Positions 1-64,000 of a stretch of DNA of 64,000 nt are shown one piece after another. Position 1 is the first letter of the stretch. Each line of letters begins with the position of its first letter. The notes under the pieces are model-generated. The model was not told the DNA's origin and did not search any database. It saw only the letters and a program-made list of their open reading frames with translations. The stretch is from Siphonodentalium dalli (lineage: Eukaryota; Mollusca; Scaphopoda; Gadilida; Siphonodentaliidae), in assembly GCA_032622095.1 (NCBI GenBank), contig CP136064.1, positions 48,614,073 through 48,678,072 of the forward strand, read 5' to 3'. The translations under genes were made by a program, and so were the position numbers.

Positions 1-144
1 CATGAGGTTGGTGCTAATCCCGTTCTGTCAGCTATATATCATAAAACACTCGCTGTCCTTATAACAAGGTCACATGTGGTTTGGTGGGATTTGGCGTTGG
101 TCTCTAAACTGATTGGGGGGAAATCATTAATAACTCTTAACACC
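1..144. other. No feature seen
   Basis: AT-rich sequence with no convincing coding, RNA or repeat signal. By position it lies inside intron 3 (or further 3') of the minus-strand SGSM-like gene whose first exons are at 11.7-26.9 kb. Confidence 0.4.
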
Positions 145-600
145 TGGTTGCACACTATTTTACTTAAGTAAAATAAATGACATATATCGATGACCGGTAG
201 ATGGCGTTTATTTCACTTAAGTGAAATAAACCCAAATGTTCATTTATTTTACTTAAGTAAAAAAGAATTTTACTTAAGTTAAATAAAAACTGTGTTTTAT
301 TTCACTTAAGTAAAATTCTTTTTTACTTAAGTAAAATAAAAAAAGGCGTAACATAATGGTAAATTTATTTCACTTAAGTAAAATTAGTGTGCGTTTTAAT
401 TTTACTTAAGTAAAATAAAATGTCATTTTATTTTACTTAAGTAAAATAAAGTGTCATTTTATTTTACTTAAGTTAAATAAAACCATGTAGATGGCGCTTT
501 ATTTCACTTAAGTAAAATAAAATGACACTTTATTTTACTTAAGTAAAATAAAATGTCATTTTATTTCACTTAATTGAAATAAAGTGTCATTTTATTTTAC
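145..600. repeat. Array of CTTAAG-centred palindromes
   Basis: About fourteen copies of a short perfect or near-perfect palindrome with the core TTTTACTTAAGTAAAA (or TTTCACTTAAGTGAAA) and flanking ATAAA. The cores start near 163, 215, 252, 273, 305, 326, 373, 405, 436, 467, 507, 538 and 569. A last one at 600 is split by the TTAA element that follows. Spacing is 20-50 bp. Several spacers share the motif GTGTCATTTTA, so larger inverted repeats exist between neighbouring units. No coding potential. Every unit can fold alone or pair with any other unit. Confidence 0.85.
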
Positions 601-653
601 TTAAAGGGGTACTGTACGCCATTTTCATTAAATTTCCGGTGACAACAACGATC

Positions 654-854
654 TAATGCACCCAGGGCCGATAAGGTTCGGGGTGATTTATGTGGTTCTT
701 TGATCCTGTCATCCGGCAGACATTCCGGATTTTCGGTACGATCCGTTCCGTATCGGCCGAACTTAAAAGTCCGCATTTTACATCCGCCCGGAATGCTGCC
801 TCCTTCCGGTAACTGAAAAAAGCAATTCACTCTTGAATTATACGCATCGCGCTC
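654..854 (+). repeat. Ngaro left split direct repeat A1
   Basis: Begins TAATGCACCCAGGGCCG and ends in GCATCGCGCTC. The same 201 bp recur at 5444-5644. Marks the left end of the element; its first four bases TAAT equal the last four of B2. Confidence 0.9.
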
Positions 855-1050
855 GGTTGTGTCGTCAATTCCTATCTGTTTCCATCCGTCACCGTGTTTC
901 TTCGCCAGCCTTCATTTATTCGTCTATCATCTTGTTCCTTGTGCGCTCTGTCTGCGTCCTGTTCCGTCGGCGTTACCTATTTTCGTGGGTCGTGCACGTG
1001 TTTTCCCTGTTTGTGTTTGTCGTTCGGTGGCATTCCCGTATTTCTCCTAT

Positions 1051-1684
1051 GGTTCGTACAGGATCTCGCGGTCGGGCCCGCGACCGTTCGTCTCGTAGCA
1101 GTCGCCAGGATGCGTCTGCCAGCTCGTCTCGTGCTGGTCCTGCTTCCAGTGGCCGTGTTAGGCCTTCTTCTCGGGTTTTCGGCCAGTGTGTCATCTGTGG
1201 CTGATTCACGGGTGCGCTGCCGTGGTCAGCATTCGCGTGGCAGGCCTGCTCGTGGCTCTGGACGGGGATGCCACGCCTCTCGTGGCCGCGATCCTGTTCG
1301 TCAGCCTCGTTGTCGGCCCAGTCGCCAGGCTCGTCGCCGACAGGACGTTTTCTGCGCTATGAATCCAGGTCACCACTAGCGTCTCCTTTGTCGTCCTGTC
1401 CCCGCCGCAGTTCTGATGACAGCTCCACTTCTCTCCGCCGCCGCGAGGATTCCCGTGTGGCTTCAGTGATAAACCGACCGAACGCTCCGGCAAGAGACAG
1501 AACTGATCCGGGTAATGCCTTATTTAGCTTTCCATCCTCGCTGGTCTCCCCTTGGGACGCCCCCTTGCCGATTCCTACGGCGGCAGATGGCCTTGGCTCT
1601 CACGTTTCCCGATCTTCGCGACAAAATTTTCTGGGGGCGTCGTGCTTCCGGGCGAATCCGTGTTGCGCCCAAGGCTTAAAATAA
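1051..1684 (+). pseudogene. Ngaro gag-like ORF remnant
   Basis: One frame is open from about 833 to 1684 apart from a TGA at 1202-1204. After an ATG at 1051 it encodes an Arg/Ser-rich, low-complexity, basic product (for example RSSRSSRQDASASSSRAG), followed by more Ser/Arg/Pro-rich sequence ending at the TAA at 1682-1684. No domain is recognised. Position between A1 and the reverse transcriptase, composition and GC content fit the poorly conserved ORF1/gag region of Ngaro elements. The start is uncertain; the frame is interrupted, and its 3' end runs into the AT-rich insertion. Other frames across the region are also partly open, so the frame choice is tentative. Confidence 0.4.
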
Positions 1685-2186
1685 GTGGTCTGATATGGCC
1701 AATTGTCAGACACCAAATTCAAATTTTTATAGGTTGTCAGGCTCTGCTTTGAAACTGTCTGACATAATGTCTGGTTGAGAAATTGATGTATTTTTATGAA
1801 AATATCACTGGTAATGTGATATTTTGCAAAAATTTATAGAGCATGCTGTTAGATGAAATTGGATTGCATAATTTATGGATCCAGTAACACCACTGGGATC
1901 AGAGCAATTGAAGACTTCTATAACCTTAGAATTGAAATCGGCAAGTATGTTTAATGTTGTCAAGGTGGGGCAGATTTGCATTAAAAAAAAAAAGTAAAAA
2001 AATAAAAAAAAAAAAAAGTGATAATTGAGAAGAGGAACATCATTGGGGGATTATACATCATTATTAGTTTAAATTGGTATTATTATGGGTGATTAAAAAG
2101 ACATGTCAGGCCTCATTTCGAAATGTCAGACCATGTCTGTTTGGTGCCTGACAAAATGTCAGATAGTCAACTAAAAATTATTTTAA
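1676..2186. mobile_element. AT-rich insertion between Ngaro gag and pol
   Basis: GC content falls sharply compared with both flanks. The edges carry inverted CTTAAAATAA (about 1677) and TTATTTTAAG (about 2178-2187). Inside are several copies of a TGTCAG / CTGACA motif in both orientations and an A-rich tract near 1981-2020. The reverse-transcriptase frame opens immediately after a TAA at 2184-2186. Best explained as a small non-autonomous element inserted into the retrotransposon; the superfamily is unknown. Confidence 0.45.
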
Positions 2187-3302
2187 GGTTTGGTTGCGCC
2201 AGGCGGGCATGCTGCTCCAATAACGTCTGTTGACTCGTGGACCGATGCTTTTCTCATGCCGCAACCGCTGCCCATGGACAAGACTTTCGTCGCTCAGCCC
2301 GCGACGGTCGCCAGCCACGTCTACCAGCTCACCCCTTCCGCCATTATTCTTGTCTATTTGTGTTGGTGGCTTAGGAAGTACCCTCACCGCCAAGCCGCGC
2401 GGGAACTCCGGTTCGGTTTTACTCGTGGTTTTTCCGCTCCATTATACTGGCCCGCATATGCAACTGACGCTCCGAACCTCAAGTCTGCTCGTGACCGTCC
2501 CGAGGTCGTCCGGGAAAAGATCCTTAAGGAAGGTCGCATTGCTGGTCCTTTCTGCGCTCGTCCAATTCCATCGCTCCGCGTGTCGCCGCTTGGACTGGTG
2601 CCTAAACATGAACCCGACTCATTCCGTCGCATCCATCACCTCTCCTATCCGGCAGGCCAGTCGCTCAATGATCATATTCCGCGCGAATTCACTGTCACAT
2701 ATACCAGTTTTGACGCTGCTGTTGCCACCATCCGGTCCCTTGGGACCGGGACATTGCTCGCGCGCAGGGATTTAGAGGCTGCATATCGTAATCTTCGCAT
2801 CTACCCGGGCGATTTCGATCAACTTGGTTTTAAACTGGACGACATGTTTTATTTCGACAATTGCTTACCTTTCGGCTGCAGCGTGTCGTGCGCAACTTTT
2901 GAAAAATTCTCAACATTTTTGGAATGGGTTGTTAAGCAGCGGTCCGGCAACCCACACATCTTGTACTACTGCGATGACTTCCTGTTCTGTGGTCCGCCAG
3001 CCACGTCCCAGGCCTCGGACAGTCTTGACATGTTTCATCGCGTTTGCTCTGGTCTTGGCGTACCTATTGCTCATGATAAAACGGTCTCGCCCTCCTCGAA
3101 GCTCTGCTACCTTGGTCTCGAACTCGATACGTTGGCTAACGCGGTGCGTCTCCCTGCTGAGAAGCTCACAGCTATTCAGTCCACAATCTCTCTGGCTTTG
3201 TGCTGCCGTAAAATCTCGGTCGTGAACTACAGTCGCTCATTGGCTCATTACCATTTGCGTGCAAGGCGGTTCGTCCGGGCCGCCCAATTTGTCGTCGCCT
3301 GA
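2187..3302 (+). pseudogene. Ngaro reverse transcriptase domain
   Basis: About 370 residues are open in one frame, but there is no ATG at the start (the frame opens with GGT-TTG-GTT right after the AT-rich insertion), so the N-terminus was cut by that insertion. Motifs of a DIRS/Ngaro-type RT are clear: SFRRIHHLSYPAGQSLNDHI, the aspartate of motif A in ARRDLEAAYRNLRI, LPFGCSVSCATFEKF, and the catalytic YCDD at 2967-2978 within YYCDDFLFCG. It would copy the element RNA into DNA. A TGA at 3300-3302 separates it from the RNase H that should be fused downstream. The palm is apparently intact, but without a proper start and with the stop it is not functional as a polyprotein. Confidence 0.85.
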
Positions 3303-3911
3303 TTGATGCCCTGCAGGGATTTTTCTAAGCCGAATCACAAAATCCGAATTACTTCTGGCATGTGCCGATCTGGCCACGTGGTTACAGTTCTTCACGTCAT
3401 TCAATGGGATCTACCTTTTCCCTTCTGCGACCTGGCTCCATGATACCGACATCAATTTCCACATGGACGCTTGTGGTCAGTCCGGCGGCTTTGGCGGTTA
3501 TTTCAACGGCCTTTGGGCTTTTGGCACGTGCCCCCTTCCTTGGCATGCTTTGGGCCTGACCCGCAATATGGGTGTCCTCGAGATGTTCCCCGTCTTAGTG
3601 GCATCAGCGTCTGGGGGCGTCGCCTCCGAAATCATCGCCTCCATTTACACTGTGATAACATTACCGTGGTCCGCGCCATCTACTACCAAACTTCCAAATG
3701 CAAGCCGCTCATGGCCCTGTTGCGCCAGCTGGTCCTGCTGCTCCTGTCTCACAACATCTCCTTGCGTGCTTCATGGCTCGCGTCTCGTGATAATGCTCTC
3801 GCTGACAGCCTCTCTCGTTTCCAGATGAAACGTTTCCGTCAACTGGCGCTGTCCGCCGCCCGAACGCCAACACCATTTCCCAGGTGCCTGTGGACCTGCG
3901 TCGACATGTAA
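3303..3911 (+). pseudogene. Ngaro RNase H domain, frameshifted
   Basis: Continuation of pol. The frame must shift after 3302 to read the connector and then NFHMDACGQSGGFGGYFNGL at about 3450-3510, and shift again near 3605 to read HCDNITVVRAIYYQTS and then SRDNALADSLSRF. The DIRS-type RNase H acidic residues are all visible: D in MDACG, E in GVLEMF, D in HCDN and D in ALADSLSR. It would remove the RNA strand of the RNA-DNA hybrid. The frame ends at the TAA covering 3909-3911. At least two frameshifts make it a pseudogene. Confidence 0.78.
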
Positions 3912-3912
3912 C

Positions 3913-4216
3913 GCTGCTTTTGACGTCTCCCGGGCGCCATATACTCACCGCACGTATCGCACCGCCATACAGGCTTATCTCGTTTTCGCACACCGGCATC
4001 GCTTGGCCGTTTCCTGGCCGCTCCCGGAACACGCTATCGTCGGGTTTATCGCGGGGCTTCATCGCTCCCGGCATTCTGCTTCAACCTTTTCCACCATTTC
4101 GTTCGGGTAGTGCTACCTATCTGGCGGATCTGGGCACCCCTTACCATGCCTTCCTACACCGGGGTCGTTGGCGTTCTGATGTTTGTCGTCGATTCATCCA
4201 CTCAACATCTGCTTAG
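3913..4216 (+). pseudogene. Ngaro tyrosine recombinase, deleted core
   Basis: Frame 1 (3913-4107) reads a helical segment with YRTAIQAYLVFAHRHRL, like the N-terminal core-binding part of DIRS-type tyrosine recombinases. After a TAG at 4108-4110 a second frame gives HRGRWRSDVCRRFIH, matching the C-terminal GRW-S-----YI motif. Only about 100 residues remain where the family has about 300; the middle with the catalytic Arg and His-x-x-Arg boxes is missing. The residue at the expected nucleophile position reads Phe rather than Tyr. Recombinase activity is therefore lost; this enzyme would normally integrate the circular intermediate. Confidence 0.6.
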
Positions 4217-4808
4217 TCTCGTTTCAGTAGCCAGTATCTGGGTCTTGGGTTCGTCCCACGTCTACTGGGCTCACCAGCGTGCTGTGCGGCGTCCTGTTGG
4301 CCAACATCTCCAGCTGTCCAGCCGCGGCGCTTCTGTTCGATGGATCTGCACTCGTGGGATGCTGTGGGGCGATTTCCACGCCCGTTCGCCCGGGAGCTCG
4401 CCGCTTGTCCGCCGTCTCGGCATCCTACCCACCTCATCCAGCTTGGCTCGAACGACCTCACAGCCGGTGGGTACCGTGAATTACATGCCAATGTTAAGCG
4501 GGAACTTTCATATGTGCATGAATCGTTGCCTGACTGCACCCTTATTTGGTCACAAGTATTCCCGCGCCGCTATTGGCACAACGCCCATCGCCCGAGTATT
4601 GGTGCTCGCCAGCGCCGGGACTTTATCCAACGCATGTTGGGCTTTGTCTTACATCACGGGGGTCGTGGCATCAAGCGCCCAGCCATTTGCGCTTCGTTCA
4701 GATGGGAGCCATCTCTCCCCCGTCGGCAACAATATCTATCTGAATAGTCTCCGGGGCGCCCTGGAGACCTTCCTGGCATCTGACACTGTGGTTTTCCCGG
4801 TGGTTTAA
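4210..4808 (+). pseudogene. Ngaro SGNH-hydrolase-like domain, two frameshifts
   Basis: Three stretches in two frames make one SGNH/GDSL-type hydrolase. Block I is IWVLGSSHVYWAHQRA at about 4236-4284 (nucleophile Ser in GSS). Block III is THLIQLGSNDLTAGGYRELH at about 4430-4490 (GxND Asn), continuing with NVKRELSYVHESLPDCTLIW. Block V is SDGSHLSPVGNNIYLNSL at about 4699-4752 (Asp-x-x-His). The frame moves by -1 near 4380 and returns near 4690. Family knowledge: some Ngaro and DIRS-like elements carry such a domain at the pol C-terminus; its role in transposition is unknown. Catalytic residues persist although the frame is broken. The stop codon is at 4806-4808. Confidence 0.75.
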
Positions 4809-5042
4809 CTGTTTCATTGCTGTAATTGGGTATGGAGCTCCTGGTTTGGGGGAGTGCTGCGCACTCTATGGCGGTCCTGCAGATGGTGGTAGTGGTAGTG
4901 TCGCCATAGCGTTATAACCTGTCTGGTAACTTTGATGGGTGGCTTATCAATAGTAGCTTAATATGTTTATGACTGCGCAGTCATCTTATGCTTATTCGAG
5001 AGTGCTCTCGAACTGTAGCCTGAGTGTAATATTCCAGGCCGT
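4809..5042 (+). other. Ngaro 3' non-coding segment before B1
   Basis: Follows the hydrolase stop codon. GC-rich, without an open frame worth reporting. Contains GGTGGTAGTGGTAG-like simple sequence. Confidence 0.4.
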
Positions 5043-5447
5043 TGCTTAGCCATAGGGAGTTGGGCTGTCCAGTGGTCTCTACTGCCATTCCTGCGTCGCA
5101 CTCGTTGGGCTTCTCCCTGTTGGCCGTGTGTGCTTATTGCTTAGGGCGCCTCATAGCATTTCTTGGGCGCCGGCTCCGAATCGTACCTTAGCTCGTCGGG
5201 CCATGCTCATGCCTGCGCTGTACAGCAGTATTTCTTCAGCGTTCTCTGCTTCGGCTTCTCGTCAGAGCGAAGGCTCTGCTTAATTGGTTTTCCATGCGTA
5301 TGGGCTATCTGCAGGACAAGCTTATAATGTTGCATTAAAGCTGAGATCATACCCCACTCATGTGTTGTCGTTTAAATATTCCGTGCAGTAGTGGCAGGGC
5401 TGTCACTGGTGGGGGTAGTGTCTCTTGGATCTGAGTGATCACATAAT
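5043..5447 (+). repeat. Ngaro split direct repeat B1
   Basis: 405 bp starting TGCTTAGCCATAGGGAG and ending GATCACATAAT. Recurs at 5874-6278. Its last four bases TAAT are also the first four of A2. Confidence 0.9.
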
Positions 5448-5644
5448 GCACCCAGGGCCGATAAGGTTCGGGGTGATTTATGTGGTTCTTTGATCCTGTC
5501 ATCCGGCAGACATTCCGGATTTTCGGTACGATCCGTTCCGTATCGGCCGAACTTAAAAGTCCGCATTTTACATCCGCCCGGAATGCTGCCTCCTTCCGGT
5601 AACTGAAAAAAGCAATTCACTCTTGAATTATACGCATCGCGCTC
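5444..5644 (+). repeat. Ngaro split direct repeat A2
   Basis: Copy of A1 (654-854), abutting B1 with a shared TAAT. The B1-A2 junction reproduces what joining the element's right end to its left end would give, the internal template expected for a circular intermediate. Confidence 0.9.
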
Positions 5645-5873
5645 CCTCCCTCCCCCCCTTGGAGCTCCATGCCCCGCTTTGTTCGGCGTCCCGAGTGGCA
5701 CGCCATATTCATTGTTCTGTGATGCCTGTTTTGTTTTGGGCCTAGGGCCCTGTGTGTTTGCATCTCGTTGCTGCTGTTTGTTTTCCCTTTCAGGTGCTGT
5801 GTCATCAGTGCCATTGATCCAGCCTTGGTGCGTCCTGCAGGGGTAACTTTGGTGTTACCTGCCCATACCACGG
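5645..5873 (+). other. Ngaro spacer between A2 and B2
   Basis: 229 bp unique within the window, starting with a C/T-rich tract. No gene seen. Confidence 0.5.
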
Positions 5874-6278
5874 TGCTTAGCCATAGGGAGTTGGGCTGTC
5901 CAGTGGTCTCTACTGCCATTCCTGCGTCGCACTCGTTGGGCTTCTCCCTGTTGGCCGTGTGTGCTTATTGCTTAGGGCGCCTCATAGCATTTCTTGGGCG
6001 CCGGCTCCGAATCGTACCTTAGCTCGTCGGGCCATGCTCATGCCTGCGCTGTACAGCAGTATTTCTTCAGCGTTCTCTGCTTCGGCTTCTCGTCAGAGCG
6101 AAGGCTCTGCTTAATTGGTTTTCCATGCGTATGGGCTATCTGCAGGACAAGCTTATAATGTTGCATTAAAGCTGAGATCATACCCCACTCATGTGTTGTC
6201 GTTTAAATATTCTGTGCAGTAGTGGCAGGGCTGTCACTGGTGGGGGTAGTGTCTCTTGGATCTGAGTGATCACATAAT
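5874..6278 (+). repeat. Ngaro terminal split direct repeat B2
   Basis: Copy of B1; marks the right end of the element. After it the sequence turns AT-rich at once. Confidence 0.9.
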
Positions 6279-6775
6279 ATCGATAATATATAGAAACATA
6301 AGTAATTTGAGTTGAAGATGTATTCTGTAAATGCTCAGGTTAATAGGCTATCTTAAAATTTAATAATTTAAAAGTTAATTATTTATGACTGGAGCCATAA
6401 AATGGCGTCAATTAAATTACGAATTTCCGTAATCAAACAAAGTAATTGAGGGATACTGGATTGTTAAACCGATCGCACACACGATCGCTTAAAATATTAT
6501 GATGATACGGGGAGAACACTAAAGCCACTCACTGACTAGCGATGATACAATAACTTAAATGATTATATGGGACTAGTATGCCTATAATAAAACTTTTATT
6601 TGATTCATTTGGTTGAAAACTGTACAAACATTACTCGACAACGACAATTTGTATTTTTGCATTCCGGTAAATTTGTCATCCGTAACACTACTTCGTACTC
6701 AACATACTTTCAAATAATGAAAAAATTGTTACCTTATTCTCCGACTCGGAGACTATAGAAACCAACAACAACATT
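6279..6775. other. Interior of the TTAA element, no gene
   Basis: AT-rich right-hand part of the element at 605-6792. Contains the GATCGCACACACGATCG palindrome near 6471. No open frame or other feature seen. Confidence 0.4.
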
Positions 6776-6808
6776 TGGCGTACAGTACCCCTTTAAGTAA
6801 AATTAATA

Positions 6809-7903
6809 TTAAATAGCGGTTTGGCTTGCCATAGTTTTAAACATGTCGTTAATATATCTTGGGATGGAATTTAAAAGAGACATCCGGATGTCATTGTAAA
6901 AGGGACAAAACAAAAGAAAATGTTTTTCATCTTCAACTTGGTCAGAGCTGCACATAATGCAGATTCTTTGTTCAATTTTCTCGTTTCTGAACCGACCGGT
7001 TTCTATCCGCAGAGGTAAAATCGCACATCGAAATTGTGCAAGTATGGAGCGGTGGGACTTATCCATATTAATGGAAATATATTTTTCAGTAGCATAATTT
7101 TTCTTAAAGAGTTGGTATGTGCATAGCTTTGGTACATATGTCATTTTTTCAATCCAAGTTTTCTGTTTAAATGCGGAAAGCTCTCGTTCGAGGTCATGTA
7201 TATTACATATCTGTAGGTTCTCAAAGGTGCTTGTCATATTTATTTTTGACAAAACACTACTAAATGATGCACACCATCCATCGCTATTATTCATGAGATC
7301 CCAGAGAAAAACCATTTTTGCTAATCTGTCATCTTGCATGTGTATAAAATAATTCCATAGTCTTGCCATGTTAAGCCATCTTCGGACTTGACTCGAATGT
7401 ATACCAAATTACCCACTTACAGCTAAAAGCGGACAAAATCTGTGGACCCCAAGGAAGTATCTTAATGCTCGATTTTGCACCATATCTATACATGAGTATT
7501 TACAATATCCCCAAATAGCGGATGCATAATCCATAACTGGGCACACACAGGTCAAGAACATTTTCAGGTACGTTTTGACACCTATGTCTCTATAAGAGTG
7601 GACGCTCGATATTAACGCTCCCAATGCCATGCCTGATGATTTAGCTAATGTTTTAGCTGCTGTATCAAAACTACCATGTTCATGGAGAATTATTCCGAGA
7701 TATTTATACTGATCCACTTTTTCGATTTGCTGATTTTGGAATAAGAAATTATAGTTTGTTTTTGTTCTGTTTTTATGTCTAAAATGTACAATTTTAGTTT
7801 TATCCAGATTGACCATCATACGCCAGTTTCGACACCTAAAGGAGCCAAAGTTATTGAATAGAGCTAAAAAAAATCCAGTTTTAGAAGCACTCATAAAACA
7901 CAT
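6809..7903 (-). pseudogene. Non-LTR retrotransposon (LINE) ORF2 C-terminus, 5'-truncated
   Basis: On the minus strand one frame runs from 7903 to 6809 with a single in-frame TAA at 7409-7411. The N-terminal part shows the RT thumb region: NLDKTKIVHFRHK, then the YLG box (YKYLGIILHEHGSFDTAAKT), then MDYASAIWGY and VQNRALRYFLGVHRF. The C-terminal part holds the Cys-His knuckle of LINE ORF2 proteins, CIMCSSDQVEDEKHFLLFCP. Endonuclease and RT palm are absent, so it is a 5'-truncated copy, as target-primed reverse transcription often leaves. The type resembles CR1/Jockey-group elements but cannot be fixed by eye. Its 3' end abuts the palindrome target of the TTAA element. Confidence 0.8.
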
Positions 7904-7934
7904 GTTTCACACAAGATTATCCCCTGGGTAACAT

Positions 7935-8080
7935 CAAGCCTTGAAATGGTGTGTCTGTCATTTACAGAATGAGGTCTCCAGAGGGTTAATTTATAGTGGC
8001 GCTGTCCCGCACAGTATGCTAGCATCACCAAATGCACCCTCTGGGAATCTCATTCTGCTGAGGCCTCAACTGCTATTCCA
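7935..8080. mobile_element. Family A MITE, half copy
   Basis: Starts CAAGCCTTGAAATGGTGTGT and continues through CAGAATGAGGTC...AGAGGG, then its inverted half ending CTCATTCTGCTGAGGCCTCA. Compare the complete family member at 22771-23211. Confidence 0.75.
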
Positions 8081-8381
8081 CCAAATGGGAAAACTAATTA
8101 ATTAAATTGTATCAATGTATCCCGATTATGTTGCAGATAGAAAGTTGTCTCTGTAAGAGTAACAAGTGGGGCAATAAAGGCGTCCACAATGGGCCCCCCC
8201 CGGGGATATGGGGTAATCATATTCTGTATTAGTATTGTAATTGTAATGATTACAAATTGTGAAGTATTTGTAATGAAGAGTTCTATCACATATCACATAT
8301 TGAGAACCCTCTCAATTTCACACTAGGCCCCAACAAAGGAGAACCACAACGGGAACCCTCCACAAGCATTCTGCCAAGGAT

Positions 8382-8429
8382 AACCACCAAAAAGAACCAC
8401 CAAAAAGAACCACCAAAAAGAACCACCAG
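8382..8429. repeat. Minisatellite, AACCACCAAAAAG unit
   Basis: Four near-perfect direct copies of a 13-bp unit. Confidence 0.85.
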
Positions 8430-8599
8430 TGGAGAACAAGCTAGAATTTGGATCATGCCAACACACACAATCCTAGAGATTCATTATTCTTGAAGAGTGC
8501 ATGAGGTATTGAATTTAGAAGAAACTTTTTGAAAGATCAACACAGGTGGTGGATTTAGGACGGCATATAGTAAAGATTGTGCACGCCTTACCCCTCACC

Positions 8600-8895
8600 C
8601 AAGCCTGTTTAGTGTGCTGTTATTTGCAGAATGAGGTCCCCAGAGGGTTAATTTAGTGATGCTGTCCCACATAGTGGGCTAGCTTCACTAAATTCACCCT
8701 CTGGGGACCTCATTTTGCTTAGGCCTCATCTTCTCTCGAAAGTTTCTTTATTATCATATTTCTATAGAAATGTCTTCACACAGATTCTATTTTTTTAAGT
8801 TTAGTGTCTCTATATCCCCAAATTGGCAGACGACACATTTCATAATCGAGGTTCCCAATGGGTGTACATCACAATATTCATCATTTGCAGGGTTT
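8600..8895. mobile_element. Family A MITE, 3'-truncated
   Basis: Left terminal repeat with GCAGAATGAGGTCCCCAGAG and its inverted partner at 8695-8725, followed by the family's internal CCTCATCTTCT and 'tttctatatccccaaat' segments. Lost from about 8895 on. Confidence 0.75.
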
Positions 8896-9869
8896 CCACC
8901 AGGGGGAATTAATGAGTCCATATTGGGGAAACACATAACGCGACTGGGCGACCATGGTTCGTCTCATCGGGCGAAAATTTTGTTATCTGACACTGAAAAG
9001 TAGCAATTTCCTTGCACCTAAGAGTCCCACAAAGCAACCCAAAGCTACGTATATATTACGCAAGTCAATCATTTCCGTGGGTGCTTTAATTCTGTTGATG
9101 GTGTCCAGATAATCAATCAATTATTTATGCAAGTAAGACTGCCGTCTGATTGAAGACTATATATTAATGAACAAGCTACGAGTTAGTGTTTACAAATTTA
9201 TACAATAAGATTCCGACAGGTATAATGAATCTAAACACTACAAAGCATCTATGCATTGACCAATAATAGATAGCAAGGAGAATTGAATAAAGTATTTCCT
9301 AGAATTTCAAGCAGCTTCTGTGAAAATGAAACTGACAGCTAGGATATACGCTGTCAATCATAAAACTATTTGTGCGCTGTGACGTCATACTGCAGTATTT
9401 GTCTGCGGGAGATATTTATAGCGGCGGAATACGAATGGTAGCGACATCTTTCACTCGGAATGCGTAGCTTGTTCAATAGTCTCTATTAGTCCACAAACTG
9501 ACGACCGCAATTGCTTATTATGCGTATATTGCCATGCATAGTCAACAAAATCCCAAAGTGATTTATTTCATAAAAAGTGCACCGCTGGGCGGAGGTAACG
9601 CCCCCGACTGTACAATCAGAGAGGATTTTTCTTATTTTTGTGCAAATGCTTATTAAATGGCACTTTGTAAAGTTATGTTATTCATGAGTAAACAATCCAA
9701 AATCAAGTTATCATCTGGAAACCAAAAAAAGTAGTCCAAAAAGGGGTGTAACTCTGGAAAAAATGGGCGGACGAAACCACGGCTATGGGGAAATCTTGTC
9801 CCCCCGGCTGGTCTATTGGCATACCAAATATCAACTGAATTGAATTAGCGAAACCAAAGTTATGAGTTG
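8896..9869. other. Intronic sequence, no gene
   Basis: From about 9700 it has the style of the GACGG retroposon-like repeats ('ggggtgtaactctgg'). No open frame with recognisable product. Confidence 0.35.
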
Positions 9870-9994
9870 AAACGTTCGTACGGACGGACGGAAGGACGGA
9901 CGGACGGAAGGACGGACGGACAGAAGGACGGACGGATGGACGGAGGGCTCAACTATATACCCCCAAATCTCCATCGGAGATCGGGGGCATAATA
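9870..9994 (+). repeat. GACGG repeat with C-rich/G-rich tail hairpin
   Basis: About sixteen imperfect GACG(G) units (9888-9945), then ATATACCCCC, an inverted GATCGGGGGCATA, and a TAATAAT-like tail. The same end design occurs near 18695, 30540 and 57345. Confidence 0.7.
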
Positions 9995-10524
9995 ATATGG
10001 AACCTGTCCCGAAATCAGTCTTTATAGTGGGAATTCATAGTGACAAGTTAACAACACCATTCATTTGATCCATATTACATACATGGAGGATAAAGACAAA
10101 CACATACCCCCTCCCCAATATGGAGATAAAGTCAAAGTACGGTAAATAATAGTTTCGTTGTCCCGCCTGGGTCCCCAAGCACAATCAACGACGCACATGT
10201 TCACATTTCCCACCAAAATTATATTTTATAACACGCTGGCTAAAACTCTGTTCTGTACCTCATGGACTCTGCAGAGGGACCCATTAATTATGTACCGTAC
10301 GATAGCACGGGATCTCGGAGAAGGAGTAGTTTCATCCATGACTTGGTGAGAACCTCCTCCTTTTCACACCATCAACAATAGAGAACCACCACGAGACCCA
10401 CCAATGACCAAACTTCTCTGTCCTAGCCAATCAGAAAACAGCAGGACAATATCAAATGTAGGCATGATCACACCCAAACGCATTGGCTGAAACATCCTCA
10501 AACAAACAATAAGGCATAGATATA
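9995..10524. other. Intronic sequence, no gene
   Basis: No convincing gene. Short chance frames only. Confidence 0.35.
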
Positions 10525-10790
10525 TTCCATGATAATGTGGCAAGTGACAAAGGGCAAAGTGACAAGAGCAATGTGGCAATACTTTACGGAATTGGCAATG
10601 TGGCAAATATAATGACAATATGGCAATGGCACTGTGGCAATGACACTGTGGCAAGTGACAATGTGACAATAGCAATGTGGCAATGCTAAGTGGAAATGTC
10701 AATATAGAAAATATAATGACAATGTGGCAATGGCATGGTGGCAATTTGCAAGTGACAATGTAACAATAGCAATGTGGCAATGTCATATGA
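10525..10790. repeat. Degenerate minisatellite, CAATGTGGCAA unit
   Basis: About twenty imperfect copies of an 11-14 bp unit (GGCAATGTGGCAAGTGACAAT). Produces a His/Cys-rich chance frame on the minus strand. Confidence 0.85.
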
Positions 10791-11417
10791 AAAATGGCTT
10801 AGAGCTAAGAGCACCCAGGCTCCTCTTCTGGGTACTATTCTGGAAGGTTCTCTGGCCTGACAGGCTGGCACTTCTCAAGACCAAGCATATGAATCAAATC
10901 AACCTTCAACCTAACGTCAACCAAAAGTACAACAAGACAGCATGTAAGGACGAGCTCCACTCATTCTAATATCATCCTGATGCAGCCCTTCAGGCATGCA
11001 ACCAATGCTTCTCTCATCTCCAAATCATTACAACATCATTACATCCTGAAAAGTTACCCATTATTATGCTGTGGTTAAGCAGTCGATTAATTAGGGCATT
11101 AATATATTTCCATATTTTCATTGATAATGCTTGATTTTATATTTAGATTTATTCTCTATTTCTAACTAAATATGCATTTTCATGGATATGAATTTGTATG
11201 GAGGGCGGTGGTATCAAAAGAAACTTAAATGCAATATTACATTATGCCCTAATAACTACAAGATATTTTGAACATAAAATGGTAATTTTGTTGCAATTAA
11301 TCGATTCTGATAACTAAAGCGTATTTTGAAGAAATGCTGTTGTTGTTGTCTTGATGACATGGGGACCGTCTGATCAGATTGAGTACCTTTAATTATAAAA
11401 CTGATGGCCGTCTCAGT
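10791..11417. other. Intronic sequence with a family C remnant
   Basis: 11052-11101 matches one end of the palindromic family C (ctgtggttaag...gattaattagggcatta). Otherwise nothing recognised. Confidence 0.4.
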
Positions 11418-11558
11418 CCAAAATTCACCCTCTGGGAACCTCATTCTGCTGAGGTGTAAGCAGAATGAGGTCCCCAGAGGGTGAATTTGGTGAATTTACC
11501 AAATTCACCCTCTGGGGACCTCATTCTGCAAATGACAGACACCCTATTTCAAGGCTTG
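11418..11558. mobile_element. Family A MITE, internally rearranged
   Basis: Inverted halves meet at GAGGTGTAAGCAGAATGAGG. The right end reads GCAAATGACAGACACCC then TATTTCAAGGCTTG. Confidence 0.75.
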
Positions 11559-11674
11559 AGAACCATTAAGCTATGATTGATCTGAAATTTCCAACTTGGG
11601 ATGGTGCCATGCAGTCAGACAATTCTTCAATTCTTGAGGCAATTGACATCTAATTGAATACAAGGACAACTCAC

Positions 11675-11750
11675 CACATAACGACATGATGCTGCTTGAC
11701 TCCTCATGAATGAATTTCCTGGTGACAGCTTCTTCCATGATCTGTTTGAC
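11675..11750 (-). CDS. SGSM: SGSM-like coding exon 3
   Basis: 76 nt. Acceptor TTTCTTTTAAG before GTC (Val), donor GTGAGTTG at 11674 downward. Codes [20 protein letters not shown] and IMSLC plus the first base of the next codon (Gly or another G-codon; phase 1). This is the most strongly conserved part, at the start of the RUN domain. The next exon is not in the window, so intron 3 exceeds 11.6 kb. Confidence 0.88.
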
Positions 11751-14700
11751 CTTAAAAGAAACAGAAACGGAAAATGTCAATATTACTGTATCGAAGGTTG
11801 ACATTAACAAGGTGTTCTCTTTTTGTAAGTACGTATATAAATAACAAGGTTTTATAAATAGAGGATCTCACATGAGCTTCTATTTTATACGGAATTTATC
11901 AACCGAGTTCACTAAATTCGATTTGAACCGAGGTTTACTGAGGCTCAAATAGAATTTAGTGGACGAGGTTGATAAATTCCGTATAAAATAGAACGAGTTT
12001 GAGATACTTTTTATCACATGATCATATAATCGCTAAAATTTTATTGAAAAGAACAACAATTAACTGCAGCCAGCGAACATTGTCACAAAGAGCAGCGTGA
12101 CGTCATTGCACGCGACGATATTACACGTGTCTATTACGCTCGAATATTACATCGGAAAATAGTGCTAATCATGTGATAATAGGGTATATTAATTTGTAAG
12201 AGATAAATGTAGTCCAGCTGCCAAACCCCAATTTTTGGCCAATGGTTTTGTTTGTGTATAAAAAAAAATTCTTGGCAAATAGTCTAGTCTAGGCAGTGCT
12301 GGGGGTGACCGTCGCACGTCGGGGGAATTTATGTGACCATCATTTTGTTATTGGAAAATTATTCTAGTTTTCAAATTCAAAGGGCGCCGAGCCGAAACAG
12401 GTGACAAAATATAAATTTTCGCTATATTTCATAGGGCACACTACCAAAAAATAGACATATTTTCAGCAGTTTGACAGGCAATAGACATCGGCTTACCGGG
12501 CATCAAACACAACATTGTTTTTTGCTTTCATTCTGATTTCGTGACTTCACGGTAAAGTATGTAGTGTGACGTGTCAAAAATTCATGGCGATGTTGTTCCT
12601 ACCTGTCTTATATATTTCCAATACGCGTTTCCCGAGTTAAATTAGCAGGCATATAAATTGCGTGCATGGTATCCTCCTGCATGCATAAATATGTTGGCAG
12701 GGGACTTGTTTATGTCGAGTCAATACGGTATACAATAGGAACTTTATTTTTATTTTGGAAATTGATGATCCTACGTGGATTCAAATTGAAGAAGACAGAA
12801 AAAACCCGACTTATCTAGACTATTATACTCATTATTATTATTAAGTATAAAGTTTTCTGTTATATTCGGTGTTGCATTCTGTGCCCGCATTGTGTTTTTT
12901 TTTTTTGTGGTTTGTCTTTGGTGCGTGTTGTCCCGTTCCCATTGCCCGATCAGAGATTAACAATACCAGGATTCAACAGCAAATGAGCATTAGTGTCGGT
13001 GTCTCAAACGTTCATATATAATAGATTACGTATATAGGACATTCAGTGTTGTATACATCAGCCTCAATTTAAAAATATTTCACTACATAATATGGGGTCC
13101 AGAACTGTAAAAGTTTACTGTTGTATAATTTTGGGACCCCAATTACTGAACATTGAACATTCCACTGTTCACAAAGAAATTTAACTGTATGGGGCAAAGG
13201 AAAACATCTGAACATGCAGGTCTGAAGTCACGAATACCCGAACTATATATATATTGTCAAGTTGCGTGTCCATATTGGACGCGTTATTCAGCGACTAAAG
13301 GAATTCAAGATTATTGCGCAGCCATGCGTTATTCCGTGGTCACTAAAATCAGTCATGAACCAGGTGGTTTCTGTAACTGCGGGTGTCTTTGTAATCTTCA
13401 GACAAAGCTGGTGAGGAAATTGTGGCTTTTGTCTACATGTCTTGTTACCAGGACTGCATGGATAATAATCATGAAGCCATACACGTTTAAACATGTCCCG
13501 TTTGAATTTACACTAGGAGTATACAAAATATTATCTTTACTTCCAATCGGTATCAATCATGAACGCTCTTTGACACTTTGGATATTAAGGTATTATTTAG
13601 CAGATTGCTCTTTATCATAAGTAATATTTTGAGTTTTGTAGTTTAATATGACCAGTATCAGCTGGGTTGGGCCATCTTAAAATTTATTTGGTTTCTTTCT
13701 TGACTTATTGGCTGTTATATAGCTATAAGCTTGCATTAATTATGTCATCAGAAAGCTCATATGCTTATATCAGGTAATTATAAATGAATACTACCGGGGG
13801 TAAATACCGTTCGTGTTTCTCTGTCGATTTGTTTAAAATGCTCACTTTATGCTTATTTTGAATGTTTCTAAAAACATGGCAAGAAGTACGTAATTCTCTC
13901 AAAATATAATGGTCTTTCTTCTAAATATGCACTCACATTGATGGACCCATGCTCAAAGTTACCCCCACGTTTTGCGTAACATTTTTCAAACTGATATATA
14001 TGAGGAGTGTTTATCAAAGTAATGCCATTGCTGAAATATCTTGCACCAAATCATAAGCATAAAGCTATGAATTTGATTCATATGTATTGTTTGTGCGCTG
14101 CATGTGCATGTGAGTAGAACATGTGACCGGTTACCTAAAGCATATGATAGCTATAATAAGATCCGTAAAATGCTACATACAACAATCACAATAAAACAAT
14201 TGTTATTTTTTTCAGATTTGTCTTTTAATATTTTTGTATTACTACTGTCATCATGTCGAAAAGATCTTTAGAAACATCCATCATAAATAAACTCGCAGTC
14301 TCGCACAAATATAAACAAAGACTCCGCGGCACTGCCGAATTCTGGCCCAACTTAGCAGTGCGTGGCGTTACGGTTCGTACCTTTCTTATTGAAGAGCTCC
14401 TGGAATTTAGCGAACTCGGGAATCCGCTATTGGTAAACTAATCGACAAAAACTTAACCCTCACCCCAATTTTACAAATATCCACTTATATGCATCCATGC
14501 AGGTTGTGTCCAATAAAACATTGACAATGCACATGTTATGCTGTCATACTGGGTAGAACCCTCTGGGACACGGAGAATGTAAGATTTCGTTCAAATCCTA
14601 GATTAGGAAGGTAATAAAATCCAATATGGCCACCAAGTTTTATATTGACACTCTGTACACAACGAGTTTGCACACCGGACTAGAACATCGCAAGTGCTTT

Positions 14701-17700
14701 ATTGGTACTGATCTTTATTTCATAGAGGCTGTATCATAATATGTATAAGGCAACTGGTTACATAAAACCGATGATGGAGATAAACAAAAATTATGGCCAT
14801 AATACTCAAAAATGTTTCGATAAAACAACTGGCTTCTGAGTTGCAAGAGAATCTGCATGTTAAGAGTTTTGAACCTTATTCGTTTGTACATATATGTCTT
14901 TGTGGATTATATGATCCGAATCCGATAAGACTATTGGCATTGAGATAGTAAATGTTCATTAAATTTTTCTCAAAATCGACATGCAATGCCAAATTGCCAC
15001 AATGGGACTGTGTTTCAACCTGACATCCATTTTGTGGTAAACAAGTCAATGTTCTGCTTGACGATGAAACTGTTGACTTTTACATTAGTAGAACAAGAAT
15101 TGAAGCTACAATGCCGACTAAATATACATATTCAATCCTCGTTAACCAATGCAGGTGCCCCATGGTAATAGCTCATTAGACCTGCTTGTATAAGCCGTCA
15201 AGTGATGACAACCAATTTTGAATCCTGATAAGTGCGGGTAAGTTATGTCTACAAAGGATGGATAACTTAATTTATATATCTCGTCAATTTTGTCAATTGC
15301 TCACAAATTTCTCATCCTTGACTGGAGATTCCTGAAATTTTGCGAAAACCCTGTGCCAATGCATTCTCTTCTATATGTGAGCCTCCCATAGGGAGCCTAG
15401 CATATATAACAGAATACATTGGCCTAACAATATTTACCTTGACCTTGTAAGCCAGTGGGAGGCTCACATATATAAGTGTATGCACTGGCACAGGATCTTT
15501 AATGCCACACCATCGCAACTCCCGTCGTGAAAGGGTTAAATACCGGTTGTCGATACCAAAACTATCAGAACAAATACAACGTACTTTTGGTCTCAAATTT
15601 ACAACTAATATTGTGTCAGGCATGAAATTTCTGACTGTTGAAAATTTTGGCTAAAGTTGGGTAGCGATGGTAATTATTCCCCCATTCATTCAATGTGCAA
15701 TGCACAACATAAAATCAAGATTGAGTTTAGTGTGCCTGTCATTTGCAGAAAGAGGTCAACAGAGGGTGAATTTAGTGACAATATCCTGCATACATAGATT
15801 CTATTCCTTTTATAGTTTAGTTTCCCTCCCCAAATTGACAGACAACACATTGCATAATCAGGTTCCCAATGGGTGTACATCACAATATTCACCATTTGGG
15901 AACTTCAATCTGAGTCTATGTCTCCCATGGCAGATGAGGTCATGCAGAATGAGGTCCCCAGAGGGTGAATTTGGTGATGCTAGCCCGCTATGTGGGATAG
16001 CATCAGTAAATTCACCCTCTGGGGACCTCATTCTGCAAATGACCTCAGGATTGCATAAAATTGCGAACATTCAATGGCTCCTGATCACTCCAGCGAGAGG
16101 AATGAATATTGGCTAACTCCCATTTGGGACATGTCTGTTTCTTCCAGATGGATGCTTTTAATACCATGTAAGGGTCACTGATTTTGGTCCTATCCTATCT
16201 CTATACCGTCAAATATGATTAATATAGTTTGTCGGCATTGCACTTGTTGTATTGACAGCCGGGAATAAAATATGTTTAAAATAATCTCCACGCATCATTG
16301 GCTAAGTTGTATATATACATAAATTACCATACATTAGTGGGCTTGTTTGCCTATCCATGTTCTCCTTACCAGGTGTGATTTTAAAACTATTGATAACGGA
16401 TTCAATAAGTGACTTAACCCTTTACCCAACAAACCGGCCACAACCGGCCAAATAAAGCTTCAACAGCCTAAAATATCTTCGGTCTGTCTCAATAGAACCA
16501 TACACATATGGATATCATTGGAACCGGCTCCTTGACCACATTGTGATAGTTACAGTTATGCCCTGTGCCAATGCATTCTCTTATATATGCGAGTCGACCA
16601 TAGGTCGCCTCGCATATATAAGAGAATGCATTGGCCTAAAAAAAATCTTTTTTTAACACTTTTTACCATTTTTTCTTACATTCTTTAACAATTTTATAAT
16701 TTTTAATGTGTTAAGCCAATGCATTCTCTTATATATGCGAGGCGACCTATGGTCGACTCGCATATATAAGAGAATGCATTGGCACAGGGCCCTTCTGTTG
16801 GGTAAAGGGTTAATGTATAAAGTAACCTGAAATTGTTGAAATATTTTATAAAGCTTTATGAAGCTTATGTACTTTTTTGCAACAAAATTGCTTTGCCTGA
16901 AGTCTGATACAATGTTGGTTCTCATACTGATCAAGTTTAACCGTTTCATGATGGGAGCCGCGTACTGGTGGAGCATTAAAGATACTGTGGCACTGAGTGT
17001 GCCATGCACATATAGGAGAGTCTCTTTTGGGAGAAGATGGCTCCTATTAAAAGAACAGTGAATTGGGGAACCTCGTTTACGATTTAACCACGCCTCCGTA
17101 ATTACTTCCTAGATACTGTCGCTAACTCTTGCAAGCGCTGGCGTCTGGGCGATTTATGAGGCTGTGAGCTACAGCGAGTGCATGGTGCTAATTGCCAGAA
17201 TTGTTTGGGCATAAAATAAAAAACGATATATAAAGGAGGGAAACAATATAATGTTTTGATATGATTTAAGACTGACTCAATTAAATGTGTCAGGACACGT
17301 CTGCACACAATAATAATTAATAATGTGCCAGACAAAAATTATGCGAAATTATTTCGTCCTAAGTGATTTCTTTTTATTGGGTGTGAGTGAAATTCACACG
17401 GTATATATTTAGCAAGTAACAGGCCCTACCCAGCCAGACATGTCAGTTTCTTAAAAGCAATGATAACACCAATGGCGTCAGATTCTCTCAGAAATCAGTG
17501 CACGCTCTAATAAGATTTTGCAACAATTTGACAACCAATCATCTGAGTAATGCGTCGGCTTTTATCTTTGATGTACCTGGTGTGACGCCACACAAAGGAA
17601 ACCAAAACAAACTGTATGTTTGTAGTAACATACAGAAAGATGATATCATGTGACAATTAATAAACAGTCGTCACTCTGTTTAAGGGGAATTGTATACTAA

Positions 17701-20700
17701 ATCCAGCCATTTACAGTACAGCCCTAAATAATCGACTCCTTAACCACAGCAGAATTATGGGTAATTTTTCAGTATTTAGTCGGAAATATGGCATGTTGCC
17801 ATTCATCGAAAAGCTCTCGGTGAAAGCTTTCTGATGAATGGCAACAAGCCATATTTCCGACTAAATCCTGAAATATTACCCACAATTCTGCTGTGGTTAA
17901 GGAGTCGATTATTTAGAGCATTACTGTATGGGAACATCTCCTTTTATACTCAACAGAATAATATGCAATAAATGAATAAATTTGAGCTATGGATTAGTGC
18001 AAAATACACTTGTGTGCTCTATGGACGATGCAATCAACATGGTAATTATAATTAAAACTAGAGGTGTGACTGTCCCAATGGGACTACGGATACCCCCCTG
18101 TTTTTAAAATACTAAGATGTTTCACATGTCAGTAAACATTTAGTTAAAATAATAAAATAATAAAACAGTTCCCATTGCAAGGTGTACAACCATAACCCTA
18201 ATCTTAAACCTATTGACCGAAAAATGTAGGAATAAAAGCTTGGACAAAATTATGTATGTTGCGAAAAAAATTCTAAGTCGAAAAAGGGGAATAACTCCAC
18301 ACAAAAAATGTCGGACAGACATCATAATCGCAGGTGCACAGGTTCCCATGGTACTAAATATCAGTGCTAAGATTAAAAAACATTGACCGAAAAATGTAGG
18401 AATAAAAGCTCAGACAAAATTATGCATGTTGCAAAAAAAGTTTCTAAGTCGAAAAAGGGGGATAACTCCACCAAAAAATGTCGGACAGACGTCATAATCA
18501 CAGGTTCCCATGGTGGTTGATGTCTGTACCAAGTTTCAAGGAAATTGATAAAAAAAATGACTGAGAAAAACTCCAGTCAAATTTGTGTCCACGGACGGAT
18601 GACGGACGACGGACGGATGGACGGCGGACAGACGACGGACAAGCTGACTCCAGTATACCCCCCCTAACTTCGTTGCGGGGGGGGGGGGGGTATAATTAAT
18701 CTATGACTCCAGTCATAAAATCATTTTCATTATAATTACCATGTTGTTTATCTCCTTCCTAGAGCGCTTGTCCCATTCTGCTGGTAGGTAAACCAGCTAA
18801 GATATTGGGACAGACAGATGCTGTGTTTACACAGCATCTCACAGCATCTGTCTATCCCAATATCTTAGCTGGTTCACCTACCAGCAGACTGGGATTAGTA
18901 GAGCACAAGAGTGTATTTTGCACTAATCCATGGCTCAAATTCATTAATTTATGGCATATATTCTGTTGTTTATAAAAGGAGATGGTCCCATAAATGGCCG
19001 GATTTAAGGAAATGATATAAAATATGTTGTAATTAATATTGACTTACCTCCTTCTTGACTGCACGCAAGAGCTTCTGCCGTACCTCATCATCTGAAATAT
19101 ATTTTTTTTAAAGTAATTATATTGTAATGAATGCATACATCTACATGTAAATGAATGTAATGTAGTGAACATATTTTGATGAAATCATATTTTCTAATTT
19201 TTCTGGCTTCTTCTATAATCTTTGGAATCCAGGGTTCATCTCACCACAGTCTTAGTAAATCCGCTCAATATTAGCCTTCATTCAATATGAATATTTATTG
19301 ACTGACAAGCCTGGATATAGTGTGTCTGTCAATTGCAGAATGAGGTCCCCAGAGGGTGAATTTAGTGATATTATCCAGCACAGTGGGCTAGCATCCAAGC
19401 CTTGAAATAGGGTGTCTGTCATTTGCAGAATGAGGTCCCCAGAGGGTGAATTTAGTGATGCTACCCCGCATATTTATACAGTAATACCCTAAGTAATCGA
19501 CTCCTTAACCACAGCAGAATTATGGGTAACTTTTCAGGATTTAGTCGGAAATATGGCTTGTTGCCATTCATCGGAAAGCTCTCGGGGTAGCGGGCTAGCA
19601 TCACCAAATTCACCCTCTGGGGACCTCATTCTGCTTACACCTCAACTATGCGGGGTAGCATCACTAAATTCACCCTCTGGGGACCTCATTCTGCAAATGA
19701 GACACCCTATTTCAAGGCTTGCTAGCATCACCAAATTTACCATCTGGGAACCTCATTCTGCTTAAGCCTCATCATCTGGGAAGTATCTATAGTCTCAAAT
19801 TAACTTTGTTTTTAGTTACCTTATCCCTTCTCTTCAGTTTCTATATCCCCAAATTTGCAGAATATTAAAAGCATAATCAAGGTGACTAAATGGTGAACAT
19901 CACCAACTTCAACAGGGTATCTTCAATCTGATCCTAGGTCTCCAATAGCAGTTGAAGACTGAGCAGAATGAGGTCCCCAGAGGGTGACTTTGGTGATGCT
20001 AGCCCACTGTGAGGGATAGCGTAACTAAATTTACCCTCTGGGGACCTCATTCTGCAAATGTCAGACACACTATATACATATATATCAACTTCAAATAAAA
20101 GGAGAAACTTGAGATATAAGAGTTTTAATTTAGGAATTATAAGATGACCTGATATTCATTGACAGTTCAACAAAACTACCATGTATCTACCATACTTGTG
20201 ACACAAGGTATTCCTGGAGAGAAGTCTTCGCAAAAGTTGCAACGATCTATCTGATTTTGGGACTAAACCCTGAAAGTCCAATTCTAAATTCTAAATCCAT
20301 TTTATCTATCAAATTTGTCCTGTGTTTACCATTTGTCTTACGTTGTAAAATGAAATGCTCTTCAATTTTCATACTCATACATTCTGCACACTTTGATATC
20401 TGGTTTGGGTTGCTTTTGTCTATCTTTCTCAATATTTCTATAGAATGACCATTTTCCAAAGAGCGGTTAAATATCTTGTAGACGATTTGGATACTCTAAA
20501 ATTTAGATAAACTGAAATTGTCACATCAATTTGATATCTAATTTACTACATATGTCACATACTTTTTCAAATAAATATATAAGATGGTAAGATGGTTTTT
20601 CATGAGTGCTTATGATCAGGTCATCTACATGTACATTGTCGTCCTTGATACAGTTCTGTTCAATGTTAAATTTAGTCATAGCAGACTAAACCCTTCCATG

Positions 20701-23700
20701 ATTGGAGCTTCCTGAGATTTTGCGAAAACCTGTACCAATGCATTCACTTATATATACGAGTCTCCCAAAGGGAGCCTCGCATATATAAGAGAATGAGTTG
20801 ACCTAACAATATTTACCTTGACCGTGTAAGCCAATGCATTCTCTTATATATGTCAGGCTCCATATGGGAGACTTGTATACATAAGAGAATGCACTCGAAC
20901 ATGATATTTAATGCTGCACCAGACCAGTGCAACTCACGTTACTCACGTCATCAAAGGGTTTACTTAATAGCCGAATATCCCTGATTAGATAGTATTTATC
21001 TACTTCATATATTCCATTGACGCTCGCTCATGTGGGTTTTCTCGACTAGAATGACGATGCACTAACCCTTCCATGACGGGATTTTCCTGAAATTTCAGTA
21101 GAAATTTTGCGAAATCCTGTGCCAATGCATTCTCTTATATATGCGAGTCTCCAATAGGGAGCCTCGAATATATAAGAGAATGCATTGGCCTAACAATATC
21201 TACATTGACCTTGTAAGCCAGTGCATTCTCTTATATATGCAAGGTTACCTATGTGAGACTCTCATATATAAGAGAATGCACTGGTACATGATATTTGATG
21301 CTGCATGATGGGAGTTTCCTGAAATTTTGCGAAAACCCTGTGCCAATGCATTATCTGATATATGCGAGTCTCCCATAGGGAGTCTCACATATATAAGAAA
21401 ATACATAGGCCTAACAATATTTATCTTAACCTTGTAAGTCCTGCATTCTCTTATATATGCAATGCTCCCTATGGGAATCTCACATACATGTATATAAGAA
21501 AATGCTCTAGCATATATCTTTAATGCTGCACCAACGCAGCTCCTAACATGCAAGTGTTAATATTAAATTTTTCATATAAAGCTATGGTTTGAATATGATT
21601 GACAGGTACAATATTGCATTCATGTTAATTATTGTTGCCGCTCCCAAAAACTATTCATCTAATAAAGTACACATCACCTTTGCTACAGTTGATGTGATTG
21701 AGAAATATGTCATGATGACATTTCGTTTGACCTTATTTGGAGTTCTGTGTGTGACTGCTGTTGTTATCTCACATGAGGCTAACCCTTTCCAAACTAAGTA
21801 CTCATTGACGATTAGTTCCCAAGCTTAAATATGTTTCACTCTCTGGACACTGGAATAATGTTAATCAGTAGCCTACTTAAGACACAGGGATGTGGTTAGA
21901 GGGTGTACATTTGGTGGGTATTTAACTTAAATTTCCAACTGCAACCTGCAGCCCCCCCCCCCCCCCAACCTGAACTGGACCGAAATTTCCAAGTCCAAAA
22001 TTTCCAACTAATATTGTGTATGCATGGCATATTCAACTTTTGAAAATTTTGTTAAAAGTTTACTCCCAAAACTCATGTATGTCACCACATCACCACTCAC
22101 ACCTATTTGGACCTATTGGTGAGCAAAAAAGAACCAGTTAACAATTATGAATATATCAAATCCACAGGGGCTTTCGTTAAATATATAGTTGTGAAATCAA
22201 TTTAATAATTTTTTATACACCTATTTTAATGACAAGCCAATGTGGTCGATTCAATCTAAAGAACACTGAAAATTGTTAAATTAGAGGAATGTATAGAAAC
22301 CTGAACGTATTGAAGACATAGAGGATCTCTTAACCCTTTACCCAACCAAGCGGCCAAAAACGCCCAAATAAAGCTTCAACAGCCTAAAATATCTTCGGTC
22401 TGTCTCAATAACACCATACAAATATGGATATCATTGGAACTGGTTCATTGACCACATTGTGATGGTTACAGTTATGCCCTGTGCCAATGCATTCTCTTAT
22501 ATATGCGAGTCGACCATAGGTCGCCTCGCATATATAAGAGAATGCATTGGCCTAAAAAAATATTTTATAATATTTTTCTACATTCTTTGACAATTTTATC
22601 ATTTTTAATATGTTAAGCCAATGCATTCTCTTATATATGCGAGGCGACCTATGGTCGACTCGCATATATAAGAGAATGCATTGGCACAGGGCCGTTCTGT
22701 TGGGTAAAGGGTTAATGAGTCCCAATTCTATACGAAATTTATTAACCGAGTGCACTAAATTCAATTCGAGTCTGCAAATAGTATGTCTGTCATTTGCAGA
22801 ATGAGGTCCCCAGAGGGTGAATTTAGTGATGCTATCCCGCAAGGTGGACTAGCATCACCAAATTTACCCTCTGGGAACCTCATTGTACTTAGGCCTCAAC
22901 TACTATGGGAGACCAAGGATCAGATTTAAATTCCCCAGTTGGATGTTGGTGATGTTCACCATTAGGCACCTCAATTATGTATTTTATCTTCAGAAAATTA
23001 GGGGATATAGAAGACATCCCAAAAGGGAAAAAGTGACTGAAAACAATGTTAATTTGAGACTATAGATACTTCCCAGAAGATGAGGCCTAAGCAGAATGAT
23101 GTCCCCAAAGGATGAATTTTGTGATGCTAGCCTGCTGTGCGGGGCAGCGTCACTAAATTCGCCCTCTGGGGGACCTCATTCTGCAAATGACAGACACCCA
23201 CTATTTGCAAGCATGAAGACAATGCATTATGGTTGCTAGCAACATATGACATATCCCAGACAACTACAGTAATGCTCTAAGTAATCGACTTCTTAACCAC
23301 AGCAGAATTATGGGTAACTTTGCAGGATTTAGTTGGAAATATGGCAACAAGCCATATTTCCGACTAAATCCTGAAAAGTTACCCATAATTCTGCTGTGGT
23401 TAAGAAGTCGATTACTTAGAGCATTACTGTAACTTCCCATTGGTCTCCATTTGTTAATCAAATCAGATCAATCATTTTACCTCCGGCAGGAAACCTGGAG
23501 TACTTAATTATGCTTAAGCACAATATCATTACAACCAATATGCTAGTACAATTAAGTATATACTGATTAACCGCTAATAATTTGTGCTTGATATTTTTTG
23601 TCCTCAAAGGCTCATAATCATCTATAAATTGATTACACAATCAATCATGGCAGCCCTATTATTGTCCAGCATTATTGTGTCACCATTTAAGGCATTATAT

Positions 23701-26700
23701 TATGTGATGCTATTAAAACAACCTATAGGCCATCACCAACATCTGGCATATTTTTGGTATCGGCCATTGAGAATACTCCGGATCAATATGAAAACTGCTT
23801 TGTTCTAGTTTTTGTTTATATGTTTCATCAAGAACTCAAACTGATAAAATGTCCTTAATATAGTTGGAAAAAAATAAAACAATCACAAGGCAGTCCAAAT
23901 CAACTACAGTAATGCCCGAAGTATGTTGCCTTGTTGCCATATTTCCGACTAAATCCTGAAAAATTTCCCATAATTCTGCTGTGGTTTAGGGGTCGATTAT
24001 TTAGGACATTACTGTATACATACTGAAATTCCATGATAATAATTGAGGTCCCTTAACATTGAATGTTCATGCTGGCCGGAATATTTTTATTGGCCATTTC
24101 TGAATATTTTTTTTACCATTTTTCAGAAACTTTGACCAAATTGAAAAACGAATAAGATGGCTTTATTTTTTTCTAAGTTAAAAATTTATTCTGGAAACAA
24201 CCATTGAATAAAATTTTGTTAACATAATATAGTTTTATTTTATTAGATACCAGAATAATCAGTAAATTGTAAGTCTATGAAGTTATCACACGAATCGGGA
24301 AATTCTATGTGATAACTATGCGAAAAATTAAGGGTCATAACTCGGGTAAAATGAGTAAACCGAACCCAAATTTGAATTTGAACTGTTGTGTCATGTGAGT
24401 ATTCCATTTGCCAAATTTAAAAATAATCGGATAATTAAAACTAAAGTTATCAAACAGAAACCAAAGTAATTGGCAAATTATTAGTTGACAATTACAATAA
24501 CTCCAGTAAAAATTGGCAGATCTGACATGCATATTCAACCTAGAACTGTGCCCCTAACCAATAGCATGCGACTTTAGATAAATTGTTATTCATACACAGG
24601 TGGGTAACTGCTAATTATCCCTTAACCCTTTACCCAACAAACCGGCCAAATAAAGCTTCAACAGCCTAAAATATCTTCGGTCTGTCTCAATAGAACCATA
24701 CAAATATGGATATCATTGGAACCGGCTCCTTGACCACATTGTGATAGTTACAGTTATGCCCTGTGCCAATGCATTCTCTTATATATATGCGAGTCGACCA
24801 TAGGTCGCCACACATATATAAGAGAATGCACTGGCCTAAAAAAATCTTTTTTTAACACTTTTTACCATTTTTCTTACATTCTTTAACAATTTTATAATTT
24901 TTAATGTGTTAAGCCAATGCATTCTCTTATATATGCGAGGCGACCTATGGTCGACTCGCATATATAAGAGAATGCATTGGCACAAGGCCCTTCTGTTGGG
25001 TAAAGGGTTAACAAACTAAGGGTTTCATGGAGATCTGATGATCATTTGAGAGGTTTGACAAAATGAAATTTTCTATGGCCATTTTCCAAAAAAAAAAATG
25101 ACCATTTGCCAATATAGCTAAGACAGCATAAACCCCGTCTCCTAATCCTTAACCCTTTGAGTGCCAGGTCCGATTTTTGTATCAACCCATATACCCTGTG
25201 CCAATGCATTCTCTCTTTTTTTTTACAATTTTTTACAATTTTAATATATTTTATTATATTCTTTAACAGACTTATTGTGTAGGTTTAGGGCCGATAATAT
25301 CGGCCCCTGGCACTCAAAGGGTTAAAGTCATTCATAATCTTCAAGATTCAATTTAAGCAATAGCGTTTGCAACATTCCGGGGATTAACACAGCCTGATAA
25401 ATACAGTAATGCGGCTAATGCCCTAATTAATCGACTCCTTAACCACATCAGAATTATGGGTAATTTTTCAGGATTTAGTCGGAAATATGGCTTGTTGCCA
25501 TTCATCGGAAAGCTCTCACTGAGAGCTTTCTGAAGAATGGCAACAAGCCATATTTCCGACTAAATCCTGAAAAATTACCCATAATTCTTATGTGGTTAAG
25601 GAGTCGATTAATTAGGGCATTACTGTACATAACACATTTACATACAAACTATACATGTCCCACTATACAAGTCCAGAGTGACTTACAGAAGACAGAGAAA
25701 TTTCTTAACCACTTTCAACATTCAGCACAAAATTTAGATGAACCCTCCTTATTTTCACAATTATCAGGAAGAACATAACAAACACTCTTATTGTTACATG
25801 CTCAGGTATAGCAGTACACGATTTCATGGGTTTTAGGGGGGGGTCTGAAAAATTTAAAAATAAGTACATGTGTGGCATCAAGTTATCTTTGTCATAGACC
25901 TCATCAAGAATTTGTTTAATTTTGATAGAAATGGTACATGTAGGTGTAAACTTTGACTTGTCCATACAATCTGTCATTGAGTTATGCACACACAAAATTA
26001 CCATATTTACCTATTTGATGTTATTTCAGCTAGGAGAGAAGAGTGGACCTTATTAAAGTTATTTTCTCTTTGAGGAGATAATTACTATCACTTTGCTGAG
26101 TTTTTGTAATTGTAAAGCATACACGTTGTGATATATAAGTATTTTGCCGTGTATTTATAAACCTATTCTTCCTAACTGAAATAGCAATAAATATCTCAAA
26201 GATCAGCTAAAACAGCATTGCTACTAGCATATACAGTAATGCTCTAATTAATCGACCTCTTAACCACAGCAGAATTATGGATAACTTTTCAGGATTTAGT
26301 CGGAAATATGGCTTGTTGCCATTCATCGGAAAGCTCTCCACGAGAGCTTTCCGATGAATGGCAACAAGCCATATTTCCGACTAAATCCTGAAAAGTTACC
26401 CATAATTCTGCTTTGGTTAAGAGGTCGATTAATTAGAGCATTACTGTAGGTCTCAAAGAAAAATAAATAATCTAGAACATGCATACCAACATTTTGCCTC
26501 TTTGGAAATCATACCAATACCGTTGACTGAAAAAAGTTCTGGAAGTTGTGCCACCCTCCCCCACCCCAACCCCATGCCCTTAATTGCTTCCGGTGCCACC
26601 GCATATTATCTCTTCATAAAAATATCGGAGTTATGGACATTACTTCCAGAAATATGTAAGAAGTTTATATAAGAATTATGTTGAGTATTTCTTATTTACT

Positions 26701-26895
26701 TAACTGGCAATGAGGTTTCAGTGCAGTGTCACCCCTCTATCTGTTACATATTGTATTCAGGAATCACAGAGAAGGGGGTGACACCCTCCTGGTGTATAAG
26801 AATATTGCAAAATGGATACCTCGGTTTTGATGTTATGGAAACGAAACGATGATATAAAACACAATTAACTCACCATCTGTCGGTTTGTTTTCCAT
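11675..26895 (-). CDS. SGSM: SGSM1/SGSM2-like gene, first three coding exons (partial)
   Basis: Three minus-strand exons (26895-26874, 19091-19048, 11750-11675) join in phase to encode 47 residues plus one base. Pieces are [22 protein letters not shown] (its first D spans the first junction), and [20 protein letters not shown] followed by IMSLC. This matches the N-terminus of vertebrate small G protein signalling modulators 1/2, where the RUN domain begins. Known of the family: a RUN domain binding Rap/Rab small GTPases and a C-terminal TBC (Rab GAP) domain, working on endosomal or vesicle traffic. Introns are 7782 and 7297 bp, both GT-AG. Later exons must lie left of the window. SGSM1 versus SGSM2 cannot be settled from 47 residues. 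Confidence 0.85.
11876..12175. mobile_element. Fold-back MITE with GGAATTTATCAACCGAG arms
   Basis: Near-perfect palindrome at 11876-11992 (TTTATACGGAATTTATCAAC and its complement TAAATTCCGTATAAAATAGA), followed by about 180 bp with outer similarity (ATCACATGAT...ATCATGTGATA). A piece of the same arm occurs near 22729-22770. Superfamily unknown. Confidence 0.6.
12176..15310. other. SGSM intron 2, no repeat family recognised
   Basis: Long, mostly unique AT-rich sequence. Two open frames stand out but are unsupported: 13153-13620 (+, 155 residues, composition unlike a folded protein) and 14253-14441 (+, 62 residues starting [14 protein letters not shown], preceded by a T-rich tract and CAG that could act as a splice acceptor). 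Neither is recognised. Confidence 0.35.
15315..15535. mobile_element. Family B2 hairpin MITE, degraded
   Basis: CTGTGCCAATGCATTCTCTT hairpin, linker TTACCTTGACCTTGTAAGCC, second hairpin (partly mutated), CACAGGATCTTTAATGC, then CCCGTCGTGAAAGGG and TTAA. The left end is eroded. Confidence 0.75.
15720..16047. mobile_element. Family A MITE, near full length
   Basis: Left end TTTAGTGTGCCTGTCATTTGC; internal 'ttcccaatgggtgtacatca' segment; right inverted unit with GAATGAGGTCCCCAGAGGG to CATTCTGCAAATGACC. Confidence 0.78.
16048..16413. other. Intronic sequence, no gene
   Basis: No feature seen. Confidence 0.35.
16418..16809. mobile_element. Family B1 TTAA MITE with double hairpin
   Basis: TTAA duplications at 16414-16417 and 16810-16813. 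Terminal inverted CCCTTTACCCAACA / TGTTGGGTAAAGGG. Inside, two 68-bp hairpins (about 16566-16634 and 16715-16783), each built from CCAATGCATTCTCTTATATA and its complement around GCGAGTCGACCATAGGTCGC. They are separated by a T-rich linker and are inverted with respect to each other. TTAA target and CCC termini fit piggyBac-type MITEs (inference). Confidence 0.85.
16814..17696. other. Intronic sequence, no gene
   Basis: No recognised gene or repeat. Small frames only. Confidence 0.35.
17714..17926. mobile_element. Family C palindromic MITE (TA target)
   Basis: TA on both sides. Near-perfect palindrome from CAGTACAGCCCTAAATAATC to its complement, meeting at GGAAAGCTTTC-like sequence. TA target and CAGTAATGC-type ends fit a Tc1/mariner-type MITE. 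Confidence 0.85.
18056..18695 (+). repeat. GACGG retroposon-like repeat
   Basis: Starts GTGTGACTGTCCCAATGGGA, as does the copy at 49510. Contains a direct duplication of about 140 bp with a period near 167 (18216-18355 and 18383-18516, 'gaccgaaaaatgtaggaa'), then GACGG units (18593-18640) and a C-run/G-run hairpin tail followed by TATAATTAAT. No coding capacity. Could be a SINE-like retroposon; no Pol III promoter was identified. Confidence 0.6.
18768..18895. mobile_element. Hairpin MITE of the AGCTAAGAT family
   Basis: Palindrome around GATGCTGTGTTTACACAGCATC with outer arms CTGCTGGTAGGTAAACCAGC and AGCTAAGATATTGGGACAGA. TAGAGC on both sides is a likely target duplication. Same motif order as the larger element at 54419-55358. 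Confidence 0.7.
19048..19091 (-). CDS. SGSM: SGSM-like coding exon 2
   Basis: 44 nt. Acceptor ATATATTTCAG, donor GTAAGTC. Begins with the last two bases of an Asp codon (GAT, G from exon 1) and encodes [15 protein letters not shown] in total, joining directly to VKQIMEEAV of exon 3. Short, but both splice sites and phases fit and the sequence matches the family. Confidence 0.87.
19307..20075. mobile_element. Compound of family A copies with an inserted family C half
   Basis: A first left end (CAAGCCTGGATATAGTGTGT, 19307) and a second (CAAGCCTTGAAATAGGGTGT, about 19398) run in series. A family C half-palindrome (19479-19576) sits inside a family A hairpin. Further inverted units reach GCAAATGTCAGACACAC near 20070. 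Shows insertion and partial duplication within the family. Confidence 0.7.
20247..20688 (-). pseudogene. Unrecognised protein remnant with CxxC motifs
   Basis: Two adjoining minus-strand frames look protein-like. The first starts at an ATG near 20683 and reads [20 protein letters not shown] and later [15 protein letters not shown] (51 residues). The second, opening after a TAG that is also a possible splice acceptor near 20500, reads [20 protein letters not shown] and later [18 protein letters not shown] to the stop at 20247. Charged, balanced composition and Cys-x-x-Cys pairs argue for coding origin; no family recognised. Could be a degraded transposon gene inside SGSM intron 1... intron 1 runs 19092-26873, so it lies in that intron. 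Confidence 0.35.
20690..20962. mobile_element. Family B2 hairpin MITE
   Basis: Ends AACCCTTCCATGATTGGAGC and GTCATCAAAGGGTTTA. Two hairpins with TGCATTCTCTTATATATG cores and CTCCCAAAGGGAGCC loops, linker TTACCTTGACCGTGTAAGCC. Confidence 0.78.
21062..21560. mobile_element. Two family B2 hairpin MITEs in tandem
   Basis: First copy 21062-21300 (AACCCTTCCATGACGGGA start), second 21301-21560 (ATGATGGGAGTTTCCTGAAA start, CAGCTCCTAACATGCAAGTG end). Four hairpins in 450 bp, all with CTCCC(A)TAGGGAGCC-type loops. Probably a dimer or nested insertion. Confidence 0.75.
21561..22329. other. Intronic sequence, no gene
   Basis: C-run near 21951-21966. A 79-residue plus-strand frame (21589-21828) is not recognised and probably a chance frame. 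Confidence 0.35.
22334..22711. mobile_element. Family B1 TTAA MITE with double hairpin
   Basis: TTAA at 22330-22333 and 22712-22715, CCCTTTACCCAAC ends, two complete hairpins (22485-22553, 22617-22686). Nearly identical to the copies at 16418 and 27373. Confidence 0.85.
22771..23211. mobile_element. Family A MITE, full length
   Basis: About 440 bp. Left: TCTGTCATTTGCAGAATGAG, AGAGGGTGAATTTAGTGATG and an inverted partner. Middle: GTTGGTGATGTTCACCATTA and 'atttaggggatatagaa'-like text. Right: GCCTAAGCAGAATGATGTCC and an inverted partner ending GCAAATGACAGACACCCA. A nested double inverted repeat with no coding capacity. Confidence 0.8.
23267..23429. mobile_element. Family C palindromic MITE, short form
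   Basis: TA-flanked; CAGTAATGCTCTAAGTAATC to its complement. The central GGAAAGCTCTC segment is missing, so the arms meet at TATGGCAACAAGCCATA. Confidence 0.85.
23432..23906. other. Intronic sequence, no gene
   Basis: No feature seen. Confidence 0.35.
23907..24014. mobile_element. Family C MITE, deleted arm
   Basis: TA-flanked. Left arm cut short after CAGTAATGCCCGAAG; right arm complete to GGACATTACTG. Confidence 0.8.
24015..24621. other. Intronic sequence, no gene
   Basis: 'ggtcataactcggg' style text near 24331 suggests an old GACGG-class repeat. Nothing else. Confidence 0.35.
24626..25007. mobile_element. Family B1 TTAA MITE with double hairpin
   Basis: TTAA at 24622-24625 and 25008-25011. 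Same ends and internal hairpins as at 16418; the first hairpin has an extra TA and a mutated loop arm. Confidence 0.85.
25153..25321. mobile_element. TTAA MITE with different ends and a rudimentary hairpin cassette
   Basis: TTAA at 25149-25152 and 25322-25325. Terminal inverted repeat CCCTTTGAGTGCCAGG, then inverted CCGATTTT / CCGATAATATCGG. Inside, CCCTGTGCCAATGCATTCTC, the cassette's first 20 bases, followed by the family's T-rich linker; the rest of the hairpin is gone. Confidence 0.75.
25404..25625. mobile_element. Family C palindromic MITE, full length
   Basis: TA-flanked, about 222 bp, arms nearly identical, meeting at GGAAAGCTCTCACTGAGAGC. Contains a small GCGGCTAATG duplication near its left end. 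Confidence 0.87.
26234..26446. mobile_element. Family C palindromic MITE next to SGSM exon 1
   Basis: TA-flanked, 213 bp. The arms are almost perfectly complementary through GGAAAGCTCTCCACGAGAGC. Lies about 430 bp into intron 1, so it is transcribed with the pre-mRNA. Confidence 0.87.
26874..26895 (-). CDS. SGSM: SGSM-like coding exon 1 (start codon)
   Basis: 22 coding nt: ATG at 26895-26893, codons for MENKPTD, then G and the donor GTGAGTTA. The ATG is chosen because it opens the only frame that reaches the donor in the phase needed by exon 2, and it gives an N-terminal length close to that of vertebrate SGSM proteins. The 5' UTR lies above 26895; its extent is not visible. Confidence 0.8.
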
Positions 26896-27368
26896 GTTTA
26901 TCGATTCAGTTCCGAGATCTATCAAACAGTGCACACTCTTTCACAGGAAGCCGCTGCAACGTGATGGTGTTAAACCAGGTGAATTTCACACTTGTTGCAC
27001 CAAAATGACAAGGACACATGCACATGCACGTTGAAAATGGCAATTCCCATCCAACCGGTTGTCCATATCAATATCACCGCTGATGTTATATGGTTGAGAA
27101 TGCATATGTCAACCGATTCGGAAAGGCTAACACTAAATGTTTATGATAATATATACAAACCAGGAAGTGAAATCGACCGGGCTGGTCATTACCTCCCTTT
27201 GGATGCTGGATTGGAAAATCGATTGACAATTTGACAGCACGAGAAAGCCCGGGAAACTACGTCGGTGGGAAACGTCATGGTAACAGTTTTTATACCGGTA
27301 TAAAATAATTATCACTGTTGTGCAAATTCTTATCAAAATCCGCATGAAAAGACCCCCAACTCATCCAT
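26896..27368 (-). promoter_or_regulatory. Probable 5' UTR and promoter region of the SGSM-like gene
   Basis: Placed by position only, upstream of the start codon. No clear TATA box or initiator was identified. A plus-strand open frame here (26992-27234) is not recognised. Confidence 0.35.
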
Positions 27369-27372
27369 TTAA

Positions 27373-27754
27373 CCCTTTACCCAACAAACCGGCCAAAAAC
27401 GGCCAAATAAAGCTGCAACAGCCTAAATTATCTTGGGTCTGTCTCAATAAAACCATACAAATATGGATATCATTGGAACCGGCTCATTGACCACATTGTG
27501 ATGGTTACAGTTATGCCCTGTGCCAATGCATTCTCTTATATATGCGAGTCGACCATAGGTCGCCTCGCATATATAAGAGAATGCATTGGCCTAAAAAAAA
27601 ACTTTTTTTACCATTTTTTCTTACATTCTTTAACAATTTTATAATTTTTAATGTGTTAAGCCAATGCATTCTCTTATATATGCGAGGCGACCTATGGTCG
27701 ACTCGCATATATAAGAGAATGCATTGGCACAGGGCCGTTCTGTTGGGTAAAGGG
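27373..27754. mobile_element. Family B1 TTAA MITE upstream of SGSM
   Basis: TTAA at 27369-27372 and 27755-27758; complete double hairpin. About 480 bp upstream of the start codon. Confidence 0.85.
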
Positions 27755-27814
27755 TTAATAACAACACTGTCACACACCGGCTATATATTATTACACAGGG
27801 ATGTGCTCAGCTGA

Positions 27815-28315
27815 TGGCATGTCATGAATGATCACGAATCTCTGCTCTGGCTAACGCACAAATAGATCATATTTCACCAGTACCAAAACATTGGAACTTT
27901 TTTAAGTTTTGACAGGGAACCCGGTTATAAAGTCGAAAGATTAACATGGGGAATATATTTCTTAGTTGTTATTGTTCCTTCATACTGTACTTCACTGTAG
28001 GTGAACTCGAAATTGCATGTTTTTATTTGACTTTTGTGAGCCGATATCGCAATAAACATCAAATTAATTATCCGGGAGAAATTCCACAATTGTAAGCGAC
28101 GCAAAGCAAAATCGCCCACAAAGTCACTTAAATCGTGAAATTTCGAGTTGGGATCTTCACCTACAGATAATAACAATGAAATATATTCCTGCGTTATTTT
28201 TTCGACTTTACAAGGTTCACTGTCAAGCTTCAAAACAGTTCCAAGGTTTTGTACTGGTGGAATATGATCTTTTCATACGGGCGTTAGCCGGAGTTGAGAT
28301 TCATGGCATGATCTA
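27815..28315. mobile_element. Family K fold-back element, copy 1
   Basis: Long imperfect inverted repeat: GGCATGTCATGAATGATCAC, AATCTCTGCTCTGGCTAACG and 'gttttgacagggaac' on the left return complemented on the right (GTTAGCCGGAGTTGAGATTC, ATGGCATGATCTAGG). The centre pairs GCGATATCGGCTC-type sequence. A second copy is at 60697-61203. Confidence 0.7.
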
Positions 28316-29299
28316 GGCTGATGGGTGGTCTATATGTTTTTTATCGGCGGATTTTGATTTTCCAGCAACTGCGCGAATTTATAGGTACCCGTACATTCGT
28401 GAAATTGATTTGCAAAAATCATGAAAATGGGCAAATATCACGATAACCTGTTGTAAAAGAGCGGGAAGAATAGATTCCGATATAGTGCAGCGGCCAAATC
28501 GAAAAAGAGCTCTAGTTTTCGAGATAACCCTACCCACGCAACTTGTTTTAGATAAGAAATACATCCTCATTACTGTTGACGAACATGAGAGTGAAAAATA
28601 TCGGAATTGGTGGTGCCATGGTGGCTATTGTCAAATCGACGATGAAGTACACCCACCAGTGACTTTTTCGAGAAATTAAATTTTGGTAACGCGAGCCTTG
28701 CGGCTATATGTCCTAACTTATTTGCCAACATTGTTAAAATTACTACATCATACCATATCTCTACTTGATATGAACAAAGTGTTGGTTAATTAGGATTTTC
28801 CTGTCATTCAGTGGAGCCGAAACATTCATTTTTTGCTGACAAATCGCTCTCTTTCACAAATATAGTTTTTCAAACATCATTCAAATGAATATTGCAATAA
28901 TGCCAAAGTATTTAATCCATATGGTGTAGCAATTATCTTACAAGTATATTTAAAAATAAGTTAACAGAAATTTAGAACGGTTTGCGAAATAATAGATTTA
29001 ACTACCCCTCCCCCAAACACGTTTTTTGTCAAAAAATTATATATTTCTGTAAATAACTTTACCAATTTTCCCAAATTGATCACAATGGGACCCAACATGA
29101 CTCATTTGCTGAAAATTTGGCCCGTGGATATTTCTTATGTGATTAAAGGCGTGTTCAGGCTTCCAGACCCTAAGTTATAACAACAACACATTTTAATGAT
29201 AACAGCTATAAATAAACATGCATCGACGTCGAATTTGTCTGAAATATTTGAAATAAGCGACATAATGACACACAGCGTATGCATAGAGTCTCACAAATA
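28316..29299. other. Upstream intergenic sequence, no gene
   Basis: No gene recognised. Confidence 0.35.
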
Positions 29300-29728
29300 T
29301 GACCCGCCATATCAAATCCAGTCGTAGGTCGGGATTTTTTTTACCCTGTGCCAATGCATTCTCTTATATAAGAGAATGCATTGTATGGGCCTAACTATTT
29401 TTTATCATTTTTTTTAAAATAAATGTTTCTTACAATTTTTAGGACATAAAATAAAAAACATCCATTACCCTGCAGGGAGCCCCACACATATATAGAAGCA
29501 TATAGAAGAGTGTCGTCTGCTCATGTTTGTCTGGGGCTCTGTATGTGTGAAATTATAAAATTGTTAAAGAATACAAGAAAAAATTATTAAAATTGTAAAA
29601 AATTGTTAGGCCAATACATTCTCTTATATATGCGAGGCGACCTATGGTCGACTCGCATATATAAGAGAATGCATTGGAACAGGGTAAAACAAATCCCGAC
29701 TTACGACTGGATTTTATATGGCGGGTCA
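29300..29728. mobile_element. MITE with TGACCCGCC ends carrying the family B hairpins
   Basis: Terminal inverted repeat of about 38 bp (TGACCCGCCATAT, then AATCCAGTCGTA and GTCGGGATTT) with CAAATA on both sides as a possible target duplication. Inside are CCCTGTGCCAATGCATTCTC with a shortened hairpin (29343-29385), a T-rich linker, and a full hairpin at 29611-29688. Ends unrelated to the TTAA elements. Confidence 0.75.
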
Positions 29729-29982
29729 CAAATATGAAACAAAATCACTTTTGTTGCCAGCCAAAGTGATTGTTAGTGTCCCTCTAAATAATAATAACAT
29801 AAAGAAAATATTATTATTATGTTCAAATGAATGTCCACTATATAGTCTCACCAAGGTGGCAGTTCTCTAAGTTTTATATACCAGTAAATCTAGCTAAATC
29901 AAAAGCAAAATAGTGTGATGTGTAGCTGAGAGAACGTTGTCATATATTCAGTTCGTTGGGATTTCAAGACTTAAATAAAAGG

Positions 29983-30543
29983 CCGTCCGGCCACAGTGTC
30001 CCCCGAAAAATTGGCTTCATTGGGGGCATCAGCTTTTCTGAAAAAAATAACAAGGACCCTAAATCCGATACTAAATTTCAGAACAAAATGGGTGGATCGT
30101 ACCCATAATCGAACTTGATCTGTATTTCGAGCTGATAAACTCATATACCAAAATTGATTCCGATATGATCACACAATCTAAAGTTATCATCCGGAAACCA
30201 GAAATGGACAGGATTCTAAGTCGAAAAAGGGCCATAACTCTAGCAAAAATGGGCGGATTGTACCAATATTCGAACTTGACCTGTATATCGGGCTGATAAA
30301 CTCATATACCAAATTTGATTCAGATATAATAACACAAACTCTCACAAAAATGGGCAGAGCAAACCCATATTCGAACTTGACCTGTATATTTTGGTCTGAT
30401 AAACTCACCTATGAAATTTGCTTTTGATCTATAATAACCGAAACTAAAGTTATCATCCGGAAACCATTTCCGGACGGACGGACGGACGGACGGACACCGG
30501 CTATTTTAAAGTCCCCCAATTTTTTTTTCGGGGGACAAATAGG
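29983..30543. repeat. GACGG repeat with TGTCCCCCGAAAAA ends
   Basis: TGTCCCCCGAAAAATTGG at about 29997 is inverted at 30517-30537. Between them are three divergent direct units of the 'gggccataactctagcaaaaatggg' type (about 30060, 30220, 30340) and a GACGG run at 30472-30495. Confidence 0.65.
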
Positions 30544-31082
30544 GTAGACGGTCTCCAAACCATCTAAAAAATGTCTTTCTTATTTGCCTTTTCGTTTTTT
30601 TTTTGTAACGTCACGCAGGCTTTCATAAAACGAGCCCATTCGAAGTAATTAAATATGTCCTGACCGAGTAGCCTTTTCTCCACACCCTCTGCTAAAACGT
30701 ATAAATCATTTTAGTTTCGTGGTACGTGCAACACTTCAAATAGAGTTGGGGGTCCCAAACGCAATAAGCATTCGCCTTCAGGACTTGCCATCCGATTATT
30801 GAAAAGTGTCCCAGACTCCCAGGAGCCAGGAACCAACCTATCATTGTAAAAAAAATTCTTCCTGATAGAACTACCCTCTGTCCACAGCCTCAGTTAAAAC
30901 TGAGCGCACACCCATTCACGGTTCAATGTGTTTTCATGACTTAAAATAGCGTATAGGTGATCACACAAACAGTTAAAATTAGCATTTTTATTATTTGCCA
31001 AATAAACCGCTTTTTTTAAAAGTAAATTAATTGTCACAGGCTGTAGGAAAAAAAACCGACGCAGCCTTATATATCGTATAGT
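30544..31082. other. Intergenic sequence, no gene
   Basis: Has the text TCTTTCTTATTTGCC near 30579, which also occurs near other fold-back ends (35988, 44590, 46472). No gene. Confidence 0.35.
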
Positions 31083-34000
31083 AGTCTGGTCGATAAAAGG
31101 TTTGACCTAGAAGAAATTTGAACTAAGTTGATATGTATACCATTTTGAAGAGGATTATATCCTCTATTACATATCCAAAATCCGCTAAAATCCGCTTTGA
31201 GCATTTTTTGTAGTCCAAGATGGCTGCCATTTCCGTTAAGTTAGTTTGATGCAATTATAGTGAGAAAGTCTTGTCATATATATACATATGTATACATTTT
31301 TGTGAATCTAAGACATAACGCCACCTTTCTGTGCCAAAATTGAAATTCATCGTCCAAATGGCAGACAAATTGGCGACCGGAAGTGATTTTTTTTACGTTT
31401 TTTATTAGTATCTTTAAGATAAGTTTCTGCTATTTGGAACTGGTTGAGAATTGTGAGTTTATTTTGTATTTAGCATGTTAACTGACAATTGAAGCATTGA
31501 AATATGCATATACGGGGTCCCAACCCCTTCCGATCACTCAAAAATTCGATATTCCAACTCAATTGTACCAAAATTGTCACTTTGGCTCAAAATGGCTGCC
31601 AAAATGGCGACCAATATATGAAAAATGGTAAATATTGTCCCAGCATACCATGCAACTGCTTACAAGTTGTGGTTGACGCACACAATTGACTATTCTGTCG
31701 TATATACATTGAATACGGACATTTCTGGTGCATATTGGTCAATTGTTACTATTTTAACCACTGAAATCACCAGAATTAATATAATTTTTATGTCACAAAC
31801 TTGACATCAAAATCGGCAAAAAACCGATGTTCAGGTTTGAACCATTTTTTTTAAGTAAAATGGAACTGTCTTTGGTATCAAATGTGTTTATTGTTTTGAT
31901 ATGTGCTAACTGTGTCACACTGAGCTGTTTTAGACAATATTGCTCAAGATGGCTTGCAAAATGGCAACCAAATTTGGTAAAATGTTGATTTGTCACATAT
32001 ATTCCGAACATTATTATCTGCTGTGGCGAAAGGGTAGTTGATTGCGACTCACTTGGTTATTAAACATGCTACTTGGTCAACTAAATGGTCTATGCTGGTT
32101 GTTCCAGTACATTAAAAGCCATGAACAGTTCATTTTAAGGGATGCTGTATGGATTTTGCCGAAAACTTCTTTTGGGATTCTGTCCATGTTATTTTAACTG
32201 AAATGGGGCAGAACGTTGAAACGGGGCTGAGATAGATCATAGTATGTGGCTAATCTGGCCAATTAGAATTAACATTGCTCAACTTAATACAGTGTTTATG
32301 TTTGTTGACCGTATGGCCATATGTGAGGTGAGTATGTATACGGGGAGTTACTGTATTCATGAATTATGTGAATAGTTGTACAATGTGTGACTATGTGGTC
32401 ATGTATGGGGTGTCCACGTTGGGATCTATAGGTATATAAGGAGTAGCTTATGGTCATGTGTGAGGTGAACATGTATACAGGGAGTGGTTGTCTGGCCATT
32501 GAAGTGGTGTATGTGCATAGCGATATTAGCTACATTGTCCATCTTTGTGTTGTGGATGTATATATGGAGTGAATGTGTGGTCATGGGTGGGATGTACATG
32601 TGTACATTGGGTGGTTGTATTGTCATGGGTGGGTGTATATGTATGTATGACAATGGATGGGGTGTATGGATAAATAGGGAGTTGTTGTATGGTTATGGGC
32701 AATGTGTATATGTGTACGTGGAATGCATGCACGGTCAACGTTGTTGAAGTGTATATGCATACCTGGAGTAAGGTTTGGTGGTCATTGGCGGACTTGTGTA
32801 TATATATAGTGACATCATTGCCATGGGTGGGATGTATATGTTTATCTGTTGTGGCTGTATTGTCATTGGTGTGTACCGGTATACAGTGAATAGCTGAATG
32901 CTCATAGATGGGTGTGTAAGAATACAGCGAGTGGCTGAATTGTCATGGTTGGGCTGTATTGCAAGTCTGAAGTGTACGAATGGCCGTGTGTGCGTGGTAA
33001 TGGTATACCTCAAAGGAATGTATGGTAATTGATGAGGTATATATACACCTGGAGTGACTCTATGGTCATGGGTTAACCAATACAGACAACCAACCAATAC
33101 AGGTAAGTATAGACTAACAAATACATGTAAGTGGGTGTCTGACAGGGTGACACATCTGTCCGGGGCAACGGAAAGCACACCTAGCCCTCCGGAATGACAA
33201 TAACAAGTCAGAATGGAGCACTGGCTGACGGACGATAAGACCTTTCCGTTTGTCAACATAAGTATATTGAAAGAAAGAATGGCCTATATCCTATATGTCA
33301 TATTCTTTCCCCACGCAATGAAGGTGATACATACATATATGGATGTCAAAAGAAAGGGGAATATGTCTGCTAGGCATATTACAGAATATTCGAGGCTAAA
33401 TATATGATGACCAAGGTCCCAATTTCTCGCAGACAAATTGATCCCCGTTCTAATGACATGAATTTTGAGGTGGAAGCTGGGTCCTGGAGCGGTTTAATGG
33501 AATTTTGAAATAGTTTTAGAATGTACCCCACAAAAACAAGATTTTATTGTATGCCAAAAGTAGAGTTAAGACACTTTTGGAAATTACTCCCAATGATTTG
33601 AAAAGATGCCAAAAATGTTTGGATAAGATCATCATCAGTTGCAGCTCGATGAATATGTGCCATACTAAACAAATGTCACATTATGTTTCGACCTGCAAGA
33701 CGCGAGCCCTTGTATATCTTGAGTAGCTATGATATGGCCATGCATGGTGTGGCCAATATGTATATAGGGAGTGCCATGTGGCAAAATTAATGGTGAGGTG
33801 AATTGGTATACAAGGAGTGATTGTATGATCGCGAGTGTGGTTTATGAGTATACAGCGAGCGGCTGAATTGTGATGGTGAGGTGTATATGCACGTTTAGTG
33901 TATGAGTGGCCGTGTGCGCGGTGCGGGACATTGGTCTATCTAGAGGGACTGTAAGGTCATTGGTGAGGTTTATATGCATACTATATATATACATATAGTG

Positions 34001-35925
34001 ACTCTATGGTTTTGGAATGGGTGTATATGTATATCTTGAGTGGCTATATGGCCATGAGTGTCGCAAATATATATACAGGGAGTGACTTTATGACCACAGG
34101 TGAGGCATATATGTATACAAGAAGTGATGTATGATCATGAATGTGGCGAAAATGTCTACCGAGAGTGACTATATTGTCATCGCTGGGGTGTATATGTATA
34201 TATTGAGTGTCTACATGACCATGCATGTGGCAAATATATAGATATACATGGAGTGACTGTATGCCCAATGGTGAGGCGAATAGGTATACAAGAGGTTACT
34301 GTATGTTCACGAATATAGTGAATATGTATACAGGTCGTGACTATATGATTATGGGTGAGGTGTAGGAGTATACATGGTGTGCCTGCATGGTTACTCACGG
34401 CTATATGGCCATGTGTTGGGTGTATGGGTATACCCATGTGTGGCTGTATAGTATAGTGGGTGAGGTGTATGTGCATAAAGCGAGTGACATGTGTTTATTT
34501 ATATGATGTTCATTTTTACATGGAGTGACTGCATGGTCATGTGTGAGTTGCACTGGTACACATTTGGGTGACTATCTCTTACCTACCGCTATAACTCAAG
34601 GATACGTTAACCGATAGAGGGATCATATCAGAGTGTTCTCCACTTTAATGGCGTTTAGTATGCAATACGAAGGAAACGGTTTTCCTGACAATAGTTTATA
34701 AGTTAATAAATTTTGATCTTAGTGGGCCAGAGTAGCCAAATAATATGACCCCTCTCAGTTCCGTTTCACCCTTCTGTCCATTTCCGTTCCAAAAATATAG
34801 ACAGAATTCCAAGTTTTTGGCAAAAATCCATACTGCATCCCATAAAATGATTTGTCATGCCTCATAATGTACTGGGACAACCCGAATGTAACATTTAGTT
34901 ATCAGTTGATTAAGTAGCATGTTTAATAACCAAGTGAGTCACAATTTGCAACCTTTTCGGAACAGCTTAGAATAATGTTCGGAATAAAACTGACAAATCA
35001 ACTTTTTACCAAATTTGGTTGCCATTTTGCAAGTCATCTTGAGTAATTTTGTCTAAAACGCCTCAGTGTCACACATTTAAGACAGATCAAAATAAAAAGC
35101 ACATTTGATACCAAAAATAGTTCCATTTTACATGAAAAAATGGTGCAAATTTATCTGAAAAGTGATTTTTTTCCCGATTTTGATGCCAAGTTTGTGATAC
35201 AAAATATCCCATAATTCTGGTAATTCCAGTGGTTAAAAAAGTTAACTTTAATCAAGGTGCATCAGAAATGTTAGTATTCAATGTATATAAGACAGAATAG
35301 TCATTTATCAACCACAACTTATAAGCCGCATCACTTACGTTGCACAGTCCTTCCAATTTTTTATGAAATATTACTATAATCGCAATGGTGATTTTTTTGT
35401 GATATGTTATACTGCATTCTGTAAAATCGAATTTTTGAATGACCGGAATGGGCGGAGACTCCACTAATGGCATATTCTATTTCCTGGATGGTTAGTTAAC
35501 ATGCTGAATTCAAAATAAAGCCACAATTCTCAACCAGTTCAAAACAGCAGAAACTTATCTTAAAGATATCAATGAAAAACGTAACATTTTCCACTTCCGG
35601 TCGCCATTTTGGCTGCCATCTTGGGCGGGGAGTTCCAATTTTGGCATAAAAATGTGGCGTTATGTCTTAGCTCCCCAAAAATGTATACATATGTATACCT
35701 ATGACAAAATATTCTAATATAATTGCATCAAATTACAACAAACTGACTTAACGGGAAATGGCAGCCATATTGGTCGCCATATTGAATTATAAAAAATGCT
35801 CAAAGCGGATTTTAGCGGATTTTTGATATGTTATAGAGGATATCTTCCTCTTCAAAATGACATATACACCAACTTAGTCCAAATTTATTCTAGGTTGACC
35901 CCTATAATTTAAGTTTATCGACCAG
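31083..35925. mobile_element. Giant fold-back element FB1
   Basis: Inverted arms of about 1.2 kb: left 31083-32285, right 34700-35925. Paired landmarks: CTGGTCGATAAA / TTTATCGACCAG at the outer ends, AAATCCGCT..GCTTTGAGCATTTTTT, ACATATGTATACATTTTTG, GACATAACGCCAC, and inner GGTTGTTCCAGTACATTA / TAATGTACTGGGACAACC. Arms differ at many sites, so the insertion is old. The loop is a degenerate minisatellite. No transposase is seen. The layout (long arms, repetitive loop) recalls Foldback/Galileo-like elements, but the class is not established. Confidence 0.75.
32286..34560. repeat. Degenerate minisatellite in the FB1 loop
   Basis: Dozens of loose copies of a unit like GAGTGACTGTATGGTCATGG followed by GTGAGGTGTATATGTATAC, spacing about 55-65 bp. 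A non-repetitive piece lies at about 33080-33720. Open frames over this region (for example His/Thr/Tyr-rich minus-strand ones) come from the repeat and are not genes. Confidence 0.75.
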
Positions 35926-37060
35926 ACGTAGCAGGTGGTGTCTTCAATACTTCAAATATAGAGTGGGGGGTCCTCATAATATTGCCTTTCTTATTTTCCA
36001 GCCACTTTTTGTAAAGAACCGCGCCCATGCTTTCTGAACCCAATCCAGCTATATAAATTGTGTACTTCCTTATACAACTACTAGTCCAGCTATCCTAGGG
36101 GATATTGGTCGACCTCTGCACCCAGGACTCAACTTCACCCCACTAATGTTCTTCCTTAAGGTCTCCTCTAATTTTTGTTCACTTGTTAACAAGAACAAAA
36201 AGTGGCCACATAGACAGTATTAGACACCAGACAAGATGGCGTCCATCAAGGCGGCCATTTTGCTTGATATGCACCAGGTTTCTTTGATCGCCATTATATT
36301 AAATATATTATCACATGCGCTTTTATTTTCCACTCGATTCGTTATATGTTAATATACAACGCTTAAAAATTGGCCAAAAAGCCGACAACAAAATCCAATA
36401 TGCCGGCCAAGATGGCGACCGAAATGTGAAAAAAATATAAAATTTCGACATTTCACCACCTATCATTTGTCTTTGTTGGGAAACATGGGCATCTTGGTGG
36501 GATATTATAGATTTGTATTATAGAAGAGTACAATGAGACCATATTATGCATTCCAAGCTGGATAGTTTTGCCCGATATCACATTTTTCCAAATACCGGCA
36601 TAATCCGATCAAAGCCAAATCAACGCTAATCGCGTAATGTCATGTCTGTGTCTAATAAGTGGGTGTTATTGTTATTATAACTACATATATCCAAATGTGC
36701 ATATGTAGGAGATACCCGGTCTATGCATCCTCTTATATTTGAGATGAGGAATATTCACCCAAATCCAATATGGCGACCAGAAATTAAAAAAAATCACCGA
36801 AAATCGCTGAATTCCACATCAGTGAGCATTATTGTTACAACATTTCCACTTATGCTTACTGTTGTGAGTTGGTAATACCGAGGTGAAGTACATGGGAATT
36901 ATTGTTGCATGAATTCCACCCATATTTACATGTAGATAGGGAACATTGATACGAAGTATTCGTTTGAGTTGGGCAATTGATACTCACGCCAAGATGTCGG
37001 CCAAACTGGTGGCCAGAAATTGAAAAGTCGTCAAGTTTTTCACATTATAATTTCCAATTT

Positions 37061-38924
37061 TGTCACATTATCAATATGTATAATATATAGATGAAACTGT
37101 ACACAAATCATCTATCGATCCAGTTTAAAACGTACTTAGGCTCATATCGTAGCTTTGGCATCTTGGGATGACGAAAACCCACAATGAATAATCGCGGTGT
37201 GGCTTTTATAAATCCATTCTCCTGTAATCGCCGATAATGTCCGTAACCGTAGGTTCGCCGAATAGTCATAGTAAGACTTGCATGATTCAGAACAACGATT
37301 TGGGTTGATTCTGATTTGCCGTATATTTAGAATTATTTGGACCAACTTCAAGCTATCAGATTAATATATCCGGCTCGCACCAACAAAACTTCTACACTTC
37401 CGATGAGAATTAAGGGTCCTTCTAATCAAAGAATACATAATTATGCCGGTGTCCTGCTTACGGTTTTGCTAAAAACAACTCGGAATTCGTATCATTATCA
37501 GTGGCAAATAGCTTCATTCATGGTAAGTAGCATATGGTATAATTTACCTGTTACATTGGGAATTCAGCGTCATCTTGCGAGATGAACTATAGAATGACAT
37601 ACGGTCGATGAGTATATACTCGTTTCATGCAGCAGGTCCTCTTTATCTACGTCTTTCTGACCATTGGTGACCTGATGCGGATAACAACATGTACACTTGA
37701 TCATGATGATTGTCAGCTAGATACTTGTCAAAATATGGTTCCTCGGATCACAAATTCGGCGAACGCATTGATGAGGTATTCCTAACAACTTATGTATGGT
37801 TTCGATGGTTGCTAACTTTCCCGTTGATGGATGCTTCTCTGCTAAGCTCCTAGACCATAATGTACCCACACTTCTTGACCATGGTCGAAGAAGTCTTTGT
37901 AACATCCAGCAGTCGTCTCACCGAAGAGCTCACAACAGATAAGAACAACACAATCGGTGCTAGCTTATGGGCATGCGCCATGATAGTGGAAAAGGAAACT
38001 GCACCGCTCCTATACATCAATGTCCAATGGAATGAGATAGCTAGCACCATTTAAAACACCGTCGAAGTTGTCCAGGTACGCCAATGCGTTCACTGAGTTT
38101 GTGAATTGACGAACCGTCTATTGAGACGTGGCTAGATAACTGGGAAGATCACCTACACGTGGTTTGCCCCATGATGCCATGAAGTCTGAGAAAGGCGAAG
38201 AAAGAGATGACCTTCTGAAAGCTTGTATATACTCATCAATCGTTCTAGTTCAAGATGACGCACAAATCCCATATTTAGCAGAAGCATTATATAATATATG
38301 CTACCATGAGAATAGCTCACAAAAATAACTAATCTGCCGCTTTTGGAGCAATATCGTGAACTCGACAGCGGAAAATGGATTGCTTCAAACGTTCTGATTA
38401 GAGGAACCTTCTCCCAGAAAGTTTAGAATATGTTGTTGGTATATCGAGGTAGATTGAAGAGAAGCAAGCTGGTCCAGATACTTTTGTATGTGGCAAATCA
38501 AAATCGCTTCTCATGTAAATGTTCTGAATCTTGCAAGTCATATATAATATGACTATATATTCTGCGCACCTACGGTTGCTGCCATCATCGGCGCTTTATA
38601 CTGGAGAAGGGATTTCAAAATGCCACGTCGCGATTATTAACTGGGGCTTTTCGATCTTCCAGAACTCTGCTAGCTATGTTATGCGTTTGAAGACTTTTTA
38701 TGAATCGATGTTTGAGTTGTGTACCGTTTCGTCTATAGATATCGATATTATGACAAAAGTGGAAATTAATAAGTGAAAATATCTTGGAGTTTTCAATTTC
38801 TGACCACCAGTTTGGCCGCCATCTTGGCTGCGATTGTCAATTGCTACCTTAAAACCAATACTTTGTATGAATGCCCCATACCCAATTGAAAATATGGATA
38901 AAATATGCTTGACCATACCGCCGA
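37061..38924. other. FB2 interior, no recognised gene
   Basis: Slightly higher GC, with several 60-80 residue frames on both strands (37337-37585 plus; 37717-38050 minus). They could be worn pieces of a transposon ORF, but no motif is identifiable. Confidence 0.35.
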
Positions 38925-39085
38925 TTGTCAGAAACTAAAGGAATATAGCCGCTATCTTGGGACCATATTTTATTAACCGTGATGTGACCATATTTTAATT
39001 TGCCCTCATCTGACCATATTTCAATTAACCCTCTCTGGGTGTGGACATATTTTAATTTACCCTCATGGAACAATACATGTATTTT
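38925..39085 (-). repeat. Minisatellite of ACCATATTTTAATTNACCCT, inverted partner of 39960-40290
   Basis: About five units of a 30-35 bp repeat; the complement of the array at 39960-40290. Confidence 0.75.
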
Positions 39086-39959
39086 AATTAATCCTTATGA
39101 GAGGTCATATCAGGAGTGCATTACCTGAGGCCATTCTTAGATCAACATTACGCCCTTCTAGGGTGTATATTGGCAAGTATATCTGATCCTGTCGCAGGAG
39201 GTGGTGGACTAAATGTGATGAAAACATACTCGGTATTTGCGTAATTGGATACTAAATGTGATTAGAAACGTGCTCGGTGTTTGCGTACTTGAACCATGTT
39301 ACGAATATCGCAAACTTGTACCCGATTATTATTCTGCATGATATTTCATGCGCTATTCAGACCACTTTTTCAAATGATATTAGAAAAAAACATATCACAT
39401 ATAATCAACTACATAGACCTTACCTATATACAGATTTTTCACATTCACCACATTAAAGTTGTTATATTGTATATATGGCTAATTATATGATCTTGAGGGC
39501 GTTACCATTTCTGACTATGGTTTTCTTGTTGCTATTATGTATAGGAGATACCCGGGCCAGGATTACTCTTATACTTAAGATGAGGAATAATTTCCCCAAA
39601 TCAAAGATGGTTGCCAAAATGGCACCAAGAATTGAAAAAAAATCACCGAAAATCGCTGACTTTTACATCAGTGAACGTTATTGTCACGACAAGTGACAAC
39701 TCAATAAATGCTTAGTGTTGTGAGTTGAGAATACTGAAATACTGAGGCGAAGTACTTACCTTATATCTGATCGAGAGAAAAAAAAATCCCCCAAATGCAA
39801 TATGGCGCCCAAAACGGCGGACATATTTTTTTAAATTACCGAAAATCCTTTATATTCACATTAGTGGGCGTTATTGTCATGGTAACTCCCTTAATGCTTG
39901 CAGATGGGAATACTGGGCGGAGATAAGTACCATACATCTCATCCCAAAAAAAATCCCAA

Positions 39960-40290
39960 ATTAATATATGGTCCAATGAGGGTTAAAAAAATATGGTCCC
40001 ATGATGGTTAATTAAAATTGTACCTTGATTGTTGATTCAAATATGGTCCCATTAAGGTCAATTAAAATATGGTAGCGTGACTTAATTAAAGAATAAATAT
40101 ATGGTCCCATTATGAGGGTTAATTAAAATTAAAATATGGTGCCATCAGTGTTGATTAAACTATGACTGGGGTGAAATACAATATAGTCCCATGAGGGTCA
40201 ATTAAAATATGGTCCAATGAGGACTAATTACAATATGCCCCCTCCCCCATGAGGATCAATTAAAACATGGTCACATGAAGGGGGGTAATT
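39960..40290 (+). repeat. Minisatellite of GGGTTAATTAAAATATGGTC
   Basis: About nine loose units of 30-40 bp with ATATGGTCCCATGAGGGTTA. Faces the inverted array at 38925-39085, about 900 bp away. Confidence 0.78.
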
Positions 40291-41112
40291 TCTGAACATT
40301 CTTCAATTCATATAGCATTCTGATATATCCTCGGTACACATAAATAAATATTATGTTTAGATTTAGGCCACATTGTACATTTAAACAACCAATGTGAAGG
40401 GTTAGTGTTGTAACTTTTCTTAATAACATCTCTATTCATAGCTCCGATATATTCCACATACAAAGAAATGAAAAGTCAATATTTACAAACAGCACGAATG
40501 AGTAACGTGCATGGGTATTGGTTAATAATTACCATCCCAATTCATTTAGAATATAACATGCCGATATTTGTCGCATATAAATAAATGAAAAAGTTCACTA
40601 AACGATATTAAATAACACGCTAAACACCGATATAAACAAACACCTCGTATGATTCATGTTCGAATAAAATTTCTTATACAATCGTCAAATCCCCGTGCAG
40701 TATAATAGTATATAGCATTCCGATTTATGTCACGTGAAAATAAACGAAAGTTGTTCAAATAACAATGCAACAAAGCAGGTTAAGGAACAACAGAAACACA
40801 TAACGCGCAGTGCGCTAATGGTTAACGCACGAATTCCCGTTAGAATTAATCGGCTCGCACTTCTTGGCATGCGAATAACAAACCATGTGTCAATCAAGCA
40901 TGTCTCGAAAAACGCCCGACAATAAACGAAATTGAAATTCCCAACTACACCTTTTACCGGACTCGGTCTCGGGTCGCACTACAACTTTTAATGTGTCCCA
41001 AAAATCCCCATGTCTATCAATAAAACCTCCATGCGCCCATTGAATACCAAGAAACAGTAGCTGAGTATACACCCGGAGGTCGGGAATAACACCAACTTAT
41101 TCGGAACAGGCA
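40291..41112. other. No gene recognised
   Basis: AT-rich with weak internal similarity (repeated 'catataaataaatgaaaa' text, 40320-40730). Confidence 0.35.
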
Positions 41113-41130
41113 TTAACACGTCGAGTGCCA

Positions 41131-41189
41131 CTACGAGTTATCTCGTAGTACGCAACCTTCGCAGGTTGCCACTACGAGTTATCTCGTAG
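41131..41189. repeat. Two CTACGAGTTATCTCGTAG palindromes
   Basis: 18-bp near-perfect palindromes at 41131-41148 and 41172-41189, separated by CGCAACCTTCGCAGGTTGCC, itself a hairpin. Further copies at 43192-43209 (inverted) and 43712-43729. Confidence 0.8.
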
Positions 41190-42249
41190 TGGTTTCCATG
41201 TAGTGTAACTGACAAACGGAAGCAGTGGAATAGGTCGATGTACCACGAAAACCCGCCTCGGGACAGTGATTTTATAAAATAAATAGTTTGGCTCTCCTTG
41301 CATTGTTCAACAGAGCTGAGCACCATGAGTACATATATTCTACTCAAAATGTTCCAGTTGTGAGTGAATACAGCTGACACTGTCTCACTGAGTGACCACC
41401 AGAGGCAGTCATATGTGGGCAATTTGACTGGGTTTTTGGTATTCAATAGACTGATAATGTGCATGCACGCTTGCAAACACAGTCAGGGGGGTGGATGTTC
41501 ACAATGTACAAACATGCGAAGGCAGTTTCGAGGAATGGTTACATCGTTGTGTTTCAACACATTGAAAATTCGAACAACCACCACACACGTCACACAGGCC
41601 TGCCAAATATGTTCCCTCTCACGCATGTGCGAATGGACGCATCCAATACAAAATAAGCGGATAATCCATGACGTTACGCACGCTGATGCTACCATTATCT
41701 CATTATTAGGGAACACAGCAGTTGTTTTTGGAATAGGCCTACACTGTGCGGCTCCATTTGGGGGCTAGGTATTTTATTATTTATAATTCAAGTAAAGCGG
41801 AACTATTCCCTAAAGCTACATTGTACCCTCTTCCGAACGTGTTGGACAATGGAAAGCAAAACAAAAACCGTACTCTAGACGTCATGCAGTTCATCGAGCT
41901 GTTCCACGTGTATGTACGGATAAATGTTTTTGTGTAGCATAGAGGTTTGGGGCAAGGGTAACTTATTTCCAGACGGATGGATTATACTGGAATCGTTACA
42001 TGTAGCACACTCCTGAATGTACAGGATTCTATTTGGCTACTGTTGCATCGTTGCTTTAATTTTGTGCTGACAATTATTCCTACACTATTATTTCGGGCTG
42101 TACTTTGGAACCCTAGCATAGGCCTAAATCAGGCTATATGGGAGATAACTTACAATGCCCGAAACAACAGAGGATGCATGCTCGTAAAGATGCATGCTCG
42201 TAGTCATGGACGAAATAAACTCATCCTCACAGGAAACAAGTTCACCCGA

Positions 42250-43019
42250 TTCCACGTCAATTCAATTCAATTCAATTCAATTTATTGGTATAAACTCGTC
42301 GTCGTTTTGACATATAGAGTGGTACATATACAGTGTTAAATTTCAAAATATTTATGAATTGTGCATGCGTGCAGTGAATAAATATACGACAATATCATAT
42401 GGGATATGTGGTCAGTAATCAGTGGGTCAGTAATCAGTGGGTTTGGGTCGGTTTTAGTAGTTGTTTTGGTGTGCCTCATGCAGGAGATCCTCGTTATTGA
42501 TTGGGCTTTCTTAATAAATAGAGCAAGATTAGTAAGAGTTCGTTTGTTACCGCTATTAAATAGGTCGGTTAGCTTCAATGTATTGGGTCTTTTATAGTAA
42601 TATTTCTTTATATATCTTGATCTCAGCTCTTTCAAGTTTGGGCATACTAATATGAAATGGAATTCATCTCCGATTCCCTCTCCACATAACGAGCATAATC
42701 TCTCGTTACATGGTGTGTTTGTCCAGGAACCAGTCTCCACCGGCAGGCGGTGGTTTCTGGACCTGAACCTCACTAATGGCATAACAATATTGTTGTTGTC
42801 AATACAGAGGAATTTAGGTCGTGTAAACTCTTCTCTAATACACCTATAAAAAGTAAATTTATTTGAACTAGTCATAGATCCATGCCATTGTTGTGCATGT
42901 AAGTCCGTCAGCTTTTGTTTCACAGCCGCTGAGAAAATCTTCACACTGTGGACCGACTGAGTCGTCCATATATATGACATGCCCATAGAATTCACGTCGG
43001 ATTCACCGTCTGTAGCCAT
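42250..43019 (-). pseudogene. Non-LTR retrotransposon 3' end with AATTG tail
   Basis: Minus-strand frame 43019-42336 (227 residues) is the C-terminus of a LINE ORF2. Typical text is FVRFRSRNHRLPVETG-like (seen here as PLVRFRSRNHRLPVETGSW) and the Cys-His knuckle CSLCGEGIGDEFHFILVCP. RT and endonuclease are absent (5' truncation). After the stop, the 3' end is a pentanucleotide run, on the plus strand TTCAA repeated at 42258-42282, typical of LINE tails made of short tandem repeats. Related to, but clearly different from, the copy at 6809-7903. A small GATCAGTGG-like duplication sits near its C-terminal codons (42414-42440). Confidence 0.8.
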
Positions 43020-43424
43020 GCATGCTCATATAAGTAATTTGCTCCAGCGTGCATCAGCCATAATATAACTATATTACGAGCTATAACCACCACAATGACA
43101 GACATACCTCCATAAATATGCTGACCACCAAAATAACTTGTTTGGGTTACATTCTATTTCATATTTGTTGCTCAAACGTGTCCAATTGTGTCTACGAGAT
43201 AACTCGTAGTTACGCCACCGTAGTGTGGTGTTTCTAGCTTTTGGTTTTTTGATATCGCATGGTCGATCGATAATTCACTGGGTGATTGTACATTCGGCAA
43301 ACCTCGTCAGATTCCGTCACCGTTTCATCGTACCGATAATTACGAGAGTACAACTAAGATTGGCACATGTGTTTACGTCACCGGTGTAATTGTGGGGACA
43401 TGCTTCTATTATGAAGGTTTGCTA

Positions 43425-43470
43425 TCCCGAAGGTCCGCTATTCCGAAGGTTCTCTATTCCGAAGGTTTTT
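43425..43470. repeat. CTATTCCGAAGGTT direct repeats
   Basis: Three copies of a 15-16 bp unit (GCTATCCCGAAGGTCC, GCTATTCCGAAGGTTC, TCTATTCCGAAGGTTT). Confidence 0.8.
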
Positions 43471-44483
43471 GTTATTTTTAGGTTAATTCTATATTTTAAA
43501 GTATTGAGACTAATTTGAGAGGGTTCATTTTCACAAAGATTCTTTATATGGAGTGTGCGCTCACATCCGAACTGATCATGCGCGCACACCGATACAGATA
43601 CAGGAGGAAATAACTTAACTTAGAACATTAAATGTGATTTTGTTTTGTTTTCGCTGGTTTTCTTGTTAGCACTGGTGGTGGGAATACCCAAATTCCTTCC
43701 GCCATTGCCGGCTACGAGTTATCTCGTAGTACTATCAATCGCCGTTTCTGTCATCTAAAGTCGCGACGTCGTCCAATTCTTGCTTCATTGAAGCCAAATT
43801 ATGGTCTACTACGGGTATCTATCTTGCCACGATTTGGCAAACTGGCGAGATTACTAATTGATTTCCGGCACTCAACGTGTTAATTGATTCGCATTGATTT
43901 GGCTTTGGCCGGATTATATCGGCATTTGGAAAAACGTGATATCGGGCAAACATGTCCAGGATAGATCTCATTGTGTTTGCAAATGAATTCTCTCTATGAT
44001 GAATGCATAATAGCGCACCAACATGCCTAGACGTTTTCTGACAGAGACAAACGACAGGTGGTGAAATGTCGACAATTAAAAAAATGTTCACATTTCGGCC
44101 GCCATCTTGGCCGCTATATTCGATTTTGGTGTCGGATTTTTGGCTAGTTTGTAAGCGTTGTATATATTGGCATAACAAATCGAGTGGGAAATAAAAGCGC
44201 ATGTGATTTTATATTTACTATAATGACGATCAAAGACCTGGTGCATGCATATCGAGCAAAATGACCGCCATGATGGACGCCATCTTGTCTGGAGTCTCAG
44301 CGGCCACTTTTTTTTCTTGTTAACAAGTGAATAAAATTAGAGGAGACATTAAGGAAGAAAATTAGTTGAGTCCTGGGGGTGCATATGTCGACCAATATCT
44401 CCTGGACCATACCTATTGGCCATGCAATCAGTTAATACTGAGAGGATATGGGTCCAGTTCGTGGTCTGTTCTAGTCTTCAAAT

Positions 44484-44583
44484 CACAGGCCCCTGGGGAA
44501 AATTACTAAAATACTAATATAGCACTATACCACTGGTACAGTCTATATTGGTATTTTATTAATTTTCCCCAGGGGCCTGTGCT
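44484..44583. mobile_element. Small palindromic MITE with CACAGGCCCCTGGGG ends
   Basis: Palindrome around ATACCACTGGTA; ends CACAGGCCCCTGGGGAAAAT and its complement. A diverged copy is at 48684-48770. Confidence 0.75.
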
Positions 44584-44662
44584 TCAAATCGCTTCTTTTT
44601 TTTATTTGCCAGCCGCTTTTTGTAAAGTGTCCCCGGCTGTCGTGTACCCACCCATCTATACA

Positions 44663-45602
44663 CTCTTGTGACTAATGTGTAGGTTTTCACACAATGTGCA
44701 GCCCTGCTACACAATCGTGTATATATGTAGTTTCATATATGTACACAAATTGTGTATCAATGTTTACACAATAAATGGGTCAATTACTACACACTAAAAC
44801 ACAAAGGTGTGCATAAAATCATCACATATCCTTTTCACACTTTGTGTAGATTTTTCACGTACAGATCGTAGACAAGAACGTAAGTTCAGTATTCCGACCT
44901 GTATATAGTATTGATGATATATGGAGATTTCATGGCGTACAATGGTACGTAATATTTTGCTCTGTAATGTGTGAGTTTTTGTTTTAATGAACAACCAGTG
45001 TCGTGCATGGGGTGGTTGCATACTATTCAAGCATTGAAATAGGGTGTCTGTCATTTGCAGAATGAGGTCCACATAGGGTGAATTTAGTGATGCTACCCCG
45101 CATAGCGGGCTAGCATCACCAAATTCACCCTCTGGGAACCTGATTCTGCTGAGGTGTAAGCAGAATGAGGTCCACAGAGGGTGAATTTGTAGTATTACCG
45201 TATTAAAACAATCATACAAAAGAGTCTAAGGGCACCAATCGCCATTAAAGTTTTAACAAATAAATCCTTGTATATGATAGTATATCATTAATACTATACC
45301 CACCTGTACCCACAAGTCGGAAATCTGAACTTACATTCCTTGTCTACGATCGCTGTATAGATTGTATTCCGAAAACGATTCTCAAACAATATGGCCGTCC
45401 TGCAGCAGACTATATGAAACTGAAGGCACCACAATGCGCATGCTGTACGTTCTTACACAATTGTGTGCAACAAAATATACACAATATGTGTAGAACGGCA
45501 TTTATGTCCATGTATTTATATGTAAAACTACACATTGATGTGTGTATTAACCGGGTTTACCAATTTGATGTGTAATCGTTTCTACACATTAGTTACAAGA
45601 AA
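44663..45602. mobile_element. ACACA-rich fold-back element, interrupted by family A
   Basis: Ends TTGTGACTAATGTGTAGG and complement CTACACATTAGTTACAA. Several ACACAATTGTGT / ACACATTGATGTGTG motifs cluster near both ends (44690-44840 and 45455-45585), and the middle pairs CAGATCGTAGACAAGAACGT with its complement near 45335. Family A copy inserted at 45028-45190. Confidence 0.65.
45028..45190. mobile_element. Family A MITE, partial
   Basis: CAAGCATTGAAATAGGGTGT left end, GCGGGCTAGCATCACC centre, second unit GTAAGCAGAATGAGGTCC cut short at about 45190. Confidence 0.75.
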
Positions 45603-45604
45603 TC

Positions 45605-46640
45605 CATAATCAGAAATGGTAACGCCCTCAAGATCATATTATTAGCCATAAATATAAATTATAATATAAAATATATTGGTTACATGAATGCACCGCCTCA
45701 GAATTCCGTTAAACAACTAATCCTTCAAATTATTACTGCAGGTTTCTCATTCACCACAACAGAAAGCTTTTAAACGCGGGTCAAAAATCGGAGGCATTGT
45801 GTTCCCGCCAAGAGTGCATGGCCCAGCCATTGTTCATACCTAAACATCGAAAGCAATTAACGCGGTCATAATAGTTACATACTGCAACTATAAGACATCC
45901 AGCGAATACACACCCCACGAAAACTCGAAATGTGTTATTCTGCGAGAAATCCCATCGCTATAGCTAAATTTTACAAGGCCAAATTAGCCTTCCTACAATA
46001 TCCTAAAACATAAAACTTCTAAATCATCGTCATAGTCAAATGATGATGATGATGATGATGATTATGATATGATTGATGTCGTGTCGTTATTTGTTTAAAA
46101 TACGTATCAATTGACATATACGCATGCACCCGTTCCCTAATTAAAATCAACATATTTCGACAATTTTAGGGGACCTCCGCGAATTCTGGGACTTCCGCAT
46201 ATAGACGTTCGCAAATAGCGACCTACTGCGAATTGTCACAACCGGAAAAATTTATTATTTATAAAATTTATTATTTATAAAATGCCCAGCGAACCACAGC
46301 TTTCTAAAAATCTGTACCACAGTATACACCCGATGGGCGTTAATAAGAGTGTAACAGTTGTGTATTTCCTGACAGAATATAGCCAAGTGTCCACGCCATC
46401 GTTTGATATTGAGAGCACATCCATTCAGCTCGTGATGGGTTCAATAGTTTACATGGGGTAAACATTCGCCTTTATCGTTTGCCATCTACTTTTTGTAAGG
46501 TGACACGTGATTTCGTGAACCATGCCAACCTATCATTAAGCATTGACATTCAGCTATATTTTGGCCGACTAACAATATCTATGACCAACAATCATTTTGT
46601 TCTGTATATTTTAGTCTATAATTATTATGTGTCGTTTATA
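45605..46640. other. No gene; inverted partner of 39470 and a GAT microsatellite
   Basis: 45605-45655 is the inverted complement of 39470-39520 (GATCTTGAGGGCGTTACCAT on the other strand). 46041-46070 is a (GAT)n run. No gene recognised elsewhere. Confidence 0.5.
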
Positions 46641-46650
46641 ACAAATACTA

Positions 46651-47098
46651 CCCGATTGTCGGCGATCGACCCGGGACGACCCGACTGTCTGCGATCGACC
46701 CGGGACGACCCGATTTTTGGCGATCTACCTGGCACTACCCGATTGTCGGCGATCGACCCGGGACGACCCGATTGTCGGCGATCTACCTGGCACTACCCGA
46801 TTGTCGGCTATCGACACGGCACTAACCGATTGGATGATCCGATTGTCGGCAATCGATCCGGGACAGCCCAACGGGACGACCCGATTGTCAGTGATCGACC
46901 CGGGAGAACCCGGCGGCACCGACCCGATTGTCGGCGATCGACCCGGGACAGCTAGCCCCGATCCGATTGTCGGCGATCGACCCGGGACAGCCCGACGGCC
47001 CCGACCCGATTGTCTGCGATCGACCCGGGACAGCCCGACTGCCCCGACCCGATCGTCGGCGATCGACTCGGGAGAACCTGACGGCCCCGACCCGATTT
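46651..47098. repeat. CpG-rich minisatellite
   Basis: About fourteen copies of a 29-42 bp unit, CCCGATTGTCGGCGATCGAC followed by CCGGGAC(G/A)(A/G)CC and, in the right half, an extra GACGGCCCCGA. Each unit holds CGATCG and CCCGGG. Strongly CpG-rich in an AT-rich setting. Open frames such as (RLSAIDPGRPD)n follow the repeat and are not taken as genes. Confidence 0.9.
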
Positions 47099-47329
47099 GA
47101 TCTAAGAATAAATAACTCTTTGGCCTGCTTTGGAGACATATATATACTTGTACAATTTTAGCTGTTTACTCAAGTTGCTGGCAAGATAAAACCTTGATAG
47201 TTAGTTGTGTTGACCATTCTGTCGCGTTAGTCTCTGCATGTATACGCGCCTGCTTTACGTTAATTATATTGGTATTCTACTATATATTTTGAGAACTACG
47301 TATATAAATATTATATATGTGTGTTTGTG

Positions 47330-48035
47330 TGTATTTTCTTTATAGAATCGAAAACGGCTGCACCGATTGACCTCAAACTTCCTATCTAAGGGTAAAAGCA
47401 CACGGGACGCGTCGTCTTTGGAGACGTTCCGAGCACCCGTTCTCCACTCTCAGTCACAAAAAACGGCACTGTGGGGTTAATCGCGTTCGTATCCGCAGTG
47501 TCGTTGATAAAGAGCGTATGCGTGTAGTGTGTTTCTTACGTCTGGTATCCATTCTTACGTCTGGTATCCAGACATGAGCGTGTTGTGTGATTCTTACGTG
47601 GGGGGCTTTTCATCGGGTCACTTTTTCCGCCCGAGGTGATCTTCACCTTGAAACGGGTACCCACAAATGATATATATGTGTGTTTCCTTTATAGACTCGA
47701 ACCGATTGAGCTCAAACTTGCTACCTAGGGGTACTTTTGTGCGGGAAGTGTCATGGACGGGTTAAATTGTGACCCCGACCTGATCAATTCAAGGTCAAAT
47801 CGGGTAAAACTGGCGGATTTCGACGAAATTTTACACCTAGGTGCAGCATACGTGTCTCGGAAGCTGTTGCAATTGCTTTTTCGAACAAAGCCATTAGACG
47901 AACCACGCCAGTGGCGGGCTAGCTAACCTGCTAGTATATATATAATAGCCCTAGATATAATACCGTGACCACTAACGTTAAGCAGACCTGTGCGTATAAA
48001 GAGACGGCGCAAATGGGAAGGGGCAGCGGAGCGCG
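47330..48035. repeat. Unclassified repeat with duplicated TTTATAGA-TCGAA head
   Basis: TTTCTTTATAGAATCGAAAA..GCACCGATTGACCTCAAACT (47336) and TTTCCTTTATAGACTCGAAC..CGATTGAGCTCAAACTTGCT (47683) are direct copies about 345 bp apart. Text around 47520-47600 has a second short duplication (TTACGTCTGGTATCC). No coding region. Confidence 0.55.
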
Positions 48036-48069
48036 TTACACACCACTAATATAGTAATATAGCTGAAAC

Positions 48070-48225
48070 AGGCATCAAATATATAAGAGAATACATTGGC
48101 CTAATATTTACCTTCATATTGTAAGCCAGAGCATTCTCTTATATATGTGAGGCTCCCTATGAGGGACTCGCATATATAAGAGAATGCACTGGCACAGGGT
48201 TTTCACATGTTGTTTAATGCTACAT
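48070..48225. mobile_element. Family B2 hairpin MITE, 5'-deleted
   Basis: Begins inside the first hairpin (AATATATAAGAGAATACATT), linker TTTACCTTCATATTGTAAGC, full second hairpin with CTCCCTATGAGGGAC loop, GGCACAGGGTTTTCA end. Confidence 0.72.
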
Positions 48226-49509
48226 CAGAGATTCAATAAGGCCTGGATTCACCGAGACTTGGGAGTTTTCGGGGTTAACCTCCCTTGATGACTTGGTGAG
48301 AAAGGAAGTATCACTGGTGCGCTCTGGTATAGATTGGTTCCTAATTGGATGGCTGAGATGCATATTTGTTGAAATGGTACGATTAACCAAAATGGTGCAA
48401 GGGGGATTATTCTTTTCCCTCAAGTGAAATTAATGAAACTCTTACACATCCTCTCTGAAACCATTATGCTGATTAATCTCATATCTGGTATGAAGAGCCA
48501 TTGTATGACAGGTATTCATATTATGGTATTAACCCTAATTAAATGGGACCAGTTGGTCAAAAGGAAACAGATTTAGGAGAACTAAGAGGAATAATTCTAT
48601 ATTCCACAAAGGAAAATATATTAGCTTATTATTATGTAAACCACTGGGCCGATTGATCACATATTTTGTGCAGGGTCTCACAGGCTCGAGCGGGTAAATA
48701 CTAAAATATGAATATAGACTATACCAGTCATTGGTATAATAGTATCCCCCCAGGAGCCCGTGCAGGGTCTCTGAGATTTGGATTTATGCATATGGGGTGG
48801 CCTGTCAAATTAAAGTGTCAATGACACTGTCGCTTGGAGAGAGGATGTCATGCATAGCAGTCAATGGAGTGATAAGTAGTTTGGAAAGTTGAAATATTTA
48901 ACTAATACTAGAGGTCAATCTGGAGAGACATATGAAGTTTGGGTTCATGCAGATGAAAAACATTGGTTGTATGGCATTTCGAGGGATTTAGTGATGCAAA
49001 GAGTAAAATCCAAAATCCAAGCCAGCTATGTTTTTGGTTGAATTTTTTTCAAATTTGATAGCTAAACATGCCTGTAAATATTCAAAAAAAAATTCCAATA
49101 ATGTGGGATAGCAGGGTGTACTGATGGATTCAAATGTGAAAGACGGCCATGTTTCTCAACGAAAAACAGAAACATTCTATTTCTCCCATCTGCAGGTCAC
49201 CCCAAAGATCCATATGAAGTTTGGTGATTATCAGATGAGGAATGTGGCCTGATTAGTGAAAGGACATTGTTGAGGGACGGATGGTGCTAAACCATGGCAA
49301 TAGCTCAATTGAGCTAAAAAGGGATCAGAGGTTAAGCTCAAGGATTTAACTCTTTCCCCAACAATGAATTCACTGAAACTATTTTCACTTTTTGTATGTT
49401 CAATGAACAGGCTAAGAATTATTTGTACATTCCCTTCAAATCACTGCATAGGAATCTGATGTCATCTGCACTTGTATTATGAAAACATGCCTAAAATTGA
49501 ACTGGATGT
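48226..49509. other. No gene; diverged repeat text
   Basis: 48684-48770 is a diverged copy of the small palindromic MITE at 44484. About 48880-49330 is an old unit related to the 51.4-52.6 kb repeats, ending CCATGGCAATAGCTCAATTG. No host exon recognised. Confidence 0.45.
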
Positions 49510-50380
49510 GGGCTGTCCCAATGGGACTAAGGATGCCCCCCCCCCCCACATGACAGCTAGTGGCGGAAATGTTGCAGGTACACAGGTTCACATGGTAATT
49601 CTAAGTTAAAAAAGGGGGATAGCTCATCAGTCTGGAGTAAACCACATACCCACATATAAAAAATAGTATCAGTATGAATCGGAGTGTATGTTTACAAAAA
49701 CTGGTTCCAATGGTATCTGCAAAGTTTCCAAACAAGACAGTCAAAGACTGTGGTGTAGCTCACCAGACTGCAAAGACTGATAAACCGGGACTCTGGAGAC
49801 CACAACAGTCAGAACTTTTCATAATCACTTTAAAAGAAGTAGATCTAAACAGGATATGTGGCTAGAGAGGCTTCATGTATGTAGATCGGTGAATATCTAC
49901 CTTGAAATTACCAACTGTACACTACTGATCACCCCCCCCCCCCTCCTCCAGCTCAACAATATATATATATATTGACCATGGAGTTAAAAAAAACAATCTT
50001 TGTTGGAGTTATGTCCCTGGCCCCGCCCACATTTGACCCAGTGGCCTCATTTGAACAAATTTGAACCGCAGTCACCCAAGGATCCTTCATACCAAATATG
50101 AACCCATTTGCCCTTATGGTATTCGAGAAGATGTTTAAAAGAATTACTATGGAGGGAAAGAGTTATGGCCCTGGCTTCGCAACTATTTGACCCAGTGAAA
50201 TCATTTGAACAAATCTGAATGAGAGCACGCAGGGAACAGCCACACCAAATATGAACATATTCGGTATTATGGTACCAGAGGAGAAGATGTTCAAAGAATT
50301 GTTGACAGATGGATGGACGGACGACGGACGAGGAGTGATGACTATAGCTCCACCGGAGACTTCATCTCAGGTGAGCTAAA
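49510..50380 (+). repeat. Retroposon-like repeat E, copy 1
   Basis: Starts GCTGTCCCAATGGGACTAAG. Holds segment F (49731-49928), then GTTATGTCCCTGGCCCCGCC, CACACCAAATATGAACA, GACGG units, and the end CTATAGCTCCACCGGAGACT..CAGGTGAGCTAAAA. No reading frame. Related copies end at 53107, 54235 and 56911. Confidence 0.65.
49731..49928 (+). repeat. Repeat F, copy 1
   Basis: AACAAGACAGTCAAAGACTG to ACCAACTGTACACTACTGAT; about 95% identical by eye to 53107-53305. Confidence 0.8.
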
Positions 50381-50836
50381 AAGCATGTCATTGGATTTAG
50401 AAACCCATACAATAAGTCAGTCTCAAGAATCCCAGCACTGTTAATATTATCCTGTAGCCCAAATGCAATTGAGGAAATTTCAAAATAAGACATTTCGTCT
50501 AAAGATGAATATTCAATTGGTCATTTATTGAAACACCGACTAAACCTGGCTCAAAGTGAAAGCGATAATTTAATATAATGTCTATCGGATGTGTCTATGG
50601 AATGGGTTAATTTTAATCCCAAATCTATGCAAGTGAAAAGTGGATCACCATCAACATGGACATTGAATAGGAGAATGATCAAATAAAAAACATCTGAAGA
50701 CCATATGATGTGTGGAGAGGGTTAATCATTTTCAATGACATCATATGATGGAACTAAGGAATATTTGGATTAATTTTTTTCTAAGATAAGACAACAGTGT
50801 CTCAGTAAACAATGTCTCTAAATAGCCATGTCTGTA
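50381..50836. other. No feature seen
   Basis: AT-rich unique sequence. Confidence 0.35.
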
Positions 50837-51094
50837 CAAGCCTTGAAATAGTGTGTCTGTCATTTGCAGAATGAGGTCCCCAGAGGGTGAATTTAGTTAT
50901 ACTACCCCGCATAGCGGGCTAGCATCACCAAATTCACCCTCTGGGGACCTCATTCTGTCTGCTTACAACTCAGCAGAATGAGGTTCCCAGAGGGTGAATT
51001 TGGTGATGCTAGCCCGATATGCGGGGTGGCATCACTAAATTCACCCTCTGGGGACCTCATTCTGCAAATGACAGGCACACTATTTCAAGGCTTG
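50837..51094. mobile_element. Family A MITE, well-preserved ends
   Basis: CAAGCCTTGAAATAGTGTGT at the left and the exact complement ACACTATTTCAAGGCTTG at the right define the family's terminal repeat. The internal middle segment is missing; the two hairpin units join at TCTGCTTACAACTCAGCAGA. Confidence 0.82.
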
Positions 51095-51429
51095 TGTCTG
51101 TAAAAGTTCCCTACAAATGAACAATTCCTATTTATTCTTGTAGAATAGGTGTTTAACTAATGCCATGAACCTGTTTGACAGATGTTTGACAGATGGTAAA
51201 CAGGTCTACAAGCGAGCAGCTTTAGCCAGCAGTATCAGGTGTCCATAGTGATAAATTGTCTCATTCAATAACACAGCAGCCTTCAGTGGTGTCATTTTCT
51301 CTTAAAAATGAATAGTCTATGGCAAAGAGGTATGAATTATAAAGGACCATAACTCTGTTAAAATATATCTGATCAAACCCATATTTGAACCTGATCTGTA
51401 TTTAGGTGTCAAAAATTCATATACCAAAT

Positions 51430-52545
51430 TTGGTGTCGATCAGATGACCTGTAGCCCATGCTAAAGAATTTAGTCATACAAAGAGTAAAATCCAAGATGG
51501 CTGCTGGTGGCCATGTTTTTTGGCCGAATGACCCCAAAATGACTCGTCCCCATCTACATGTCAATATTAACATCCATGACAAATTTCATGATGATCAGAC
51601 GAACAGTACGACCTGTGGCCCATGCTAATGGATTAAATTTTGAAATCCAAGATGGCCGCTGGCAGCCATGTTTTTTGTTCGAATGACCCCAACATGACTA
51701 AAGGTACGACCTGTAGCCCATGCTAAAGAATTTAGTCATACAAAGAGTAAAATCCAAGATGGCTGCTGGCGGCCATGTTTTTCGGCCAAATGACCCCAAA
51801 AGTACTCGTTCCCATCTACATGTCAATATTAAGATCCATGACAAATTTCATGATGATCAGACGAACAGTACGAACTGTGGCCCGTGCTAATGGGTTAAAT
51901 TGTTTAATGCAATATGGCTGCTGGCGGCCATGTTTTTTGTCCGAATGACCCCAAAATGACTCGTTCCCATCTACATTCCAATTTCAACAGCCATGACAAA
52001 TTTTATGATGATCCGACTAAATGTACTATACGACCTGTAGCCCGTGCTAAAGGATTTAGTCATACAAAGAGTAAAATCCAAGATGGCTGCTGGCAGCCAT
52101 GTTTTTTGACCGAACGACCCCAAAATGACTCGTTCCCATCTACATGTCACCATTAACATTCATGACAATTTTTTTGATGAGCATACTAAAGGTACGACCT
52201 GTAGCCCGTGTTAAAGAATTTAGTCATACAAAGAGTAAAATCCAAGATGGCTGCTGGCGGCCATGTTTTTGGTCCGAATGACCCCAAAATTACTCGTTCC
52301 CATCTACATGTAAATATTATCATCCATGACAAATTTCATGATGATCAGACAAATAGTACGGCCTGTAGCCCGTGCTAATGGATTGAATTTTGAAATCCAA
52401 GATGGCCACTGGCGGCCATGTTTATTTTCCGAATGACCTCAAAATTAATCATTCTGGTCTAAATGTTGATGTCAACAGCTATGACAAATTTCATAATGAT
52501 CCGACCAAAGGTACGACCTGTAGCCTGCATTGTTGACGCCTTACG
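51430..52545 (+). repeat. Tandem repeat of about 163 bp with an AAGATGGC motif
   Basis: Units begin near 51449, 51611, 51708 (shortened), 51870, 52031, 52197, 52361 and 52515 with GTACGACCTGTAGCCCATGC. Each holds AAATCCAAGATGGCTGCTGG, CGGCCATGTTTTTTG, CGAATGACCCCAAAATGACT and GACAAATTTCATGATGATCA. Units alternate slightly between two subtypes (TAAAGAATTTAGTCATACAA versus TAATGGATTAAATTTTGAAA), pointing to a two-unit higher-order pattern. The ORFs over it are by-products. Confidence 0.85.
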
Positions 52546-53107
52546 TACACACACACACGGACGACGGACGACAAAGCCATGGCAATAGCTCAAACTTTAC
52601 AAAGTAAAGTTGAGCTAAAAATTAAAGGTCAAAATGCAAAAATGTAATTTTTTTTGTTTTTACAGTTATGTCCCTGGCTCTGCCCCTATTTGACCCAGTG
52701 ACCCCATTTGAACAAATATGAACCCAGTCACCCAAGGACCCACCACACAAAATATTAGCTAAATCGGCCTAATGGTTATTGAGAAGACGTTCTAAGAATT
52801 ACTAGGGAGGAATAGAGTTATGGCCCTGGCTCGGCACCTATTTGAACAAATCTGAAACCCAGTCACCCAAGGACCCTCCATAGAGTTATGGCCCTAGTTT
52901 CGCAACTAATTGACTTGGTGACCTGATTTGAACAAATCTGAATGTGAGTCACCTAGGAAACATCCACACCAAATATGAACCCATTCGGTCTTCCGGTTCG
53001 GGAGGAGAAGATGATTCTTGACGGACGGACATACAGACGGACCGTCGGACGACGGACGAGGAGTGATGACTATAGCTCCACCGGAGACTTCGTCTCAGGT
53101 GAGCTAA
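52546..53107 (+). repeat. Retroposon-like repeat E, copy 2
   Basis: ACACACGGACGACGGACGAC and CCATGGCAATAGCTCAAACT close the preceding array; then GTTATGTCCCTGGCTCTGCC, two GTTATGGCCCTGG units and the terminal CTATAGCTCCACCGGAGACT..CAGGTGAGCTAAAA. Confidence 0.65.
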
Positions 53108-53305
53108 AACAAGACAGTCAAAGACTGTGGGGTAATTCACCTGGCTGCAAAGACTGATAAGACTGGGACTCTGGAGACCACAACAGTCAGAACTTTTCAT
53201 AATCACTTTAAAAGAAGTAGATCTAAACAGGATAGGTGGCTAGAGAGACTTCATTATGTAGATCGGTGAATATCTACCTCGAAATTACCAACTGCTCACT
53301 ACTGA
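53107..53305 (+). repeat. Repeat F, copy 2
   Basis: Follows repeat E directly, whereas copy 1 precedes the GTTATGTCCCTGG part of E. Confidence 0.8.
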
Positions 53306-53663
53306 TCTGAGCTAAATAGACATGGTGGTTCTTTCAAAGAATACTTTTCAAGTTTGCCAATTATGTTCTAGTGAAGTGGTGGATGTGTTAAATGTCCTTA
53401 TGAAAGATTTTAACAATACATATGACAGATTGTTGTTGTAATTGGGAATTAATGACCTCTAACAGATCTCCAGGGAATGTTTATAAAAGTGTCAGATTTC
53501 ACTTGACATGTGTAGGCATACCCCACATACAATTAGAGCCAAAGTAAATGCTTCTTATTAATGATGATCTGTCAAGAATTTTAGTAAATATTATTTTTGA
53601 AACCAGGGTGACAGAAGCAGTGAACTTGAGTAAAGACCCAATAAAATTTGTTTTAAATATTTT
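53306..53663. other. No feature seen
   Basis: Unique AT-rich sequence. Confidence 0.35.
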
Positions 53664-54235
53664 TTGGAGTTATGTCCCTGGCCCCGCTAACATTTGACCC
53701 AGTGACCTCATTTGAACAAATCTGAACCCCAGTCACCCAAGGATCCTTCATACCAAATATAAACACATTTGGCCTGGTGGTATTTGAGAAGATGTTTAAA
53801 AGAATTAATATGGAGGGAAAGAGTTATGGCCCTGACTTTGCAACTATTTGACCCAGTGACCTCATTTGTACAAATCTGAATATGAGTCGCCTAGGGAACA
53901 TCCACACCAAATATGAACCCATTCGGTCCTATGGTTCCAGAGGAGAAGAAGTTTAAAGAATTGTTGACGGATGGATGGATGGTATTTGAGATGTTTAAAA
54001 GAATTACTATGGAGGGAAAGAGTTATGGCCCTGACTTTGCAACTATTTGACCCAGTGACCTCATTTGAACAAATCTGAATATGAGTCGCCTAGGGAACAT
54101 CCACACCAAATATGAACACATTCGGTCCTATGGTTCCAGAGGAGAAGAAGGTTAAAGAATTGTTGACGGATGGATGGACGTACAAGGAGTGATGACTATA
54201 GCTCCACCGGAGACTTCGTCTCAGGTGAGCTAAAC
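53664..54235 (+). repeat. Retroposon-like repeat E, copy 3, with internal duplication
   Basis: The segment AGAGTTATGGCCCTGACTTT..GACGGATGGATGG occurs twice in tandem (53819-53983 and 54019-54180) with very few differences, so the duplication is recent. Ends CACCGGAGACTTCGTCTCAG. Confidence 0.7.
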
Positions 54236-54418
54236 AAATAAAAGGTTAAATGAAAAAAAAATTCTGAATTTCTTTTTCATTTTAAATTTGAATTTTTTTC
54301 AATCTTTTTTTTTTAAATTGAGCAAAGATTTCAATTTAACAACTTTTGTTTAAAAGAGTTATGTCATATGTTATGTTTCAATTTAACAACTTTTTTTTAA
54401 AAGAGTTATGTCCCTGGT

Positions 54419-55358
54419 TAGTCCAAGTCTTCTCGTACTAAAACTAGCTAAGATTTTGGGATGGAGAGATGCTAGTGTTTACTAGCATCTCTCCAGTATG
54501 GGTGAACGTCGACTCAATATTTGAAATATAGAGTCTGGAGCTAATGTCGCCAATACCATTTCTATTCAGCGAAGAGCTTCCCCAAAATGACGTCACAGAT
54601 TTTTAAAAATACATCGATGATTGACATGTGTCCCCACGTGTTGTTTGTTGTGCTTGGCAATAACAATGGTCGACTCATCAACACATATAAGGCCTGTGTC
54701 GCGACATAAACTTACAGAAGATAATATTTGTCGTGTGTGCGACTATTCTTTTTCGGGAGATGAACTCGCTGCATCAACGGGAAAGCTGCATCCGAGAGCA
54801 AAAAATAAGATCGTCATCAAAAATGATGCTTTAGAACTATTTAAAAGCATAAAATTAAGTCATTTCCTCGGTGTTTAAATTTCAGATGACTTTTTTACGA
54901 CAAATAATTTGATTTGCAAACCATGTTACAATAAAGTAAATCAAATACACGGACATGAGTGAGTTCTATTTATATTTATGGGAGGCCAAGTTGGTACCAT
55001 ACGCAGGCCTATCTATCAGGTCCAGCACATCCTTCAAATTAATCGGAATCGTACCGAATATATAATTTCGAAGCCATTTTTTCTGTCTCTGTTACTATAT
55101 TTAGAGGTGACATTATGGGAGTCTCCGCCCACTAACACTTGTTTATTAACCCATACGGTTTCATTGGACGGAAAATAATTTACGCAATCAATCAGATTAC
55201 GGAATCCTGAGGACTTGGAAATGAGATAGCGATGTTATCCGTCTGACCTAATATTCAATGTTGTAATGAATATTTAGGTATGAGTTTACTCAGACTGGCA
55301 TCTCTCCATCCCAAAATCTTAGCTAGTTTTAGTACGAGAAGACTTGGACTAGCCCCTG
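54419..55358. mobile_element. TIR element of the AGCTAAGAT family with an internal exon
   Basis: Terminal inverted repeat of about 55 bp (TAGTCCAAGTCTTCTCGTAC, AAAACTAGCTAAGATTTTGG, GATGGAGAGATGC); right copy 55300-55358. The left end continues into an inner hairpin GATGCTAGTGTTTACTAGCATC. TCCCTGGT / CCCCTGGT at the edges is a likely 7-8 bp target duplication inside an E-type repeat. Larger relative of the hairpin at 18768-18895. No full transposase; contains the coding fragment at 54666-54958. Confidence 0.72.
54666..54958 (+). pseudogene. Zinc-binding-domain-like exon fragment inside a TIR element
   Basis: From the ATG at 54666 the frame reads MVDSSTHIRPVSRHKLTEDN, ICRVCDYSFSGDE, KIVIKNDALELFKSIKLSHF and LGV, then a TAA at 54876-54878, then continues in the same frame as ISDDFFTTNNLICKPCYNKV and NQIHGHE up to a good splice donor (GTGAGTT at 54959). 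The spacing Cys-x2-Cys, about 60 residues, Cys-x2-Cys resembles ZAD-like N-terminal zinc domains of some transposon-associated and regulatory proteins (tentative). One in-frame stop makes it a pseudogene. It may be a captured host exon or the N-terminus of the element's own protein. Confidence 0.5.
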
Positions 55359-55408
55359 GTATGATTTCATTTGGATAAGTGGTGGTTAAGAAAATAATAG
55401 GAAACCGC

Positions 55409-55836
55409 CAAGTCTGAATTTAGTGTGTCTGACATTTGCAGAATAAGGTCCCCAAAAGGTGAATTTAATGACACTATTCGGAAAGGCGGGCCAGCATCAC
55501 CAATTCATCCTCGGTCTGATTAGGCCTCAACGGCCAATAGAAACCTAGGATTGAAGTTCTACAGTTGAAGCTGGTGATGCACACCTTGAACACCTCAATT
55601 ATACATTTTATCTTCTGCAAAGTAGGGGGACATAGAAACTGAACAGTGGAAAAAGTCAAAAAGTAACTAAAACAAAATTTGATACTTAGGATACTTCCCA
55701 GAAGATGAGGCCTAAGCAGAATTAGGTCCCTGGGGGTGTATTTGGTGATGCTAGCCTGTTGTATCGGGTAGCAACACTAAATTCACCCTCTGGGGACCTC
55801 ATTCTGCAAATGTCAGACACACTATGTCCAGGCTTG
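55409..55836. mobile_element. Family A MITE, full length
   Basis: CAAGTCTGAATTTAGTGTGT to ACACACTATGTCCAGGCTTG, about 428 bp, with both hairpin units and the complete internal segment (AGTTGAAGCTGGTGATGCAC; GAAGATGAGGCCTAAGCAGA). Confidence 0.8.
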
Positions 55837-56394
55837 AGGAAATGAACAATAGACTTTTCCTATTTATTCTTGCAGAATAGGTGTTAAACTAAATGCCACA
55901 AACCTGTTTCAACAGGTGGATTAACTTAATATTGCACATAGAACTGGAATACAATGGCATCAATCAAAGCTTGACAGATGGTAAACATGTCTGCAGCAAG
56001 TAGTCTCTCCCAATAGTATCAAGTGTCCCTAGTGATAAATTGGCTTCCTCAATAGTACAGCATTCAGTGGTGTGATGTTGACTCTAAAATGCATAGGGCT
56101 TGGCAATTAGAGGTGTGAATTATAAATGGTCATAACTCTGTTAAAATATATGGGAACAAACCCATATTTGAACTTGATATGTATATAGGTGTCAACAATT
56201 CATATACCAAATTTGGTGTTGATCAAATGAAAAATGTTTGAATCATCCTGTCTTGGATGAATTCTATATAAAAACAAGAGAGGAAAGGGTTAAATAAATG
56301 ATACAAAAATCCATACAGATGAAGAATGTGCTAAGAAAAATCTAGGTAAGAAATATGAGGCTGTAATGTGTCTAAAAAAAAAATTCAAGGTCAA
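55837..56394. other. No gene; resembles the sequence right of 51094
   Basis: Text at 55840-56260 (TATTTATTCTTGCAGAATAG, CAGATGGTAAACA, GTGTCCCTAGTGATAAATTG, ATAACTCTGTTAAAATATAT) is a diverged copy of 51110-51440. Together with the family A copy before each, this suggests a segmental duplication or one long repeat. Confidence 0.55.
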
Positions 56395-56911
56395 AATGCA
56401 AAAATGTAATTTTTTGTTTTTAGAGTTATGTCCCTGGCTCTGCCCCTATTTGAACAAATCTGAACCCCAGTCACCCAATGTCCCTCCATACCAAATATAA
56501 GCTAAATCAGCCCAATATTTGTTGAGGAGAAGTCATTCTAAGAATTACTATGAATTATGGCCCTGGTTTCTCAACTAATCAACCTGGTGACCTCATTTGA
56601 ACAAATCTGAATGTGAGTCACCTGGGGAACATCCACACCAAATATGAACCCATTGGGCCTTATAGTCCTGGAAAAGAAGTCGTTCTAAGAATTACTATGA
56701 ATGAATAGAGTTGTGGCCCTGCTTTCTTAACTAATTGACCTGATGACGTCATTTGAACAAATCTGAATGTGAATCACCTAGGGAACATCCACACCAAATA
56801 TGAACCTGTTCAGTATTACGGTTCTTGAGAAGAAGAAGATTCTTGACAGACGGACGACGGACGAGGAGTGATGACTATAGCTCCACCAGAGACTTCGTCT
56901 CAGGTGAGCTA
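56395..56911 (+). repeat. Retroposon-like repeat E, copy 4
   Basis: GTTATGTCCCTGGCTCTGCC start, CACACCAAATATGAACCCAT twice, GACGGACGACGGACGAGGAG, CTATAGCTCCACCAGAGACT and CAGGTGAGCTAAAA end. Confidence 0.65.
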
Positions 56912-56944
56912 AAAACAGATGGACGGACAATCTAATTCCTACAA

Positions 56945-57322
56945 TCCTGCAAATAGTGTGTCTGTCATTTGCAGAATGAGGTCCCCAGATGGTGAATTTA
57001 GTGATGCTATCCCACACAGCGGGGTAGCATCACCAAATTCAGCCTCTGGGGACCTCGTTCTGCTTAGGCCTCTGGGAAGTGTCTAGTCTCAAATTAACAT
57101 TGTTTTAGTTACTTTTTCCCTTCTCTTCAGTTTCTTTTTCTCCCTAATAACAGAAGATAAAATCGGGAGACGAATGGGTGAACATCACCAACATCCAACT
57201 GGAGAAATATAATGTGATCCCAGGTCTCCCATAGCCTAAGCAGAATGAGGTTCCCAGAGGGTGAATTTGGTGAAGCTAGCCTGCCTTGCGGGATAGCGTC
57301 ACTAAATTCACCCCGGGGACCT
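56945..57322. mobile_element. Family A MITE joined to a GACGG-type tail
   Basis: Left end and middle intact; the right hairpin is replaced at CACCCCGGGGACCTATAAAC by the C-run/G-run hairpin and TATAATAATATG tail of the other repeat class (57326-57365). Confidence 0.7.
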
Positions 57323-57365
57323 ATAAACCCCCCACCATAACTCGCTATGGGGGTATAATAATATG

Positions 57366-58537
57366 ACAATTTCAATGTATAACTTTATAACTGAGAGGGC
57401 GGAGTAAAATGATCACCAGATGAAGGCATGATAGCATACAACTTTATATCTTTATTTTATAAATAGAAAATCTCTGTACTAGTACAAAAGCAGAGTTTAT
57501 TATATATAAGTGAATAAGAGCAATTTCTATACATTTAGCAATATAAATAATAACACACATGACCCAAGATCTCAGATGAATTTGTACAGTTTGTAAATTT
57601 ACACCACTCATTTCATGTTTTTTCCATATTTTTCAACAAAAAGCATTTTCTCCATGCACGTACAATCATGACTCTTATCACATTTATTACATGCATGCTA
57701 CATGTAACACAGCCCTCCGTTACCAGCCTAGCAGCATGTTTCTTCACAATAAGTCAATTAAATTTAAATTTCCAACAAAACTATCCGAGCAAAATTCCTG
57801 AATTTTGGAAAATGCATTAAATATGCAATTCTAGTAATCATTTCTATAATTCTCTGTCATTAACTAGTGAGAGCTCTTTCAAAATAAAAAAAATGGACCT
57901 TTCCACATTTTTCAATCAGATAATTATTAGCAGATATTTTTGACCAATCAGTGACCGAGTCGATCAATTGCTGCATTGAAAATTCTTTGTTCACTCTATT
58001 TTTGATATCCGTGCATACTTTCATGGTTAAATTGCCTATATTCAAAGAATTTCTTTGTTGTCAAATCCCAAAACCTCCATTATTGGAATTCCCCTTGTAA
58101 AAATGTTTTAATTATATATATCAAATGAGGATAATTATCAAAATTATAAAATATTTCATTTAAACTGTCCAGAAAAATTTCCAAAAAAAATCTTGAACTA
58201 TATTTTAGCAAAATGTGCTGCTAGGCATTGTAACAGACAAATACAAGTGAGCATATAACATTGACTGATATCATCACTGATAATCTAAGGCAATAACCAA
58301 ACCAACGACAGATGTTTCACAACAGTTTATTATGAGGACTCGGTGCTATTTGGAAAATTTAATTCCCCAAGACCCCTCTTCAGATGTATGATGAATTTCT
58401 CACTGCAGTAGCAAGGGTCTGTATTCCATTAATTGACTTCAATTCTAATTTCTGATAATTTTGTTACCTACAAAAGGCTAGGATGAAGATGAAACTTATT
58501 TAGTATCTTTAAAATATCATTTGACAGAAAAGCATTG
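57366..58537. other. Unique sequence, one unrecognised short frame
   Basis: A minus-strand frame at 58045-57860 (61 residues: MNIGNLTMKVCTDIKNRVNK, later QQLIDSVTDWSKISANNYLI) has protein-like composition but no known family. Similar in feel to the frame at 20247-20459. Nothing else seen. Confidence 0.35.
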
Positions 58538-58541
58538 TTAA

Positions 58542-58794
58542 CTCTTTCATGAAGGGAGCTGCGCTGATGCAGCATTAAAGATCTTGTGCCAATGCATTCT
58601 CTTATATATGCGAGTCTTCCATAGGGAGCCTCGCATATTTAAGAGAAAACACTGGCTCACACGGTCAAGGTAAATATTGTTAGGCCAATGCATTCTCTTA
58701 TATATGTGAATCTCCATATTGGAGAGTTGCATATATAAGAGAATGCATTGACACAGGGTTTTCGTAAAATTTCAGGAAGTTGCAGTCATGAAAG
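58542..58794. mobile_element. Family B2 TTAA MITE, complete
   Basis: TTAA at 58538-58541 and 58795-58798. Ends CTCTTTCATGAAGGGAGC and CAGTCATGAAAG. Two hairpins with CTTCCATAGGGAGCC and CTCCATATTGGAGAG loops. Confidence 0.82.
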
Positions 58795-58798
58795 TTAA

Positions 58799-59391
58799 AA
58801 TTGAAGCCAGAGGATACATAAGAATATTCACCATCTGCCAGAAAATTTATCATAATTTGAGTTATTAGAGTGGAGTTTCAAAACAATCAAACAATCAATG
58901 TAGGGCTTTGAAATGTCAAACGATGCTACCGTGAACTAAGTTCCATGTGATGCATATAATAAACGTAACACAGACCCATGAAAAAGGATCTGAATGAGAC
59001 TATAAATCCAACCAATTTATAGGCCATCTATTACTCTACCCAACAGGAAATTTGTATATAATTAACTACTATATTGACCAATGTAAATCGTTCATAATGT
59101 GAAATGTCTACGATATTCTGGAAAATGTGGGCCAAAACAATACTTATTTCATGGTAAATGTTGAGGTCTCTTATCCTTAATTATTTTTTATCTGCATATT
59201 AATTTTTCACATAGTTTAGCAGAAGGCCCAATAAATGTCTGGATTTAGGTAGTCTGTCTTCAACACATTGACTGCCGACTGAGTTGTCTCATGCTTTTTG
59301 CATTTAAGTGAATGGGAGTCATAAATCAATGTGTTAAGATGGCACTGAGGCGAACAATTTTTTCACCTTTGTAGTTCCTCCCAACTAGGAA
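58799..59391. other. No feature seen
   Basis: Unique AT-rich sequence. Confidence 0.35.
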
Positions 59392-59395
59392 TTAA

Positions 59396-59530
59396 CCCTT
59401 TAATGATGGGAGCACCAGTAGCTACACTGGTTCAGCATTAAAGACCCTGTGCCAGTGCATTCTCTTATATATGCGAGTCTCCCATAGGGAGCCTTGCATA
59501 TATAAGAGAATGCACTGGCTTACAAGGGTA
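59396..59530. mobile_element. Family B2 MITE, left half only
   Basis: TTAA at 59392-59395, CCCTTTAATGATGGGAGCAC, one perfect hairpin (59453-59520), then lost in the linker. Confidence 0.75.
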
Positions 59531-60119
59531 ATCAACACCAGATTTTAAAGTGTTCTAACTTTCTGAGGAATTAACAAGTTTTGAGGATTTAGCTTCAATT
59601 TTAGAATATTTAAGGTTCAGAATAATTTCCTATGGTCAACAATGTCGAAATGACCACCTCCGCACCACCTTAAAAGCTATAAAGTATATGATAACAGGGC
59701 ACACCTCTGATTGTGTAATCATGCTCATGCAGTAATAGTTTATCCCTTGACATGGGTTTGCGGTACTGTGCATATAAAACTCTCACCTGTCCAGGCTTAC
59801 TGTGTGATCAATAAAGCTACTGTAAACATTACAGAAGTTATACATTACTATAAAGGCCTAAGTCATAAATTAACACAGACAGTATTGATATGAAGACTAT
59901 AATAGGTATCTCATCAGAATCTAAATTGTTACTAAGGCAAGAGACACTATGCCAGCTGCCATGATCAACAATTTTCTGTTAATCCTTTCTATACTAAATG
60001 GATTCTCCCTTCCGTTATTAAAGTATACAACATAGGAACAGTTGTTATTAATTTGGAGGGGTGTTCAGAAAATAAAATCAGATGTCAGACAGAAAAACAA
60101 ATAACAGAGCAGAATGAAA
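59531..60119. other. No feature seen
   Basis: Unique AT-rich sequence; chance frames only. Confidence 0.35.
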
Positions 60120-60344
60120 ACCCTGTGCCTGTGAAAACCCTGTGCCAATGCATTCTCTTATATATGCGAGTGGCCCATAGGGCGCCTCACATATATAAGA
60201 GAATACATTGGCCTAACAATATTTACCATGATCTTGTAAACCAGTGCATTCTCTTATATATGTGAGGGAAACTCACATATATAAGAGAATGCACTGGCAC
60301 AGGGTATTTAATGATGCACCAGCGCAGCTCCCGTCATGAAATGG
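60120..60344. mobile_element. Family B2 MITE, left end eroded
   Basis: Duplicated CCCTGTGCC start, two hairpins (60146-60213, 60238-60297, the second with a shortened loop), CAGCTCCCGTCATGAAATGG and TTAA at 60345-60348. Confidence 0.78.
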
Positions 60345-60348
60345 TTAA

Positions 60349-60696
60349 CAAGCTGGAAGATAGTCTATTTGAGTTGAGGAAACCAGAATGTTATATATAA
60401 GTTTACAAATTTCAATTAAGCAAAATGGTCAGATTTTAATTAGAACTTCGACCAGTAACGTATAACTTCTGCCTTTGTTGATCAACTTGAACATGTAAGT
60501 CAATGACTCAATTCAATCCAATGCTTGACAACCAGATAAACACATTGTATGTCATCTTGAGACTCAACTTGTCATCCAAATTGTTACAGTAAAACAAAAA
60601 CAAACAAACAAGCAAACAAATGACTGAAATGTGTGGATGTTATAATATTTGTTGAGGAAGCGAGGATACACATTCAGAAACTGGTCACACTCAGAT
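60349..60696. other. No feature seen
   Basis: Short (CAAA)n-like run at 60593-60622; otherwise unique. Confidence 0.35.
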
Positions 60697-61203
60697 ATAG
60701 ATCATACCATGAATCTCTACTCTGGCTATGTCTGTAGAGATCATGTTCCACAAAACCTGGGCACCTTTTGAAGTTCTGACAGGGAACTTTATAACATGAA
60801 GAAATAATGCAGGTATATATTTCTTAATCAATACCTGTTCCTTTTTAATGTATTTTACTGTAGGTGAAGGTCCCAGCTCGAGATTGCATGATTTAGGTGA
60901 CTTTTGTCAGCAAATTTTGCTTTGCATTGCTTAATCATGGAATTTCTCCCGGGTAATCAATTCAATATTTATTGCGATATCGGCTCACAAAAGTCCCAAA
61001 AATCATGCAATCTCGAGCTGGGACCACCCCCTTCTGTGAAAGAGTATTAAGGAACAAGTATTTAATAACGAAGTAATATTCCCTGCATAGTTTGTTCAAT
61101 GTATAAAGTTCCCGTCAAAATAACAAAAAGTTCCCAGGTTTTGAACGGGTGGAATATGATTTAGGCATAAGCCAGAGTAGAGATTCATGACATGATCTAA
61201 TTC
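60697..61203. mobile_element. Family K fold-back element, copy 2
   Basis: GATCATACCATGAATCTCTA..CTCTGGCT at the left and its complement AGCCAGAGTAGAGATTCATG at the right. Inner arms pair GGTCCCAGCTCGAGATTGCA with its complement. Similar organisation to 27815-28315. Confidence 0.78.
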
Positions 61204-61417
61204 AGATATTATTCACCCATTTTAGCTCTACAATTCAGAGCAGACACTCTTTACACTTACAAATGAGATGACATTTTATGTACACTGTGGTGTTAAAACT
61301 AATTCAACAAATTCTAGCAGTCCACGATACCCGAGTATGTTTGGAGTCAAGGTTGTAGGCACATATATACATTTCTAGGGCTGCAACAATTCGCGTCCTT
61401 GTGATACAATATATATA

Positions 61418-61630
61418 CAGTAATACCCTGATTAATCGACTCCATAACCACAGCATAATTATGGGTAACTTTTCAGGATTTAGTCGGAAATATGGCTTGT
61501 TCCATTCATCGGAAAGCTCTCCCCCGAGAGCTTTCCGATGAATGGCAACAAGCCATATTTCCGACTAAATCCTGAAATGTTACCCATAATTCTGCTGTGG
61601 TTATGGAGTCGATTAATTAGGGCATTACTG
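61418..61630. mobile_element. Family C palindromic MITE, full length
   Basis: TA-flanked; CAGTAATACCCTGATTAATC to its complement through GGAAAGCTCTCCCCCGAGAG. 213 bp. Confidence 0.87.
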
Positions 61631-61839
61631 TATATCATAACATTAACCTCATATGAGATGCATCATGATACACTGAACCAAACTTGATATATCAATTAAA
61701 ATGGGAAATATAAGATATTTTGTTGACAAATTTAGATGTATTTGCAACTGAATTTATATATCTGGTATATGATTGTATGAGGATGCTGAGTAGACCATTT
61801 ATCATCTCATATTGTTGCATCCCTGCAAGTATACACATA

Positions 61840-62003
61840 CAGTAATGCCCTAAATAATCGACTCCTTAACCACAGCAGAATTATGGGTAATTTTTCAGGA
61901 TTTAGTCGGAAATATGGTTTGTTGCCATTCATCGGAAAGCTTTCCTGAAAAATGACCCATAATTCTGCTGTGGTTAAGGAGTCGATTATTTAGGGCATTA
62001 CTG
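61840..62003. mobile_element. Family C palindromic MITE, right arm shortened
   Basis: TA-flanked; left arm complete to GGAAAGCTTTCC, right arm missing its inner half. Confidence 0.85.
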
Positions 62004-62005
62004 TA

Positions 62006-62354
62006 GCTGCATTAATACGCCCTAGATATAGCACATATACAAATTTATGATGACTCCAAACTGATCAGTGAGAATAATTGAACCAAATCAGCCCAAAACG
62101 TGCAATTTGAAGGCAAGGACCATGTATCTTTGGCCTAATCATGAGCCCACTATTCCAATTTTATATTCCAGTGAAGACCTTGAAACAAAATCTCTGTCAG
62201 TGTATTCATCAGTGACATACAATTGTAAAAGGTGGCCTAAACTGAGGTCCAGCTATTAGTCCTGCCTTTCTGCTTACAATAATTTACAAATAATTTGGCA
62301 CGTGTTGGTTCCAAAACTGTTAATTAACCCTTTATTCACTAACTACTCATTACC
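62006..62354. other. No feature seen
   Basis: Unique sequence; a 63-residue frame (62068-62259) is not recognised. Confidence 0.35.
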
Positions 62355-62358
62355 TTAA

Positions 62359-62741
62359 CCCTTTACCCATCAAACCGGCCAAATAAAGCTTCAACAGCCT
62401 AAAATATCTTCGGTCTGTCTCAATAGAACCATACAAATATGGATATCATTGGAACCGGCTCCTTGACCACATTGTGATAGTTACAGTTAGCCCTGTGCCA
62501 ATGCATTCTCTTATATATGCGAGTCGACCATAGGTCGCCTCGCATATATAAGAGAATGCATTGGCCTAAAAAAAATCTTTTTTTAACACTTTTTACCATT
62601 TTTTCTTACATTCTTTAACAATTTTATAATTTTTAATGTGTTAAGCCAATGCATTCTCTTATATATGCGAGGCGACCTATGGTCGACTCGCATATATAAG
62701 AGAATGCATTGGCACAGGGCCCTTCTGTTGGGTAAAGGGTT
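62359..62741. mobile_element. Family B1 TTAA MITE with double hairpin
   Basis: TTAA at 62355-62358 and 62742-62745; nearly identical to the copies at 16418, 24626 and 27373. Confidence 0.86.
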
Positions 62742-62746
62742 AACTG

Positions 62747-62812
62747 AAATGTTCAGATAATAAGTTCATCAAATGACCTATGTCTTTTGTTGAACTTATT
62801 ACCTGAACATTT
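62747..62812. repeat. Simple hairpin beside the family B1 copy
   Basis: GAAATGTTCAGATAATAAGT and ACTTATTACCTGAACATTTC with a loop of about 25 bp. It begins right at the TTAA of the preceding element. Confidence 0.7.
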
Positions 62813-63170
62813 CCCACCAAAGAATATGAATTCTTCTGTACTTGTATTAACTTTTTGTCTATCTGTACACTGCATCAAAAGTATCTAAAGATGGTCAATA
62901 AATATTGTTTGAAGGATTATATATCTAGTAGATTAGTAGCCAAGAATAGTCCACATCAGGATTAGCTCATGTTGAATTATTTATATTTTAGAACCAGTTA
63001 AGATAGCTACAGTGGATAAAGTAGCTCTACAAAGTGTGCGGTTACATTTCAGGGACTCCTAGAATTACACATAAAATTGTTCAGTTCTCATTCTCCTCCC
63101 ATTCACTCCTTTATTTACAATATATTACATGGTGATTGTGAAATTATCCAGCAGTAAACTGGGTAAGAGC
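62813..63170. other. No feature seen
   Basis: Unique AT-rich sequence. Confidence 0.35.
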
Positions 63171-63593
63171 CAAGTCTGAGTTTAGTGTGCCTGTCATTGC
63201 AGAATGAGGTCAGAATAGCGGGCTAGCATCACTGAATTCACCCCCTGAGGACCTCATTAAGCTTAGGCATCATCTTCTCTGGAAAGTTTTTTTTTATTAT
63301 AAAATTTCTTTATACAGATTCTATTTCTTTTTTAGTTTAGTTTCTCTATATCCCCAAAACGGGCAGGTGACACATTGCATAATCGAGGTTCCCAATGGAT
63401 GTACGTCACAATATTCACCATTTGGGAACTTCAAATCTGAGTAGATGTCTCCCATAGCAGATAAGGCCATACAGAATGAGATCCCAAGAGGGTAAATGTG
63501 GTGATGCTAGCCCAATTTGCGGGATAGCATCATTAAATTCACCCTCTCGGGACCTCATTCTGTAAATGACAAGCACACTAACCTCAAGCTTGG
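63171..63593. mobile_element. Family A MITE, full length
   Basis: GCCAAGTCTGAGTTTAGTGT left end; 'ttcccaatggatgtacgtca' middle as in the copies at 8600 and 15720; right unit to GACAAGCACACTAACCTCAA. The first hairpin is shortened. Confidence 0.78.
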
Positions 63594-64000
63594 TAAGAGC
63601 CATGTATAATAATTTAACAAGTGTCAGTATAAGATATTGACCTGAACATTTCAAACAGCCGGAAACTGTCTGTTCAGTCAGTTACTTGTGTATGCTCTTG
63701 AAGTCTTGCTAGATTTTCATAATTATTACTTAATAATATTGTGAAATGCAAACAATTCTCAAAGCTTGATGCACTGAAAATGGAATTATAAAAAATACTC
63801 AAACTTAGAAAGGTGACCACTTGCTCTTCATTCTGTCATAAAGTGGATTTTTTCAGCATCAACATTACCATGGCAAAATTAATTTTTGGTAATAAAACTT
63901 GCCAAGTTTTATCTTTCCCAGTTCACAAATTAGGCAGAAAAAATGCCTAGTTTACAAAATCTGTTCACAATCATCAGTGTGTAACATATATACTCATTGC
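63594..64000. other. No feature seen
   Basis: AT-rich sequence up to the window end. Confidence 0.35.

Follow-up and report, generated by a model that had tools for sequence, protein, structure and literature searches.

One hairpin module inside short transposons with at least four different ends in Siphonodentalium dalli

Introduction

The ends are the usual basis for classifying short transposons, whose interiors are often treated as filler. A 64,000-nt stretch of the Siphonodentalium dalli genome (assembly GCA_032622095.1, contig CP136064.1, positions 48,614,073 to 48,678,072, forward strand), referred to here as the window, raises the question of why one hairpin should recur inside elements whose ends differ. 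A preliminary description of this stretch had proposed that a 68-bp hairpin, usually paired and edged by CCCTGTG, is shared by elements with at least four kinds of ends, that such sharing is unusual, and that the hairpin may be either a functional unit or a mobile unit itself.

Results

The module and its carriers

The hairpin cassette is real, with 49 half-sites in the window against 0.03 expected (≤3 mismatches), along with 23 paired hairpins (≤4 mismatches per arm). Genome-wide, the half-site occurs 432,479 times in 2.23 Gb (≤1 mismatch), carried mainly by four families (A to D) of short non-autonomous transposons. The module edge, CCCTGTGCCAATGCATTCTC, has 204,238 matches (≤1 mismatch), while the ends number 106,050 for family A and 27,913 for family C (≤1 mismatch) and 60,132 for family B and 28,043 for family D (≤2 mismatches). 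Reversed-pattern controls for these counts returned 0 to 4 matches per strand. A search of viral contigs for the exact half-site found none. The window has a single Rfam match, which lies away from the module.

The module consists of CCCTGTG, a hairpin, and usually an AT-rich spacer followed by a second hairpin in the opposite orientation. Hairpins are indeed usually paired, and their typical length is 67 bp rather than 68, with longer ones in 2 of the 23 window hairpins. In the consensus of families A and D, one hairpin of the pair is the reverse complement of the other. Consensus lengths are 235 bp for C, 255 bp for B1, 392 bp for A, and 458 bp for D.

Table 1. Module-bearing elements in the window
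Family	Coordinates (strand)	Ends and flanks	Hairpins and module
A	16414..16813 (+)	TTAA both sides	16568-16634, 16716-16782; module 16561-16789, CCCTGTG to CACAGGG
A	22330..22715 (+)	TTAA both sides	22484-22550, 22618-22684
A	24622..25011 (+)	TTAA both sides	24766-24834, 24914-24980
A	27369..27758 (+)	TTAA both sides	27523-27589, 27661-27727
A	62355..62743 (+)	TTAA both sides	62498-62564, 62646-62712
C	25149..25325 (+)	Element 25153-25321, ends intact, TTAA both sides	Lost
D	29295..29733 (+)	Element 29299-29729; flanks a duplicated AAAT, not TTAA	Collapsed 29351-29384, full 29611-29677; D-typical middle piece
B1 copy	15311..15539 (+)	Right end CGTGAAAGGG with TTAA; left end decayed	Short-spacer module; 15356-15422 and a second, decayed
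B1 copy	20691..20958 (+)		20735-20801, 20831-20897
B1 copies or duplication	21066..21510 (+)		21122-21188, 21218-21284, 21343-21409, 21438-21510
B1 fragment	48080..48192 (-)	No recognized ends	One full, 48126-48192
B1	58538..58796 (+)	Right limit approximate	58589-58655, 58685-58751
B1	59392..59518 (+)	Left end with TTAA; without right part	One, 59452-59518
B1 copy	60121..60348 (+)	Only right end, 60327-60344, with TTAA	60145-60211 and a shortened one, 60241-60297

The family A ends described at 16418, 22334, 24626, 27373, and 62359 are all present. For family B, the left ends at 58542 and 59396 were recovered with 2 mismatches each, but the left end of the copy placed at 21062 begins at 21066 and has 3 mismatches, and the one placed at 60120 retains no left end. 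The B-type copies at 15311-15539, 20691-20958, and 48080-48192 are additional to that list. The family C element at 25153 is a vestige, as proposed, with its hairpin reduced to CCCTGTGCCAATGCATTCTCTC adjoining the AT-rich spacer, and the element near 29300 does lack TTAA. The hairpin is also wholly or partly gone from two further loci (L141 and L142) in which ends and TTAA are intact. Such copies indicate that the hairpin may be inessential or may have been lost after insertion.

Ends and target sites

As in piggyBac, the sites of families A, B, and C are TTAA and their tips are CCCTTT; through these ends they carry the CC[C/T]T terminal motif as defined in PMC2872659. Identical flanking 4-mers were found for 28 of 29 family A copies (27 TTAA, 1 TTAG) and for 27 of 29 family C copies (TTAA). 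B copies with TTAA are present at the listed loci, an observation rather than a formal count. The ends of family D are GTGACCCGCC, without the CCCTTT tip. Its flanking 4-mers were identical in 20 of 31 copies, compared with 1 of 31 in the control, and all took the AWWT form (ATAT 14, ATTT 3, AAAT 2, AATT 1). AWWT duplication is reported for Sola2 (PMC3627910), and by target site family D is Sola2-like.

No transposase gene with A to D ends emerged from the 3' flanks of 30 of the 128 piggyBac-transposase (PF13843) matches, where the sole end-like match, at L057, was A-like and carried 3 mismatches. In three longer D-bounded stretches (L061 to L063), no open frame exceeded 184 aa.

Homology of the module and discordance with the ends

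The modules of the four families are homologous up to a sharp edge. Consensus identity is 98.8% over 81 bp for both A-D and A-C, 91% over 125 bp for C-D, and 93% over 81 to 88 bp for B1 against the others, and the leading cross-family alignments start 0 to 4 bp from CCCTGTG. By contrast, none of the 24 cross-family pairs of ends beat shuffles at p ≤ 0.05. One homologous module with a constant edge thus lies inside at least four different ends, as the preliminary description held.

Cassette and end histories, when compared on a sample in the way that the preliminary description had suggested, disagreed for family B. Seven B-ended loci have the B1 hairpin type, while four others (L015, L027, L128, and L129) have the A/C/D type, with identity of 23 to 24 out of 25 at the center. 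The spacer of L015 matched those of A, C, and D better than did all 200 shuffles in each case. Because B ends occur with two versions of the module, one of them like that of A, C, and D, the histories of module and end differ. In addition, one locus (L136) consists of an A element nested at TTAA inside a B1 copy.

Polarity, conservation, and fold of the hairpin

Of 167 hairpins belonging to two types, 161 retain a T-C mismatch in the stem, and when CCCTGTG is placed on the left, the T is on the outer arm in 173 of 176 hairpins; duplicated loci were not removed from either count. This fixed polarity and conserved mismatch suggest a function in cis.

We then compared variation inside and outside the hairpin, using copies located through their ends, next to B ends, or within the window (13 A, 20 C, and 13 D); the length limits applied excluded those with large deletions. 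Conservation was strong in family A, where columns with shared variants made up 0 of 134 in the hairpin versus 24 of 149 outside (p = 8e-8). The corresponding differences were not significant in family C (1/67 versus 6/79, p = 0.12) or family D (6/134 versus 14/174, p = 0.25). A pooled shared-versus-singleton test was likewise not significant (p = 0.06). Singleton variants were also rarer inside the hairpin than outside, at 0.53% against 1.81% in A and 1.60% against 3.63% in D, with no difference in C (0.68% inside, 0.57% outside). Earlier, larger contrasts were set aside because many of the copies had been chosen by an exact half-site match. Thus, the proposal that the module is a functional unit is plausible, but conservation is clear only in family A.

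As DNA, the hairpin folds at -33.2 kcal/mol. Changes on both sides of the stem occurred in 14 cells for the B1 type, compared with 7.7 in shuffles; a value as high arose in 2 of the 300 shuffles. For the A/C/D type there were 0 such cells. With covariation this weak, we dropped conserved pairing as proof of an RNA.

Does the module move alone?

Among 40 loci selected by their hairpins, 58 of 61 module edges lay in A to D contexts. TTAA directly adjoins CCCTGTGCCAATGCATT at 341 places, the exact matches of TTAACCCTGTGCCAATGCATT, compared with the 204,238 edges (≤1 mismatch). When 20 places with TTAACCCTGTGCCAATGCATT were sampled, a D end was found on that side in 8, a D-type module without a D end in 4 (L104, L108, L115, and L116), family A in 1 (L110), and family B in 1 (L102), with 6 composite or ambiguous (L101, L105, L112, L113, L118, and L120). 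These counts leave the module unsupported as a stand-alone TTAA element. No direct repeat flanking the module was seen by inspection of the four consensus sequences.

Some D-type modules have no D ends and stop at the T-run adjoining CCCTGTG. Of 100 T-run edges, 35 had an exact D end among the D-end matches listed and 65 did not. Twenty of these 65 were inspected, a set that includes several duplicated loci; a D end (≤3 edits) was present in 11 and absent in 9. Of these nine, L164 and L165 repeat loci already represented by L099 and L100, L162 breaks off within the D end, and five (L170, L174, L177, L178, and L179) end either at the T-run or no more than about 6 bp from it. The ninth, L180, is ambiguous. 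Two paralogues of the bare-module locus L100 that lie on C2 and have no module (L203 and L204) retain ATATGTGAC, which is the D target site plus tip. Since these paralogues keep a D-like footprint, the bare module reads as a remnant of a D element. This is the sole site with module-free paralogues, and the reading of such modules as insertions in their own right was rejected. No empty site was found for another bare module, at L090/L007.

Discussion

Why does one hairpin recur behind unlike ends? Our preferred answer, held with middling confidence, is that a palindromic module has been passed between at least four short non-autonomous families, three with TTAA sites and CCCTTT tips (A, B, and C) and one with AWWT duplications (D), and that it was kept as a subterminal protein-binding site acting in cis. 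The transposases would act on whole elements and not on the module, which would most likely be retained because protein binding there helps, or at least tunes, mobilization. Exchange would probably proceed by recombination or nesting, for example, by insertion into the spacer of another element. At the piggyBac end, two C-terminal transposase domains bind a palindromic sequence (PMC11707139). Still, it would be odd for one module to be used by two different transposases. In an unlikely variant, the hairpin pair might be a portable amplification signal that is independent of the kind of transposase and recruits a host or shared factor. If so, a short transposon acquiring the pair could rise in a burst to copy numbers in the tens of thousands, and superfamilies would have acquired it successively.

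A somewhat unlikely alternative is that the hairpin is neutral, the module having been inherited or exchanged while its sameness came from mutation processes peculiar to palindromes and from gene conversion among many copies. The scarcity of singletons in the hairpins of A and D fits this account, as does the lack of a significant difference in shared variants in C and D, and the both-side changes of the B1 type could also have been left by palindrome correction. Such correction should, however, erase the T-C mismatch, which is kept with its outward polarity fixed, and singleton rates in family C do not differ between the hairpin and its outside.

Two further explanations are less likely. It is improbable that all ends diverged from one ancestral terminus, making transfer unneeded, even though TTAA and the CCCTTT tip are common to A, B, and C and coral CMITEs may be a radiation of this kind. 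Family D lacks that tip and duplicates AWWT, the ends do not resemble one another above shuffles while the adjoining module is 91 to 99% identical among A, C, and D, and B ends carry two module types. Very improbable is the proposal, raised in the preliminary description, that the module, from CCCTGTG to CACAGGG, is a mobile element in its own right, inserting into other transposons. Its sharp edges resemble inverted-repeat ends, and some D-type modules without D ends stop at the T-run. Nevertheless, nearly all edges lie in A to D contexts, TTAA rarely adjoins the module, flanking direct repeats were not seen, and the module-free paralogues of L100 keep a D-like footprint.

Across these families the constant is the interior, in TTAA and AWWT elements alike, and in family A the interior is also the conserved part. 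A reusable module may help short elements spread. If it aids mobilization, it would help to explain the very high copy numbers and would offer a testable cis element for transposition. More generally, if repeats were classified by how similar their interiors are, families with unlike ends would be merged.

The sharing of a module is unusual, as the preliminary description stated, but it has a precedent. In the literature that we compared, as far as its accessible text goes, only the work on CMITEs of Acropora corals (PMC2872659) describes a like situation; we do not claim that a crossing into AWWT elements is absent from print. CMITEs are likewise short TTAA-flanked elements with unlike terminal inverted repeats and CC[C/T]T-type tips, and their interiors are more conserved across families than their ends. 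They also form tandem arrays, a nested insertion created a new element, and one member carries the interior of another family. CMITEs differ in being about 100 bp long with a 75-bp interior, compared with consensus lengths of 235 to 458 bp here, in their number, estimated at 1,600 copies for one species, compared with 204,238 edges, and in being TTAA-flanked, which holds for A, C, and the listed B copies but not for D. The module described here is a strong hairpin, usually in an inverted pair, whereas the word "palindrome" is absent from the accessible text of PMC2872659.

Other systems share single features. The MER6 MITE with a SINE V domain (PMC6887750) also has a conserved domain across unrelated mobilization machineries, but that domain is of retrotransposon origin, whereas ours is a palindrome and both kinds of carriers are short DNA transposons. 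Sola2-Fanzor chimeras (PMC3627910) are AWWT-duplicating elements with one common part and the rest differing, but they code for proteins, while family D is short and non-coding. Both piggyBac and piggyBat (PMC11707139) have palindromic sites within their ends that are bound by paired C-terminal transposase domains, and a subterminal sequence of piggyBat reduces activity; these palindromes are much shorter, at 19 bp for piggyBac and 14 bp for one of those in piggyBat, and each belongs to a single transposon. Relative to CMITEs, as described in the accessible text, the new aspects are a family that duplicates AWWT, the pairing of the hairpins, and the scale.

A common module inside unlike ends

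The hairpin seen in the window belongs to a module that runs from an outer border (edge) of CCCTGTG through a 67-bp hairpin and usually on into an AT-rich spacer and a second, inverted hairpin. Half-site CCAATGCATTCTCTTATATA, the pattern of one hairpin arm, had 49 matches in the window (<=3 mismatches) against 0.03 expected, and these form 23 paired hairpins. Across the assembly containing the window (2,226,750,531 bases, 9 contigs), it had 432,479 matches with <=1 mismatch, compared with none genome-wide for its reversed control at that threshold, while the outer edge CCCTGTGCCAATGCATTCTC occurs 204,238 times. In a typical hairpin, 26 pairs are followed by one T-C mismatch and then by 5 further pairs that close a 3-base loop; folding it in the form of single-stranded DNA gives an energy of -33.2 kcal/mol, with z at -14.2.

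Nearly all of the edges examined belong to four families of short non-autonomous transposons, A to D. With loose matching, such a context was found for 58 of 61 edges at 40 loci, picked by exact hairpin half-site from the start of one chromosome, and for 21 of 22 edges in the window. An insertion found twice (L031, L089) may be a further context.

Families carrying the module
Family	Ends	Consensus	Module	Ends genome-wide
A	TTAA, CCCTTTACCCAACA	392 bp	two hairpins	106,050
B	TTAA, CCCTTTCATGACGGGAGC			60,132
C	TTAA, CCCTTTGAGTGCCAGG	235 bp	one hairpin	27,913
D	GTGACCCGCCATATCAAATCC	458 bp	two hairpins + middle piece	28,043

In consensus comparisons, the module of A was 98.8% identical over 81 bp to those of C and D alike, C and D were 91% identical over 125 bp, and the short-spacer module of B (B1) was 93% identical to other families over 81-88 bp. 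The leading alignments start 0-4 bp from CCCTGTG; some weaker palindrome-to-palindrome alignments reach up to 11 bp beyond or start inside the hairpin. Outside the module, 0 of 24 cross-family pairs of ends beat shuffles at p<=0.05; a match as short as the CCCTTT tip common to A, B, and C does not register in this test. In most of the pairs compared, homology extends into the AT-rich spacer. The spacer of L015, a B-ended locus, outscored 200 of 200 shuffles against A, C, and both D half-spacers, as did the pairs D2-A, D2-C, D2-D1, and C-D1; the A-C pair outscored 199 of 200, and A-D1 was not above shuffles (18 of 200 as high).

Probable exchange between families

B ends occur with two types of module. 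Seven B1 loci (L126, L130, L131, L133, L135, L138, L139) have a TCTCCC stem and a 29-bp spacer. In four other B-ended loci (L015, L027, L128, L129), the spacer is long and AT-rich and the stem is TCGACC, as in A, C, and D, with a centre identity of 23-24 of 25. B-ended loci whose centres are degraded or absent (L008, L010, L121, L122, L125, L127) are outside this count, as are L112 and L113, which are B-like only in part. The L015 spacer had no clear relation to that of B1 (9 of 200 shuffles as high). Because both module types accompany B ends, module history places some B copies alongside A, C, and D, but by their ends all B copies belong together. At the scale of our sample, the two histories disagree for B in a test of the kind that the preliminary description proposed, and the result favors exchange. 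One hairpin cassette in elements with at least four different ends, as given in that description, is supported.

Nesting and recombination or deletion do happen, as shown by an A element nested at TTAA inside a B1 spacer (L136), a sequence starting CCCATAGAGAGCCCCACACAG straight after TTAA that resembles the D middle piece (L098), a D locus with a deletion running into one hairpin (L064, mirror duplicate L068), and an A copy with a single hairpin (L143). Which of these processes carried the module from family to family we can only infer. A stretch similar to the L098 sequence, likewise resembling the D middle piece, lies at L065.

Target sites and classification

Among two-ended copies with distinct flanks, the 4-bp flanks were identical in 28 of 29 copies of A (27 TTAA, 1 TTAG), 27 of 29 of C (every one TTAA), and 20 of 31 of D (ATAT 14, ATTT 3, AAAT 2, AATT 1), compared with 0, 0, and 1, respectively, for the adjoining 4 bp further out. 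Given this excess over the control, D duplicates AWWT. The same duplication is reported for Sola2 elements in the part of the source consulted (PMC3627910), and D can be called Sola2-like, a superfamily assignment made from the target site alone. By target site and tip, A, B, and C are placed among the piggyBac/TTAA-type MITEs. The piggyBac transposase domain had 128 matches listed in the genome, in some cases a pair of fragments from a single gene. For 30 of these 128, the 3' flank was scanned: no A to D end appeared at <=2 mismatches, and one A-like site had three mismatches.

Mobility and possible function of the module

The preliminary description also proposed that the cassette might be a mobile or a functional unit in itself. 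Independent movement is not supported: TTAA immediately beside CCCTGTGCCAATGCATT is rare (341 genome-wide), and the one informative site, L100, reads as a D remnant. This bare module on contig C1 has two module-free paralogues on C2 reading ...AATAAGATATGTGACGTTCTATTTTAG..., in which ATAT+GTGAC is the D target site plus tip; at that position the C1 copy has ~71 bp of other DNA and the bare module. On the simplest reading, L100 would be what remains of an old D insertion whose ends disappeared from C1 and whose footprint persists on C2. The bare module of L090 and L007 yielded filled copies only, with no empty site. Some D-type modules without D ends break off at a T-run outside CCCTGTG. At L170, L174, L177-L179, L090, and L115, the flank of a bare D-type module begins at or near the T-run, where breakpoints cluster.

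With duplicated loci included, 161 of the 167 exact-length hairpins keep the T-C stem mismatch, and the outer arm has T in 173 of 176 oriented with CCCTGTG left, so hairpin direction is fixed. Among copies chosen by their ends, beside B ends, or in the window, shared variants fell in 0/134 hairpin columns versus 24/149 outside for A (p=8e-8), 1/67 versus 6/79 for C (p=0.12), and 6/134 versus 14/174 for D (p=0.25); pooled shared columns against singletons gave p=0.06. Such conservation suggests a function for the module, most clearly in A. Singletons are likewise rarer inside the hairpins of A and D, but not of C, and hairpin sameness may instead have a mutational or conversion cause.

Other features in the window and on contig C1 of the assembly (G000)
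Position	Feature
Window 2187-3302	open frame, 371 aa; presumably reverse-transcriptase-like, by eye (YYCDDF motif)
Window 15944-16041, 19963-20060, 22796-22893	repeats starting GCAGAATGAGGTCCCCAGAGGGTGA, inverted copy near opposite side; also inside L067 and L102
Window 17712-17928, 25416-25622, 26232-26448	long palindromes with 103-107-nt arms that are 91-98% complementary and 1-3 nt apart; by eye, apparently a family other than the CCAATGC hairpin
Window 31094-32082, 34904-35906	series of inverted arms, 81-86% complementary, enclosing ~2.8 kb; putative large foldback-like structure
Window 46668-46713	Rfam guanidine-II riboswitch match barely over threshold in a stretch that translates as repetitive; probably chance
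G000:C1:820024-920830	hairpin matches spaced regularly, ~11.17 kb, as would fit a large module-containing unit repeated in tandem
G000:C1:3877700-3878750	L011, A copy with TTAG at either side, a variant target site
G000:C1:8060857-8061500	L123, B end itself in tandem array, 37-bp period

Comparison with known systems

The closest known system, going by the portion of the report consulted (PMC2872659), is that of the coral CMITEs, TTAA elements in which unlike ends, mostly starting CCCTTT, surround a conserved 75-bp interior, as the ends do here; they also form tandem arrays, and one member has the interior of another family. In MER6, a conserved domain is common to SINEs and a DNA transposon, according to the part of that source consulted (PMC6887750). 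We place the A to D ensemble among modular MITEs of the CMITE kind, as a new form that is not itself a CMITE, judged by element length and, for D, by target site. Relative to what is reported for CMITEs and MER6, the S. dalli case adds a paired hairpin, a far larger scale, and an AWWT family.
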